Part shown: piece after piece, positions 1 through 43,319 of the stretch
How positions within the stretch are numbered: the first letter of the stretch is position 1
Layout: each line of letters begins with the position of its first letter
Source of the DNA: Rhodococcus sp. (in: high G+C Gram-positive bacteria)
Lineage (GTDB): Bacteria > Actinomycetota > Actinomycetes > Mycobacteriales > Mycobacteriaceae
DNA length: 43,319 bases
NCBI GenBank assembly: GCA_004211695.1
Contig: SEEV01000012.1
Coordinates: forward strand, 1 to 43,319
Direction of reading: 5' to 3'
The notes under the pieces: generated by a model
The model's input: the letters and a program-made list of their open reading frames with translations, nothing else
What the model was told of the DNA's origin: nothing
The model's database searches: none
Position numbers and translations under genes: made by a program

Positions 1-192
1 GTCGCGTACCCCGCCCGGAAGCCCACGGCGAGTGCGCCTGTGAGTTTGGTCGGCGTCGATGGTCCGCGCTTGTCGCTGTTTGCGGAGCCACAACGCTTTC
101 TTGGCTCTCACCGGCGCGGTGCGGTGCCACCCAGCGTAAGCGCCATCTCGAGGACGAATTGTGACCGTGCCCGACCGATGGAGACCATCACA

Positions 193-1005
193 CTACAGTC
201 GTGGGTCGACTGGCTCGGACTCGAGCGCAAGGACCGCGAACACCGGCTCGTGCACCCGCCACAGCGGGTCGCCTTCGGTGAGTCGGGTCAAAGCTTCCAG
301 CCCGAGTGCATGTTCGCGCAGGGCCATCGATCGTTTGCGGCCCAGGGACCGGTCGCGCAGTACGTCGAGATGCTCGGTGTAGTCGGGACCGTAGATGATC
401 CGCAGGTACTCCTGCCCCCGCACCTTGATTCCGGGCTGAATCCGCCTGTGCGCCAGCTCCGCGGGTGTCGAGCCGAGTGGCTTGACCACCATGCCCTCAC
501 CGCCGGCGTCGGTCAGCCCCGACCACCAGGCGGTCGCCGCGCCCCGGGATTCGTCCGAGGTGAGGTCGACGAACTGGTGTCTGGTTTCGGCGATGAGAGG
601 GTCGTCGAGCATCGCCAGCTTCGCCAGATGCCAGGAGTGCGGTTCGGTGACCGCGGGTGCCCCGCCTTCGCAGGCGAGGATCTGGAACGGTGCCAGTCGC
701 ACCCCATCTAAGCCGTCGACCGGCCAACAGTACCGGGCGTATGCCTCCCGGAACCGACGGGCGTTGTCCGCGCGGGCTCGTGTGTGGGTCAGCAGGTCGC
801 CGACGTCCAACCCCCTCGCCGCGGCTCGCTCGAGTGCGGTGATCGCTTCGGGAAGCGCGGCACCCGCCGCGGCACCGACCGACGCGTAACTGGCTGCGGA
901 TCAGCTCGCCCGCCTTCGCCGACCACGGCAGCAGTTCGCAATCGAGTACCAGCCACGGCGACCCGAGGTCGTCCATGAGCGGCCCGCGCGCGGTGCGGAG
1001 CCACG
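193..1005 (-). pseudogene. Pnkp-type polynucleotide kinase-phosphatase-ligase, C-terminal ligase-domain remnant
   Basis: The minus strand encodes the last part of a bacterial Pnkp (the RNA-repair enzyme that partners Hen1). The ligase-domain sequences WLVLDCELLPWSAKAGELI, GGEGMVVKP and IKVRGQEYLRIIYGP are recognisable, and the protein ends with its usual tail VFAVLALESEPVDPRL. Near position 885-895 the frame changes: RSQ is in one frame and YASVGAAAGAALPEA in another, which indicates a one-base indel. Everything upstream of the ligase domain (kinase and phosphatase, normally several hundred residues) is missing, and the break coincides with a perfect hairpin at 1014-1056. No Hen1 gene is nearby. 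The fragment cannot make an active enzyme. Family assignment is from memory of conserved Pnkp motifs and I am fairly sure of it. The 1-192 stretch downstream holds nothing I recognise. Confidence 0.8.
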
Positions 1006-1013
1006 CGACCAAC

Positions 1014-1056
1014 AATGAGTGAGGGCGGAACCCAGTGGGTTCCGCCCTCACTCATT
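1014..1056. terminator. Perfect 20-bp hairpin, terminator-like
   Basis: Positions 1014-1033 and 1037-1056 are exact reverse complements (arm begins AATGAGTGAGGGCGG) with a 3-nt loop AGT. There is no clear T-tract on either side, as is common for actinobacterial terminators. It lies at the 5' break of the pnkp remnant, where no terminator of that gene belongs, so it probably came from another gene or marks a recombination junction. Confidence 0.7.
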
Positions 1057-1467
1057 CACGTCAGTCGCACCCGGTCTGCGGGCATCTCCAAGGCCAGTGG
1101 CCATCGTGAAGCACTGACCGGAGCCTGTAGATGGTCCGGCGGGGGTCACGCGACGAGGTGCACCCTCCCGAGGAAGCCGGCGGGCCGGTGAACCACCCAT
1201 CCCGCCGCGCCCGCGGCCCCGCCGGCGCCCGCTACGAGATGCCGTCCGCGGCCGGGCGGCGCGACCACGCTGATGCTGTACGCCACCGAGCTTTCCAGCA
1301 CGAGGTCAACCCCCTCGCATCTGTCTTCTGCACGTCGAGTGGCGTTGGATCGCCGGCGGCGGCCCCTGCAGGCACGCGTCACCGCGCGGACAAGCCCGGT
1401 CCCGGCGGACAAGCCCGGTCCTTCGGAGGATGATCCCGCCGCGGTTCCCCCTTGCGGGGCGTGGGCT
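1057..1467. other. Non-coding stretch with no recognisable gene
   Basis: Open frames exist on both strands but are compositional: arginine-, proline- and alanine-rich, with no domain motif and no ribosome site. It lies between two gene remnants and is probably decayed DNA. Confidence 0.5.
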
Positions 1468-1947
1468 TCAGCTGAGAACGCACGCCTGCCGTGCCGCACG
1501 CAACCATTCCGGGTACTCGCCGAGCAGCAACTCGTACAGTTCCGCGTCGCTGAGCTTGTCGACGTTCTCGACCGCGAAGAATCCGGCGTTGTCGACGAGT
1601 CGGCCGGTCAGGTTGTCGAGCTTCTCGAGGACACCGAAGCTGGACTTTCCGATGCCGATGAACTGCCAGAACGCCGGGAACGCATCGGCTGTCCGCATAA
1701 GGGCCGTGATCTGTGCTTTTGCGTGGAATCCGCCGTCGGTGAAGAACAGCACCAACGTCGGTACCGCGGCGGCCTTGTCGAGGGTGCCGATGATCTCTTC
1801 CATGATCGGGATCTCGTTGTTGGTGCCGCCGATCGCATCGAAATCGATGTCACCGTGCCGGCCGTGCAGGTGGACATAGGTGTTCACCCAGTCGTCGGCG
1901 TCGGCGACGGTGACGTCGGGCAGTTTCACGAACCGCTGGGCAACCGG
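1468..1947 (-). pseudogene. TerF-like vWA-domain protein, 5'-truncated remnant
   Basis: The minus-strand frame carries the end of a von Willebrand A domain protein of the tellurite-resistance (TerF/TerY-like) type. It reads FVKLPDVTVADADDWV, GGTNNEIPIMEEIIGTL, PTLVLFFTDGGFHAKAQI and VENVDKLSDAELYELLLGEYPEWL, ending at 1468. The DGG segment and the invariant threonine of GGTNN resemble part of a MIDAS metal site, but the N-terminal DxSxS strand is missing. Homology stops almost exactly at the stop codon of the aldo-keto reductase (1949). The open frame running further upstream is only a shadow of that gene. The junction implies that the downstream redox block was inserted here or that a deletion occurred. 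Confidence 0.75.
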
Positions 1948-1948
1948 G

Positions 1949-2848
1949 TCAGGCCTCGGGGATCTCCGCGCCGTGCTCGGCGAGGGTGATCGACTCTGGG
2001 TCCGGACCGCCGCGCACGCCGGTGTGAAGGGCGTCGATCGCGGCCAGCTCCTCGGCGGCCAGCTCGAAGCCGAGGACGTCGAGGTTCTCCGCGATCCGGG
2101 CCGGGTTGGTCGACTTCGGGATCGCTTGGCGGCCCTGGTCCAGGTGCCAGCGCAGCATGACCTGCGCCGGCGTCCTGCCATGGCGCTCGGCTATCTCGCG
2201 GATCGTCGGGTCGTCCAGGGTGCTGCGGCGGTCGTCGCCTCCCCAGCCAGGGTAGAACGTGATCCCGCCGATCGGCGACCAGGCCTGGGAGACGATGCCG
2301 TGCTTCGTGTTCGCGTCCTGGACCGCGGTCTGCTGGAAGTACGGGTGGACCTCGATCTGGTTGACCGCCGGGACGACATCGGTCTCGGCGACGAGCCGCA
2401 TAAGGTGCTCGGGCATGAAGTTGCTGACGCCGATGGCGCGCACCTTCCCGTCGGCCAGGAGGGACTCCAGGCCCTTGTAGGCCTGGACGGTCAGGTCGAA
2501 CCGGGACGGCATCGGCTGGTGCAGGATCAGCAGGTCGATGGTCTCGACGCCCAGCTTGCCGGCCGACTTGTCGAATGCGGGGCGCGTCGCCTCGTACCCG
2601 TAGTCGTTGATCCAGACCTTGGTCTCGAGGAACACCTCGTCGCGGTCCAGGCCGGAGCGGCGCAGGCCCTCACCGACCTCGCGCTCGTTGAAGTACGCCG
2701 CGGCGGTGTCGACGTGGCGATAGCCGGCGTGCAGCGCCGTCTCGACTGCGCCGGCGGTCTCCTCGGGCGGGGACTGGAAGACGCCGAGGCCGAGGGCGGG
2801 GATGGTGACGCCGTTGTTCAGAGTGATCTGCGGAGTGTTCGCGGTCAT
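1949..2848 (-). CDS. Aldo-keto reductase (AKR5-like), 299 aa
   Basis: NADPH-dependent aldo-keto reductase of the short 2,5-diketo-gluconate-reductase type, expected to reduce aldehydes or ketones in the cytoplasm. The catalytic tetrad is visible as D47 (HVDTAAAYFNE), Y52, K77 (ETKVWI) and H110 (LLILHQP). The NADP-binding segment is IPKSTNPARIAENLDVLGFEL near the C-terminus. Full length for the family. The ATG at 2848 is chosen because AGGAGG lies 7 nt upstream and the encoded N-terminus (PQITLNNGVTIPALGLGVF) is canonical. It follows a paralogous reductase (stop at 2881) by 32 nt and so forms a minus-strand unit with it and the half-MFS gene. That unit probably answers to the divergent TetR gene. 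Natural substrate unknown. Confidence 0.93.
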   Translation of the reverse strand: MTANTPQITLNNGVTIPALGLGVFQSPPEETAGAVETALHAGYRHVDTAAAYFNEREVGEGLRRSGLDRDEVFLETKVWINDYGYEATRPAFDKSAGKLGVETIDLLILHQPMPSRFDLTVQAYKGLESLLADGKVRAIGVSNFMPEHLMRLVAETDVVPAVNQIEVHPYFQQTAVQDANTKHGIVSQAWSPIGGITFYPGWGGDDRRSTLDDPTIREIAERHGRTPAQVMLRWHLDQGRQAIPKSTNPARIAENLDVLGFELAAEELAAIDALHTGVRGGPDPESITLAEHGAEIPEA

Positions 2849-2880
2849 GTGGTGCCTCCTGTCGAGTGCGGTTTGTGCTG

Positions 2881-3735
2881 TCAGTCGAGGGTGAGGAGCA
2901 GCTCGAGCATCCGCGGGTCGCGGTGATCGAAGTCGCCGCCGGGCTTCTGCTGGTCGAGGGCGGCGATTTGCGCCATCTCCTCGTTGGTGAGCTCGAAGCC
3001 GAAGACGTCGATGTTCTCGCGCAGCCTCTCGGCGCGGGTGGACTTCACGACCGCGGAGGCTCCGCGGTCGACGAGCCAGCGCAGGATGACCTGGGGAGCT
3101 GTGCGGCCGTGCGCGGCGGCGATCCCGGTGAGCACCCGGTGTCCGAGGATCTCGGGGCTGCCCTGGCCGAGCGGTGCCCAGGCCTGCAGGACCGTGCCGT
3201 GCAACGAGATGAGCTCCTGGGTGGCGATCTGCTGATTCAGCGGGTGCGTCTCCCTCTGGTTGACCGCGGGCACGACGCGGCTGTGGGCGACGAGGCCGGC
3301 GTAGCGATCGTCGAAGAAATTGGACACGCCGATCGCGCGGGCCAGTCCCTCGTCGAGCAGCTCTTCCATGGCCCGCCAGGAGCCGTAGTAGTCGCCGAAG
3401 GGCTGGTGGACCAGCCACAGGTCGAGGTAGTCCAGGCCGAGGTTGTCCAGCGAGACCTGGAAGGCCTCCTTGGTGCGCTCGTAGCCGTGGTCCTTGAACC
3501 ACAGCTTGGTGGTGACGAACAGCTCCTTGCGGGGCACGTCGGTCTCGGCGATTGCGCGTCCGACGGCCTTCTCGTTGTAGTAGCGGGAGGCGGTGTCGAT
3601 GAGCCGGTAGCCGGCCTCCAGCGCCTGCGGGATCGTGTCGAGGACCTCCTGGTCGCTCATCTGGAAGACGCCGAGGCCGAGTTGCGGCATCTCGATGCCG
3701 TTGTTCAGCGTGATGCTCGGAACGGTGGGGGTCAT
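2881..3735 (-). CDS. Aldo-keto reductase (AKR5-like), 284 aa
   Basis: Second reductase of the tandem pair, clearly related to its neighbour (both begin with ITLNNG and LGLGVFQ). The tetrad is D47 (LIDTASRYYNE), Y52, K77 (TTKLWF) and H110 (LWLVHQP). The cofactor region is VVKSTRAERLRENIDVFGFEL. The ATG at 3735 has AGGAG upstream (AAGGAGAACACCTGCA). It follows the truncated MFS gene by 58 nt and precedes the other reductase by 32 nt, consistent with one operon. The pair differ enough to suggest specialised rather than recently duplicated enzymes. Reduction of reactive carbonyl compounds is likely, but the substrate cannot be read from the sequence. Confidence 0.93.
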   Translation of the reverse strand: MTPTVPSITLNNGIEMPQLGLGVFQMSDQEVLDTIPQALEAGYRLIDTASRYYNEKAVGRAIAETDVPRKELFVTTKLWFKDHGYERTKEAFQVSLDNLGLDYLDLWLVHQPFGDYYGSWRAMEELLDEGLARAIGVSNFFDDRYAGLVAHSRVVPAVNQRETHPLNQQIATQELISLHGTVLQAWAPLGQGSPEILGHRVLTGIAAAHGRTAPQVILRWLVDRGASAVVKSTRAERLRENIDVFGFELTNEEMAQIAALDQQKPGGDFDHRDPRMLELLLTLD

Positions 3736-3793
3736 TGCAGGTGTTCTCCTTCTCTGGCCGTGGTGAATGAGGTCTGGGTCGCCGGGAGGGCGG

Positions 3794-4378
3794 TCAGTCC
3801 CGCACGGCCTCCGGGATCGGTCCCTCATGGATGCCGACCGGGGCGAGGGCGCTGCGATGGGTCCGGAGGACAAGCGCCGTGTGAACCGCGCCGACGAGGA
3901 GGATCGTGACCGCGGCGACGAGCGGGCCGGTGGCCCCGACGGCGTCGATGAGTCCGCCGCCGAGCATCGCGCCGAGCATCATCGAGCCCTGGATGGCGGC
4001 GACGAGGATCCCGCCGCCCGCCTCGGCGTGGTCGGGGTAGGCCTTCGCGAGCCAGGACGACCAGCCCACGCCGACCGACCCTGCGGCGAAGCCCCAGACG
4101 GCGACCGATGCCACGGCGGCGATCTGGGAGTCGCCGCCGGCCGCCCAGAGCAGTGTCAGCGCCGCCGCCTCGACGAGCGCCGCCCCCGCCAGCGTCCAGC
4201 GGATGCTCCGGGCGAGCAGGGCCGGGGCCAGCGCCGTGCCGAGAAAGTTCGCGACCCCGAAGATCAGCAGCGCCAGAGCAACACCGTCGGTCGCGAACCG
4301 CGCAACGGCCTCGAGGAACGGGCGCAGGTAGGTGATGAACATGTTCTGGCCGCCGAACAGCAGTACGACGCCGACCAT
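3794..4378 (-). pseudogene. MFS exporter, C-terminal half only
   Basis: The 194-residue frame holds about six hydrophobic segments and corresponds to the second half of a twelve-helix MFS drug/arabinose-type exporter. It starts inside what would be helix 7 (VVLLFGGQNMFITYLRPFLEA) and continues through to the polar tail. The first ~200 residues are absent. There is no ribosome site before the first ATG (4378), and the coding sequence runs almost directly into the palindromic operator at 4383-4399. The likeliest history is a deletion that fused the operator region to mid-gene. A half-size transporter acting as a dimer is possible but less likely. It lies in the same direction as the two downstream reductases and could still carry their transcript. 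Confidence 0.75.
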
Positions 4379-4382
4379 GCCG

Positions 4383-4399
4383 CGGATACGGCGTATCCG
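4383..4399. promoter_or_regulatory. TetR-type operator (17-bp inverted repeat)
   Basis: CGGATAC-GGC-GTATCCG, a perfect 7+7 inverted repeat, lies between the divergent tetR gene (ATG at 4419) and the half-MFS/reductase unit (4378). Position and form are typical of autoregulating TetR operators. Binding is inferred. Confidence 0.75.
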
Positions 4400-4418
4400 A
4401 TTCTGTTAGAGTGATGCC

Positions 4419-5096
4419 ATGGGAGCCACGACGCTGCGCAAGGACGCCGCCCGCAACCGCGAACGCCTGCTCGCCGCCGGGCGCGAGGTGTTCGCCCAGC
4501 GCGGGCTGGAGGCGACGCTCAACGACGTGGCCCACCACGCCGGCGTCGGCGTCGGCACCGCCTACCGGCGGTTCGCCAACAAGGAAGAGCTGATCGACGC
4601 GATCCTCGTCCAGCAGGTCGAGGAGCTTGAGGCGATCCTCGCCGACGCGCTGGCTGAACCAGACCCGTGGGAGGGGCTCGTGCAGTACCTCGAACGCTCC
4701 CTCGATGTCCAGGCCAAGGACCGCGGCATGGCCCAGGTCTTCTCCGGGCAGTACGCTCGGCCGCAGAAGTACGACTGGGGCCGCGACCGGCTCGCGCCCC
4801 TCGTCGAGCGCGTCGCCGACCGGGCCCGGGAGGCCGGCCTGCTGCGCGAGGACGTGACCGGCGCTGATCTGATCCTGCTCCAGGTCGCGCTCAACACCAT
4901 CGCGACGACGGCCCAGGACGGTTGGACGCCGGACGGCCGCGACGACGCCGGCGAGCTCTACCGCCGCTACCTGTGGATCTTCCTCGACGGGCTCAGCCCC
5001 CACCGCGACCGGACGTCACCCCTTCCCGTGCCGCCGCTGACGACGGATGAGACACATGCCTTGCTCGGTTCCAGCGAGGACGTCTCCGAAAGCTGA
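4419..5096 (+). CDS. TetR/AcrR-family transcriptional repressor, 225 aa
   Basis: The N-terminal helix-turn-helix of the TetR family is clear at residues ~12-60 (RERLLAAGREVFAQRGLEA, DVAHHAGVGVGTAYRRFANKEEL). A ligand-binding helical domain follows and resembles TetR proteins that control drug exporters or reductases. There is no good Shine-Dalgarno before the ATG. TTAGAGT lies close upstream, so the message may be leaderless or nearly so. It is divergent from the half-MFS/AKR unit across a 40-bp gap holding a perfect operator-like repeat, so it most likely represses both itself and that unit. The effector is unknown. The last ~30 residues are polar and probably disordered. Confidence 0.92.
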   Translation: MGATTLRKDAARNRERLLAAGREVFAQRGLEATLNDVAHHAGVGVGTAYRRFANKEELIDAILVQQVEELEAILADALAEPDPWEGLVQYLERSLDVQAKDRGMAQVFSGQYARPQKYDWGRDRLAPLVERVADRAREAGLLREDVTGADLILLQVALNTIATTAQDGWTPDGRDDAGELYRRYLWIFLDGLSPHRDRTSPLPVPPLTTDETHALLGSSEDVSES

Positions 5097-5237
5097 CCAC
5101 CCAGCCGGAGGCCCGGAGGATCCGACGGCTCTTTCTTCTCCCCCGTCGCCGATGCCACGGGGTTCGGGCGTGGGCGTGAGGGGTGTTCCTTTCCGTGCGG
5201 GGAGGTGAGCCACTTGGGCGAGGGCCAGCATGAGCGC

Positions 5238-5702
5238 TTATCCCGCTGCGCCTTTCTGGTGGTGGCTCATGTCGCCGACGCCGTCGCTGTGCACCACGCG
5301 CGACGCGAAGCGCCACTGGCCGTTCCTGTTCGAGAAGGTGTCTTCGTAGCGGGCCTGGGAGATGAGCTGGAGCGGGAACCCTGGTGCGACCTGCGAGGTG
5401 AGCACGTAGGAGAGGCTGCGCGCCGTCTGCCCGTCCCCGGCGACGTCGACGACGAGGTTGCTCACCATGTGACGGGTGCCGGGCTTCCCGTCGTGGAGCA
5501 TCATGGCCTCCTGCAGGACGGCGGTTTTCTCGGCGCTGCCAGTCGTGACGATCTCCGAGGAGAGCTGCCAGGTCGCGTGCTCGAACATCGCGGCGACGGC
5601 GTCGAAGTCGCCGGCGTCCAGCCGATGGCAGTACGTGTGGACGAGGCGGGCGATGTCGCTCTCGGCGACGCGGCGGTCTTCGCGGGAGATCTGATCGGTC
5701 AT
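5238..5702 (-). CDS. SnoaL-like / NTF2-fold protein, 154 aa
   Basis: Small cytoplasmic protein of the SnoaL-like NTF2 superfamily. It has an N-terminal helix with D-I-A-R-L-V-H-T-Y-C-H-R-L-D-A-G-D-F, the usual FEHATW strand, HMVSNLVVDVAG in the middle, and a C-terminal curved sheet with RYEDTFSNRNGQWRFASRVVHSD. Members include ring-hydroxylating dioxygenase beta-like folds, cyclases and dehydratases. The conserved Asp-His pair typical of aromatic-acid relatives is plausible here, but function cannot be fixed. Start 5702 is preferred over an upstream ATG at 5807 because homology begins there. The gap to the divergent XRE regulator is about 100 bp and contains a short GTCCA-N6-TGGAC repeat at 5710-5725. 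Confidence 0.8.
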   Translation of the reverse strand: MTDQISREDRRVAESDIARLVHTYCHRLDAGDFDAVAAMFEHATWQLSSEIVTTGSAEKTAVLQEAMMLHDGKPGTRHMVSNLVVDVAGDGQTARSLSYVLTSQVAPGFPLQLISQARYEDTFSNRNGQWRFASRVVHSDGVGDMSHHQKGAAG

Positions 5703-5805
5703 GCACCCAGTCCACCGCGCTGGACGTGCTCGCGGCAGTGATGAGACGTCCCGGGGTCTGACAGTGCCTGCCACGCGCGGCCCAGTGGCCGTAGCGTTTG
5801 ACGGC

Positions 5806-6708
5806 ATGGACCATCAGGCAGAGCTCCGCGGCTTCCTCACCACCCGTCGGGCCCGGATCTCCCCGGAGGAGGCGGGCATGACCCCGTTTCCGGGGATGCG
5901 GCGCGTGCCTGGGATGCGCCGCGAAGAGGTTGCCTACCTCGCCGGGATCAGCGTCGACTACTACACGCGCCTGGAGCGCGGGCGCGTCGCGGGCATCTCC
6001 GACGAGATCCTGGACGCGGTCTCCCGGGCGCTGCGGCTGGACGAGGTCGAGCACGACCACCTGTTCGCCCTGGTGCGTGCTCTTCGCCCCGCCGGTGCGC
6101 GCGCGGCGCGGCCCACGCGAGGGGCGGTGCCTGAGACGGATGTCCTCCTGCAGCGCGTGCTCGCCGCGATCGACGTGCCCGCCGCCGTCCAGAACGCGCG
6201 GCTGGACATCGTCGCCGCGAACCGCCTCGGCTGGGCCCTGTATCCGCACGCCGAGCAGTGGCTCGCACGCGGCGAGGGCAAGCCGTTCAACCACCTGCGC
6301 TTCCAGCTGCTGGACCCGCGCGCGCAGGACTTCTACCAGGACTGGGACCTGGCCGTGCGCAACGGAGTCGCCGTGCTGCGCGAGGCCGCCGGTCGCGACC
6401 GCGCCGACGAGGAGCTCTTCGCGCTCATCGGCGAGCTGTCGGCCAAGAGCGAGCTCTTCCGCACCCTGTGGGCATCCCACGACGTGCTCCGCTACCGGCG
6501 CGGCCCGAAGCGCTACCGCCATCCGCTGGTCGGCGAGCTGGTCTTCGAATCCCAGACGTTCGCGGTCGGCGGCGACGAAGGGCTCAGATTGGTCGTATAC
6601 ACCGTCGAGCCCGGCGCCCCCACCGCCGACGCCCTGCAGATCCTCGGCACCTGGACGGCCGAGCACGAGAGCGCCGAGACGCCATCCGCCGCACCCCGCG
6701 GCCACTGA
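5806..6708 (+). CDS. XRE-family regulator with MmyB-like ligand domain, 300 aa
   Basis: Helix-turn-helix regulator with the N-terminal signature FLTTRRARISPEEAG, then PGMRREEVAYLAGISVDYYTRLERGR (HTH, ~residues 30-70). A long MmyB-type PAS-like domain follows (~110-275), including LDIVAANRLGWALYP, RFQLLDPRAQDFYQDW and HPLVGELVFESQTF. Such proteins are widespread in actinobacteria and usually sit beside the oxidoreductases they control. Here the neighbours are the divergent SnoaL-like gene and the downstream aldo-keto reductase (138-nt gap). A broken relative of this protein type lies at 12567-12750. Start 5806 is chosen because homology begins at MDHQAELRGFL; the frame is open further upstream. 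Confidence 0.92.
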   Translation: MDHQAELRGFLTTRRARISPEEAGMTPFPGMRRVPGMRREEVAYLAGISVDYYTRLERGRVAGISDEILDAVSRALRLDEVEHDHLFALVRALRPAGARAARPTRGAVPETDVLLQRVLAAIDVPAAVQNARLDIVAANRLGWALYPHAEQWLARGEGKPFNHLRFQLLDPRAQDFYQDWDLAVRNGVAVLREAAGRDRADEELFALIGELSAKSELFRTLWASHDVLRYRRGPKRYRHPLVGELVFESQTFAVGGDEGLRLVVYTVEPGAPTADALQILGTWTAEHESAETPSAAPRGH

Positions 6709-6846
6709 CGCCCTGCACCGCGCCGGAGCCGGGCGCGAGGAGTCCCTGACTGGGCGTCGGCGGGGCGAGACGCCGAAAAGTCCGGCGCGTGCTCCGTCCG
6801 CGCTGCCTGCACCCATCGACACCACGACACCCCATGGAGGGAAGAC

Positions 6847-7803
6847 ATGACGAACGATCCACTGACGACGCCGGCCATCGCGCTGGGCACCTGGGCCTGG
6901 GGCGACAGCGGGGAGGCCGGCGACGGCTACTTCGGCAGCCGCCTGACCGAGTCGGGCCTGCGGGAGGTCGCCGAGAAGGCCATGGCCGGTGGGCTGACGC
7001 TGTGGGACACCGCCACGGTGTACGGCATGGGCCGCTCCGAGAAGGCTCTCGCGAGAGCGCTCCGCGGCTTCGACCGGAGCTCGTACCAGCTGTCGACGAA
7101 GTTCACCCCACAGATCGTCGGGGACGGCGACGACCCGGTCGCCGACGCACTGGAGCAGAGCCTCGCGAACCTCGGCACCGACTACATAGACCTGTATTGG
7201 ATCCACAACCCCGCCGACGTCGAGCGGTGGACGCCGGGCCTGATCCCCCTGCTGGAGAGCGGGAAGGTCCGGCACGTCGGCGTCTCGAACCACGACGTCG
7301 AGCAGATCCAGCGCGCCGACGCCATCCTCGGCGAGGCCGGATACCGGGTGGAGGCGGTGCAGAACCACTACAGCCTGCTCTACCGCAGCTCCGAGCTGGG
7401 GGGCGTCCTGGACCACTGCCGCGAGAACGGCGTGCGGTTCTTCTCCTACATGGTCCTGGAGCAGGGCGCACTGACCGGCCGGTACGGCCCCAAGAACCCG
7501 ATGCCGGCAGGCAGCAGCCGTGCCGAGGCCTACAACCACGTCCTGCCGAGACTGCAGGCGCTCACCGACCGCCTCGCCGCCCTTGGCCAGGAGCAGGACA
7601 CCTCCGCCGCCGACGTTGCCACCGCCTGGGCCATCGCCAAGGGAACCACGCCGATCATCGGCGTGACCAAGCCGGGTTACGTCGACGGACTCGTCCGCGC
7701 GCAAGGCGTCGAGCTCACCGGCGAGGACATGACCGAGCTCGAGGCCCTGGCCGAGGCCACCGGCGTCGACACCCGCGGCAGCTGGGAGCACGAGATGCAA
7801 TAG
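6847..7803 (+). CDS. Aldo-keto reductase, 318 aa
   Basis: Aldo-keto reductase of the longer Tas/YajO- or Kv-beta-like type, distinct from the tandem pair at 1949-3735. The tetrad is D54 (LWDTATVYGMG), Y59, K85 (STKFTP) and H120 (LYWIHNP). NADP binding is likely through the GVTKPGYVDGL segment near the C-terminus. GGAGGG stands 6-7 nt before the ATG. It lies downstream of the XRE regulator in the same direction and ends just before a strong bidirectional terminator. It is expected to reduce a small aldehyde or ketone; the substrate is not evident. Confidence 0.93.
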   Translation: MTNDPLTTPAIALGTWAWGDSGEAGDGYFGSRLTESGLREVAEKAMAGGLTLWDTATVYGMGRSEKALARALRGFDRSSYQLSTKFTPQIVGDGDDPVADALEQSLANLGTDYIDLYWIHNPADVERWTPGLIPLLESGKVRHVGVSNHDVEQIQRADAILGEAGYRVEAVQNHYSLLYRSSELGGVLDHCRENGVRFFSYMVLEQGALTGRYGPKNPMPAGSSRAEAYNHVLPRLQALTDRLAALGQEQDTSAADVATAWAIAKGTTPIIGVTKPGYVDGLVRAQGVELTGEDMTELEALAEATGVDTRGSWEHEMQ

Positions 7804-7818
7804 TCGCCGCGCATGTGG

Positions 7819-7858
7819 GGAGGGCCCGGTCACCAGATCCCTGGTGACCGGGCCCTCC
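7819..7858. terminator. Bidirectional terminator, perfect 18-bp stem
   Basis: Positions 7819-7836 and 7841-7858 are exact reverse complements (arm GGAGGGCCCGGTCACCAG) with loop ATCC. It lies between two convergent genes and so probably ends both transcripts. Confidence 0.9.
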
Positions 7859-7871
7859 TCCGTGTCGCGGT

Positions 7872-8621
7872 TCAGGCTCCGAAGCCGCCGTCGACCCCGT
7901 ACTCCGAGCCGGTGACGAAGCCCGCCTCGTCGGAGGCGAGGAAGGCCGCCACCGCGGCGACGTCCGCGGGCTGGCCGAAGCGGCCCTGCGGGATGGCCCG
8001 GCGGATGGCGTCCATGTGCATCTGCGCCGCGTCGTCGGACAGGTCGGTCTTGCCGTAGATCGGCGTCTCGATCGAGCCGACGCCGATCGCGTTGACCCGC
8101 ACGTCGTCGCCGGCGAGCTCCTTGGCCCAGATCTTGGTGAAGGTCTCCACGGCGGCCTTGGTGCCGGCGTACATCGACATGTTGGGCAGGTGGTTCTTGC
8201 AGATCACGCTGGACATGTTGATGACGCTGCCCCGCGTCGCCTTGAGCATCGGCAGCGCCCGGACGGTGAGGTTCACCAGGGCGCGGACGTTGATGCCGAA
8301 CACCCGGTCGTACTCGTCCATCGTTACCTTCGAGATCGGCGTGACGGGTGCCCATCCGGCGTTGTTCACCAGGACGTCCAGCTGCCCGTAGCGGTCCTGG
8401 ACCTCCTGCAGGACGCGGGCGATGTCCTCGTCCCGCTCGAGGTCGGCCACCGCGTACGAGATGCCGTCGTAGCCGTCCGCGGCCTCGACGAGGGTGTCCT
8501 CGGTGCGGCCGAGGATCAGGACCTTCGCCCCGTCGGCGGCGAAGCGCCGGGCGACTGCGCGACCGATGCCGGTACCGGCACCGGTGACCAGGGCGACCTT
8601 GCCGTCGAGTCGTGCCCTCAT
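7872..8621 (-). CDS. Short-chain dehydrogenase/reductase, 249 aa
   Basis: Classical SDR. The cofactor motif TGAGTGIG is at residues 13-20, NNAG at 86-89, the catalytic serine in NMSS (137-138) and YAGTK gives Y151 and K155. The C-terminal SEYGVDGG is the usual substrate-loop end. GGGGAG precedes the ATG by about 7 nt. It is the last gene of the minus-strand series MFS - VOC - F420-type oxidoreductase - SDR, with gaps of only 40-45 nt. That suggests one transcript dealing with transport and reduction of a common compound. Oxidation or reduction of a secondary alcohol/ketone is likely. Confidence 0.93.
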   Translation of the reverse strand: MRARLDGKVALVTGAGTGIGRAVARRFAADGAKVLILGRTEDTLVEAADGYDGISYAVADLERDEDIARVLQEVQDRYGQLDVLVNNAGWAPVTPISKVTMDEYDRVFGINVRALVNLTVRALPMLKATRGSVINMSSVICKNHLPNMSMYAGTKAAVETFTKIWAKELAGDDVRVNAIGVGSIETPIYGKTDLSDDAAQMHMDAIRRAIPQGRFGQPADVAAVAAFLASDEAGFVTGSEYGVDGGFGA

Positions 8622-8661
8622 CGTCGCTCTCCCCTCTTGCAGCTCATCGACCCGCGGGCGG

Positions 8662-9354
8662 TCACTTCTCTGGCCGGACGATCGCGATGTTGGTGTCGAA
8701 GTCGCCGAAGTGGACCGACAGCGTGAACAGCAGGCGCGAGTACATCTCGGTGGCGCGGGAGGTCGTGATGTCGCCGAGGTCGATGACCACGTCCGCGGGC
8801 CATCCGAACTCTCCGAGCAACCGCGTCACAGCGGCCTTGGCATCGGCGTCGTCCCCGGAGACGAACATGCTGTGCCGGCCGGGCAAGCGGGTCGGGTCGA
8901 GCATGACCTCGTACTGGACGGTGTCCAGCGTCTTCACCACGCGCGACTGCGGGAACGCGCGCTGGATCTGCTCGCCGAGGCTGTCGTCGTTGACGACGCT
9001 CAGCCGGGGCGGCCATCCGGCGGACAGGTCCAGCGGCAGAGAAAGATCCAGCAGGACCTTGCCAGCGAGGTTGTCCGCGCCGACCAGCTCCAGGGCGGCC
9101 AGCGCGTTCGCGCCGGCGGTCGCGTTGATGATCAGCTCCCCGTGCGCCCCGGCCTCGGCCATGGTCACCAGGCGGGCGTCCGGATTGTCGGCGAACCAGG
9201 TCGACAGCGGCGGGGTGCCCTTGGCGTCAGGCTCGGTGCGGGCGAGGGTGGCCTGCGGGTCGCGGGTGCCGAGGATGACGTCGTGGCCGAGGCCGGCCAG
9301 CCTGGTGGCGAAGGCGCGTCCGACCATCCCGGTCCCGATGACGGCGATCTTCAT
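8662..9354 (-). CDS. NADP/F420-dependent oxidoreductase-type dinucleotide-binding protein, 230 aa
   Basis: Rossmann-fold protein of the F420-NADP oxidoreductase (Fno)/ProC-like group. It starts MKIAVIGTGMVGR (GxGxxG at residues 7-12) and continues with GHDVILGTRDP, a typical NADP-phosphate-binding turn. VLLDLSLPL, AFPQSRVVKTLDTV and GDDADAKAAV match the conserved order of this family. Actinobacteria carry many paralogues, not all of which use F420, so the cofactor partner is uncertain. AAGGAG lies 6 nt before the ATG. It sits inside the four-gene minus-strand operon. Confidence 0.88.
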   Translation of the reverse strand: MKIAVIGTGMVGRAFATRLAGLGHDVILGTRDPQATLARTEPDAKGTPPLSTWFADNPDARLVTMAEAGAHGELIINATAGANALAALELVGADNLAGKVLLDLSLPLDLSAGWPPRLSVVNDDSLGEQIQRAFPQSRVVKTLDTVQYEVMLDPTRLPGRHSMFVSGDDADAKAAVTRLLGEFGWPADVVIDLGDITTSRATEMYSRLLFTLSVHFGDFDTNIAIVRPEK

Positions 9355-9399
9355 GGTGTTCTCCTTGTGTTGATGGTGTGTCGGCGGTGTGGGGGCTCG

Positions 9400-9756
9400 T
9401 CAGGCGACGAGCTCGATCAGGCGGTAGCCGACGCCGTTCGGGTCGGCGACCCGGAAGGCTCGCTCAGCGGCCTCGGTCGCGATGGGCTCTGTGATCTCGA
9501 CGGCGTCCGTCAGCCGAGCCCAGTGACCATCGATCCCGGTGACGAGGAAGCCGATCTGCAGGCCCGGGAAGCCAGGTGGCGTCACACCGGGCGGGAGCGG
9601 GCGGAGGATGATCCTCAGCCCGTGGTCCTCGTGGCCGAGGGCGCTGAAGCCCTCGCCCTCGGCGAGAACGCGGAAGCCGAGGTGGACCGTGAGGAAGGCC
9701 CGGGAGGCATCGGAATCGGGCACGTCGAGGACGACGGCGGGCGAGTCGAGGCGCAT
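9400..9756 (-). CDS. VOC-superfamily (glyoxalase/bleomycin-resistance-like) protein, 118 aa
   Basis: Single VOC module with the characteristic pattern SRAFLTVHLGFRVLAEGEGFSALG, then GLQIGFLVTGIDGHW, and the C-terminal RVADPNGVGYRLIELV, where the last glutamate is a common metal ligand. Single-module VOC proteins act as homodimers and may be isomerases, lyases, dioxygenases or binding proteins; none can be chosen here. It is co-directional with the MFS gene before it (40 nt) and the oxidoreductase after it (45 nt). Confidence 0.87.
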   Translation of the reverse strand: MRLDSPAVVLDVPDSDASRAFLTVHLGFRVLAEGEGFSALGHEDHGLRIILRPLPPGVTPPGFPGLQIGFLVTGIDGHWARLTDAVEITEPIATEAAERAFRVADPNGVGYRLIELVA

Positions 9757-9796
9757 GAGTTTTCCGTTCGGTGAGGGCCAGAAAGTCCGGCGGCGG

Positions 9797-11002
9797 TCAG
9801 TCGGCGAGGGCGCGGGTGCGCTGGGCGGCCCAGAGAGCGAGGCCGAGGACGAGGATCGCCGCGCCCACGGCCATCAGCCCGGTCCATCCGCCCCAGGCCC
9901 AGATCAGGCCGGCCAGGGCCGAGCCGATCGCGCCGGCGATGAAGTTCCCGACCACATACACGGTGTTCATCCGGCTGCGCGCGGCGGGGTCGATGGCCAT
10001 CATCCGCGTCTGCGCGAGCACCAGCGCCCCCTGCAGCCCGACGGAGAACAGCGCGATCGCTGCGACGACGGCGATGATCGAGCCCTGCCCGATCCCAGCC
10101 ACGGCGAGGGATGCCAGAGCCAGAAGCATTGCGCCGCCGAGGGCCTGCACGGACAGGCCGCGGTCGTAGAGGCGACCGGCTCCCTGCGCGGCGACTGCCC
10201 CGGCGACGCCGACCAGGCTGATCAGGCCGATGGTGCCGGTCGAGTAGGAATACGGCTCCCCCGACAGAAGCAGCGTCAGCCCGGTCCAGAACAGCGTGAA
10301 CACGCTCATCGGCAGCGCGCCGAGCAGGATCGTCACCTGCACCCGACGGTTCCCGCGGACCGTCCTCAGCACGCCGAGCAGCAGCTGGCCGTAGGGTGCG
10401 CCCGTCGTGGTCTCGAGCCGGGGGAGGCGGCGCGAGAGGACCACGGCGAGGACGAGCATCAACGCCGAGGCGGCGACGAACACGGAACGCCACCCGAGCA
10501 GGTCAGCGACCAGACCGCTGACGGTGCGCGACAGCAGGATGCCAAGCATGAGCCCGGAGGCGACGGTGCCCAGCACGCGGCCGCGCTCCTCATCGGTGGC
10601 GAGGTCCCCGGCCATCGGGGTGAGGATCTGCCCGGCGACCGACGTCGCTCCCACGAGCGCGATCACCCCCAGCAGCACCAGGAACGACGGTGCTGCAGCG
10701 GTCGCGGCCAGGGCGAGCACCGCGCCGAGCATGATCAGCGGCACCACGCGCTTGCGATCGACGGCATCGCCCAGCGGCACGAGCAGGAACACACCGACGG
10801 CGTAGCCGATCTGCGTCAAGGTGATCACGAACCCGGCATCTCCCGGGGCGACGCCGAGGTCCTCGGCGATCGGGGCGAGCAGGGGCTGCGCCCAGTACAT
10901 GTTCCCCACCGACGCGCCGGCCGCGATCGCGAACAGCAGGGTCAGTCCGCGGGACATGCCCCGCGGGCGGGCGGATGGAAGTCGTTGGTCGTGAACCGTC
11001 AT
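9797..11002 (-). CDS. MFS transporter, 401 aa
   Basis: Twelve-helix major facilitator of the arabinose-efflux/drug-proton antiporter kind. The start of helix 1 reads LLFAIAAGASVGNMYWAQPLLAPIAEDLG. The loop 2-3 motif is PLGDAVDRKRVV, and the second-half motif YSYSTGTIGLISLVG is characteristic of this exporter subgroup. Start 11002 (MTVHDQRLPSARP) gives the normal short N-terminus. The frame is open further upstream, but that portion is arginine/proline-rich. Shine-Dalgarno is weak (AGAGAG). First gene of the MFS-VOC-oxidoreductase-SDR operon. It likely exports the compound that the downstream enzymes handle, or a toxic intermediate. Confidence 0.92.
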   Translation of the reverse strand: MTVHDQRLPSARPRGMSRGLTLLFAIAAGASVGNMYWAQPLLAPIAEDLGVAPGDAGFVITLTQIGYAVGVFLLVPLGDAVDRKRVVPLIMLGAVLALAATAAAPSFLVLLGVIALVGATSVAGQILTPMAGDLATDEERGRVLGTVASGLMLGILLSRTVSGLVADLLGWRSVFVAASALMLVLAVVLSRRLPRLETTTGAPYGQLLLGVLRTVRGNRRVQVTILLGALPMSVFTLFWTGLTLLLSGEPYSYSTGTIGLISLVGVAGAVAAQGAGRLYDRGLSVQALGGAMLLALASLAVAGIGQGSIIAVVAAIALFSVGLQGALVLAQTRMMAIDPAARSRMNTVYVVGNFIAGAIGSALAGLIWAWGGWTGLMAVGAAILVLGLALWAAQRTRALAD

Positions 11003-11040
11003 GGCGTCTCTCTGATCGGCTGATCGCCGGCCCGGCGGGC

Positions 11041-11065
11041 GACGCGGGGCGGCGGACCCCGCGTC
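11041..11065. repeat. 9-bp inverted repeat in leader of MFS operon
   Basis: GACGCGGGG (11041-11049) and CCCCGCGTC (11057-11065) are exact reverse complements with a 7-nt loop, lying about 40 bp upstream of the MFS start. It may be an operator or leader hairpin. GC-rich repeats also arise by chance in such DNA. Confidence 0.4.
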
Positions 11066-11350
11066 GGGGCCCGCATCCATACAACGGCAGGCGCGGACAG
11101 GCAACCAGATCCGCTTCCTCCCAGGGTCCCGCAGTACCCCTCAACGCGGGGACGGCACGAGCCCTGGCCGCGTGGGGGTGACTGAGCGTCAATGCCACAG
11201 CGCCAACACGACCGCGACCATAGGACGTGCGGGCGCGCCGACCATCACGGCCGCACTGCTCATCTCGGGCCGCCGTCCATGCGCTTGCCCGACCTATCAG
11301 AACGCATTCCAGAACTCGTGACGACGGGCCGTGCGCTCTGGAGAGGTAGG

Positions 11351-11408
11351 GGTGGGCTCCTTGTTGGGGCAGGGACGAAGAGTCGCTGCCCGTACCCAGG
11401 AGCCCACC
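11351..11408. repeat. Nested hairpin upstream of IS5-type fragment
   Basis: The outer arms GGTGGGCTCCT (11351-11361) and AGGAGCCCACC (11398-11408) are exact complements. An inner pair GGGCAG/CTGCCC lies inside. It stands just upstream of a transposase fragment and may be its leader or part of the element end. Function unknown. Confidence 0.5.
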
Positions 11409-11473
11409 ATGTCATCGTCGTCCATCGCGCCGTGTCCGCGTGCCCACCCTGCTCGCCGGGGCATCGGTGTGCG

Positions 11474-11688
11474 GTGTATTCGTCCTCCTCGCTGACCGAC
11501 GAGCAGTGGGCGGTGCTGGAACCGTTGCTGCCGCCACCGGGAAACACCACCGGTCGTGGTGGCAGACCCGAAAAGTATTGCCGACGGAATATTCTGGATG
11601 CGATTCTCTAGGTGGTTCGTGGTGGGATCGCGTGGCGGCAGCTGCCGGTGGAGTTCCCGCCGGCATCGACGGTGTATGGGATCTCCAC
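11474..11688 (+). pseudogene. IS5-family transposase, 5' fragment with nonsense codon
   Basis: From the GTG at 11474 the frame reads SSLTDEQWAVLEPLLPPPG, the canonical N-terminus of an IS5-group transposase, followed by GRGGRPEKYCRRNILDAIL. A TAG stop at about 11610 then replaces the expected tyrosine codon. The same frame continues with VVRGGIAWRQLPVEFPPAST and stops matching near 11685, where a different sequence (the 176-bp repeat) begins. The catalytic DDE region is absent. Dead on two counts. Confidence 0.82.
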
Positions 11689-11864
11689 GGCGCGCGGGCT
11701 GGACGACATCCATCCAGCCGAACACCGGATCGTCGCGCAGTGTTCGCACACCCGTCCAGGATAGCCGTTGACCGACACACCCCCTTTCACAGCGATGAAA
11801 TCCGAACTCGGCGAGAACCTCCCGGATTCCCACGCCGCATACGAGAGCGTCGACCCAGAACTGT
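11689..11864 (+). repeat. Diverged direct repeat, copy 1
   Basis: Matches 13119-13295 with scattered substitutions (roughly nine bases in ten by eye). It covers about 80 bp of 5' untranslated DNA beginning GGCGCGCGGGCT plus the first 32 codons of a CMD-family gene. Copy 2 is the intact gene's leader and 5' end, so this copy is a displaced fragment. Confidence 0.85.
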
Positions 11865-12145
11865 CCGCCTCTGCGTCCGGCGAATGGCGACACAATGTTC
11901 AGCGAGCCAAGGCGAGATACCCGCTTCGACGCGCCGCGCCGAAGGTCCTCACCCTCGAACTCGACGACGAGAACCGAGCCAGATTCTTCCGGGAGCAGCG
12001 CGCGATGGGCAGGTTGACCGGGCACCCGAACATGGTCAACGTTCTACAGGTCGGTGTCACCGACAGCGGACTCCCCTACATCGTCATGGCGATGGTGGAC
12101 ATGGTCGGTGGTCCTTCCGGGTCGTGCGGTGCGGCTCCTTCCTGA
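11768..12145 (+). pseudogene. In-frame chimera: CMD-protein N-terminus joined to protein-kinase N-lobe fragment
   Basis: One uninterrupted 125-codon frame starts at TTG 11768, matching the intact CMD gene at 13199 (MTDTP, FTAMKSELGENLPDSHAAYE). It continues through about 25 unrelated codons. From about 11941 it encodes KVLTLELDDENRARFFREQ, RAMGRLTGHPNMVNVLQVG and TDSGLPYIVM, which is residues ~54-102 of a kinase like that at 39365. The lysine of the kinase VAVK motif is kept but the catalytic loop and DFG are absent. The stop codon falls in the loop of the terminator at 12129-12160. The ribosome site is weaker than in the intact gene (AGGATAG versus AGGAGAA). Probably rubbish from recombination, yet still open. 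Confidence 0.7.
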
Positions 12146-12160
12146 CGGAAGGAGCCGCAC
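12129..12160. terminator. Perfect 14-bp hairpin terminator
   Basis: GTGCGGCTCCTTCC (12129-12142) pairs exactly with 12147-12160 around loop TGAC. It lies 13 nt beyond the stop of the minus-strand alcohol dehydrogenase remnant and was probably that gene's terminator. Confidence 0.85.
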
Positions 12161-12173
12161 CTGCGCTTGTGGA

Positions 12174-12566
12174 TCAGAGGGTAAGCAGCACCTTGGTCGC
12201 GCGGCGCTCATCCATCGCTTTGTAGCCTTCGGCGGCCTGTTCGAGAGGCAGGGTCAGGTCGAAGACCTCACCCGGGTCGATCTGACCGTTGATGATGAGC
12301 TCGATCAGTTCGGGGAGGAACCGGCGTACCGGTGCGGGGCCACCGCAGGTGCACACCGGAGAAGAACAGCTCCATGCCGGGAAGTTCGACTTCGTGGGCG
12401 ACGCCTAGGTAGCCGACGTGACCGCCGGGGCGGGTCGATCGGATGGCTTGCATCATCGATTCCTGGGTGCCGACGGCTTCGATGACCGAGTGCGCGCGCC
12501 GAGGTCCTCGGTGAGCTCTGCGATCTTCGCGACGCCGTCGTCGCCGCGCTCGGTGACGATGTAGGG
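12174..12566 (-). pseudogene. Zinc-dependent alcohol dehydrogenase, C-terminal remnant with two frameshifts
   Basis: Reading on the minus strand gives IVTERGDDGVAKIAELTEDLG, then in a second frame ESMMQAIRSTRPGGHVGYLGV and ELFFSGVHL. A third frame gives GPAPVRRFLPELIELI and the normal end QAAEGYKAMDERRATKVLLTL. This is the cofactor-binding half and tail of a medium-chain zinc alcohol dehydrogenase (Rossmann GHVGYLGV visible). The frameshifts are near 12490 and 12345. The zinc-binding N-terminal half is absent. At about 12566 it abuts an unrelated regulator fragment on the other strand. No function remains. Confidence 0.82.
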
Positions 12567-12750
12567 CGTCAGCACCCCGAGGTCGGATACCTGGATCTGG
12601 CCTACCAGTCTGCTGACCTGCCGACCGCCCACCGCGACGTGCACGACCTCTCGCTCTACACTGCCGAACCCGGCACGGCGCACGAAGAACGACTCAAAGC
12701 TGCTCGCCAGCTGGTCCGCACCCAGCCCGGAAAGCACGCAGGCAGGCTCT
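12567..12750 (+). pseudogene. XRE/MmyB-type regulator, C-terminal remnant
   Basis: The plus strand reads QHPEVGYLDLAYQSADLPTA, then HDLSLYTAEPGTAHEERLK, and after a one-base shift LLASWSAPSPES. This pattern (HPxVG followed by the AEPGT strand and a closing helix) is the end of the MmyB-like domain also seen in the regulator at 5806. The helix-turn-helix part is missing. It abuts the alcohol-dehydrogenase remnant head to head. After 12750 up to 12957 I see no gene. Confidence 0.68.
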
Positions 12751-12957
12751 CGCTCCCGCGGAATCGATCGAACTGGAAAATATTCTCGGACAGTGCGACT
12801 CGCTATGAGAAAACCCGAAGCGTGCCAGTTCGTCGTCAGCGTGCACTCGATGGACTCCTAAGTAACCGTGCTGGTTCGCCCAAGCGATGACAACCCGCCC
12901 AGCTGCGCCAATCGCCTCTTGACGGTCCGCCGACCGTTGACTAGCCTCAATAACCGT

Positions 12958-12973
12958 ATTTATTGTGATATTT
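12958..12973 (+). promoter_or_regulatory. Recurrent 16-bp AT-rich palindromic element, copy 1
   Basis: ATTTATTGTGATATTT, 14 of 16 positions matching the window-wide pattern ATTTATTGTGATAAAT. It lies 225 bp upstream of the CMD gene at 13199, in an otherwise GC-rich context. Confidence 0.65.
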
Positions 12974-13118
12974 AACCCGGTATGATGAGTGCGTAGCCAC
13001 CGCCGCGACGCATCATCATGTTCGGTCGTGCCGAGGCAAACGAAATCGCAGGCCCGGCAGAACCACAGTCGAGCGTTGCCGCCGTGGGCTTAGACATCCC
13101 GTTCTAGACAACACCCAA

Positions 13119-13295
13119 GGCGCGCGGGCTAGACGACATCCACCCGGCAGAACACCGGATCGTTCGATAGGTGTTCGCACATCCATCCAGGAGAACCGTT
13201 GACCGACACACCCTCTCTCACAGCAATGAAGTCCGAACTCGGCGAGAACCTCCCGGACTCACACGCCGCATACGAGAGCGTCGACCCAGAACTGT
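13119..13295 (+). repeat. Diverged direct repeat, copy 2
   Basis: Partner of 11689-11864. Here the repeated DNA is the leader and first codons of an intact CMD-family gene, so this is the parental location. Confidence 0.85.
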
Positions 13296-13555
13296 TCGAG
13301 AATTACCTCGCCTGGCGTAGCAGCATCCTGGACACGGGCACCATTCCGCGCGCGCAGAAGCTGTTGATGGTGATTGCGCTGTTGACCGCACAGAAGAGCA
13401 TCCCTGCGCTTAAGGTCTATTCTGCGATCGCTCGCTCGCAGGGGGTCACGGCGCAAGAACTGAAAGAGGCACTTCGAGTCGGCATTCTGTTCTCCGGTGG
13501 CGCCGGGGTCGACGCCGCGTCGAACGTGACCGACCTTCTTCGCGAAGACGACTGA
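13199..13555 (+). CDS. Carboxymuconolactone-decarboxylase-family (AhpD-fold) protein, 118 aa
   Basis: Small all-helical protein of the CMD/AhpD-like fold. The core reads LFENYLAWRSSILDTGTIPR, QKLLMVIALLTAQK, ARSQGVTAQELKEALRVGIL and SGGAGVDAASNVTDLL. There is no cysteine in the whole protein, so it is not a CxxC peroxidatic AhpD. A decarboxylase/lactonase-like or purely structural role is more likely. The start is TTG at 13199 with AGGAG 5 nt upstream. The leader and first 32 codons are duplicated at 11689-11864. A recurrent AT-rich element lies upstream (12958) and a rho-independent terminator follows, so it is a single-gene unit. Confidence 0.85.
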   Translation: MTDTPSLTAMKSELGENLPDSHAAYESVDPELFENYLAWRSSILDTGTIPRAQKLLMVIALLTAQKSIPALKVYSAIARSQGVTAQELKEALRVGILFSGGAGVDAASNVTDLLREDD

Positions 13556-13602
13556 TCTGCCGATCCGGTGGTTGACCCACCGGCCGACCACGCATCTGTG
13601 AC

Positions 13603-13640
13603 CCCGGAGCGCCGCGTAAACCCTGCGGCGCTCCGGGTTT
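13603..13640 (+). terminator. Rho-independent terminator of CMD gene
   Basis: CCCGGAGCGCCGC (13603-13615) pairs exactly with 13625-13637, 9-nt loop, followed by TTT. It sits about 50 nt after the CMD stop codon. Confidence 0.85.
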
Positions 13641-14034
13641 CATGGGCCACTCAGACTCCGCACCAGCGACGCACCCCGTCGCAGCGATGGCCTCGGGAGT
13701 CCGATCACCAGCGACCTCGGGACTATTCCCAGCCTGGGGTGCCGAGCGTCGGCGTCATCTCTGCGCCTACGCGATGCCCGAAACATCTCTTCTAATGAGG
13801 TGTGAGCCCTCGATTGGGACGGGCTGCAGAGGAACTCACCGCTCAGCCCAGCCAATCACTGCGTGTCCGGCGAACGGCTGGCGACCCGGCCCCGGCCCCG
13901 GCCCCGGCCCCGGAAGGAGGTTCGACCTCTTGCGTGCCGCGCAGGTGGCTGGACTTCCGATCAGTTCGTGAACTCGTCCCCTGCTTTCCGCAGCGCCGTC
14001 TAGAGCGTGTCTGCTATTTGCGGACACGGTGATT
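13641..14034. other. Gene-free stretch
   Basis: No supportable gene. It contains the CCCGGC tandem repeat (13885-13913). Its right edge runs into a transposase remnant. Confidence 0.5.
13885..13913. repeat. Tandem hexamer CCCGGC, nearly five copies
   Basis: Four exact copies of CCCGGC plus five bases of a fifth, in tandem. A likely slippage-prone microsatellite without evident function. Confidence 0.85.
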
Positions 14035-14785
14035 AATAACGAACGCCGCGAGGAGTACACCACCGAGGTAAGTGGTGGCGTACTTGTCGCAGCGCGTGGC
14101 GATGCCAGCCATTGCTTGAGACGCCCGAAACCCCGCTCGACGGTGTTGCGTTCGCGGTAACGGTCCTTGTCGAATGCCGGCGGCCGACCTCTGTCCGGCC
14201 CCTTGGCATTACGACATCGGATCTGGTCACTGCGTTCGGGGATGGTGTGCGAGATTCAGCTTTCCCGCAGGTGCTTTCGGGTGCTCGGGTGCGAGTACGC
14301 CTTGTCGGCCAGCAGCCGGAACGCTTCGGTGTCGTGGGCGCGGTGCGCGTCGAGCAGCGGCGCCAGGTGGGGGTTGTCGCCTGCCTGTCCCTGCGAGAGC
14401 GGCAGGGTCAGCGGGCGGCAGAACGTGTCGGTGAGGGCGTGGATCTTGGTGCTCAGCCCGCCGTGGAAGCGGCCGAGTGCGTGGTCGGCGGGTTCGTTGA
14501 TCAGATTCTTGTAATTCGACCGAGCCGCTGTGTGCGCATCGGTCAGGTCGCCGGCCGAATGCTGGTGGGCGCGGACAACGGTCGAATCGATCGACAGCAG
14601 TCGCTCGAGCTGTTCCTGTCGTTCGGTGGCTGCCGCCCGCACGGCGGCGAACATCCGCACGTAGGTGCCGTCGTCCGACCAGCGGCGATGACGCTCCCAG
14701 ATCGACTGCCACGGGCCGAAGTATTCGGGCAGATCGCGCCACGCTGACCCTGTTCGGAACCGCCAGGCGATCCCTTCCAGCGTCA
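14035..14785 (-). pseudogene. IS5-family transposase remnant
   Basis: The minus strand reads LEGIAWRFRTGSAWRDLPEYFGPWQSIWERHRRW, LLSIDSTVVRAHQHSAGD (first catalytic Asp region) and GLSTKIHALTD. After a frameshift come a DRYRERNTVERGF-like segment (second catalytic region) and CDKYATTYLGGVLLAAFVINHRVRK at the end. The order and motifs are those of IS5/IS427-group transposases. The N-terminal ~35 residues are lost where the element meets a dehydrogenase remnant at about 14785. At least two frameshifts are present, near 14256-14230 and in the C-terminal part. Inactive; element ends cannot be placed. Confidence 0.83.
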
Positions 14786-15140
14786 ACCGATGGTCATTTC
14801 GGTCGCGATGCCGACGCCGGCGCGCTTGATCTGATCTTAAGGAAGGCGCGGGCATTTTGGCTGCCGAATCCCCACCCGACGGCCTCCATCATCTCCTCCA
14901 GTGTGAGGTTCGCCAGGCGCATGGGAACCTTTGCCTCCTTCCCAGTTCGTTGCCAACCGAACGTCTTTCCGCGCGAGATCACGAGGCGAAAGCCCGTGGT
15001 TCGAATTGTGCGGGTAGAAGGTGCTTGATCCACCATGTCCAGTGGTGATGTGCATCCCAGCACGCCCCGGCAACGAAGTGAAGATGATGTCCGAGCGACC
15101 GGCCACCTCCCCGGTCCGGCCGCCTAGTTCGCGATGTCTG
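14786..15140 (-). pseudogene. 3-hydroxyisobutyrate-dehydrogenase-like remnant
   Basis: Pieces of a beta-hydroxyacid dehydrogenase: EVAGRSDIIFTSLPG from the Rossmann domain, then, after loss of the middle, RDLARKDVRLAT. A frameshift follows, then GKEAKVPMRLANLTLEEMMEAVG and ARAFLKI from the C-terminal helical domain, with KRAGVGIATEMTIG in a third frame. About two thirds of the gene is missing, including the catalytic lysine region. It is cut by, or fused to, the IS5 remnant. An intact member of the family, not a close copy, lies at 31402. Confidence 0.7.
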
Positions 15141-15346
15141 CTACAAGTTCTTGTAACGCTGAGGGGCCGAGGCAGCGTACACGGTGAGCGAAACGCCGGA
15201 CGCTGCAGATGACGCGCCAATCCATGTCGCATCCGGCCCAAGCCGGAAGCCCATGTCGAGTGAGTTCATCGTCTCTCTTTGTCCTTCACCGCGATAGAGC
15301 GAGACCTGCGGGCCCCGGCCCCCGCCCGTGCTCGCGGCCCTGTGTT
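15141..15346. other. Gene-free stretch
   Basis: No supportable coding sequence between the dehydrogenase remnant and the terminator of the transporter gene. Confidence 0.4.
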
Positions 15347-15383
15347 CGCCCCTGCCGCAACTTCGAAGAGTGCGGCAGGGGCG
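15347..15383 (-). terminator. 13-bp hairpin after MFS gene
   Basis: CGCCCCTGCCGCA (15347-15359) pairs exactly with 15371-15383 across an 11-nt loop, 37 nt past the stop of the minus-strand transporter. Confidence 0.82.
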
Positions 15384-15420
15384 GAGGTTGCCAGGGCGAT
15401 CTGACCGAATGCTCAGGTGG

Positions 15421-16806
15421 TCAGGTCCGCGCTACCGACGCCGACGCGTCCGTGGCCTCCTCGGGGGTCTCGGACGCCGCGTCGTCCTGCGTGTCGAACT
15501 CGTACCTGGTGTTCCGCCAGAGTGCGAATGCCGCTACACCCGCGATGAGCACGATCACTGACGACGTGAGGTACATCGCCCGTGCGGTGACGACCGTCAA
15601 GAGCGCTCCCACCAGCAGCGGCGCGGTGATCGATCCCACGCGACTGAAGCCGCCCATAAGTCCGAGCCCGCGGGCACGAATCTCCGCGGGGTACAGCCGA
15701 GCCGCCGAGGTCATGTATGCGGACATCCCGGCCTGCATGCCCATGCCGAGTAGGACCGCCGAGACGTAGGCGATCGCCCCGGCCATGGTCATCGCGAACG
15801 CGATCTGCGCCACTACCCCGACGACGAGGGCGATCCAACACAGCTTCGTCGGGATCACCCGCAGTGTGAAGATCGCGAAGAGAAGCCCGCCGACGATCGC
15901 GCCGATGCTGATCACCGTCGCCATGAGTGCACCGGTCTCCACATTGTCGGCTGCGGTCGAGATCAGCTGGGGCGTCCAGCTGTTGATGAAGTAGTAGCCG
16001 AGGATGCCACATGTGTATCCACCCCAGATCAGCAGTGAGCGGACGCGGTATCGAGAAGAGAGGACCCCAGCCTTCCCACTGTTCGACGATGAGTGAGCGG
16101 CTTCTGCGCGAGCCGGTTGCGCGGCGGGATCGACGCCGGTCAGTTTCATCCGACGGACGATGGCACTGATTCGATCGGCGCTCGTGTCGGATCGTCGGCC
16201 CGCGAGGTAGACCGGACTCTCCGGCAAGGTCAGCCACACCAGGAGCGTGACGCCCAGACTCACGAGAGCACCGAACCAGAACAGGGCCTGCCACGCTCCG
16301 TCGAAAGCCTTGATAATGACGAGACTCGCCATCCCGCCGAGCAGACTACCGAGCGGAAAGCCCAGCGTGACGAGCGCAACCGCCAGACCGCGACGGTTCT
16401 GCGAGGCATACTCATCGCCGAGGACGTGCGCCAGCGGCAGCATGACCCCGACCGCTACGCCCGTCAGGAGCCGGGTGAACATCATTACCTCGGCATTAGG
16501 GGCCAGAGTCGTGGCTGCCAGGATCACCGCGGCCGCAAACAGGGCGCCGACGACGAGGCGTTTCCGCCCGACTCGATCCGCGTAGGGAGCAATGACTGCG
16601 CTACCCACCGCATACCCGACAAAGCCCAGGCTGATCAACAGACCTTTCTGTTCACCTGAGGCGAAGCCGTCCGGCAGGTGCGGTAATGCATAGGAGACTA
16701 GGAGAAGATCGAGGCCATCGATGGCTCCGCAGAGAATGCATAGGGAGACCGCATACCACCGGAATGGGGTCATTGGTTGCTGACGTATCGCAGTTACGAC
16801 GTCCAT
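15421..16806 (-). CDS. MFS transporter, aromatic-acid:H+ symporter-like, 461 aa
   Basis: About twelve membrane spans. Helix 1 carries CGAIDGLDLLLVSYALP, the conserved acidic motif of the aromatic acid/H+ symporter (PcaK/BenK-like) group. ADRVGRKRLVV follows in loop 2-3, then GVAVGVMLPLAHVLGDEY and LPESPVYLAGR before a hydrophilic central loop of about 60 residues. The second half has a matching pattern (YPAEIRARGLGLMGGFSRVGS). Residues after ~430 are an acidic cytoplasmic tail. Uptake of an organic, probably aromatic or short-chain, acid is likely. It follows the cupin gene by 33 nt and shares its promoter with a recurrent AT-rich element upstream (17505). Confidence 0.92.
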   Translation of the reverse strand: MDVVTAIRQQPMTPFRWYAVSLCILCGAIDGLDLLLVSYALPHLPDGFASGEQKGLLISLGFVGYAVGSAVIAPYADRVGRKRLVVGALFAAAVILAATTLAPNAEVMMFTRLLTGVAVGVMLPLAHVLGDEYASQNRRGLAVALVTLGFPLGSLLGGMASLVIIKAFDGAWQALFWFGALVSLGVTLLVWLTLPESPVYLAGRRSDTSADRISAIVRRMKLTGVDPAAQPARAEAAHSSSNSGKAGVLSSRYRVRSLLIWGGYTCGILGYYFINSWTPQLISTAADNVETGALMATVISIGAIVGGLLFAIFTLRVIPTKLCWIALVVGVVAQIAFAMTMAGAIAYVSAVLLGMGMQAGMSAYMTSAARLYPAEIRARGLGLMGGFSRVGSITAPLLVGALLTVVTARAMYLTSSVIVLIAGVAAFALWRNTRYEFDTQDDAASETPEEATDASASVART

Positions 16807-16839
16807 AGGGATGTTCCGTTCATGTAGAGAGATTCCCGG

Positions 16840-17367
16840 TCATTCGGCCGAGATCATCACCGACTGCAGCGTCACGGTGGTGTCCGTGCGATTGCTCCAC
16901 GCATGCTTGGTGCCGCGTTGGACGAGGGTGTCACCGGCGCGCAGAACCGTCTCCTCGGTCTCCAGGATCGCGACGATCTCACCGGACAAGATCGTGACGA
17001 TGTCTACGGTTTCGGTGACATGGAAACCGGGCACACCCCCGGTCTCGGCGGCGTCGATGGTCCCGGGGAGCTGACCGTTCGCGTCGGAGTAACCCAGCGT
17101 TTGATCCCACTCGGAGTCGGGAGCGAAGGTCACGACACGGAAAACCAAGCCACCCTTGGGCGGTTGCGTGACGACACCGCCCTCAAGCCCGGGCCCGTCT
17201 GTGTACGACGTGGGTACGTTATCGATCCGCCAGATGTCGCACTTAGTGTTCCCGGGTCCGGCGAAGCGATCCGGGGTGTTCTCGTCACTCACGATGCATG
17301 AGTTCCCGTCGGCGTCGATACCGGTCACAACACGCCTGGCCTGTGCCTCGTGATGCTTGAGTGCCAT
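16840..17367 (-). CDS. Cupin-domain protein, 175 aa
   Basis: Single-cupin cytoplasmic protein. The N-terminal part is RRVVTGIDADGNSCIVSDENTP and CDIWRIDNVP. The cupin barrel (~105-170) shows HVTETVDIVTILSGEIVAIL, ETEETVLRAGDTLVQRGTKHAW and SNRTD, giving plausible metal ligands His and Glu in motif 1 and His in motif 2. Proteins of this type occur beside aromatic and lactone catabolic genes; the reaction is unknown. Start 17367 is preferred over 17385 because AAGGA lies 9 nt before it. First gene of a cupin-MFS operon controlled from the region with the element at 17505. A truncated homologue of the N-terminus is at 35167. Confidence 0.9.
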   Translation of the reverse strand: MALKHHEAQARRVVTGIDADGNSCIVSDENTPDRFAGPGNTKCDIWRIDNVPTSYTDGPGLEGGVVTQPPKGGLVFRVVTFAPDSEWDQTLGYSDANGQLPGTIDAAETGGVPGFHVTETVDIVTILSGEIVAILETEETVLRAGDTLVQRGTKHAWSNRTDTTVTLQSVMISAE

Positions 17368-17504
17368 ATGTCCTATTCCTTTCATGCGTCAGCGATCTCA
17401 TGCTGATCGGTCGCGTTCGTGCTCGCTTCCGCAGATCCTCGTCGGACCGTGACTCCGGCGGGCGAAGCCACGCCGGAATGCGAACCCGCCTGCGGGGTGT
17501 GTCT

Positions 17505-17520
17505 AACTATCACAATGAAT
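17505..17520 (-). promoter_or_regulatory. Recurrent 16-bp AT-rich palindromic element, copy 2
   Basis: In the direction of the cupin-MFS operon it reads ATTCATTGTGATAGTT (13 of 16 to ATTTATTGTGATAAAT), about 138 bp upstream of the cupin start. Confidence 0.65.
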
Positions 17521-17804
17521 TGCCTGATGTGAGCGTAACCACAGTCAGTGCGGCGGTCAAGCACCCATCAGCGGTAAACTCGACAACTTACGTTCGCTGT
17601 CCGAGGATCTCGGCGTCATCGACGCTGGAACGTGAAGCGCCGGAGAGGAGTCGGCGAACTCCGCGGAATGGGTCGATCCCCGCCGCGCGCAGGGAAGCAT
17701 CGAGGAGATTGTCCGCGCACCATCGGCATGTAATCGCCACTCGGTCACCCCCTTAGGCGAAGTAGTTGGCGGCCCTGGACACCTCGGCCTACAACTGGGC
17801 ATTG
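17521..17804. other. Gene-free stretch
   Basis: No reading frame with recognisable content on either strand. It separates the cupin promoter region from the IS256-type remnant. Confidence 0.4.
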
Positions 17805-18835
17805 GTCAGGTCGCGGGTATTGCCGAAGGGCTCGTTCTACCCGATCCTCAAGCCCCGCCGACGGATCGACCACGCACTCGCGGTGGCGATGGAGGCCTAC
17901 TACACGGAGATTCCACCCGCAGCGTGGACGACCTCGTAGCGGCACTGGGAATCGATTCGGGAATTTCCAAGTCCGAGGTGTCGCGGATCTGCGCCGGCCT
18001 CGAAGAAGTCGTCGGCGCATTTCGCACCGCCCGCTCGACCACACCGCGTTTCCTTACGTCTACCTCGACGCGACCTACCTGCACGTACGTGACACCTTCT
18101 CGCAGGTGACGTCGATTGCGGTCGTGGGGGTCGCCACGGGGTCACGACCGCCGAGGGTGCGCGTGAGGTGCGCCCCCGCAAGCGCGGTGGTACCCCCAGG
18201 CCTCGATGTCGGGGACAGTGAGGACGAGGTGTTCTGGCGCGGCTTCCTCGCTTCGCCGAAGAAGCGCGGCCTGTCCGGTGTCCGACGGGCCATCAGCGAT
18301 CAGCTTGCCGGACTGGTCGCGGCCTTGCGGCGCTCGTTCCAGGGTTCGGGCGCCAGCGGCGTCGGGTGCATTTCGCGCGAAACCTGTTGGCCGCACATGC
18401 CCAAGTCGCACTCGACATGGTTGCCGCCGTGTTTCGCACGATCTTCGCCCAGCCCGATCCCGCCACCGCCGCCTCCCCGTGGGACGAGGTCCGTGATCAG
18501 TTGGCCGACCGGTTCTCCCCACGGTCGGTCCGTTGATGGCCCAGAACAAGGCAGAGGTCCTGGCGTTCAGCATATTTCCGCGGTCGCACTGGTCGAAGAT
18601 CTGGTCGGCCAACCGTGGAAGCGGGTAAACAAGGAGATCAAGCGCAGAGCCCGCGTCGTGGGCATATTCCCGAACGCGGCGGCCGTTATCCGACTCGTCG
18701 GTCCGGTCCTGGCCGACATGCACGATGGGTGGCAGTCAGGCGAGCGCCGCTACCTCTCCGAGGGTCCATGGCGCTGCTGGATTCCAGCGGCTTTACTGGG
18801 ACCATCGCCGCGATCAACCGTGGCGAGTGACACTG
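17805..18835 (+). pseudogene. IS256 (Mutator)-family transposase remnant
   Basis: Plus-strand pieces in all three frames follow the order of an IS256-type transposase: [35 protein letters not shown] and [16 protein letters not shown]. They continue with [73 protein letters not shown] and [16 protein letters not shown], followed by [10 protein letters not shown]. At least four frame changes and lost segments separate these. The N-terminus is missing. Clearly dead. The piece after 18835 (to about 18935) resembles untranslated element end, but I cannot place an inverted repeat. Confidence 0.87.
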
Positions 18836-19052
18836 AGGATTCGACCTCAAAGCCCACCCACCCCAAGGGGCTCTATCGAGCGTGGCGCAGGAGGCCGCCC
18901 TCGATCTTATACACACTTCGTGAAGACGTGCGCCGGGATCCAATGGCGCCAGAAACGGCAGTCGAACCTTCGTTTACTACGACGTAGGCGCAGGCGCACG
19001 ACACCTGGCTGCGCCGCCAGCATTTCGATGAGCCCCTTTGCACTTGGCCTAG

Positions 19053-19430
19053 GAGGCCGCGTACGACACCATGCTCTCCGCCCTCCGCCAGCGAAACCGT
19101 TTGGATGCCGCGATCACCCGGATGGCCGCCGACAGCGCCTCTACATCCCGGTGCCCCGGCCTGGGTGGGACTGGTTCTCACCGAGTCATCCTCGGCCCCT
19201 CCCGCTCACAGTGGGCGATCACCAAACCGGCAACGGGCACGCGCGGCGGTTGCTGATTGAGGCCGCCTGGCATCGCCGGCAGCCCTATCGTCCCGGGGTG
19301 AATCTGCGCCGCCGGGACAAGGCCACCGGCGCCCCGGGCCCGCGAGCAACTGGCAAAACGGCGTCTGCACGAGCGCTGGGCCGGATTCGACGCCCGTCGC
19401 AAGCGTCCCGTGATGGCGAACAAACAACTT
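19053..19430 (+). pseudogene. IS110-family transposase, C-terminal remnant
   Basis: Reads EAAYDTMLSALRQRNRLDAAITRMAADS in one frame, PSRSQ in the next, then TGNGHARRLLIEAAWHRRQPYRPGV, and lastly RRKRPVMAN. This is the transposase_20 (helix-hairpin-helix) half of an IS110/IS1111-type enzyme, with the GHARRLLIEAAWHR signature. At least two frameshifts; the RuvC-like DEDD half is missing. 18836-19052 and 19431-19696 show no gene I can support. Confidence 0.82.
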
Positions 19431-19696
19431 TTAGCAATCCTCAACTGCACATTCGGATCACGATCGAAATTAATCAGCGATCCACCCGCGAACTACTGTC
19501 TTGCGGAGCCAACCAGCGCATTCCAAACTTCGAAAACGTGTCAACAATCGACAGCTCCCGCCCACCAGAAGATTCATCCGGACCACCCGAGGCTGATGTC
19601 CACGACCACGATTCGTGGCCCAGACGGCAGTCGATGATGACAGCGCCGCCCGCCCGGGGTCGTGAGCCTGCGCGATCTGCGCGGTGAACGGCGCCG

Positions 19697-20080
19697 TCAG
19701 TCGCTGCTGTCGAGTTCGCCGAAGACCTTGCTGGCGATTGCGAAGCTCGCCAGGCCCGCTGGCACTCCCGCGTAAACCGCGACCTGCAGAAGACACTCCT
19801 GGATCTCGTCCTTCGACAACCCGTTGTTGAGCCCACCGCGGATATGGCCGGCGAGGGCGTCGGGCCTGTTCAGTGCTGCCAACATTCCGATGTTCAGAAT
19901 GCTTCGGCTTCGCCGGTCGAGCCCGGGCCGACCCCAGATCTCACCGAAGCAGTACTTGGTCACAAGATCTTGCATCGGACGCGAGAAATCATCGGTATTG
20001 GCCTCGATACGATCGACGACGGCATTGCCGTTCACCTCGCGACGGATTCGCGCCCCGGTCTCAAATATGCTGTCAGTCAT
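19697..20080 (-). CDS. 4-carboxymuconolactone-decarboxylase-like (PcaC-type) protein, 127 aa
   Basis: Close to the PcaC family consensus: FETGARIRREVNG, then DDFSRPMQDLVTKYCFGEIWGRPGLDRRSRSILNIGMLAALNR, and HIRGGLNNGLSKDEIQECLLQVAVYAGVPAG. PcaC opens the protocatechuate-pathway lactone, but many homologues act elsewhere. No other protocatechuate gene is present, so a different lactone or keto acid is likely. Two starts are possible. ATG 20104 overlaps the ALDH stop (CGATGA); ATG 20080 has GGAG 7 nt upstream and is preferred. Last gene of the SDR-ALDH-CMD operon. Confidence 0.88.
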   Translation of the reverse strand: MTDSIFETGARIRREVNGNAVVDRIEANTDDFSRPMQDLVTKYCFGEIWGRPGLDRRSRSILNIGMLAALNRPDALAGHIRGGLNNGLSKDEIQECLLQVAVYAGVPAGLASFAIASKVFGELDSSD

Positions 20081-20100
20081 CTGCTCACTCCACTTCGTCG

Positions 20101-21585
20101 TCATCGCATTACAAATGGGTTAGTAGGAGCCCCGTCATGGGTGGAGATGACGATGCTCTTGGTCTCGAGGTATTCGTTCACGGCGTTGACACCGTTCTCG
20201 CGTCCGAGCCCCGACCGCTTCACACCACCGAAGGGCAGCATGTAGCTGTACGTCCGATAGGTGTTGATCCAGACCGTGCCCACTTCGAGCGCCTTGGACA
20301 GCCGCATAGCGCGCCCGAGGTCCTTGGTCCACACCCCGGCGACGAGGCCGAAATCCACGTCGTTGGCGATCTGCACGGCGTGCTCCTCGTCATCGAACTC
20401 GATGATCGAAAGGATCGGTCCGAAGACCTCCTCCTGGGCGATGCGCATGTCGTTGGTGACGTTGTCGAAGATCGTGGGCTCGACAAACTGGCCACCACCG
20501 GGGCGAATGTCCGCGCCGCTTCGACCACCGAGGACACACCGCGCACCGTCCTGCTTCGCGATGTTGATGTAGTCGAGAACCTTCTGGAACTGGGGCGGAG
20601 TGGCGATCGGACCGACGTGGGTCGCCGGATCCATTGGATCACCGAGCCGCACCGCCTTGGCCAGCTCGACGACCTTCTCGGTGAACTCTTCCCGGATCTC
20701 GCGCTGCACCAACAGGCGCGAACCGGCAGAACACATTTGGCCTGCCGCGCCGAAGATTCCGGTCAGCACACCGGTCGCCGCCAGATCCAGGTTCGCATCG
20801 GCGAACACGATGTTCGGCGACTTGCCACCAAGTTCCAGGGACACGCGCTTGACCGACCTCGCAGCGGTCTCGTAGACCTTGGTTCCGGTCGAGTCAGCGC
20901 CGGTGAAGGTGATCTTCGTGACGTCGGGATGGTCGACCAACGCGGCGCCGACCTCGCCACCGAGGCCGGTGACGACGTTGAAGACCCCGTCGGGGAGGCC
21001 GGCGTCCTGCAACAGTGCGGCGAACTCGAGTGTGCTGGCTGACGCGAACTCCGATGGCTTCACCACTACGGCACAACCGGCCGCTAGCGCTGGAGCACAC
21101 TTGACCGCTGCGAACCACAACGGCGTATTCCACGCGGTGAGGGCGGCCACCACACCGACGGGTTCACGGGTGGTCATCGCGATCGTGTCGGGCTTGCCGA
21201 TCGGGATCGAGGCACCCTCGATCTTGTCGGCCAATCCGGCGAAGTAGTACCAGCATTCCGCGACGGAGGACACCTGACTCTGCACCTCAGCCAACAACTT
21301 GCCAGTGTCACGCACCTCGCTCTCGACGAGCTGAACCGCGTTCTTGGTGACGAGATCACCAATGTTGCGCATGATGGCCCCACGCCGACTGGCTGTCATC
21401 TGCGCCCACGGACCGCGGGTCATGGCGACGCGCGCGGCCTCGACTGCGGCGTCCACGTCGCTTGTGCCTCCGCGTGCGAACTCGGCCCATACCTCGTCGC
21501 GATACGGGTCCCGGGAGTCGATCCATTCGCCGCCGGTCGGATCGACCCATTTGCCGTCGATGAAAAGTTGGTACTTGGTGGTCAT
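20101..21585 (-). CDS. NAD(P)-dependent aldehyde dehydrogenase, 494 aa
   Basis: Complete ALDH-superfamily enzyme oxidising an aldehyde (or semialdehyde) to the acid. Substrate-stabilising N153 lies in TAWNTPLW, the general base E251 in SLELGGKSPNIVF, and the nucleophile C285 in GAAGQMCSAGSRL. The cofactor strand is VVKPSEFAS, and the end PFGGVKRSGLGRENG is typical of the betaine/hydroxymuconic-semialdehyde groups. ATG 21585 has GAGGAAG upstream. It comes 71 nt after the mycofactocin-type SDR, which should supply its aldehyde substrate, and overlaps or abuts the PcaC-like gene. Confidence 0.95.
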   Translation of the reverse strand: MTTKYQLFIDGKWVDPTGGEWIDSRDPYRDEVWAEFARGGTSDVDAAVEAARVAMTRGPWAQMTASRRGAIMRNIGDLVTKNAVQLVESEVRDTGKLLAEVQSQVSSVAECWYYFAGLADKIEGASIPIGKPDTIAMTTREPVGVVAALTAWNTPLWFAAVKCAPALAAGCAVVVKPSEFASASTLEFAALLQDAGLPDGVFNVVTGLGGEVGAALVDHPDVTKITFTGADSTGTKVYETAARSVKRVSLELGGKSPNIVFADANLDLAATGVLTGIFGAAGQMCSAGSRLLVQREIREEFTEKVVELAKAVRLGDPMDPATHVGPIATPPQFQKVLDYINIAKQDGARCVLGGRSGADIRPGGGQFVEPTIFDNVTNDMRIAQEEVFGPILSIIEFDDEEHAVQIANDVDFGLVAGVWTKDLGRAMRLSKALEVGTVWINTYRTYSYMLPFGGVKRSGLGRENGVNAVNEYLETKSIVISTHDGAPTNPFVMR

Positions 21586-21656
21586 GACTTCCTCACCTGG
21601 TGTCAGTCGATGACGTCCGGTCGCCACCGAACGCGCTCTACAGTCGGCCGTGTCGG

Positions 21657-22553
21657 CTATTTCTGTCCGAGTAGATATTCAAGCTCGCCGATACGCGCGC
21701 CCATGTGCGGCGTGATACCGGGCGGTTGGGTCGTCATTCCGGCATCCACCGGCAGGGCGATCCCCGTTATGTACTTCGCCTCGTCGGACGCGAGGAATAG
21801 GACCGAATGCGCGACGTCTTCCGGCTCGATCCACGGGATCGGTTGCAGATTCAGCGACTGGGCCGCGAACTTCATGTCGTCGATGGTCGGATTCGCCTTC
21901 GCCGGCGCGAAACGCTTGAGGTTGTAGTCATTGACGAACAGTTTCGTGTTCACGTTGGTCGGCAGGATTGCATTCACCCGAATCCAATCTTGCGCCAGGT
22001 CCGCGGCAAGGCACTTGACCAGACCGATCAGGCCGTGTTTGGCCGCGGTGTAGGCCGCATTGTTGAAGATCGCCACCAGCGACGCCGCGGAGCCGGTCAC
22101 GATGATCGAACCGCCATCGCCGTGCGCCTTCAGGTGCGGAATAGTCGCAACGACGGTGCGCCAGACCGCGCTCAGGTTGGTGGCGATGACTGTATCCCAG
22201 ATATCCACGGAATCTCGGTCGGTGCCGTGCGGTAGTCCGATGCCGTGATTGATCACGACAGTGTCCAAGCGTCCTAACTCAGCGACCGCCTGGTCGGTGA
22301 CCTCTTGCATCCGCTTCGCGTCTCGGGCGTCGGCTTTGAAACTCAGGCACCGCCGTCCGACCTCTTCAACCAACTTGGTGGTCTCGGCCAGATCCGCGTC
22401 GTCCGCGAGAGGGTAGTGGACACCATCGATCTGTTCGGCAATGTCCGTGATGATGATGTCGGCGCCCTCCTCCGCCAGTCGGATGGCGTGTGCGCGCCCC
22501 TGCCCGCGGGCACCGCCCGTGATGAGGGCGACCTTTCCGTCCATCTTCCCCAT
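21657..22553 (-). CDS. Mycofactocin-coupled SDR-family oxidoreductase, 298 aa
   Basis: SDR with TGGARGQG at residues 12-19, then a family-specific insertion after the second strand (DIAEQIDGVHYPLADDADLAETTKLVEEVGRR, split here over residues 38-68). Next come NHG (102-104), the serine of VTGSAAS, and YTAAK (Y168, K172). The end IPWIEPEDVAHSVLFLASDE and YITGIALPVDAGM matches the mycofactocin-dependent SDR subfamily, whose bound NAD is not exchangeable and is reoxidised through mycofactocin. It likely oxidises an alcohol that the adjacent ALDH carries on to an acid. AGGAG lies 6 nt before ATG 22553. Upstream is a decayed enoyl-CoA hydratase gene. Confidence 0.92.
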   Translation of the reverse strand: MGKMDGKVALITGGARGQGRAHAIRLAEEGADIIITDIAEQIDGVHYPLADDADLAETTKLVEEVGRRCLSFKADARDAKRMQEVTDQAVAELGRLDTVVINHGIGLPHGTDRDSVDIWDTVIATNLSAVWRTVVATIPHLKAHGDGGSIIVTGSAASLVAIFNNAAYTAAKHGLIGLVKCLAADLAQDWIRVNAILPTNVNTKLFVNDYNLKRFAPAKANPTIDDMKFAAQSLNLQPIPWIEPEDVAHSVLFLASDEAKYITGIALPVDAGMTTQPPGITPHMGARIGELEYLLGQK

Positions 22554-22909
22554 TGTCTGCTCCTGTCTGTGATGATCTCTGCGGTACGTGGATCGACTGC
22601 AACGACCCGCCGATGGCCGTCACGGTCATGCGCGCCCCAATCTCGCGCTTTTGCCGTGCTGTGAAAAAGCTCTTTCGCGTCCTTAGCGTCGACACTGGCG
22701 AAGGGGCGGGTCGAAGTTCCGTCGTGACGAGTTGCTTGGGCCTCGCGCAGTCGACCCTCCTCGACGGATGACCCGTCGGGACGCCCAGTACACCGTCTGA
22801 GGGCGTAAATTTTCGATTGGCGGGACGCCGCCGCGTTTGGACTTAATACGCGCGCAGCCGCTTCCGCAGATCTCGATCACGAGGTGCAACACGTCTGCCG
22901 ACTGCTCGC
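22554..22909. other. Decayed DNA with no defined gene
   Basis: Lies between the SDR start and the recognisable enoyl-CoA hydratase fragments. It probably contains the unrecognisable end of that gene. No other feature seen. Confidence 0.4.
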
Positions 22910-23182
22910 GCGCGCCGATGACCGTCGGCGCGAGTCCGAGTCCACCCTCCGTCAATGCGAAAGTCGTAGCCATCGTCGCCACGGCGACGTCAGCCGCACC
23001 GGCGCGCACGTCTCCGTCAATCCGGGACGACCACGGCTTGAACAGCGCCGGTCGTACGCTGCAGTTTCACCTTCGACCGCGGACCACCGCGCCATTGACG
23101 AACTAACTGCATGACACTTCACGGGGTTGTTGATTGTGATCAGACCGACGAGGTCGTCGACCTCAAAGTCGATACTTGTCAT
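22910..23182 (-). pseudogene. Enoyl-CoA hydratase/isomerase, internally deleted remnant
   Basis: The start is intact: ATG 23182 with GGAGG 7 nt upstream, then MTSIDFEVDDLVGLITINNP, the normal crotonase N-terminus. After about 27 codons the sequence decays. IDGDVRAG followed by ADVAVATMATTFALTEGGLGLAPTVI, the middle of a crotonase, appears in another frame around 23030-22920. Several residues of the oxyanion-hole region and the whole C-terminus are missing. A recurrent AT-rich element lies 89 bp upstream (23271), so this was once the first gene of the operon that continues with the SDR, ALDH and CMD genes. Confidence 0.75.
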
Positions 23183-23270
23183 GTGTGTGCCTCCCATGGA
23201 GTCGGCATTTGCATGCCGGGGAACGCGGTGGCGAAGTCCAAAGGACGTGACCGCCGTTACAGTGGTCAGT

Positions 23271-23286
23271 ATCTACTGTAATAAAT
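23271..23286 (-). promoter_or_regulatory. Recurrent 16-bp AT-rich palindromic element, copy 3
   Basis: The plus strand reads ATCTACTGTAATAAAT (13 of 16 to the pattern); the minus strand ATTTATTACAGTAGAT. It lies just upstream of the decayed hydratase and hence of the SDR-ALDH-CMD operon. This is the only copy whose better-matching strand is opposite to the gene. Confidence 0.6.
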
Positions 23287-23447
23287 AGGAAAGTCAACCC
23301 GACTCCGATAACACCAGGCATTGCGCTAAGTGACGCCGGCACTCGCCGCCAGATCATCGCATACCGTGGGCGGGTAGATGCATCCATGAGGGACGGATAC
23401 TCGCGGATGAACGTATCCTGCAGTGACGTGGTCACCAGCGCTTTTTG

Positions 23448-24410
23448 ATGGCAGCGATGTGGCCGTAGCGGACGGCGACTTGGTCGTATCTGGTTGCCAC
23501 CGAACGCTTTTACTTGACTTTAGTTGATGCGCACTCGACGGCTGAGGCTGCTTGTAGTGCTCGGCGGAGAACGCCGGTGGCCGACCACCCGACGATCCTT
23601 TCCTCGTCCGGTGAGCAGCCTGGTCGACCTTAACCGGGATGGTCGTGCAAATTCCACGCTTGCGCAGGAAGGCCCGGTTCGCGGCGTTGATCGCCAGCAG
23701 CCGCTCAGGGCTGGTCCGGGGCCGCCCGCAGCGAGGACGAGGCATGCTGATCCCGACGAAACGACGGTGAACTGCGGACGGCCACCGCGCTGATCGGTGG
23801 TGACCATAGGAGACCGTGTTCTTCGACCCTGCTCGTAGGCCAAATGCGTCTTGGTGCTCCACCCACCGCGGGAGCGTTCCAACGCGTGGTCGGCGGGCTC
23901 GGGCTCGACCCGCCGGGCGGCTCGGACTGCGAGTCTGAATCCCTGCGGGCGCCTGCCGTGTGCGGGCCCGCGGGAGGGTCGCGGGGACTGACGTCCCCCA
24001 CGATCGCAGCCGCGGCATCAAGTGCCTGCAACGCCGTCAGGATCCGCGTCCACAGCCCCGCCGCCAGCAGCCGGAACAACCCGTACACCGTCTGCCACGG
24101 CCCGTACCGGGCCGGCACGGCTCGCGAAGGCATACCCGTCCGAATCCGCCACATAATCCAGCGGCCGGCTGGCCCGCCGTCATTGGATCGCGGTCGACCG
24201 ATCGCAGCCCCCGCGGCGCACGGGGTTCTCAGACGAACGGCCCCCTTCAAAGAGCTGACGTTTTGTCCACTCGGCAGCGGCCCGCCTTCTTGCCCGAGGC
24301 AGCAGCGGCCCAACCGCGCCCATTGCGCGTCGGTGAGGTCTGCCCGCCCCTGCACCACGACGCTGGGCCCGAGGTTTCCGATATTCAGGTTCTTGCTGGT
24401 TGCTAAACCC
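23448..24410 (-). pseudogene. IS5-family transposase remnant (second type)
   Basis: The minus strand begins LTDAQWARLGRLLP-like and reads, in changing frames, SRAGPVRAVADGV, the SRGGWSTKTHLAYEQGRR segment near the first catalytic region, and SGSACLVLAAGGPGP. It also reads RRVVGHRRSPP and ends VATRYDQVAVRYGHIAAIKKRW, the typical C-terminus of an ISL2-like IS5 transposase. There are numerous frameshifts and no intact frame over ~100 codons. Different in sequence from the remnants at 11474 and 14035, so it is a separate element. Confidence 0.8.
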
Positions 24411-24548
24411 ACATACCGGAGACCTCACTCGTTCAACGACAGCGACACGTCCACTGATCGAATACACACAGTTGAGCCACTTTTGAAACACGGCCTAGTG
24501 CGCCGATCGGGCCCACGGACGACCGACGAAATCCGTCGCGGTCCGGTC

Positions 24549-25868
24549 CTAGGCAGGGGCAGCCACGTCCGACAGTTCCATGCCCGGCTTGATGCGCTTC
24601 ATGCCGAGCATCGACAGGGCCGCGAACACCTGGCACACCACCAGCCAGATCCACAGACTGGTGACGACCCCCAGCTCGTTGATCATCATCGGACCGGTCA
24701 ACCCGCAAATGACGAATCCGACCATCTGCGTTCCGGTCGCGAGGTTCGCACCCGTGCCGCGAAGCCGCGTCGGGAAACTCTCCGCGACGAATCCGATCGC
24801 GGAGGCGATATTGGCCACCGCGAAGAAGTAGAACAGGGAGTACCCGATCGTCAGGGTCACGAATGTCCGGCCGTCGACCGCCATGTAGACACCTGCGGCC
24901 GCGCCGCACAGCAGCCAGATGACGGTGGCCTCGCGACGGCCAATCCGCTCGCCCACCACTGCACAGGTGATGTATCCGATCCCCGCGACGCCGGTTGCGA
25001 TGATGTTGCAGAGGTAGAGCTTGTCGAGGCCAATGTCGAATCGCTCGAAGACTGTGGGTAGGTAACTCGCGAGTCCGCCGAAGCCGAATGTGAAGAAGAG
25101 CGACCAGGACACCATTGCGATTGAAGTTCGACGATACTCCCGGTTGAAGATCTGACGGAAGTCACCGCGGTTCGATGACGAGGTGATGGCAGCAACTGCC
25201 GTGAAGTGTCCGCTCTCCTTGATCGCCCGTCTGGCCCAAATCATGATGAGGACAGGCAGTACTCCGAAGACGAAGAGCCACCGCCAACCGAGCGTGGGAA
25301 CTATCAGCACCGACAGGATGCCACCGAAGAAGAACCCGAGGGGGTAGCCGATCTGGGCGAGTCCGATGAGTCGGCCGCGGATACCGGGCGGCGCCTCTTC
25401 GGCGACCATTACTTGGCCAGCCATCCATTCGGCCTGCGCACCGGCCTGGGTGACGCATCGTGCGATGATCAGGACAACAAGTCCCATCGCGCCAGCGGTT
25501 AGCAGACTGCCGAGAATGGCGAAGAGCAGGCACATCTGAAAAACCGGCTTGCGACCGAATCGGTCCATCAGGGGGCCTGCGACGAACGCGGAGATCGCCC
25601 CCGCACCGTAAATGAAGGCGTAGATGAGACCCACCATGTTGTCGCTGATACCGAAGTCGTCAGCGACCAAAGGGTAGTTGAGACCCCACAGTGCAGTGTC
25701 GGTGCTGACCAGCGCCCACCCGCCGAGCGACAAGAGCGTTACTTTCCAAGCATTCCGGTCGATATTGCGCCACCCGACCGACCGAGACGTACTGGCCGAC
25801 GAACTCGTAGCAGGCTGTCGGGCACCGCCGGTCTCCTCCACCATCAACTTCTTCTCGATATCGGACAT
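24549..25868 (-). CDS. MFS transporter, 439 aa
   Basis: Twelve-span carrier. Residues 1-40 are a polar cytoplasmic N-terminus. Helix 1 (KVTLLSLGGWALVSTDTALWGLNYPLV) carries an acidic residue as in acid:proton symporters. DRFGRKPVF is the loop 2-3 signature, and WMAGQVMVAEEAPPGIRGRLIGLAQIGYPLG the helix 4-5 motif. The second half has VGERIGRREATV and GFVAESFPTRLRGTGANLATG. GAGAGG precedes the ATG by 7-8 nt. Fourth gene of the hydantoinase unit, separated from the zinc-ribbon gene by 302 nt containing two strong inverted repeats. It may therefore be uncoupled or attenuated. Likely imports the hydantoinase substrate. Confidence 0.9.
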   Translation of the reverse strand: MSDIEKKLMVEETGGARQPATSSSASTSRSVGWRNIDRNAWKVTLLSLGGWALVSTDTALWGLNYPLVADDFGISDNMVGLIYAFIYGAGAISAFVAGPLMDRFGRKPVFQMCLLFAILGSLLTAGAMGLVVLIIARCVTQAGAQAEWMAGQVMVAEEAPPGIRGRLIGLAQIGYPLGFFFGGILSVLIVPTLGWRWLFVFGVLPVLIMIWARRAIKESGHFTAVAAITSSSNRGDFRQIFNREYRRTSIAMVSWSLFFTFGFGGLASYLPTVFERFDIGLDKLYLCNIIATGVAGIGYITCAVVGERIGRREATVIWLLCGAAAGVYMAVDGRTFVTLTIGYSLFYFFAVANIASAIGFVAESFPTRLRGTGANLATGTQMVGFVICGLTGPMMINELGVVTSLWIWLVVCQVFAALSMLGMKRIKPGMELSDVAAPA

Positions 25869-25923
25869 GGAGTGCCTCTCGTAGTGTCGTAATGGAGCAG
25901 TGGTTGGTGGTAATCCCGAGAAG

Positions 25924-25942
25924 GACCACTCGGGGAGTGGTC
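25924..25942. promoter_or_regulatory. Perfect 8+8 palindrome before MFS gene
   Basis: GACCACTC-GGG-GAGTGGTC lies 55 bp upstream of the transporter start. It could be an operator for the transporter alone or a small attenuator stem. Confidence 0.5.
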
Positions 25943-26082
25943 GTTGAAGTGAACACAGCCACAAGCGCTTACTACGGAAACAGGGCTTCATGGTCCGGGA
26001 ATGAGTCGGCAGCGCATGGGCTTTCGGAATATCCCGCGCGGAGGCGGCGAACACATCACCGGACCGCTCGTCAGAGAGTCTG

Positions 26083-26153
26083 CGCTGAGGCGCGGGCTCG
26101 ACCGTCGCTCATAGGTGCGTCTGGGTCGGAGTCGGTCGCCCGGCGCCTCAGCG
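26083..26153 (-). terminator. Long branched inverted repeat after the hydantoinase genes
   Basis: The outer arms CGCTGAGGCGC (26083-26093) and GCGCCTCAGCG (26143-26153) are exact complements. An inner pair CGACC/GGTCG (26099-26103 with 26134-26138) folds the loop. It begins 18 nt after the zinc-ribbon stop, as expected for a partial terminator between the enzyme genes and the transporter. Confidence 0.55.
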
Positions 26154-26170
26154 GACGCGGATTCCGGCTC

Positions 26171-26395
26171 TTACAAGAAATCGGAAAGCAGCTCTACAGG
26201 ACCAAGTTTCGGCCCAGGCTGGCGCGAGATTGACGTCAGACAGTGTGCGCACTTGACCACGTCGAACCATCCGTCCTCACAGAGGACCGGATAGCGATGA
26301 AGCTCGTGGCGCCTGCACGCCGGACAGTCGCCGTCGACCTGCGTGCGCTCAACGAAGAGGTGCCGATCCGTGGGGCGTCGGAAATGTACGGGCAT
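26171..26395 (-). CDS. Small two-CxxC zinc-ribbon protein, third hydantoinase-unit gene, 74 aa
   Basis: Has two knuckles, CPACRR (with G-D before it) and CAHCLTS, spaced about 25 residues apart, consistent with one four-cysteine zinc ribbon. It also has the segment YPVLCEDGWFDVVKC and a C-terminal SRQPGPKLGP. Proteins like this accompany hydantoinase A/B-type pairs in actinobacteria, and by position resemble the small zinc-binding gamma subunit of acetone carboxylase, though shorter. Its ATG is only 4 nt past the hyuB stop, and the hyuB stop lies inside its AGGAGTAG ribosome site, so translation is coupled. An accessory subunit is the best guess. Confidence 0.82.
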   Translation of the reverse strand: MPVHFRRPTDRHLFVERTQVDGDCPACRRHELHRYPVLCEDGWFDVVKCAHCLTSISRQPGPKLGPVELLSDFL

Positions 26396-26399
26396 CTAT

Positions 26400-28400
26400 C
26401 TACTCCTGTGAATTGGTGGAAACTGGGCCGTTGCCGTCGGCGGCACGAAGGCCAGCTGTGGCGTCGTGATCGATTTGCAGACCCTCGGGGTCGTTCGCCG
26501 GGTCTCCGATGATGCGGACCCGGTATGTGTTTGCAGCCTCATCGATCGATACGTACCCGTCACGCACGTCACGCCGCACCGCGTCCGGGTCGCGGTGCTC
26601 CGGCCGGCCCCAGCCGCCACCTGCGTTTGTTGTGTACCGCCACGTTGCACCGGCACCGGTGCGCCAGGGGATCTCACTCGCGGGATACGCGGGCAGACCG
26701 GAGGGCGACAAGACCCTCGTTTTCGGGTCGAGCAACCCGGCCACCGGCGTAGACGAGGCATACGCACTCGAGTCGGTGGACACGAAACCGTCTGCCCCTA
26801 CTGGTCTTCCGTCTTGATCGAAGATCCAAACCCCACCCTGAGCACCGTCACGGCCGCCTTCGACGCCGAGACCGGTTGCGTATCGGAACCGCAAGGCGCC
26901 CGTCTGGTGCTCGGCTGGCGCAGTCCACATAATGTCCTTCAAGATCGATGGCCCACCCCTGTGAGTCCCAGCGCCCGAACTGTCGCACGTGTACTCCTTG
27001 CGCATCACCATGACCGGGAATTGAGCTTCGAGACCTTCGGTCGATGGGCTGATGATGTTGATCAGATATGCGCAGATCTGGCCCTCTCCGTCGGCGTTGC
27101 TGTCGGCGCCGATCGGCCCTGTCTCGGCGCCGGCCATCGCGGAGCACGCCCACGGCTCGCCGTCTTCGCTAACCCCGTAAGCGTTGTGACTGGTAGACGA
27201 ACCGCAGTCCCCCGCGATTGTTTTCTCTCCGAGGACATCACCCAGCGCTTCGACAAGCGCGGTCATGATGGCATTCTGCACTTCCCAGAAGTAGAAAATG
27301 GCTCCGTCGGGTGGTAGGGCACTGGCGATCGAACCGGGTGGAAGAACGATGTCCAGTGGACGGTACGAACCCGAGGTGAAGTGTCCTCTGGGGTCCAACA
27401 TCATCTTCAGTCCCACTCCGACGCCGGTCTTGGCATCCAGCGGGCCGGCATTGATCGACGACCGAGCCTGGCGGGAGGATCCGCTGAAGTCGACCTCAAT
27501 CCGATCGGCTCGCTTCCTGAGGTGCAGTACGACTCGATATTCCTCGTCATCGGCGACGGCGTCGGCATCGAGACTCGCCGAGCCGCGATAGTCCCCGTCA
27601 GGAAGTTGGGAGATCGCCAGGTGCATCTTCTCGGCGCTCACATCGCAGCTGTAGTTCAGGGTTCCGAGGTAGGCGTCCACACCGTAACGCTCGACACTCT
27701 CGCGGATGAGTGTCTCGCCGAACCGACAGCAACCATGGATGGTCTTGTAATCGGGGAGCTGGACCTCGCCGAAGCGCGCGTTGTCGAAGATCATGCTGAA
27801 CGTTTCGCGGACTGGTTCTTCAGCGTGGAAGAGCAGGCGCGGACTGATGACCAGCCCGCTCTCGTAGAGATTCTGCTTTGTCGTGCTGAAGCCGCCAGGG
27901 GTCACGCCGCCGACGTCGATCACATGTGCGCGGAGCACCATGAAACTGATGATCCGACCCTCGTGGAAGACCGGGCGGATGAAGCAGACGTCGTTCGCGT
28001 GGTTCCCCATACGCGTCGGGTCGTTGCAGATGAGCAGGTCGCCCGGAACCAAACGCTCGATCCCGTACTCCTCGACCGCGATTCGGACGCCGTCCTGGAT
28101 CGTGCCCAGGAATATCGAGAGACCATTCGTGGCTGTGACCATCCGATAGTTCTGCTCGGGCGGACCACAGATCGCGCAGACGTAGTCCATGGCGAGCGCG
28201 ATGATGGGAGAGAAGGCACGGTACAGCAGCCCGGTGGCGACGTGTTGCGCCGCGAATCGCAGACGATTCGACAACACCGTCGCGGTGAACGGATCCGTTC
28301 CGTATCGCTCTGCGAAGTCGTCGTCGCTCAGGTCCCGCAGGAGCGTGTCGAAGGCGTTGGTCGGGTCTGGCGTCGTAGAAATGTCCAGTGAGGCAGTCAC
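26400..28400 (-). CDS. Hydantoinase B/oxoprolinase-family subunit, 666 aa
   Basis: Carries the HyuB/AcxB-type signature. Near the start are DPFTATVLSNRLRFAAQHVATGL and FSPIIALAMDYVCAI. GDLLICNDPTRMGNHANDVCFIRPVF supplies conserved metal-ligand-like residues, followed by RAHVIDVGGVTPGG and SSTSHNAYG. The end has GLPAYPASEIPWRTGAGATWRY and the glycine-rich tail NAGGGWGRP. The start codon is GTG with AAGGAG 6 nt upstream. It lies 36 nt after the A subunit. The pair performs ATP-dependent ring opening (hydantoins, 5-oxoproline) or, in related forms, ATP-dependent carboxylation of ketones; sequence alone does not decide between these. Confidence 0.93.
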   Translation of the reverse strand: MTASLDISTTPDPTNAFDTLLRDLSDDDFAERYGTDPFTATVLSNRLRFAAQHVATGLLYRAFSPIIALAMDYVCAICGPPEQNYRMVTATNGLSIFLGTIQDGVRIAVEEYGIERLVPGDLLICNDPTRMGNHANDVCFIRPVFHEGRIISFMVLRAHVIDVGGVTPGGFSTTKQNLYESGLVISPRLLFHAEEPVRETFSMIFDNARFGEVQLPDYKTIHGCCRFGETLIRESVERYGVDAYLGTLNYSCDVSAEKMHLAISQLPDGDYRGSASLDADAVADDEEYRVVLHLRKRADRIEVDFSGSSRQARSSINAGPLDAKTGVGVGLKMMLDPRGHFTSGSYRPLDIVLPPGSIASALPPDGAIFYFWEVQNAIMTALVEALGDVLGEKTIAGDCGSSTSHNAYGVSEDGEPWACSAMAGAETGPIGADSNADGEGQICAYLINIISPSTEGLEAQFPVMVMRKEYTCDSSGAGTHRGGPSILKDIMWTAPAEHQTGALRFRYATGLGVEGGRDGAQGGVWIFDQDGRPVGADGFVSTDSSAYASSTPVAGLLDPKTRVLSPSGLPAYPASEIPWRTGAGATWRYTTNAGGGWGRPEHRDPDAVRRDVRDGYVSIDEAANTYRVRIIGDPANDPEGLQIDHDATAGLRAADGNGPVSTNSQE

Positions 28401-28436
28401 TGAGAGCTCCTTCGAAGTGAAATCAGAGAATGGCGG

Positions 28437-30479
28437 CTAGGCGGTGGTGCGGGTAATGACGATTTCGCCGACAGCGCCGATCCTCGCCGACTGTCCTGAT
28501 CCGACAAACGTCGTGGAGAGCGGCTCCCTGATGACTGCGGGTCCGTCGATCACATCGTCCACCAGCAGTTCGGATCGCTCGTACTCCGCAGCGTCGAGGT
28601 CTGTGTCCGCGATGTACCTCAGAGTCGTGGATCGAACCGGAGTGGGGCCGGAACCCGCCGAACGCCGCGCAGGCCTCGGGTAGTCGACCTTGTCCGTCGC
28701 CACCACCGCTTGGAGGCGGAAGGTGACCGTCTGCACGGGCGTTGACGGGAACCGGTTGCCGGATCGCTGCTCGTACGCGTCGTGGAAGTTGGTGATCATC
28801 TGTTCGATCGCGTCAGGAGTGATCTTCCCGGACGGCACGGGTACGAATGGCGTGTCCCATACCTGCCCGACGAGTTGACCGTCGAAGACACGCTTGAACT
28901 CAGCCCGACCGGCGTCCTCACCGAGTGCCTCGCGCATCGAGACCTCCATGCGCGTGTAGATCTGGTCGATCTCGTCTGCGACGTCTGCACTCAGGATGCG
29001 GTAGGCGCTGCGCTTGTCGGCGTGCACCTGGTCTGCACTCACCAGGCCCATCGCCGAGAACAGGCCCGGATAGGGTGGAACGATCACGCTCTTGAGTGGC
29101 ATCTGATCGAGCAGTGCCGGCAACATCATCGGACCAGCGGCCCCGAACGCGACCAGCGAGTAGTCCCTCGGATCGATCCCGTTCTTGACCACGACGTCGG
29201 TGATGCCCTCGGACACATTGTTCAATGCCATCTGGTAGGCGAAGCGCACCCGATCGGGGAAGGTGAATCGCGAGTCGAGTCGTTCGAACGCCGCCCTTGC
29301 GAGGTTTGGGTCCAGCCGTGCGCGCCCGGCGGCGAACCGTTCGCCGTCGAGGATTCCGATCAACAGGAACATGTCGGTGGTCGTGGGCTCGACGCCGCCC
29401 CTCCCGTAGCATGCGGGTCCCGGGTCGGCGCCCGCGCTCTCAGGCCCTACCTGGAGCTCCCCGACTGGAGACACTCGCACGATGCTCCCGCCGCCGGCCC
29501 CCACACTGACGACCTCATTCGACAGAGTGTTGACGACCAGATCGTGCTCCAGTTCGAACGAGGTCTTTACGACTGGTTCATTGTTCGTGACGACGCTGAT
29601 GTCACATGACGTTCCCCCGACGTCGGCGCACAGCAGATTCTCGGAATCGATGGCCCGCCCCAGGTGGGCGCACGCCATGGTACCCGCAGCCGGACCAGAG
29701 AAGAGGACGCGAGACGGCTCCTTCATGGCGACGTCGACTGGTGCCAGAGTCGCAGCGCAATCGGCGAAGTTCAGCTGGCCGCGAAATCCCAACTCGGCGA
29801 GGCCCTTCTGCAGCCGCTCGGTATAGGTCTCGTAGATGATTTTGCACACCGTGTCCACGGTCGTGGTCGATGCGCGTGCGTACTCCAGGGCCAAGGGCGA
29901 GACCTCGCTGGAAATCGAGCAGGGGATGTCACCGAGGATCTCGCGCACCAACTCCCGCAAGCGCTCCTCGTGCGTTCCATCGACGTATGCGTTCAACAGG
30001 CAGATCGCGATACCTTCTACGTTGCACCGCCGCAACACCTCGAGTTCGTTGCGCGCCTGCGCCTCATCCAGCGGCACGACGACATCACCCGATGCTGCCA
30101 AGCGTTCGACGATCCCTCGCCGCAGGTAGCGTGGGACAATGGGTTTGCTGACGTCGCTGAAGCTGCGCCGCCAATGCGGGTCCGTATTCGCCTCCGGCGG
30201 TCGCAGCGCCCTCGCCATGTCGAGCATGTCGCGGTGACCCGCGGTGGTTAGGAATCCAATCTTGGGCAGTTTTCGCGTGATAATCGCGTTGAGCCCGTGG
30301 GTACTGGCATGGTTGAAAACGTCCACCGTGCCCACACCGGCCTCCTCGGCGCCCTGTAAGACGCCTTTGTAGGTCTCGGTAACATTGGTGGCAACCTTGA
30401 TCGTCTCGATCTGTCCGTCACGAACACACACCACGTCCGTGAAGGTGCCGCCCACGTCGACGCCGATCATATTGGCCAT
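28437..30479 (-). CDS. Hydantoinase A/oxoprolinase-family ATP-binding subunit, 680 aa
   Basis: Actin/HSP70-like ATPase fold of the HyuA/AcxA family. The N-terminal phosphate loop is IGVDVGGTFTDVV (residues 5-17), followed by NHASTHGLNAIITRK and GHRDMLDMAR. The second nucleotide motif is LLCADVGGTSCDISVV, with GAGGGSIVRV and GPESAGADPGPACYGRGG after it. FGAAGPMMLPALLDQ and PYPGLFSAMGL complete the family pattern. AGGAG stands about 7 nt before ATG 30479. First gene of the minus-strand unit HyuA-HyuB-zinc ribbon-MFS, with a recurrent AT-rich element 239 bp upstream (30718). Full length for the family. Confidence 0.94.
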   Translation of the reverse strand: MANMIGVDVGGTFTDVVCVRDGQIETIKVATNVTETYKGVLQGAEEAGVGTVDVFNHASTHGLNAIITRKLPKIGFLTTAGHRDMLDMARALRPPEANTDPHWRRSFSDVSKPIVPRYLRRGIVERLAASGDVVVPLDEAQARNELEVLRRCNVEGIAICLLNAYVDGTHEERLRELVREILGDIPCSISSEVSPLALEYARASTTTVDTVCKIIYETYTERLQKGLAELGFRGQLNFADCAATLAPVDVAMKEPSRVLFSGPAAGTMACAHLGRAIDSENLLCADVGGTSCDISVVTNNEPVVKTSFELEHDLVVNTLSNEVVSVGAGGGSIVRVSPVGELQVGPESAGADPGPACYGRGGVEPTTTDMFLLIGILDGERFAAGRARLDPNLARAAFERLDSRFTFPDRVRFAYQMALNNVSEGITDVVVKNGIDPRDYSLVAFGAAGPMMLPALLDQMPLKSVIVPPYPGLFSAMGLVSADQVHADKRSAYRILSADVADEIDQIYTRMEVSMREALGEDAGRAEFKRVFDGQLVGQVWDTPFVPVPSGKITPDAIEQMITNFHDAYEQRSGNRFPSTPVQTVTFRLQAVVATDKVDYPRPARRSAGSGPTPVRSTTLRYIADTDLDAAEYERSELLVDDVIDGPAVIREPLSTTFVGSGQSARIGAVGEIVITRTTA

Positions 30480-30717
30480 TCTCTTCTCCTAGAGCTTGCT
30501 GACAGTTGACTGAGGGGTGCACCTGACGATTGCTGAGCGTCAGGATGTCATTCCGAAAATGTTGCGAGAGAACCGTTCGAGCGTTGCCAACTTCTCTATG
30601 GCATCCACCGTGGCAGCTGGTGCATCGGGTACGACCCGTCTCAACAGGTCATGGCAGCTCGTGTTGCGCGCAGACGCTGCTTCGCTCGGCGAGCCGGCAA
30701 CACGTCGGACGGTGACT

Positions 30718-30733
30718 ATTTATTACAATAGAT
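30718..30733 (-). promoter_or_regulatory. Recurrent 16-bp AT-rich palindromic element, copy 4
   Basis: In the direction of hyuA it reads ATCTATTGTAATAAAT (14 of 16 to the pattern; arms ATCTATT and AATAAAT are nearly symmetric). It lies about 240 bp upstream of the hydantoinase operon. The rest of the 920-bp divergent intergenic region (30480-31401) has no gene. Confidence 0.7.
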
Positions 30734-31230
30734 TGCTTGAGGTGATGCTAGTCACTCTAAATTCGCGGTGTCAATAGCCTCCAGCGCGTCACCTTGACTG
30801 GCCGAGGCGTGCATCGCGGTCCTGATTTCTCCGCTGCCTGCCGAGACGGAGGAAGAGATGCTACCCAAGGCGATAGGCAAGCCAAGCGGTGAGGCCTGAG
30901 CATCTCGCGGCGAATGCTCATGTGATGACGTTCCACAGGAAGAGTTCGTCCCACAGGCGCGCGCAAGCTGCGCTAACGCACACGGGCTCGCATTCCGGCA
31001 ATCCACGGGCGCCTCCTCGCACCATTGGTCGATCGATGTCGGCACATCCTCGGACCGTCCCCGCACCGACACGCCTGAGTCGCAAAAGAAGGATTTCCCG
31101 GACGGCTCTGACACCCCGCGAACAGAGGTCGAGCAGGAACCCCATTAGAAGCGCCGGAGGCGGCGGAGCAGGTTCGACGCACGAGAACCTTGACGTTGCC
31201 AACAGACTGTGTCTACGCTCACACAGGCAT

Positions 31231-31246
31231 ATTTATTAGGTTAAAT
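31231..31246 (+). promoter_or_regulatory. Recurrent 16-bp AT-rich palindromic element, copy 5
   Basis: ATTTATTAGGTTAAAT (13 of 16), 155 bp upstream of the dehydrogenase at 31402. It is paired with copy 4 across the divergent intergenic region. Confidence 0.62.
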
Positions 31247-31401
31247 ACGGCACCGCGGCGTCCTCATTGCTCGTCCGAGATCGCCGGAACGAATCGATGT
31301 CCTGACGTTGCGAAGCACGATGTGACGAGCACACCGCGGTTTCGACGAGGAGCTCACGGGCTCAGGCGAAGCGTCACATCCCATCAGAGGAGAAGGATTT
31401 G

Positions 31402-32289
31402 ATGAGATCGACTGCGGTAGTGGGACTGGGGGCAATGGGCATGCCGATTGCGCATCGTCTCCTCGACGCCGGCGTTCCGTTGACAGTCCACGACAGCCGC
31501 GCGGAGCCCATGGAAGTCATGAGCGCTGCTGGTGCCACGACGGCCACCCGACTCTCGGACTGTCGCGCAGTTGACGTCGCCCTTATCGTAGTCGCGAATG
31601 CGGACCAGGTGCGCGAGGTGCTATTGGGAGAGCACGGTCTCGCATCCGCCGATATCTCCGCTGGCGACTCGGCTCCGCGCATCGTGGTCGTGATGAGCAC
31701 CATAGGCCGCCAGGCGATCCTGGACGTGCAGCGACAGGTCGAAGCGCGAGGAATCAAGGTCGTCGACGCCCCGATTAGCGGCGGCGCCAGCCATGCGAAC
31801 CGCGGAAGCCTCTCAATTCTCGCAGCAGGTGACTACACCGCCATGGAGTCGGTCCGACCACAATTGGAACTTCTGGGGCATGTCTTTAGCTGCGGCCCGG
31901 TCGGGAATGCGCAGCTGATCAAGGTGGCGAACAACGTAATCGGCAACTTGAGCACCTTGGCGGTCGCCGAAGTCGGGCGGCTACTTCGCGGATATGGGAT
32001 CGATATGGCGGTGGCAAACCAGGTATTCGAAGCAAGCAGCGGACGCAACTGGCTGTCGTCCGACCCCGCGATGGCACAAGAGCAGTATGCAAGATTGAGC
32101 GTGACCCGCGGCGTCTTCGATGCCACCACCGCGATCGTACGGAAAGATGCCCAGCTCGCTCTCGATATCGCCACGGAGTCTGGTGGCGATTACCCACTCA
32201 TCGAGGCTCTCGTGACATTGACACGGGCCGTCGGAGACGAGACATATCAGAACTGGTCCGCCGCTGGCGTCGCCTCACTTCAGCTATAA
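31402..32289 (+). CDS. 3-hydroxyisobutyrate-dehydrogenase-family NAD(P) oxidoreductase, 295 aa
   Basis: Beta-hydroxyacid dehydrogenase fold. The Rossmann glycine loop is GLGAMG (residues 8-13), the substrate-binding DAPISGG is at 122-128, and the catalytic lysine K174 is in QLIKVANNVI. The C-terminal helical domain has the usual RKDAQLALDIA. Members oxidise 3-hydroxyisobutyrate, 2-(hydroxymethyl)glutarate or tartronate semialdehyde-type substrates. ATG 31402 is chosen over TTG 31399 because AAGGA lies 6 nt before it. It is transcribed away from the hydantoinase operon and is followed 341 bp later by an MHS transporter. Confidence 0.92.
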   Translation: MRSTAVVGLGAMGMPIAHRLLDAGVPLTVHDSRAEPMEVMSAAGATTATRLSDCRAVDVALIVVANADQVREVLLGEHGLASADISAGDSAPRIVVVMSTIGRQAILDVQRQVEARGIKVVDAPISGGASHANRGSLSILAAGDYTAMESVRPQLELLGHVFSCGPVGNAQLIKVANNVIGNLSTLAVAEVGRLLRGYGIDMAVANQVFEASSGRNWLSSDPAMAQEQYARLSVTRGVFDATTAIVRKDAQLALDIATESGGDYPLIEALVTLTRAVGDETYQNWSAAGVASLQL

Positions 32290-32453
32290 CACCTTCAGCC
32301 TGGGCCAACATAAGCGTCGCAGCTCCTCCAGGGGTGCGCGACGGCAGGTCACGAGGTCCCCACATAGGTTCAGCCCTCTGCTCAGTTGGGTCGTCTCGGA
32401 AATGAGATCTCTCCCAGACTATTGCAGCAACGGAATGTGCATTCGCGTCGATC

Positions 32454-32474
32454 ACGCCGGACGCAGCATCCGGC
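32454..32474. repeat. 7-bp inverted repeat between dehydrogenase and transporter
   Basis: CGCCGGA and TCCGGCG are exact complements with a 7-nt loop. A weak terminator or operator candidate in an otherwise gene-free 341-bp stretch (32290-32630). Confidence 0.35.
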
Positions 32475-32630
32475 GAACATCAACGCACGTTGAATCTGTC
32501 TCGGTCTTCGTCTCCTTACGCACGACTCTTCTCGATATGGCGAACGTCGCACCGCTGAGTGCAGGGCGGCTGCGGACTAGTACCTCTTCACGATTTCAGC
32601 ATCGCCATACACCTACAGGATTGGAAACTC

Positions 32631-33965
32631 ATGTCTCAGCCATCCGTGCTCAACCCCGAGGGACGACCCCCGGCACCAGCGCACGTCAAATCGAGTGGCA
32701 AGAAGCGGCGTCTCGTGAAGTGGACGAGCGCCATGGGTCAAGTCATCGAGTACTACGACTTCACGATTTACGGATTGGCCGCCGCACTGGTATTCCCACA
32801 CGTCTTCTTCCCCGGTCTCGGCGACTCAGCGGCCCTCGTTGCATCCTTCGCGACCTTCGGCGTCGCCTTCGTCGCCAGGCCTGCCGGCGGGCTCCTCTTC
32901 GGCCACTTCGGAGATAAGTTCGGCCGGAAGACAACACTCATAGTCACCCTGGTCGTTATGGGGATCGCGACCACTGCGATCGGGTTTCTGCCGACCGCCT
33001 CAACCATCGGCGTTGGTGCACCGATCATTCTCGTGGTACTGCGCTTCGTACAGGGACTCACGGCGGGTGGCGAATGGGCAGGTGCGAATCTCTTCGCTGG
33101 TGAACACGCACCTCCGAAACAACGTGGCCGCTGGGCGATGTGGCCTCAGTTGGGATCAGCCGGAGCATTCGTACTCGGCAACGGTACCTTCTTCCTCACC
33201 GGACTAAGTATGAGCGACGAAGTCTTTCTCTCATGGGGTTGGAGGGTGCCCTTCCTGGCGAGCTCGGTACTGCTGATCATCGGCCTCTACGTGCGACTCC
33301 AAACGGATGAGACACCCGTCTTCAAGAAGGCGTTGGAAGACGATGGGGTGCGGCGCATGCCCGTTGTCGCGGCGATCAAGGACCAGCCCCGCGAAATTTT
33401 TCTCGGCTGCGGCGTCGGTATTGCTATGGGAGCCTTCTTCTATTTATCTTCCACTTACCTCGCAGCATTCGCGTCAAACGACCTTGGCCTGAGCCGGAAT
33501 GCTATCTTCTTTGCCCTGACCATCGGAGGCGTCTTTGTGCTCCTCGGATCGCTGACTAGTGGACTGCTCAGCGATAGGTTCCGGCGACGCAAGCTACTCG
33601 TCCAAGCCAACTTCGCCGCACTCGTCTGGTCCCTGGTGTTGTTCCCGATCTTGAGCATCGGAAATCTCGCAGCTTTCGCAACCTGCCTTTCCGTCACTCT
33701 ATTTATCTCAGGCTTCCTCGCGTCCCCATTGGGTGCGTTCCTCCCTGAGCAATTCCAGACGAGTCACCGTTACACTGCGTCGGCCATCACCTACAGCGTG
33801 GGTGCCATGCTGGGCGGCAGTATTCCGCCATTGATCGCCCCTAAGCTGGTGGGCGAGTTCGGTCCTTTCGCGCTCGGCGGGTTCCTCGCGTTCTATTCGC
33901 TGATCGCGCTCCTGTGCGTGCGCGCACTCCGTGACGTGTCGACCGCTTCGCTGACCGAGGTGTAG
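32631..33965 (+). CDS. MFS transporter, metabolite:H+ symporter (MHS) type, 444 aa
   Basis: Strong MHS-family (KgtP/ShiA/ProP-like) features. Helix 1 has SAMGQVIEYYDFTIYGLAAALVFP. FVARPAGGLLFGHFGDKFGRKTTL is the loop 2-3 signature, RFVQGLTAGGEWAGANLFAGEHAP the helix 4-5 motif, and FLSWGWRVPFLAS helix 6. The residue count is normal. ATG 32631 (MSQPS) fits the short polar N-terminus, with AGGA 11 nt upstream. Imports a small carboxylate or similar solute with protons. It probably supplies the enzymes encoded on either side, in a line with the CMD protein downstream. Confidence 0.93.
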   Translation: MSQPSVLNPEGRPPAPAHVKSSGKKRRLVKWTSAMGQVIEYYDFTIYGLAAALVFPHVFFPGLGDSAALVASFATFGVAFVARPAGGLLFGHFGDKFGRKTTLIVTLVVMGIATTAIGFLPTASTIGVGAPIILVVLRFVQGLTAGGEWAGANLFAGEHAPPKQRGRWAMWPQLGSAGAFVLGNGTFFLTGLSMSDEVFLSWGWRVPFLASSVLLIIGLYVRLQTDETPVFKKALEDDGVRRMPVVAAIKDQPREIFLGCGVGIAMGAFFYLSSTYLAAFASNDLGLSRNAIFFALTIGGVFVLLGSLTSGLLSDRFRRRKLLVQANFAALVWSLVLFPILSIGNLAAFATCLSVTLFISGFLASPLGAFLPEQFQTSHRYTASAITYSVGAMLGGSIPPLIAPKLVGEFGPFALGGFLAFYSLIALLCVRALRDVSTASLTEV

Positions 33966-34128
33966 TGGCGCGTGCAGAGTGACGTGCGAACATGCCGAAG
34001 ATACGGCCGGACCCGGCTGCGGGGGTGTCACCGAGTACATGATCGTTCAGGGTCCCGGCGAACCTAGGGCTCTTCACCTGGAACAGGCCGTGCGTCACTC
34101 GCCACCGTCGATGTGATCCTCAAAATGG

Positions 34129-34560
34129 ATGGAACCAGTGGGTGAAATAACAAGAAGTGCGCCCACCGATGCCCGTGACACGGTGGGCGATCTCGCTCCG
34201 GACTTCGCGAAGATGACGGACGAACTCCTATACGGCGCGATATGGAATGACACGAATCTTTCACTGCGTGATCGGTCTTTGATTACGGTCGCTTCCCTGA
34301 TGTCGCTTTATCGCCTGGAACAAATCGACTCACACCTGAGCCGGGCTCTTAGCAACGGCGTGACGAAAGAGGAACTTGTCGCTGCGATCCACCACCTCGC
34401 ATTTTACGCGGGGTGGCCCGCCGCTTTCACCACGATGACTCATCTGAGGACGTTATTAGGCGATTACGAGAGACACCAGTCTCGCGCCACTGGAAGGACT
34501 GTCGACTCCAACATCACCGTCAGGCAGCATGGGGACACGGTCCACGCCGACTCCGTCTAA
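34129..34560 (+). CDS. Carboxymuconolactone-decarboxylase-family protein, 143 aa
   Basis: Helical CMD fold: YGAIWNDTNLSLRDRSLITVASLMSL, then EQIDSHLSRALSNGVTKEELVAAIHHLAFYAGWPAAFTTM. This is the YurZ-like branch of the CMD family, without any cysteine. The last ~35 residues extend past the usual end and are polar. The ribosome site is poor and an ATG also occurs at 34125 in another frame, so the exact start is uncertain. Third CMD-type protein in the window. It lies 163 bp after the MHS transporter. Stretch 34561-35038 after it shows no gene. Confidence 0.85.
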   Translation: MEPVGEITRSAPTDARDTVGDLAPDFAKMTDELLYGAIWNDTNLSLRDRSLITVASLMSLYRLEQIDSHLSRALSNGVTKEELVAAIHHLAFYAGWPAAFTTMTHLRTLLGDYERHQSRATGRTVDSNITVRQHGDTVHADSV

Positions 34561-35038
34561 CTCGAACGCAACGAACTCGAAGGCACTCGGACGGGTACAA
34601 GTCGCATTGTGCGGCACTGTCCGTCCCGTCCGGCAAACGAGTGGGGCTCGCCCTATGGCCGCATGCCAACTCCTCGACCGGTGCCGGCAGCCTATCGCGG
34701 AGCAAAGCTCTCGCGCCCCGTCCACAAGCGCGTTCCCGCCCTGATCGGGCTTCACCGAGAGCATGTCGAACACAATAGGTCGGGGATCACCTTCCCCGGC
34801 CGGTGCCCGTCTTTTACGTGCGGATCGTGTTGGTCACCGACGCGCTTATGGCCGCGGGCCGCCTTGCGAGGCGAAGCTGAGCTGAACATTTCGACGAGAT
34901 GCCCAGCCAGGTTCTGGGGTCATCGTGCCGGAGATCGCGTCATTCGGCTGGCGCGGAGCGTTTTGTTGCCCTGAACCGACTGATCGGTTGCGGGGAGGCA
35001 TGGAGTCGTCACGCCTACTGCATATCAGGAGCGCGCGC
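34561..35038. other. Gene-free stretch before copy 6 of the AT-rich element
   Basis: Frames here lack motifs and ribosome sites. Only the promoter-proximal AT-rich element at its right edge stands out. Confidence 0.4.
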
Positions 35039-35054
35039 ATTTATTATGATAGTT
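35039..35054 (+). promoter_or_regulatory. Recurrent 16-bp AT-rich palindromic element, copy 6
   Basis: ATTTATTATGATAGTT (13 of 16), 112 bp upstream of the truncated cupin/SDR pair. Confidence 0.63.
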
Positions 35055-35166
35055 ACGGTAGTATAGTTCGCGGTCGCTCACACCCGATCCTCCAGCGTGC
35101 AACTGATCGGATTGCAGTGGAGAGTTGAGTAAGTAGTGTGCGCGATCACATAGAGGAGGGCCGTCA

Positions 35167-35367
35167 ATGTCAGGGCAGTCGAATGGTCGCCATCGGCGCG
35201 TAGTGACCGGCGTCGACGAGACAGATCAGTCGATGCTTGTCAGCGACGGCGTACCGCCGCTGCGAGCTCACAGACCGACCGGTCTGGAAATTACGGAAGT
35301 GTGGCGAACGAACGAGGCCACGCATCCGCGACGTGCAACGACGGGCATCCTCGGAGGAGACTACTGA
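35167..35367 (+). CDS. Truncated cupin-protein N-terminus, 66 aa, coupled to SDR gene
   Basis: The reading frame has a good ribosome site (GGAGGG, 7 nt) and starts MSGQSNGRHRRVVTGVDETDQ, then MLVSDGVPP and TEVWRTNEA. It aligns with the first ~55 residues of the cupin protein at 16840-17367 (shared RRVVTG-D and the VSD strand) but stops before the cupin barrel. Its TGA overlaps the SDR start codon (TGATG), so it can drive translation of the SDR. Either a degenerated cupin gene kept as a leader peptide, or a genuine short protein. No metal site remains. Confidence 0.65.
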   Translation: MSGQSNGRHRRVVTGVDETDQSMLVSDGVPPLRAHRPTGLEITEVWRTNEATHPRRATTGILGGDY

Positions 35368-36167
35368 TGGAAAAGCAACGCTACGTCGTAACAGGTGCAG
35401 CAAGCGGCATCGGCCGTTCGGTTGCGGAGCTGGCTGCCGCCGAAGGAGCAGCGCTCGTTCTCGTCGACATCTCGGCCGACGCACTGGATGAGGTCGCAAA
35501 GGGGCTGCGTAGAAGCGGGACACGAGTGGCGACAGTCGTCGCCGACCTCACCTCGGCGGAAGAGGCAAAACGAGTCGTCAAGGAGTCGGCTGATTTCCTC
35601 GGCGGGATTGATGTCCTAGTGAGCAACGCGGGTGCGCCGGAGCTTTACTTCCTGAAAGACCTGCCGGTTGAGGCGTTCGACCGTGCTGTCGCGCTCAATG
35701 TCCGAGCGACGTGGGCCCTGGGCCAGGCCGCTCACCCCTATTTGGCCGAGTCTCGCGGCAACATTGTGGCCACGGGATCGGTGTGCGGACACCATCCAGC
35801 ACCGCCACAGGGGGCGTATTCGGTCGCGAAGGCGGGCCTTCTGATGCTCGTGCGTCAGATGTCGCTGGAGTGGGGCCCGGACGGCATTCGCTGCAACAGC
35901 GTGTCACCGGGCCCAACGACGACTGGGCTTACCGAGGGTGTCTTTAACGACCTTTCGGATCCCAAACAGCGTGCGGTGCGGGAGATGCGAGAGTCGCGAC
36001 TGCCGTTGCGGAAGCTCGGCGCGCCCATTGAGGTCGCGGAGGCGATCATGTTCCTCGCGAGTCCTCGAGCCTCCCAGATCACGGGCGTTGACATCGTGGT
36101 GGATGGAGGCATGTCGACCGCGCTCATGCCGTCGGTCGGAGTGTCCTCGGGTCAACCCGCACAGTAA
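35367..36167 (+). CDS. Short-chain dehydrogenase/reductase, 266 aa
   Basis: Classical SDR with TGAASGIG at residues 9-16, SNAG at 86-89, catalytic S138 in ATGSVCG, and YSVAK giving Y151 and K155. The tail ITGVDIVVDGGMST is typical. Aspartate at the end of strand 2 (LVDIS) favours NAD over NADP. GGAGGA lies about 9 nt before the ATG, and the start codon overlaps the stop of the truncated cupin frame. It oxidises an unknown alcohol in the same regulon as the hydrolase downstream. Confidence 0.93.
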   Translation: MEKQRYVVTGAASGIGRSVAELAAAEGAALVLVDISADALDEVAKGLRRSGTRVATVVADLTSAEEAKRVVKESADFLGGIDVLVSNAGAPELYFLKDLPVEAFDRAVALNVRATWALGQAAHPYLAESRGNIVATGSVCGHHPAPPQGAYSVAKAGLLMLVRQMSLEWGPDGIRCNSVSPGPTTTGLTEGVFNDLSDPKQRAVREMRESRLPLRKLGAPIEVAEAIMFLASPRASQITGVDIVVDGGMSTALMPSVGVSSGQPAQ

Positions 36168-36326
36168 TAGTGACACCGTTGCACCCTGGCTGATCAGACG
36201 CAGGAATCGGAAGTGTGCGTCGACCAAAGCCCATCGCCAGGTCCCTACCGTTAGACAGCGGCCGAACGCCACTATCTACGTGTTTTGTTGCGGCTATCGA
36301 AGGGTCTTGACGGGATCAATCTGTCT

Positions 36327-36342
36327 ATCTATTGTGATAAAT
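36327..36342 (+). promoter_or_regulatory. Recurrent 16-bp AT-rich palindromic element, copy 7
   Basis: ATCTATTGTGATAAAT (15 of 16, the best copy), 182 bp upstream of the hydrolase start. Confidence 0.72.
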
Positions 36343-36422
36343 GTTACCGGGCGGGCCGGGTGGGCCGTCCGACGGTGCTTTGGATCTCTGCGTCCGGCTC
36401 TCGGGCGAGGCATCCGGCTTCT

Positions 36423-36442
36423 GACCAGAGACCAGAGACCAG
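36423..36442. repeat. Tandem 7-mer GACCAGA, about three copies
   Basis: Two exact GACCAGA units and a six-base third in the hydrolase leader. Could be chance slippage. Confidence 0.6.
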
Positions 36443-36524
36443 CGGTACGAGCGGTTCTCCATCTCGCGCCAAAAGACAAAACAGTTGCAGTTAAGCCCTT
36501 TTTGCGGGGAACGGAGTCTCACCG

Positions 36525-37619
36525 ATGACAAACGATCGGACAGAAGCGACGTCAGAGTCATCACCAATCACGCTCAGCTCGATGGGCAGCCTGTTCTTCG
36601 CGGGCAGAGTCGTCAAGAGCGACGACGGCGACACATGCCACGGCGACCACGGCTACGCTCAGTACTTCGTTCCCCAGGAAGCTCGATCGCTGCCCGTAAT
36701 CTTGTGGCACGGCGTGGGCCAATCCGGCAAGACCTGGGAGTCTACACCCGATGGTCGTGAAGGCTTTTGGCAGATCTTCACGCGACGAGACTGGTCCGTC
36801 TACATCATCGATCAACCCCGCCGTGGCCGCGCCGGGCGGGTTGCAATCGATCGTACGCAGGACCGCCAGGCCGACGAGCACCCCACTCTCGACAGCGAAG
36901 CTGACGCTTGGGAAGTATTCCGCCTCGGCGCATGGCACCCGCCCGAGCCACCCGGCTTCTTCCCCGGAATCAAGTTCCCCACAGACCCCAACTCCATCAG
37001 GCAATTCCTGTCGCAGCAGACACCGAACACCGGTTCAGAGCCGTTCCCAGACGCCCCGCACAGGCGCTTCATGGGCCGCGCGGTCGCGGAACTGGTGGAT
37101 TCGGTAGGCCCCGCCATTCTGACTTGCCACTCACACAGCGCGCAGTACGCGTGGCTCACAGCGATCATGCGACCCGAACTAGTTAGGGCTCTCATCGCCA
37201 TTGAGCCAGGCGAGTTCGCTTTTCCCGACGACGAATCGCCAGCAGATATTCCGACTGATAACGAGTTGCTTGCTTCATTTATGGCACCGCAGTTCGTAGC
37301 GGCAGATGAATTCGATGCGTTGACCCGCATCCCGATCCTGGTCGTCATGGGCGACTACATAAGCAGGGAGCCGCACAGCGATTACGGCGTAGAGCTGTGG
37401 CGAGTGGTGAAATTGCGTGCGCAGCAGTTCGTTAACACCGTAAATCGTCGAGGTGGCGACGCCACTTACCTTGAGTTGCCGGAAGTTGGGATCACTGGAA
37501 ACAGCCATTTCATGATGGCCGACCGCAACAATGTTCAGGTGGCGGACCTGCTGAGTGAGTTTCTTGCGAAGAAGGGATTGGATGTCAGGGATGTGCCCCA
37601 CCGCGGTCCGCGGCGCTGA
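36525..37619 (+). CDS. Alpha/beta-hydrolase-fold protein, 364 aa
   Basis: Alpha/beta hydrolase. The oxyanion-hole strand is LPVILWHGVGQSGKTWEST, followed by the family pattern PDGREGFWQIFTRRDWSVYIIDQPRRGRAG. The nucleophile elbow reads ILTCHSHSAQYAW, so the serine is present but the usual G-x-S-x-G glycines are replaced by cysteine and serine. The acid is likely in ILVVMGDYI and the histidine in GNSHFMMADRNN near the end. The residue count is larger than in minimal hydrolases because of a cap region (residues ~120-190). No signal peptide, so cytoplasmic. Probably an esterase or lactonase initiating catabolism. Preceded by the best copy of the recurrent element. Confidence 0.88.
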   Translation: MTNDRTEATSESSPITLSSMGSLFFAGRVVKSDDGDTCHGDHGYAQYFVPQEARSLPVILWHGVGQSGKTWESTPDGREGFWQIFTRRDWSVYIIDQPRRGRAGRVAIDRTQDRQADEHPTLDSEADAWEVFRLGAWHPPEPPGFFPGIKFPTDPNSIRQFLSQQTPNTGSEPFPDAPHRRFMGRAVAELVDSVGPAILTCHSHSAQYAWLTAIMRPELVRALIAIEPGEFAFPDDESPADIPTDNELLASFMAPQFVAADEFDALTRIPILVVMGDYISREPHSDYGVELWRVVKLRAQQFVNTVNRRGGDATYLELPEVGITGNSHFMMADRNNVQVADLLSEFLAKKGLDVRDVPHRGPRR

Positions 37620-39364
37620 GTCAGACGCACCCAGGTAGCTGATGTTTTCGGCGGGGGCGATACAGAGTGGATAAGGCGGCTCGACGCTGCCACTGAGTTG
37701 AATACTTCGTTAGCAACAGCATCAAGTCTACGACTAGCGGATACTAGGTCGACTTGGATTGCCCTGCATTGCATCAGATGACCGATCCCTGACGATCGTT
37801 CGGTAGTCCGAGAGAAAGAAAATGTGGACCGGCGGGCCCAAACTCACCATGGCGATTTCGGTCCGTGACTGGATCCACCACCTGGCGGGGCAACAACTTC
37901 CGGATCCCAACCAATGCCGTCGAGCAGGTCCTGGACGAACTGAGGCGGCCTCGGCCGAAGGATCTGACCTCGATGCTTCACGCGTTGTTGGCTTGTCGGG
38001 CAGGCCGCATCTCAAGACAATCGAGCAGCGGCGTCGTTCTTGTCGGACCCCGCCCACCCTCCAGGTACCAGCACGCATCCAGCAAGAAGGTAACGCGGTC
38101 GGCCGGAACTGCCTCATCCCTTCCCGGGATGCCCCTCCCCCACCCCCGACGGCGTCGACCCCGCAGTTCACGCTGATCCTTGCGCCGCAACCGATCCGCG
38201 TTGCCACACATCTCTGGCTCAGGCTCAGCGACCCGCTCGCGACACCCCGGTTCGGGGCGCACGCTCACGGCGACAAACGAACCTGTGCTGGTCTTGGATC
38301 GCAGTGTCAGAGATTGGGCACGGGACATTCAGGCGGCCAGCTGCCCAGGCCGTCGCGCCGGCACCATGCCTGCCCACATGCGAATCGATACCAATTCCAT
38401 TAACCGCAGCGAATACAACCTGCGCCGCGCCACCCGCCTCGCGGGATCACCGCTGACCCTGTGGTAGCCGTTGCGCTGTAGCGCTACAAAGCGATGGCGC
38501 TACAACATCCTCTTCCATCACAGCGTGACGGGCATACCCAAGCTGCCCAGGACGGTCGGGCAGGTCCTCGGCGCTTGCCGGAGGCGGATCTCCCTTGTCG
38601 GGGTAGCCGCGAAGACCGAATCCGACTCGGAATTCCTACGAATTATTGGGCCCTTCCACGGCCTGCAGATTACCGGGGCGTCCGCGAGGTGCGGTGCTGC
38701 TCCCCACTTCCAGAGCGTCCCAAAAGGTCGACGACATGATCTGCACCACGCGTTGGACGTGGCCTGCCCACGGACGAACGTGATGGTGGTGTTTGCGTGG
38801 GTGTCATGCAGGCGTGCCGGTGCCGGTGCCGGTGCCGACGATGCCGTCGCGGGTGCCGGGATTGGAGGTGATTCCGACCAGATCGCGACGGAGGATGTAT
38901 GTGCGGGTTTCGCAGCCGTTGGGGTCATCGTCGGCGCTGTTGTGTTAGGTGTACCTGCTGGAACCGCGTTCCTGTTCTCGCGGCCAAGCAAGCGGCATTC
39001 GCGGAGCGTCGACCGCGACGGGCCGTGCTCTCGCGTGGAGCTGGTCCGTGGGAGCGACCCTTGCGCGACCGTTGACCGGTAGGGGGGCTCAGAGCCCGCG
39101 AGCACCACCAGTAGTACCCGCCGCGCTAGCCGGCGCCGTCCCGATCGCCAGGTGGGCGTGCGTGGGTGCGGCCGCCACCATCGGGTGATTCCGTAAGAGC
39201 TACCGCGGTGACCGCGAGGATCCTTATACATGTAGAAACCCGATTGCAGCGATATCCTTGAGGGCACGCCATCGAAAAGGTGGGTCCACGGGTGTACCTG
39301 CGCTGGTCGTGCGTCGGGGTTAGCGCGCGGGAACGACGAGCCGACGGAGTGAGTAGACCGTCCG
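37620..39364. other. 1.7-kb stretch without a supportable gene
   Basis: Frames up to about 300 codons exist on both strands but show skewed composition (Pro, Arg, Ala), no family motif and no ribosome site. A TGCCGG tandem repeat (three and a half copies, 38815-38837) lies inside. Probably decayed coding DNA of unknown origin plus the promoter of the regulator at 39365. Confidence 0.5.
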
Positions 39365-42300
39365 ATGGGTGAAGGTGATCCGCTCGACACGCAGCGGTAC
39401 CCGCCGTCGCCGGCCACGGAGTTGGGAGGCGCCGGATTCGACGATCCCGAGGAGATCGGCCGCGGCGGATTCGGGGTCGTCTACCGCTGCACCCAGGAGG
39501 ACCTGGACCGCACGGTGGCGGTGAAGGTACTCACCGTCGAACTCGACGAGCAGAACCGGGCCCGGTTCTTCCGGGAACAGCGGGCGATGGGCCGGCTGAC
39601 CGGGCACCCGAACATCGTGAGCATCTTGCAGGTCGGTGCCACCGACAGCGGGCGCCCTTACATCGTGATGCCGTATCACCCGCAGGATTCCCTCGAGACG
39701 CTGATCCGCCGCGGCGGTCCGTTGCCGTTGGGAGAGGCGTTGAGGCTGGGAGTGAAGATGGCGGGTGCGGTGGAGTCAGCGCACCGACTCGGCATCCTGC
39801 ATCGCGACATTAAACCCGCGAACATTTTACTTACCGAGTACGGCGAACCGGAGTTGGCGGATTTCGGTATCGCACACATCAGCGGCGGCTTCGAGACCGC
39901 GACCGGTAACGTCACCGGATCACCGGCGTATACCGCGCCGGAGGTCCTCGGCGGTGACCCGACAAGCCCGGCGGCCGACGTCTACGGCCTCGGCGCAACC
40001 CTGTTCAGTGCGCTGACCGGTCATGCCGCGTTCGAGCGTCGCAGCGGGGAGCAGGTGGTGGCGCAGTTCCTGAGAATCACCACGCAAGAGGTGCCGGATC
40101 TGCGGGAGCACGGAATCCCCGACGACGTCTCCGCGATGATCGCCCGCGCGATGTCCCGCGAACCCGATCAGCGCCCGGCGACCGCCGCCGACCTCGGAGA
40201 GGAACTGCGACAGCTCCAACGCGACCACGACGTCCCGGTCGACGAAATGGCCCTCCCCGTGAAACCCGAAGCACAGGGAAACGCTCAGCAACAGACCTCG
40301 CGCGATGGACGATCGGCGGCGCCGTCCTCCACGCTGGGCGCGACGGGAAGCCTCCCCCTGGAGCTGACGAGTTTCGTCGGCCGGCGGCAAGAGCTGACCA
40401 AGGCGAAGAACCTGCTGACGGGGTCGAGGCTGGTGACCTTGACAGGAATCGGCGGCGTCGGCAAGACACGGCTGGCAATGCGCGTCGCGGCCGCGGTTCT
40501 GCGTGACTACTCCGCCGGTGTGCGGCTCGTCGAGTTGGGCGAACTGCGGGAGGAGTCGCTGGTCGACGCGGTAGCCACATCAGTGGGGGTGCGAGACCAC
40601 TCGGCGCGGCCGCTGCGTGACGTACTGACCGAGTTCCTCGCACCGCGAGAGGTGCTGTTGGTCCTCGACAACTGTGAGCACATGGTGGAAGCGATCGCGG
40701 AACTCGCCGAGACCTTGTTGCGGGTATGCCCTGGATTGCGGATCCTGGCCACCAGCCGTGAACCGCTCGGCATCGGCGGTGAGGCGGTGCTCCGGGTCCC
40801 ATCATTGGCCGTCCCCGATCCCGACCGGCGGCCCTCCCTGCGGGGTTTATCCAAATACGATGCGGTGTCGTTGTTCGCCGAACGCGGCGCTGCGGCAGTT
40901 CCGGGTTTCGCGCTGACCGAGGACAACGCGGCGGCGGTCGCCCGGATCTGCCACCGGCTCGACGGGTTGCCGCTGCCGATCGAGCTGGCCGCGGCCCGGT
41001 TGCGGGCGATGTCGCCCGAGCAGATCCTGGAACGGCTGACCGACCGCTACGCGCTGCTGACCCGCGGCAGTCGGGGTGCACCGTCGCGGCAGCAGACGCT
41101 GCGGTTATGTATCGACTGGAGCTTCGAGTTGTGCTCCGCGGCAGAGCAACTGGTCTGGGGTCGGGTGACGGTATTCGCTGGGAGTTTCGAACTCGACGCC
41201 GCCGAGCAGGTGTGCGGCGAAGGACTTGACCTGGACGAATTGCTGGACACGCTGATGTCGTTGGTGGAGAAGTCGATCCTGATCCGGGAAGAGCACGGAT
41301 CGGTGGTGCGGTTCCGGATGCTCGAGACTCTGCGTGAATACGGGTACGAGAAACTCGAACAGACCGGCGAAGACATGCCCATGCGTCGCCGTCACAGCGA
41401 CTGGTACGAGGCGTTGGCGGTCGAATCGGAAGCAGAGTGGATCAGCGCACACCAGCTCGACTGGATCGCCCGCCTGAAACGGGAACAACCGAACCTCCGA
41501 GAAGCCCTCGAATTCAGCCTCGGCGACGATCCCGCCGCCGGTCTGCGCACCGCCGCCGCGCTCTTCTGGTTTTGGGGTTCCCAGGGCCTCTACAACGAGG
41601 GGCGGCGCTGGTATGGCGATCTGCTAGCCCGCCGCAGCGGACCACCGACCCTCGAACAGATCAAATCGATCAATTGCGCCAGTGTGATGGCCAATGTGCA
41701 AGGTGACCTTCAGGCCGGACGGGCATTCGTCGAGGAGGGGCGAGCACTCGCCTCGCGGACCGACGACCCCTTGATACACGCTCTTGTCGCTAATGCCGAC
41801 GGCATGTTTGCACTTTACGGGGGCAATCTCACGCATGCGTGCTCCCGCCTCGCAACTGCCCTGGCAGAGTTCAGTGAGAGTGGCGAACGCGCGTTCGAGA
41901 TCAGCGTTCTCTACTCATTGGGGTTGGCTTATGAACTGTCCGGCTTGACGGATCGGGCTATAGATTGCCACGAACGTGTTCTCGACATCACGGAGACATA
42001 CGACGAGAACGTGTATCGGTCACATTCGCAGTGGGCTCTAAGTATTGCCGTCTGGCGTCAGGGCGATATTGATCGCGCAGTCCTACTCCTCGAACAATCA
42101 CTGGAATTGACACGAACAGTTCACAGCCCACGCCTCGCCGCAGCATGCCTTGAGTCGCTGGCGTGGACAAGCTACGCAAAAGGCGACGCACTTCGAGCCG
42201 CCGTTCTAATGGGGGCCGCAGACGGGTTGGCGCGGTCGGTAGGTAGTACTGTCGTACTCTATTCCGATCTTGTTGTTTACCATATGGATTGCGAACAGAA

Positions 42301-42628
42301 TACCCGACGGGCACTTAAGGACAAAGGATTCGACACAGCCCACCGCAAGGGTGAACAGTTCGGCTTCGACGCCGCAATCGCTTACGCCCTCCACGAACAA
42401 CTCCCCGGTGCCTCCACACCCGAGACCGACGCTTCGACGCGACTGACCAAAAGAGAACGCCAAGTCGCCGACCTGATCGCCGAAGGCCTGACGAATCAGG
42501 CCATCGCCGACCGCCTGGTTATCTCACCGCGCACCGCACAAGGCCATGTGGAGCACGTCCTGGCCAAGCTGGGATTCACCTCCCGGACGCAGGTCGCGGC
42601 GTGGGTCGTAGAACAGGCACGCATCTAG
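39365..42628 (+). CDS. Ser/Thr protein kinase - NB-ARC-type ATPase - LuxR regulator, 1087 aa
   Basis: Three-part fusion. Residues ~28-285 are a Hanks-type kinase: glycine loop IGRGGFGVVY (31-40), K54 in VAVKVL, HRDIKPANIL with D148, D166 in DFG and APEVLG. A linker precedes an ATPase with Walker A GIGGVGKT (361-368) and VLLVLDNCEHM as Walker B. GLRILATSREPLGI and GLPLPIELAAARLR are the AfsR/MalT-like sensor motifs. A winged-helix/TPR-like region follows (~580-1000), then a C-terminal LuxR HTH (~1025-1085: LTKRERQVADLIAEGLTNQ, then AIADRLVISPRTAQGHV). It should sense a signal, hydrolyse ATP and activate transcription; the target is unknown. A piece of such a kinase lies at 11941-12096. The ribosome site is weak. 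Confidence 0.93.
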   Translation: MGEGDPLDTQRYPPSPATELGGAGFDDPEEIGRGGFGVVYRCTQEDLDRTVAVKVLTVELDEQNRARFFREQRAMGRLTGHPNIVSILQVGATDSGRPYIVMPYHPQDSLETLIRRGGPLPLGEALRLGVKMAGAVESAHRLGILHRDIKPANILLTEYGEPELADFGIAHISGGFETATGNVTGSPAYTAPEVLGGDPTSPAADVYGLGATLFSALTGHAAFERRSGEQVVAQFLRITTQEVPDLREHGIPDDVSAMIARAMSREPDQRPATAADLGEELRQLQRDHDVPVDEMALPVKPEAQGNAQQQTSRDGRSAAPSSTLGATGSLPLELTSFVGRRQELTKAKNLLTGSRLVTLTGIGGVGKTRLAMRVAAAVLRDYSAGVRLVELGELREESLVDAVATSVGVRDHSARPLRDVLTEFLAPREVLLVLDNCEHMVEAIAELAETLLRVCPGLRILATSREPLGIGGEAVLRVPSLAVPDPDRRPSLRGLSKYDAVSLFAERGAAAVPGFALTEDNAAAVARICHRLDGLPLPIELAAARLRAMSPEQILERLTDRYALLTRGSRGAPSRQQTLRLCIDWSFELCSAAEQLVWGRVTVFAGSFELDAAEQVCGEGLDLDELLDTLMSLVEKSILIREEHGSVVRFRMLETLREYGYEKLEQTGEDMPMRRRHSDWYEALAVESEAEWISAHQLDWIARLKREQPNLREALEFSLGDDPAAGLRTAAALFWFWGSQGLYNEGRRWYGDLLARRSGPPTLEQIKSINCASVMANVQGDLQAGRAFVEEGRALASRTDDPLIHALVANADGMFALYGGNLTHACSRLATALAEFSESGERAFEISVLYSLGLAYELSGLTDRAIDCHERVLDITETYDENVYRSHSQWALSIAVWRQGDIDRAVLLLEQSLELTRTVHSPRLAAACLESLAWTSYAKGDALRAAVLMGAADGLARSVGSTVVLYSDLVVYHMDCEQNTRRALKDKGFDTAHRKGEQFGFDAAIAYALHEQLPGASTPETDASTRLTKRERQVADLIAEGLTNQAIADRLVISPRTAQGHVEHVLAKLGFTSRTQVAAWVVEQARI

Positions 42629-42734
42629 CCCCAATACCGTTTAGTGGCCCGACTCATAAGCGCAGCCTAGGTGGCAAATGCGAACAAGACGCGCAACCGG
42701 CTTTCAAGGACCAGAGACGTCACCAAACGCTGCG

Positions 42735-43319
42735 TTACACACTGCCTCTAATGCGAACGGTGTCGAAGACCTTGGGGTCGACGAGCGTGGAGGTGTCGCC
42801 GAGGTCGCGGCCTTCGGCGATGTCCTTGAGCAGGCGTCGCATGATCTTGCCGGACCTGGTCTTGGGGAGTTCGGGGACGATCGTGATCTGGCGGGGCTTG
42901 GCGATCGGGCTGATTTCCCGGGACACTTCGGCCTTGAGTTCGGCGATGAGGGTGTCGCCGGTGTTCTCGACGCCCTCGCGGAGGATGACGAACGCGACGA
43001 TGCCCTGGCCGGTGGTCTCGTCGGCGGCGCCGACCACGGCGGCTTCGGCGACACCGTGGTGTCCGACGAGGGCGGATTCGACCTCGGAGGTGGAGATGCG
43101 GTGTCCGGAGACGTTCATGACGTCGTCGACGCGGCCGAGGACCCACAGGGCGCCGTCCTCGTCGTACTTGGCGCCGTCGCCGGCGAAGTACCAGCCCTGT
43201 TCGGGGTAGCGGGACCAGTAGGTTTCGCGGTAGCGGTCCATGTCGCCCCAGATGCCGCGGAGCATCGCCGGCCACGGCTTGTCGAGCACGAGGTAGCCGG
43301 AGCCGCCGGCGCCGAGTTC
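42735..43319 (-). CDS. acsA: Acetyl-CoA synthetase, C-terminal part (continues beyond window)
   Basis: The minus strand enters at the window edge with ELGAGGSGYLVLDKPWPAML and continues through GIWGDMDRYRETYWSRYP, the acyl-adenylate motif YFAGDGAKYDEDGALWVLGRVDDV and NVSGHRISTSEVESAL. It ends with the catalytic-lysine motif LPKTRSGKIMRRLLKDIAEG and GDTSTLVDP. This is the canonical AcsA C-terminus, in which the SGK lysine is the usual acetylation site. The enzyme converts acetate, ATP and CoA to acetyl-CoA. The last 107 bp before the LuxR gene carry no feature. No frameshift in the part visible. Confidence 0.95.
   Translation of the reverse strand, partial: ELGAGGSGYLVLDKPWPAMLRGIWGDMDRYRETYWSRYPEQGWYFAGDGAKYDEDGALWVLGRVDDVMNVSGHRISTSEVESALVGHHGVAEAAVVGAADETTGQGIVAFVILREGVENTGDTLIAELKAEVSREISPIAKPRQITIVPELPKTRSGKIMRRLLKDIAEGRDLGDTSTLVDPKVFDTVRIRGSV

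Follow-up and report, generated by a model that had tools for sequence, protein, structure and literature searches.

A repeated 16-bp sequence ahead of catabolic genes in Rhodococcus sp. and its probable GntR/FCD repressors

Genes and repeated sites in the window

The window, which is the whole stretch of 43,319 nucleotides of Rhodococcus sp. DNA analysed here, is on contig C47 of an assembly that consists of 1043 contigs and is 74% complete; another contig of this genome, C63, is separate from C47 in the assembly. Seven copies of a 16-mer precede genes for catabolic enzymes and transporters in the window (Table 1). All seven were found where a preliminary description of this DNA had placed them, and each was identical to ATTTATTGTGATAAAT at 13 to 15 of the 16 positions. 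None of them falls in a Pfam-supported gene or in the GC-rich block of the window, as had been reported. Such repetition was indeed unlikely to arise by chance, as the mean over 100 dinucleotide-preserving shuffles was 0.01 sites and no shuffle contained more than 1, compared with 7 observed.

Six of the sites had been described as close to the consensus in gene orientation. The single reversed one is 23271-23286, with the consensus on the plus strand and the unit on the minus strand. The distance to the start codon had been given as about 90 to 240 bp. The ATG of the decayed hydratase gene is 89 nt from this site, and the other sites are about 120 to 250 nt from candidate starts taken from the ORFs. 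The dehydrogenase, MFS and CMD genes at 31399-34560 likely form one unit behind site 5.

Table 1. Putative operators, promoters and genes of the window, and GntR/FCD genes of contig C63
Feature	Coordinates	Strand	Remarks
Putative operator 1	12958-12973	+	2 mismatches; ahead of CMD gene
Putative operator 2	17505-17520	-	3 mismatches; ahead of cupin, MFS
Putative operator 3	23271-23286	-	3 mismatches; reversed; ahead of decayed hydratase, SDR, ALDH
Putative operator 4	30718-30733	-	2 mismatches; ahead of HyuA-HyuB-MFS
Putative operator 5	31231-31246	+	3 mismatches; ahead of beta-hydroxyacid dehydrogenase
Putative operator 6	35039-35054	+	3 mismatches; ahead of truncated cupin (label of the preliminary description), SDR
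Putative operator 7	36327-36342	+	1 mismatch; ahead of alpha/beta hydrolase gene
Promoter, operator 1	TTGACG 12919-12924, TAGCCT 12942-12947	+	just upstream of site
Promoter, operator 2	TTGACC 17555-17560, TACGCT 17532-17537	-	
Promoter, operator 3	TTGACT 23292-23297, weak -10 GATACT 23268-23273		site in spacer
Promoter, operator 4	TTGACA 30769-30774, TAGCAT 30745-30750	-	
Promoter, operator 5	TTGACG 31190-31195, TACGCT 31214-31219	+	
Promoter, operator 7	TTGACG 36307-36312, -10 TATTGT 36330-36335	+	site covers -10
CMD-family protein	13199-13555	+	Pfam CMD; operator 1
Cupin 16840-17385, MFS transporter 15421-16806	15421-17385	-	Pfam; operator 2
Decayed enoyl-CoA hydratase, ATG 23182	unit 20101-23182	-	operator 3
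Mycofactocin-coupled type SDR 21657-22553, ALDH 20101-21627	unit 20101-23182	-	operator 3
HyuA 28437-30479, HyuB 26400-28400, MFS 24549-26054	24549-30479	-	Pfam; operator 4
Beta-hydroxyacid dehydrogenase 31399-32289, MFS 32559-33965, CMD 34129-34560	31399-34560	+	Pfam; behind operator 5
SDR	35301-36167	+	Pfam; operator 6
Alpha/beta hydrolase	36525-37619	+	Pfam; operator 7
GntR/FCD paralogue	C63:5018-5767		assigned by 61-67% identity to the other two
GntR/FCD paralogue	C63:10395-11144		Pfam GntR + FCD above cut-off
GntR/FCD paralogue	C63:24541-25290		Pfam GntR + FCD above cut-off

Distribution of the sites in the genome

A weight matrix was built from the seven window sites and three sites of C63. 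The window sites scored 24.0 to 29.2 bits, while no unrelated place in the window exceeded 11.0 bits; as the matrix was built partly from these sites their high scores follow by construction, and the informative part of the scan is the gap to the next place. In the matrix scan C63 had six further sites, at positions 5890, 6633, 21368, 30071, 30363 and 38892. When the genome of about 8.4 Mb was searched for the 16-mer with up to three mismatches, seven places were found in C47, three in C63 and three elsewhere, while the reversed pattern gave two matches in the same search. The matches of the genome-wide scan proposed in the preliminary description were thus concentrated in C47 and C63, and C63 was the only contig besides C47 with several sites. 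The region from 12500 to 37400 of the window resembled 39 plasmid records, none of which covered 80% of it, the best rows reaching 3 to 4% of the query.

Promoter geometry

At eight of the thirteen sites on the two contigs a promoter of the form TTGACN-N16-19-TANNNT was present with the site on it or just after it; the background for the full promoter was 56 of 24430 windows (0.23%). The site was 3' of the -10 box in five of the thirteen promoters; in two it was in the spacer between the -35 box and a weak -10 box. In another three the -10 box (TATTGT or TATCGT) was inside the site, in its left half and centre. The suggestion that the right half of the 16-mer resembles a -10 box was only partly right. 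No TTGAC box was present at three of the thirteen sites, and none was found within 45 nt upstream of operator 6. The offsets of the sites from the -35 box were 11, 20 to 22, 32 and 39 to 41 nt, several different offsets, as for the operator of a repressor. Helical phasing of the offsets (R 0.76 at 10.5 bp) had a probability of 0.002 assuming ten independent offsets and of 0.046 on four classes, and carries no weight in the conclusions.

As the 16-mers are on or near promoters and hold the -10 box in some of them, they could be a promoter or initial-transcript element, either a motif for a sigma factor or a structure at the mRNA 5' end, and not an operator. This is very unlikely, since the offset from the -35 box varies, with the 16-mer before the start in some units and after it in others, ordinary TTGACN/TANNNT boxes are present beside it, and an Rfam scan of the window gave no matches.

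Candidate regulators

C63 encodes three GntR/FCD paralogues (Table 1), which are probably the missing regulator. The other two C63 regulators are 61 to 67% identical to the first, and the next best proteins of the genome by score only 33 to 34%. A site is present about 120 nt upstream of the start of C63:5018-5767, which is thus a regulator gene carrying a site, as the preliminary description had sought. Against the GntR reading, no site was found near the paralogue C63:10395-11144 and only a weak one near C63:24541, and at C321:6661 of the same genome a site is beside a TetR-like gene. Three histidines, His157, His202 and His224 as numbered in the first sequence, were invariant in 23 of 23 homologues and may be the metal ligands of the FCD pocket. 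All matches to the NCBIfam models of named members were below the cut-off, the best being NanR with 83.9 vs 260 bits.

The earlier statement that no adjacent gene encodes the regulator was incomplete, as a Ser/Thr kinase-AAA-TPR-LuxR protein is encoded at 39365-42628 of the window; the best candidates are nevertheless on C63. This protein, a MarR protein (C63:34878-35390), an SbtR-like TetR protein (C63:12597-13238) and an MmyB-like protein (C63:3943-4839) are encoded on the same two contigs as the sites, and the operators might belong to one of them. We consider this unlikely. None of these four genes has a site close upstream, and sites on or after the -10 box are ill-suited to an activator such as a LuxR-type protein. 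A GntR gene is moreover the regulator gene common to the site-bearing neighbourhoods of genomes G105 and G453 and locus L108, although these were found via GntR and the search for other regulators in them was not exhaustive.

Occurrence of the site in relatives

Among 397 genomes of the order, G105 was the only other one with the close GntR clade. Its 9.6 Mb contain a single perfect palindrome, which is located 55 bp from the 3' end of the GntR gene; no perfect palindrome was found in three congeners. The intact hydratases of C63 and G105 are 69% identical, and the hydratase promoters in C63, in C47 (ahead of the decayed copy) and in G105 have TTGAC and the operator at a common offset of 11 nt. 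TTGAC and nine of the 16 operator columns are identical in the three promoters, in a stretch that is otherwise poorly conserved.

This conservation at a fixed offset argues against the view that the sites are alike due to recent duplication of promoter pieces, with no selection for binding. Some units do look duplicated, as the decayed C47 hydratase is similar to that of C63, which has the same promoter layout, and the sequences upstream of sites 17505 and 31231 are alike, but the site flanks otherwise differ and none of the seven blastn matches between C47 and C63 is at a site. Duplication as the sole cause is extremely unlikely.

In G386 the only perfect match in 6.4 Mb is about 1 kb away from a GntR gene of 39% identity, and G453, a congener of G386, shows the same arrangement. 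Three site-like places are present at L108 (40% GntR) around genes for GntR, ECH-CoA transferase and acyl-CoA dehydrogenase. Sites were nearby in some remoter homologues (38 to 40%) and absent near many. In an upstream shuffle test with 47 remoter homologues the fraction was 0.02 or less in 11 and higher in 36; the test used mononucleotide shuffles, and the relatives are not independent, several being near-identical. The eight f16 homologues (42 to 44% identity) include two of these 11. An extension of the motif to FCD homologues is for these reasons suggestive only. G001 and G025, which count against the association, each contain a single perfect palindrome but lack the GntR clade.

When 121 genomes including the own one were searched with up to one mismatch to ATYTATTGTRATARAT, single matches were found besides the own genome in G063 and G064 only. 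Both were taken as chance, and G064 is among the genomes without a close GntR. A link of the motif to AtuA as such was rejected, as the neighbourhoods of AtuA homologues in G025, G024 and a Pseudonocardia plasmid (best 10.4, 15.2 and 10.2 bits) scored well below real sites. HyuA homologues had no site at any of nine loci (L162-L170, 1.5-kb flanks; best score 16.0).

Proposed regulation

The proposal of a dimeric repressor's operator and a common regulon was supported as the best reading. With a probability of about three in four, the 16-mers are operators of GntR/FCD (FadR-subfamily) repressors encoded by the three genes of C63. This sequence-based reading draws on features that were seen directly, namely the sites and how they cluster on two contigs, the geometry of the promoters, the conservation seen at one orthologous promoter, and the joint occurrence with the GntR clade in G105 and in some of the remoter lineages. 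The C63 proteins would then act on the sites of C47. A GntR/FCD dimer on each operator would occupy the core promoter between the -35 and -10 boxes, over the -10 box or just after it, and would block transcription of units for alcohol and aldehyde oxidation, CoA transfer, hydratases, HyuAB and MFS uptake. A pathway acid or acyl-CoA binding to the FCD domain may release repression.

More tentatively, a rare and probably horizontally acquired island might combine three duplicated repressors for different intermediates with one non-canonical operator at 13 or more promoters, derepression thereby integrating several signals; in some promoters catabolite control might be added by a CRP/GlxR-like site that covers the -10 box. 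The orphan motif gains a likely regulator, and the genes provide a compact case of duplicated repressors which may have one operator in common. Uncharacterised AtuA, HyuAB, CMD and mycofactocin-type enzymes would be joined in one regulon, which helps the search for their substrates.

Comparison with known regulators

No description of this regulon was found in the literature under open licences, in agreement with its designation as undescribed. The type of system is familiar, while the DNA word and its regulators appear to be uncharacterised. The GntR winged helix and FCD domain are common to the C63 regulators and the FadR subfamily (LldR, PdhR, NanR, HypR), and the solved structures closest in sequence are 6az6, LldR-type 2di3, PdhR 9jpj and NanR 6on4. 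HypR sites occupy diverse positions around transcription starts and are repressing (PMC6608401), which is the arrangement proposed for the present sites.

The operator differs from those of the subfamily. The FadR-subfamily consensus is a TKGT/ACMA palindrome with GT and AC 2 to 3 nt apart (PMC4494728). This GT/AC core is absent here, the operator being AWYYAT-N4-ATRRWT with half-sites like TTAT-N4-ATAA. In the alignment the close clade has V or A at the place of an Arg in LldR and NanR, which fits the missing G of the operator core. Against this, the place is occupied by Arg in two of the four aligned solved relatives and by Tyr or Gln in the other two. The clade is suggested to use an operator without the GT/AC core, with a corresponding substitution at the position of the arginine that reads the G. 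Exceptions to the consensus are known, and one is BioR, the biotin repressor of alphaproteobacteria, with the operator TTATMKATAA (PMC4494728). In a comparison at the level of the operators, BioR likewise has a non-canonical one of TTAT/ATAA half-sites, spaced by 2 bp compared with 4 bp here. BioR acts on biotin genes, whereas the identified genes behind the present sites are catabolic or transport genes.

Putative operators in the window and on a second contig

The preliminary description had claimed seven 16-bp AT-rich near-palindromes heading catabolic units as a candidate regulon. All seven were found at the positions claimed, with 1 to 3 mismatches to ATTTATTGTGATAAAT and a shuffle expectation of 0.01. 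In a scan of the host genome (8.47 Mb, 1043 contigs, 74% complete) with the same pattern, seven places lay in the window, which makes up all of contig C47, three on a second contig, C63, and three elsewhere; the reversed-pattern control gave two. A weight matrix built from ten sites was scanned over the window and C63. Six C63 sites (5890, 6633, 21368, 30071, 30363 and 38892) scored 23.3 to 29.3 bits, the last being the full palindrome ATTTATC-GT-GATAAAT, and a weak site at 25338 scored 15.4 bits. The next unrelated places scored 11.0 bits in the window and 10.6 on C63. With AWYYATYRYRATRRWT at one mismatch or fewer, 23 matches were obtained in the genome against two in the reversed control; these comprised 12 of the 13 sites (31231 was missed), C63 position 21898 and, on other contigs, ten more.

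The regulon is most likely real, the sites being putative operators of an uncharacterised GntR/FCD clade. The type of system is familiar; the operator is unusual. Among the open-licence papers listed, none was recognised as dealing with the motif or the clade.

On contig C321 of the genome, the degenerate palindrome is matched perfectly at 6661, beside a gene that looked TetR-like by eye; this place counts against the reading.

Promoter geometry

Gene orientation was assigned from ORFs, and transcription starts were inferred. In gene orientation, TTGAC occurred within 45 nt upstream of 10 of the 13 sites, compared with one of 13 on the opposite strand, a background of 3.1%, and a mean of 1.36 (maximum 6) in dinucleotide shuffles. 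The complete TTGACN-N16-19-TANNNT was present at eight of the 13 sites against 56 of 24,430 background windows. Such a varied position at the core promoter is the pattern of a repressor operator, as which the sites are predicted here.

Sites, predicted promoters and second dyads (bare coordinates, window)
Feature	Heads	-35 start (nt ahead of site)	Remarks
12958		39	site directly after -10
17505		40	site directly after -10
23271		11	site within spacer; -10 weak
30718		41	site directly after -10
31231		41	site directly after -10
35039			no TTGAC within 45 nt upstream
36327		20	site over -10
C63:5890	a GntR gene		no TTGAC within 45 nt upstream
C63:6633	NDMA-dependent alcohol dehydrogenase, ALDH	20	site over -10
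C63:21368	beta-hydroxyacid dehydrogenase		no TTGAC within 45 nt upstream; within longest ORF but ahead of in-frame ATG
C63:30071	ECH, CoA transferase, ECH, ALDH, a GntR gene	11	site within spacer; -10 weak
C63:30363	AtuA, acyl-CoA dehydrogenase	32	
C63:38892	MFS	22	site over -10
17528-17543			CRP-like dyad, 1-2 mismatches, over -10 hexamer
30741-30756			CRP-like dyad, 1-2 mismatches, over -10 hexamer
31208-31223			CRP-like dyad, 1-2 mismatches, over -10 hexamer

A second dyad, TGTGA-N6-TCACA, which we take to be a candidate CRP or GlxR site, lay within 45 nt upstream of five of the 13 sites at two mismatches or fewer (shuffles: mean 0.31, maximum 2), a count partly tied to the promoter because two of the five, ahead of C63:6633 and C63:38892, contain the TTGAC box itself. 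Allowing three mismatches likewise gave five, against 1.7 in shuffles. One-mismatch dyads occurred only at 17528 and 31208 in the 86 kb.

Genes behind the sites

In the window, the units preceded by sites were CMD, cupin-MFS, a decayed hydratase followed by SDR-ALDH, HyuA-HyuB-MFS, beta-hydroxyacid dehydrogenase-MFS-CMD, SDR, and an alpha/beta hydrolase. Because the window SDR passed the cut-off of the mycofactocin-coupled SDR model and the C63 alcohol dehydrogenase that of the NDMA-dependent alcohol dehydrogenase model, a fair guess is that an alcohol would be oxidised to an acid, followed by CoA-linked breakdown. The decayed enoyl-CoA hydratase (22600-23182, minus strand) has a start resembling that of the C63 hydratase and the same promoter-operator layout.

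Candidate regulators and operator specificity

Three GntR/FCD proteins are encoded on C63; relative to the first, the other two show 61 and 67% identity. Site 5890 lies about 120 nt ahead of the start of the gene at 5018-5767. The gene at 24541-25290 follows the operon behind site 30071, and its start lies about 50 nt downstream of the weak site 25338; for that at 10395-11144 the weight-matrix scan of C63 gave no site of its own. Of 26 homologues genome-wide, those with the highest scores after this trio were 33-34% identical. The close clade is rare: at E 1e-52 there were no matches in 27 congeners or in 395 other genomes of the phylum sample, and in the order sample (397 genomes) 24 besides the host passed E 1e-45, led by G105 with 467 bits, the next having 224.

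The FadR-subfamily consensus is TKGT/ACMA, its G/C pair being preferred by Arg at HTH position 28, according to PMC4494728. A Val of the query, probably at this position, aligns with Arg of LldR and NanR (Tyr in 6az6, Gln in 8pqm). The four close-clade proteins have Val or Ala there, the remoter order homologues and that of the Solirubrobacterales MAG L108 Ala or Ser; Arg is present in two FCD proteins from contig C975 of the host genome that are 32% identical. Val or Ala in place of Arg would fit an operator with TTAT rather than TKGT. The same source gives a non-canonical precedent, BioR (TTATMKATAA), with a spacing unlike that of the putative operator.

Within the window a single regulator was recognised (39365-42628, plus strand): a 1087-aa protein with the architecture Ser/Thr kinase-AAA-TPR-LuxR (GerE), presumably PknK/AcoK-like.

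Site and regulator in other genomes

G105 (9.6 Mb) had five places at one mismatch or fewer. Only one of these is a perfect palindrome; it lies at C6:373262, between the hydratase and the GntR gene (C6:373333-374079), which itself has a hydratase-CoA transferase pair on one side and a divergently oriented AtuA gene on the other. Three congeners (G083, G096 and G113) had no perfect match and 1, 1 and 6 one-mismatch places, respectively. TTGAC and nine of 16 operator columns are common to the hydratase promoters of C63, the window (decayed copy) and G105, with an offset of 11 nt in all; the intact hydratases of C63 and G105 are 69% identical.

In L108, whose GntR is 40% identical, site-like places of 13-16 bits, none perfect to the degenerate pattern, lay directly ahead of the likely GntR start and of an ECH-CoA transferase pair, and also in the vicinity of an acyl-CoA dehydrogenase. 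In the 6.4-Mb genome of G386 (GntR 39% identical) a single perfect match occurred, at a distance of about 1 kb from the GntR gene; the same place was matched in its congener G453, 17 bp ahead of an amidohydrolase ORF. Other results speak against a link between site and regulator. Among homologues of 24-44% identity, the upstream regions of 36 of 47 yielded no site when a shuffle fraction of at most 0.02 was required, and G328, whose GntR is 43% identical, had no match to the palindrome at all. Two congeners without the clade, G001 and G025, had one perfect match each (L159:5277 and L160:5202), flanked by the same neighbours in both; this palindrome is perhaps another regulator's site.

Plasmid similarity

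Window positions 12500-37400 were matched by 39 plasmid records, 26 of them from Rhodococcus, which makes a host akin to Rhodococcus likely. A stretch of about 800 bp (13999-14798) showed 90-91% identity to numerous Rhodococcus plasmids; in the matches listed, no feature is annotated beneath it. An IS256/Mutator-family transposase region (17826-18877) was about 89% identical to Rhodococcus plasmids.
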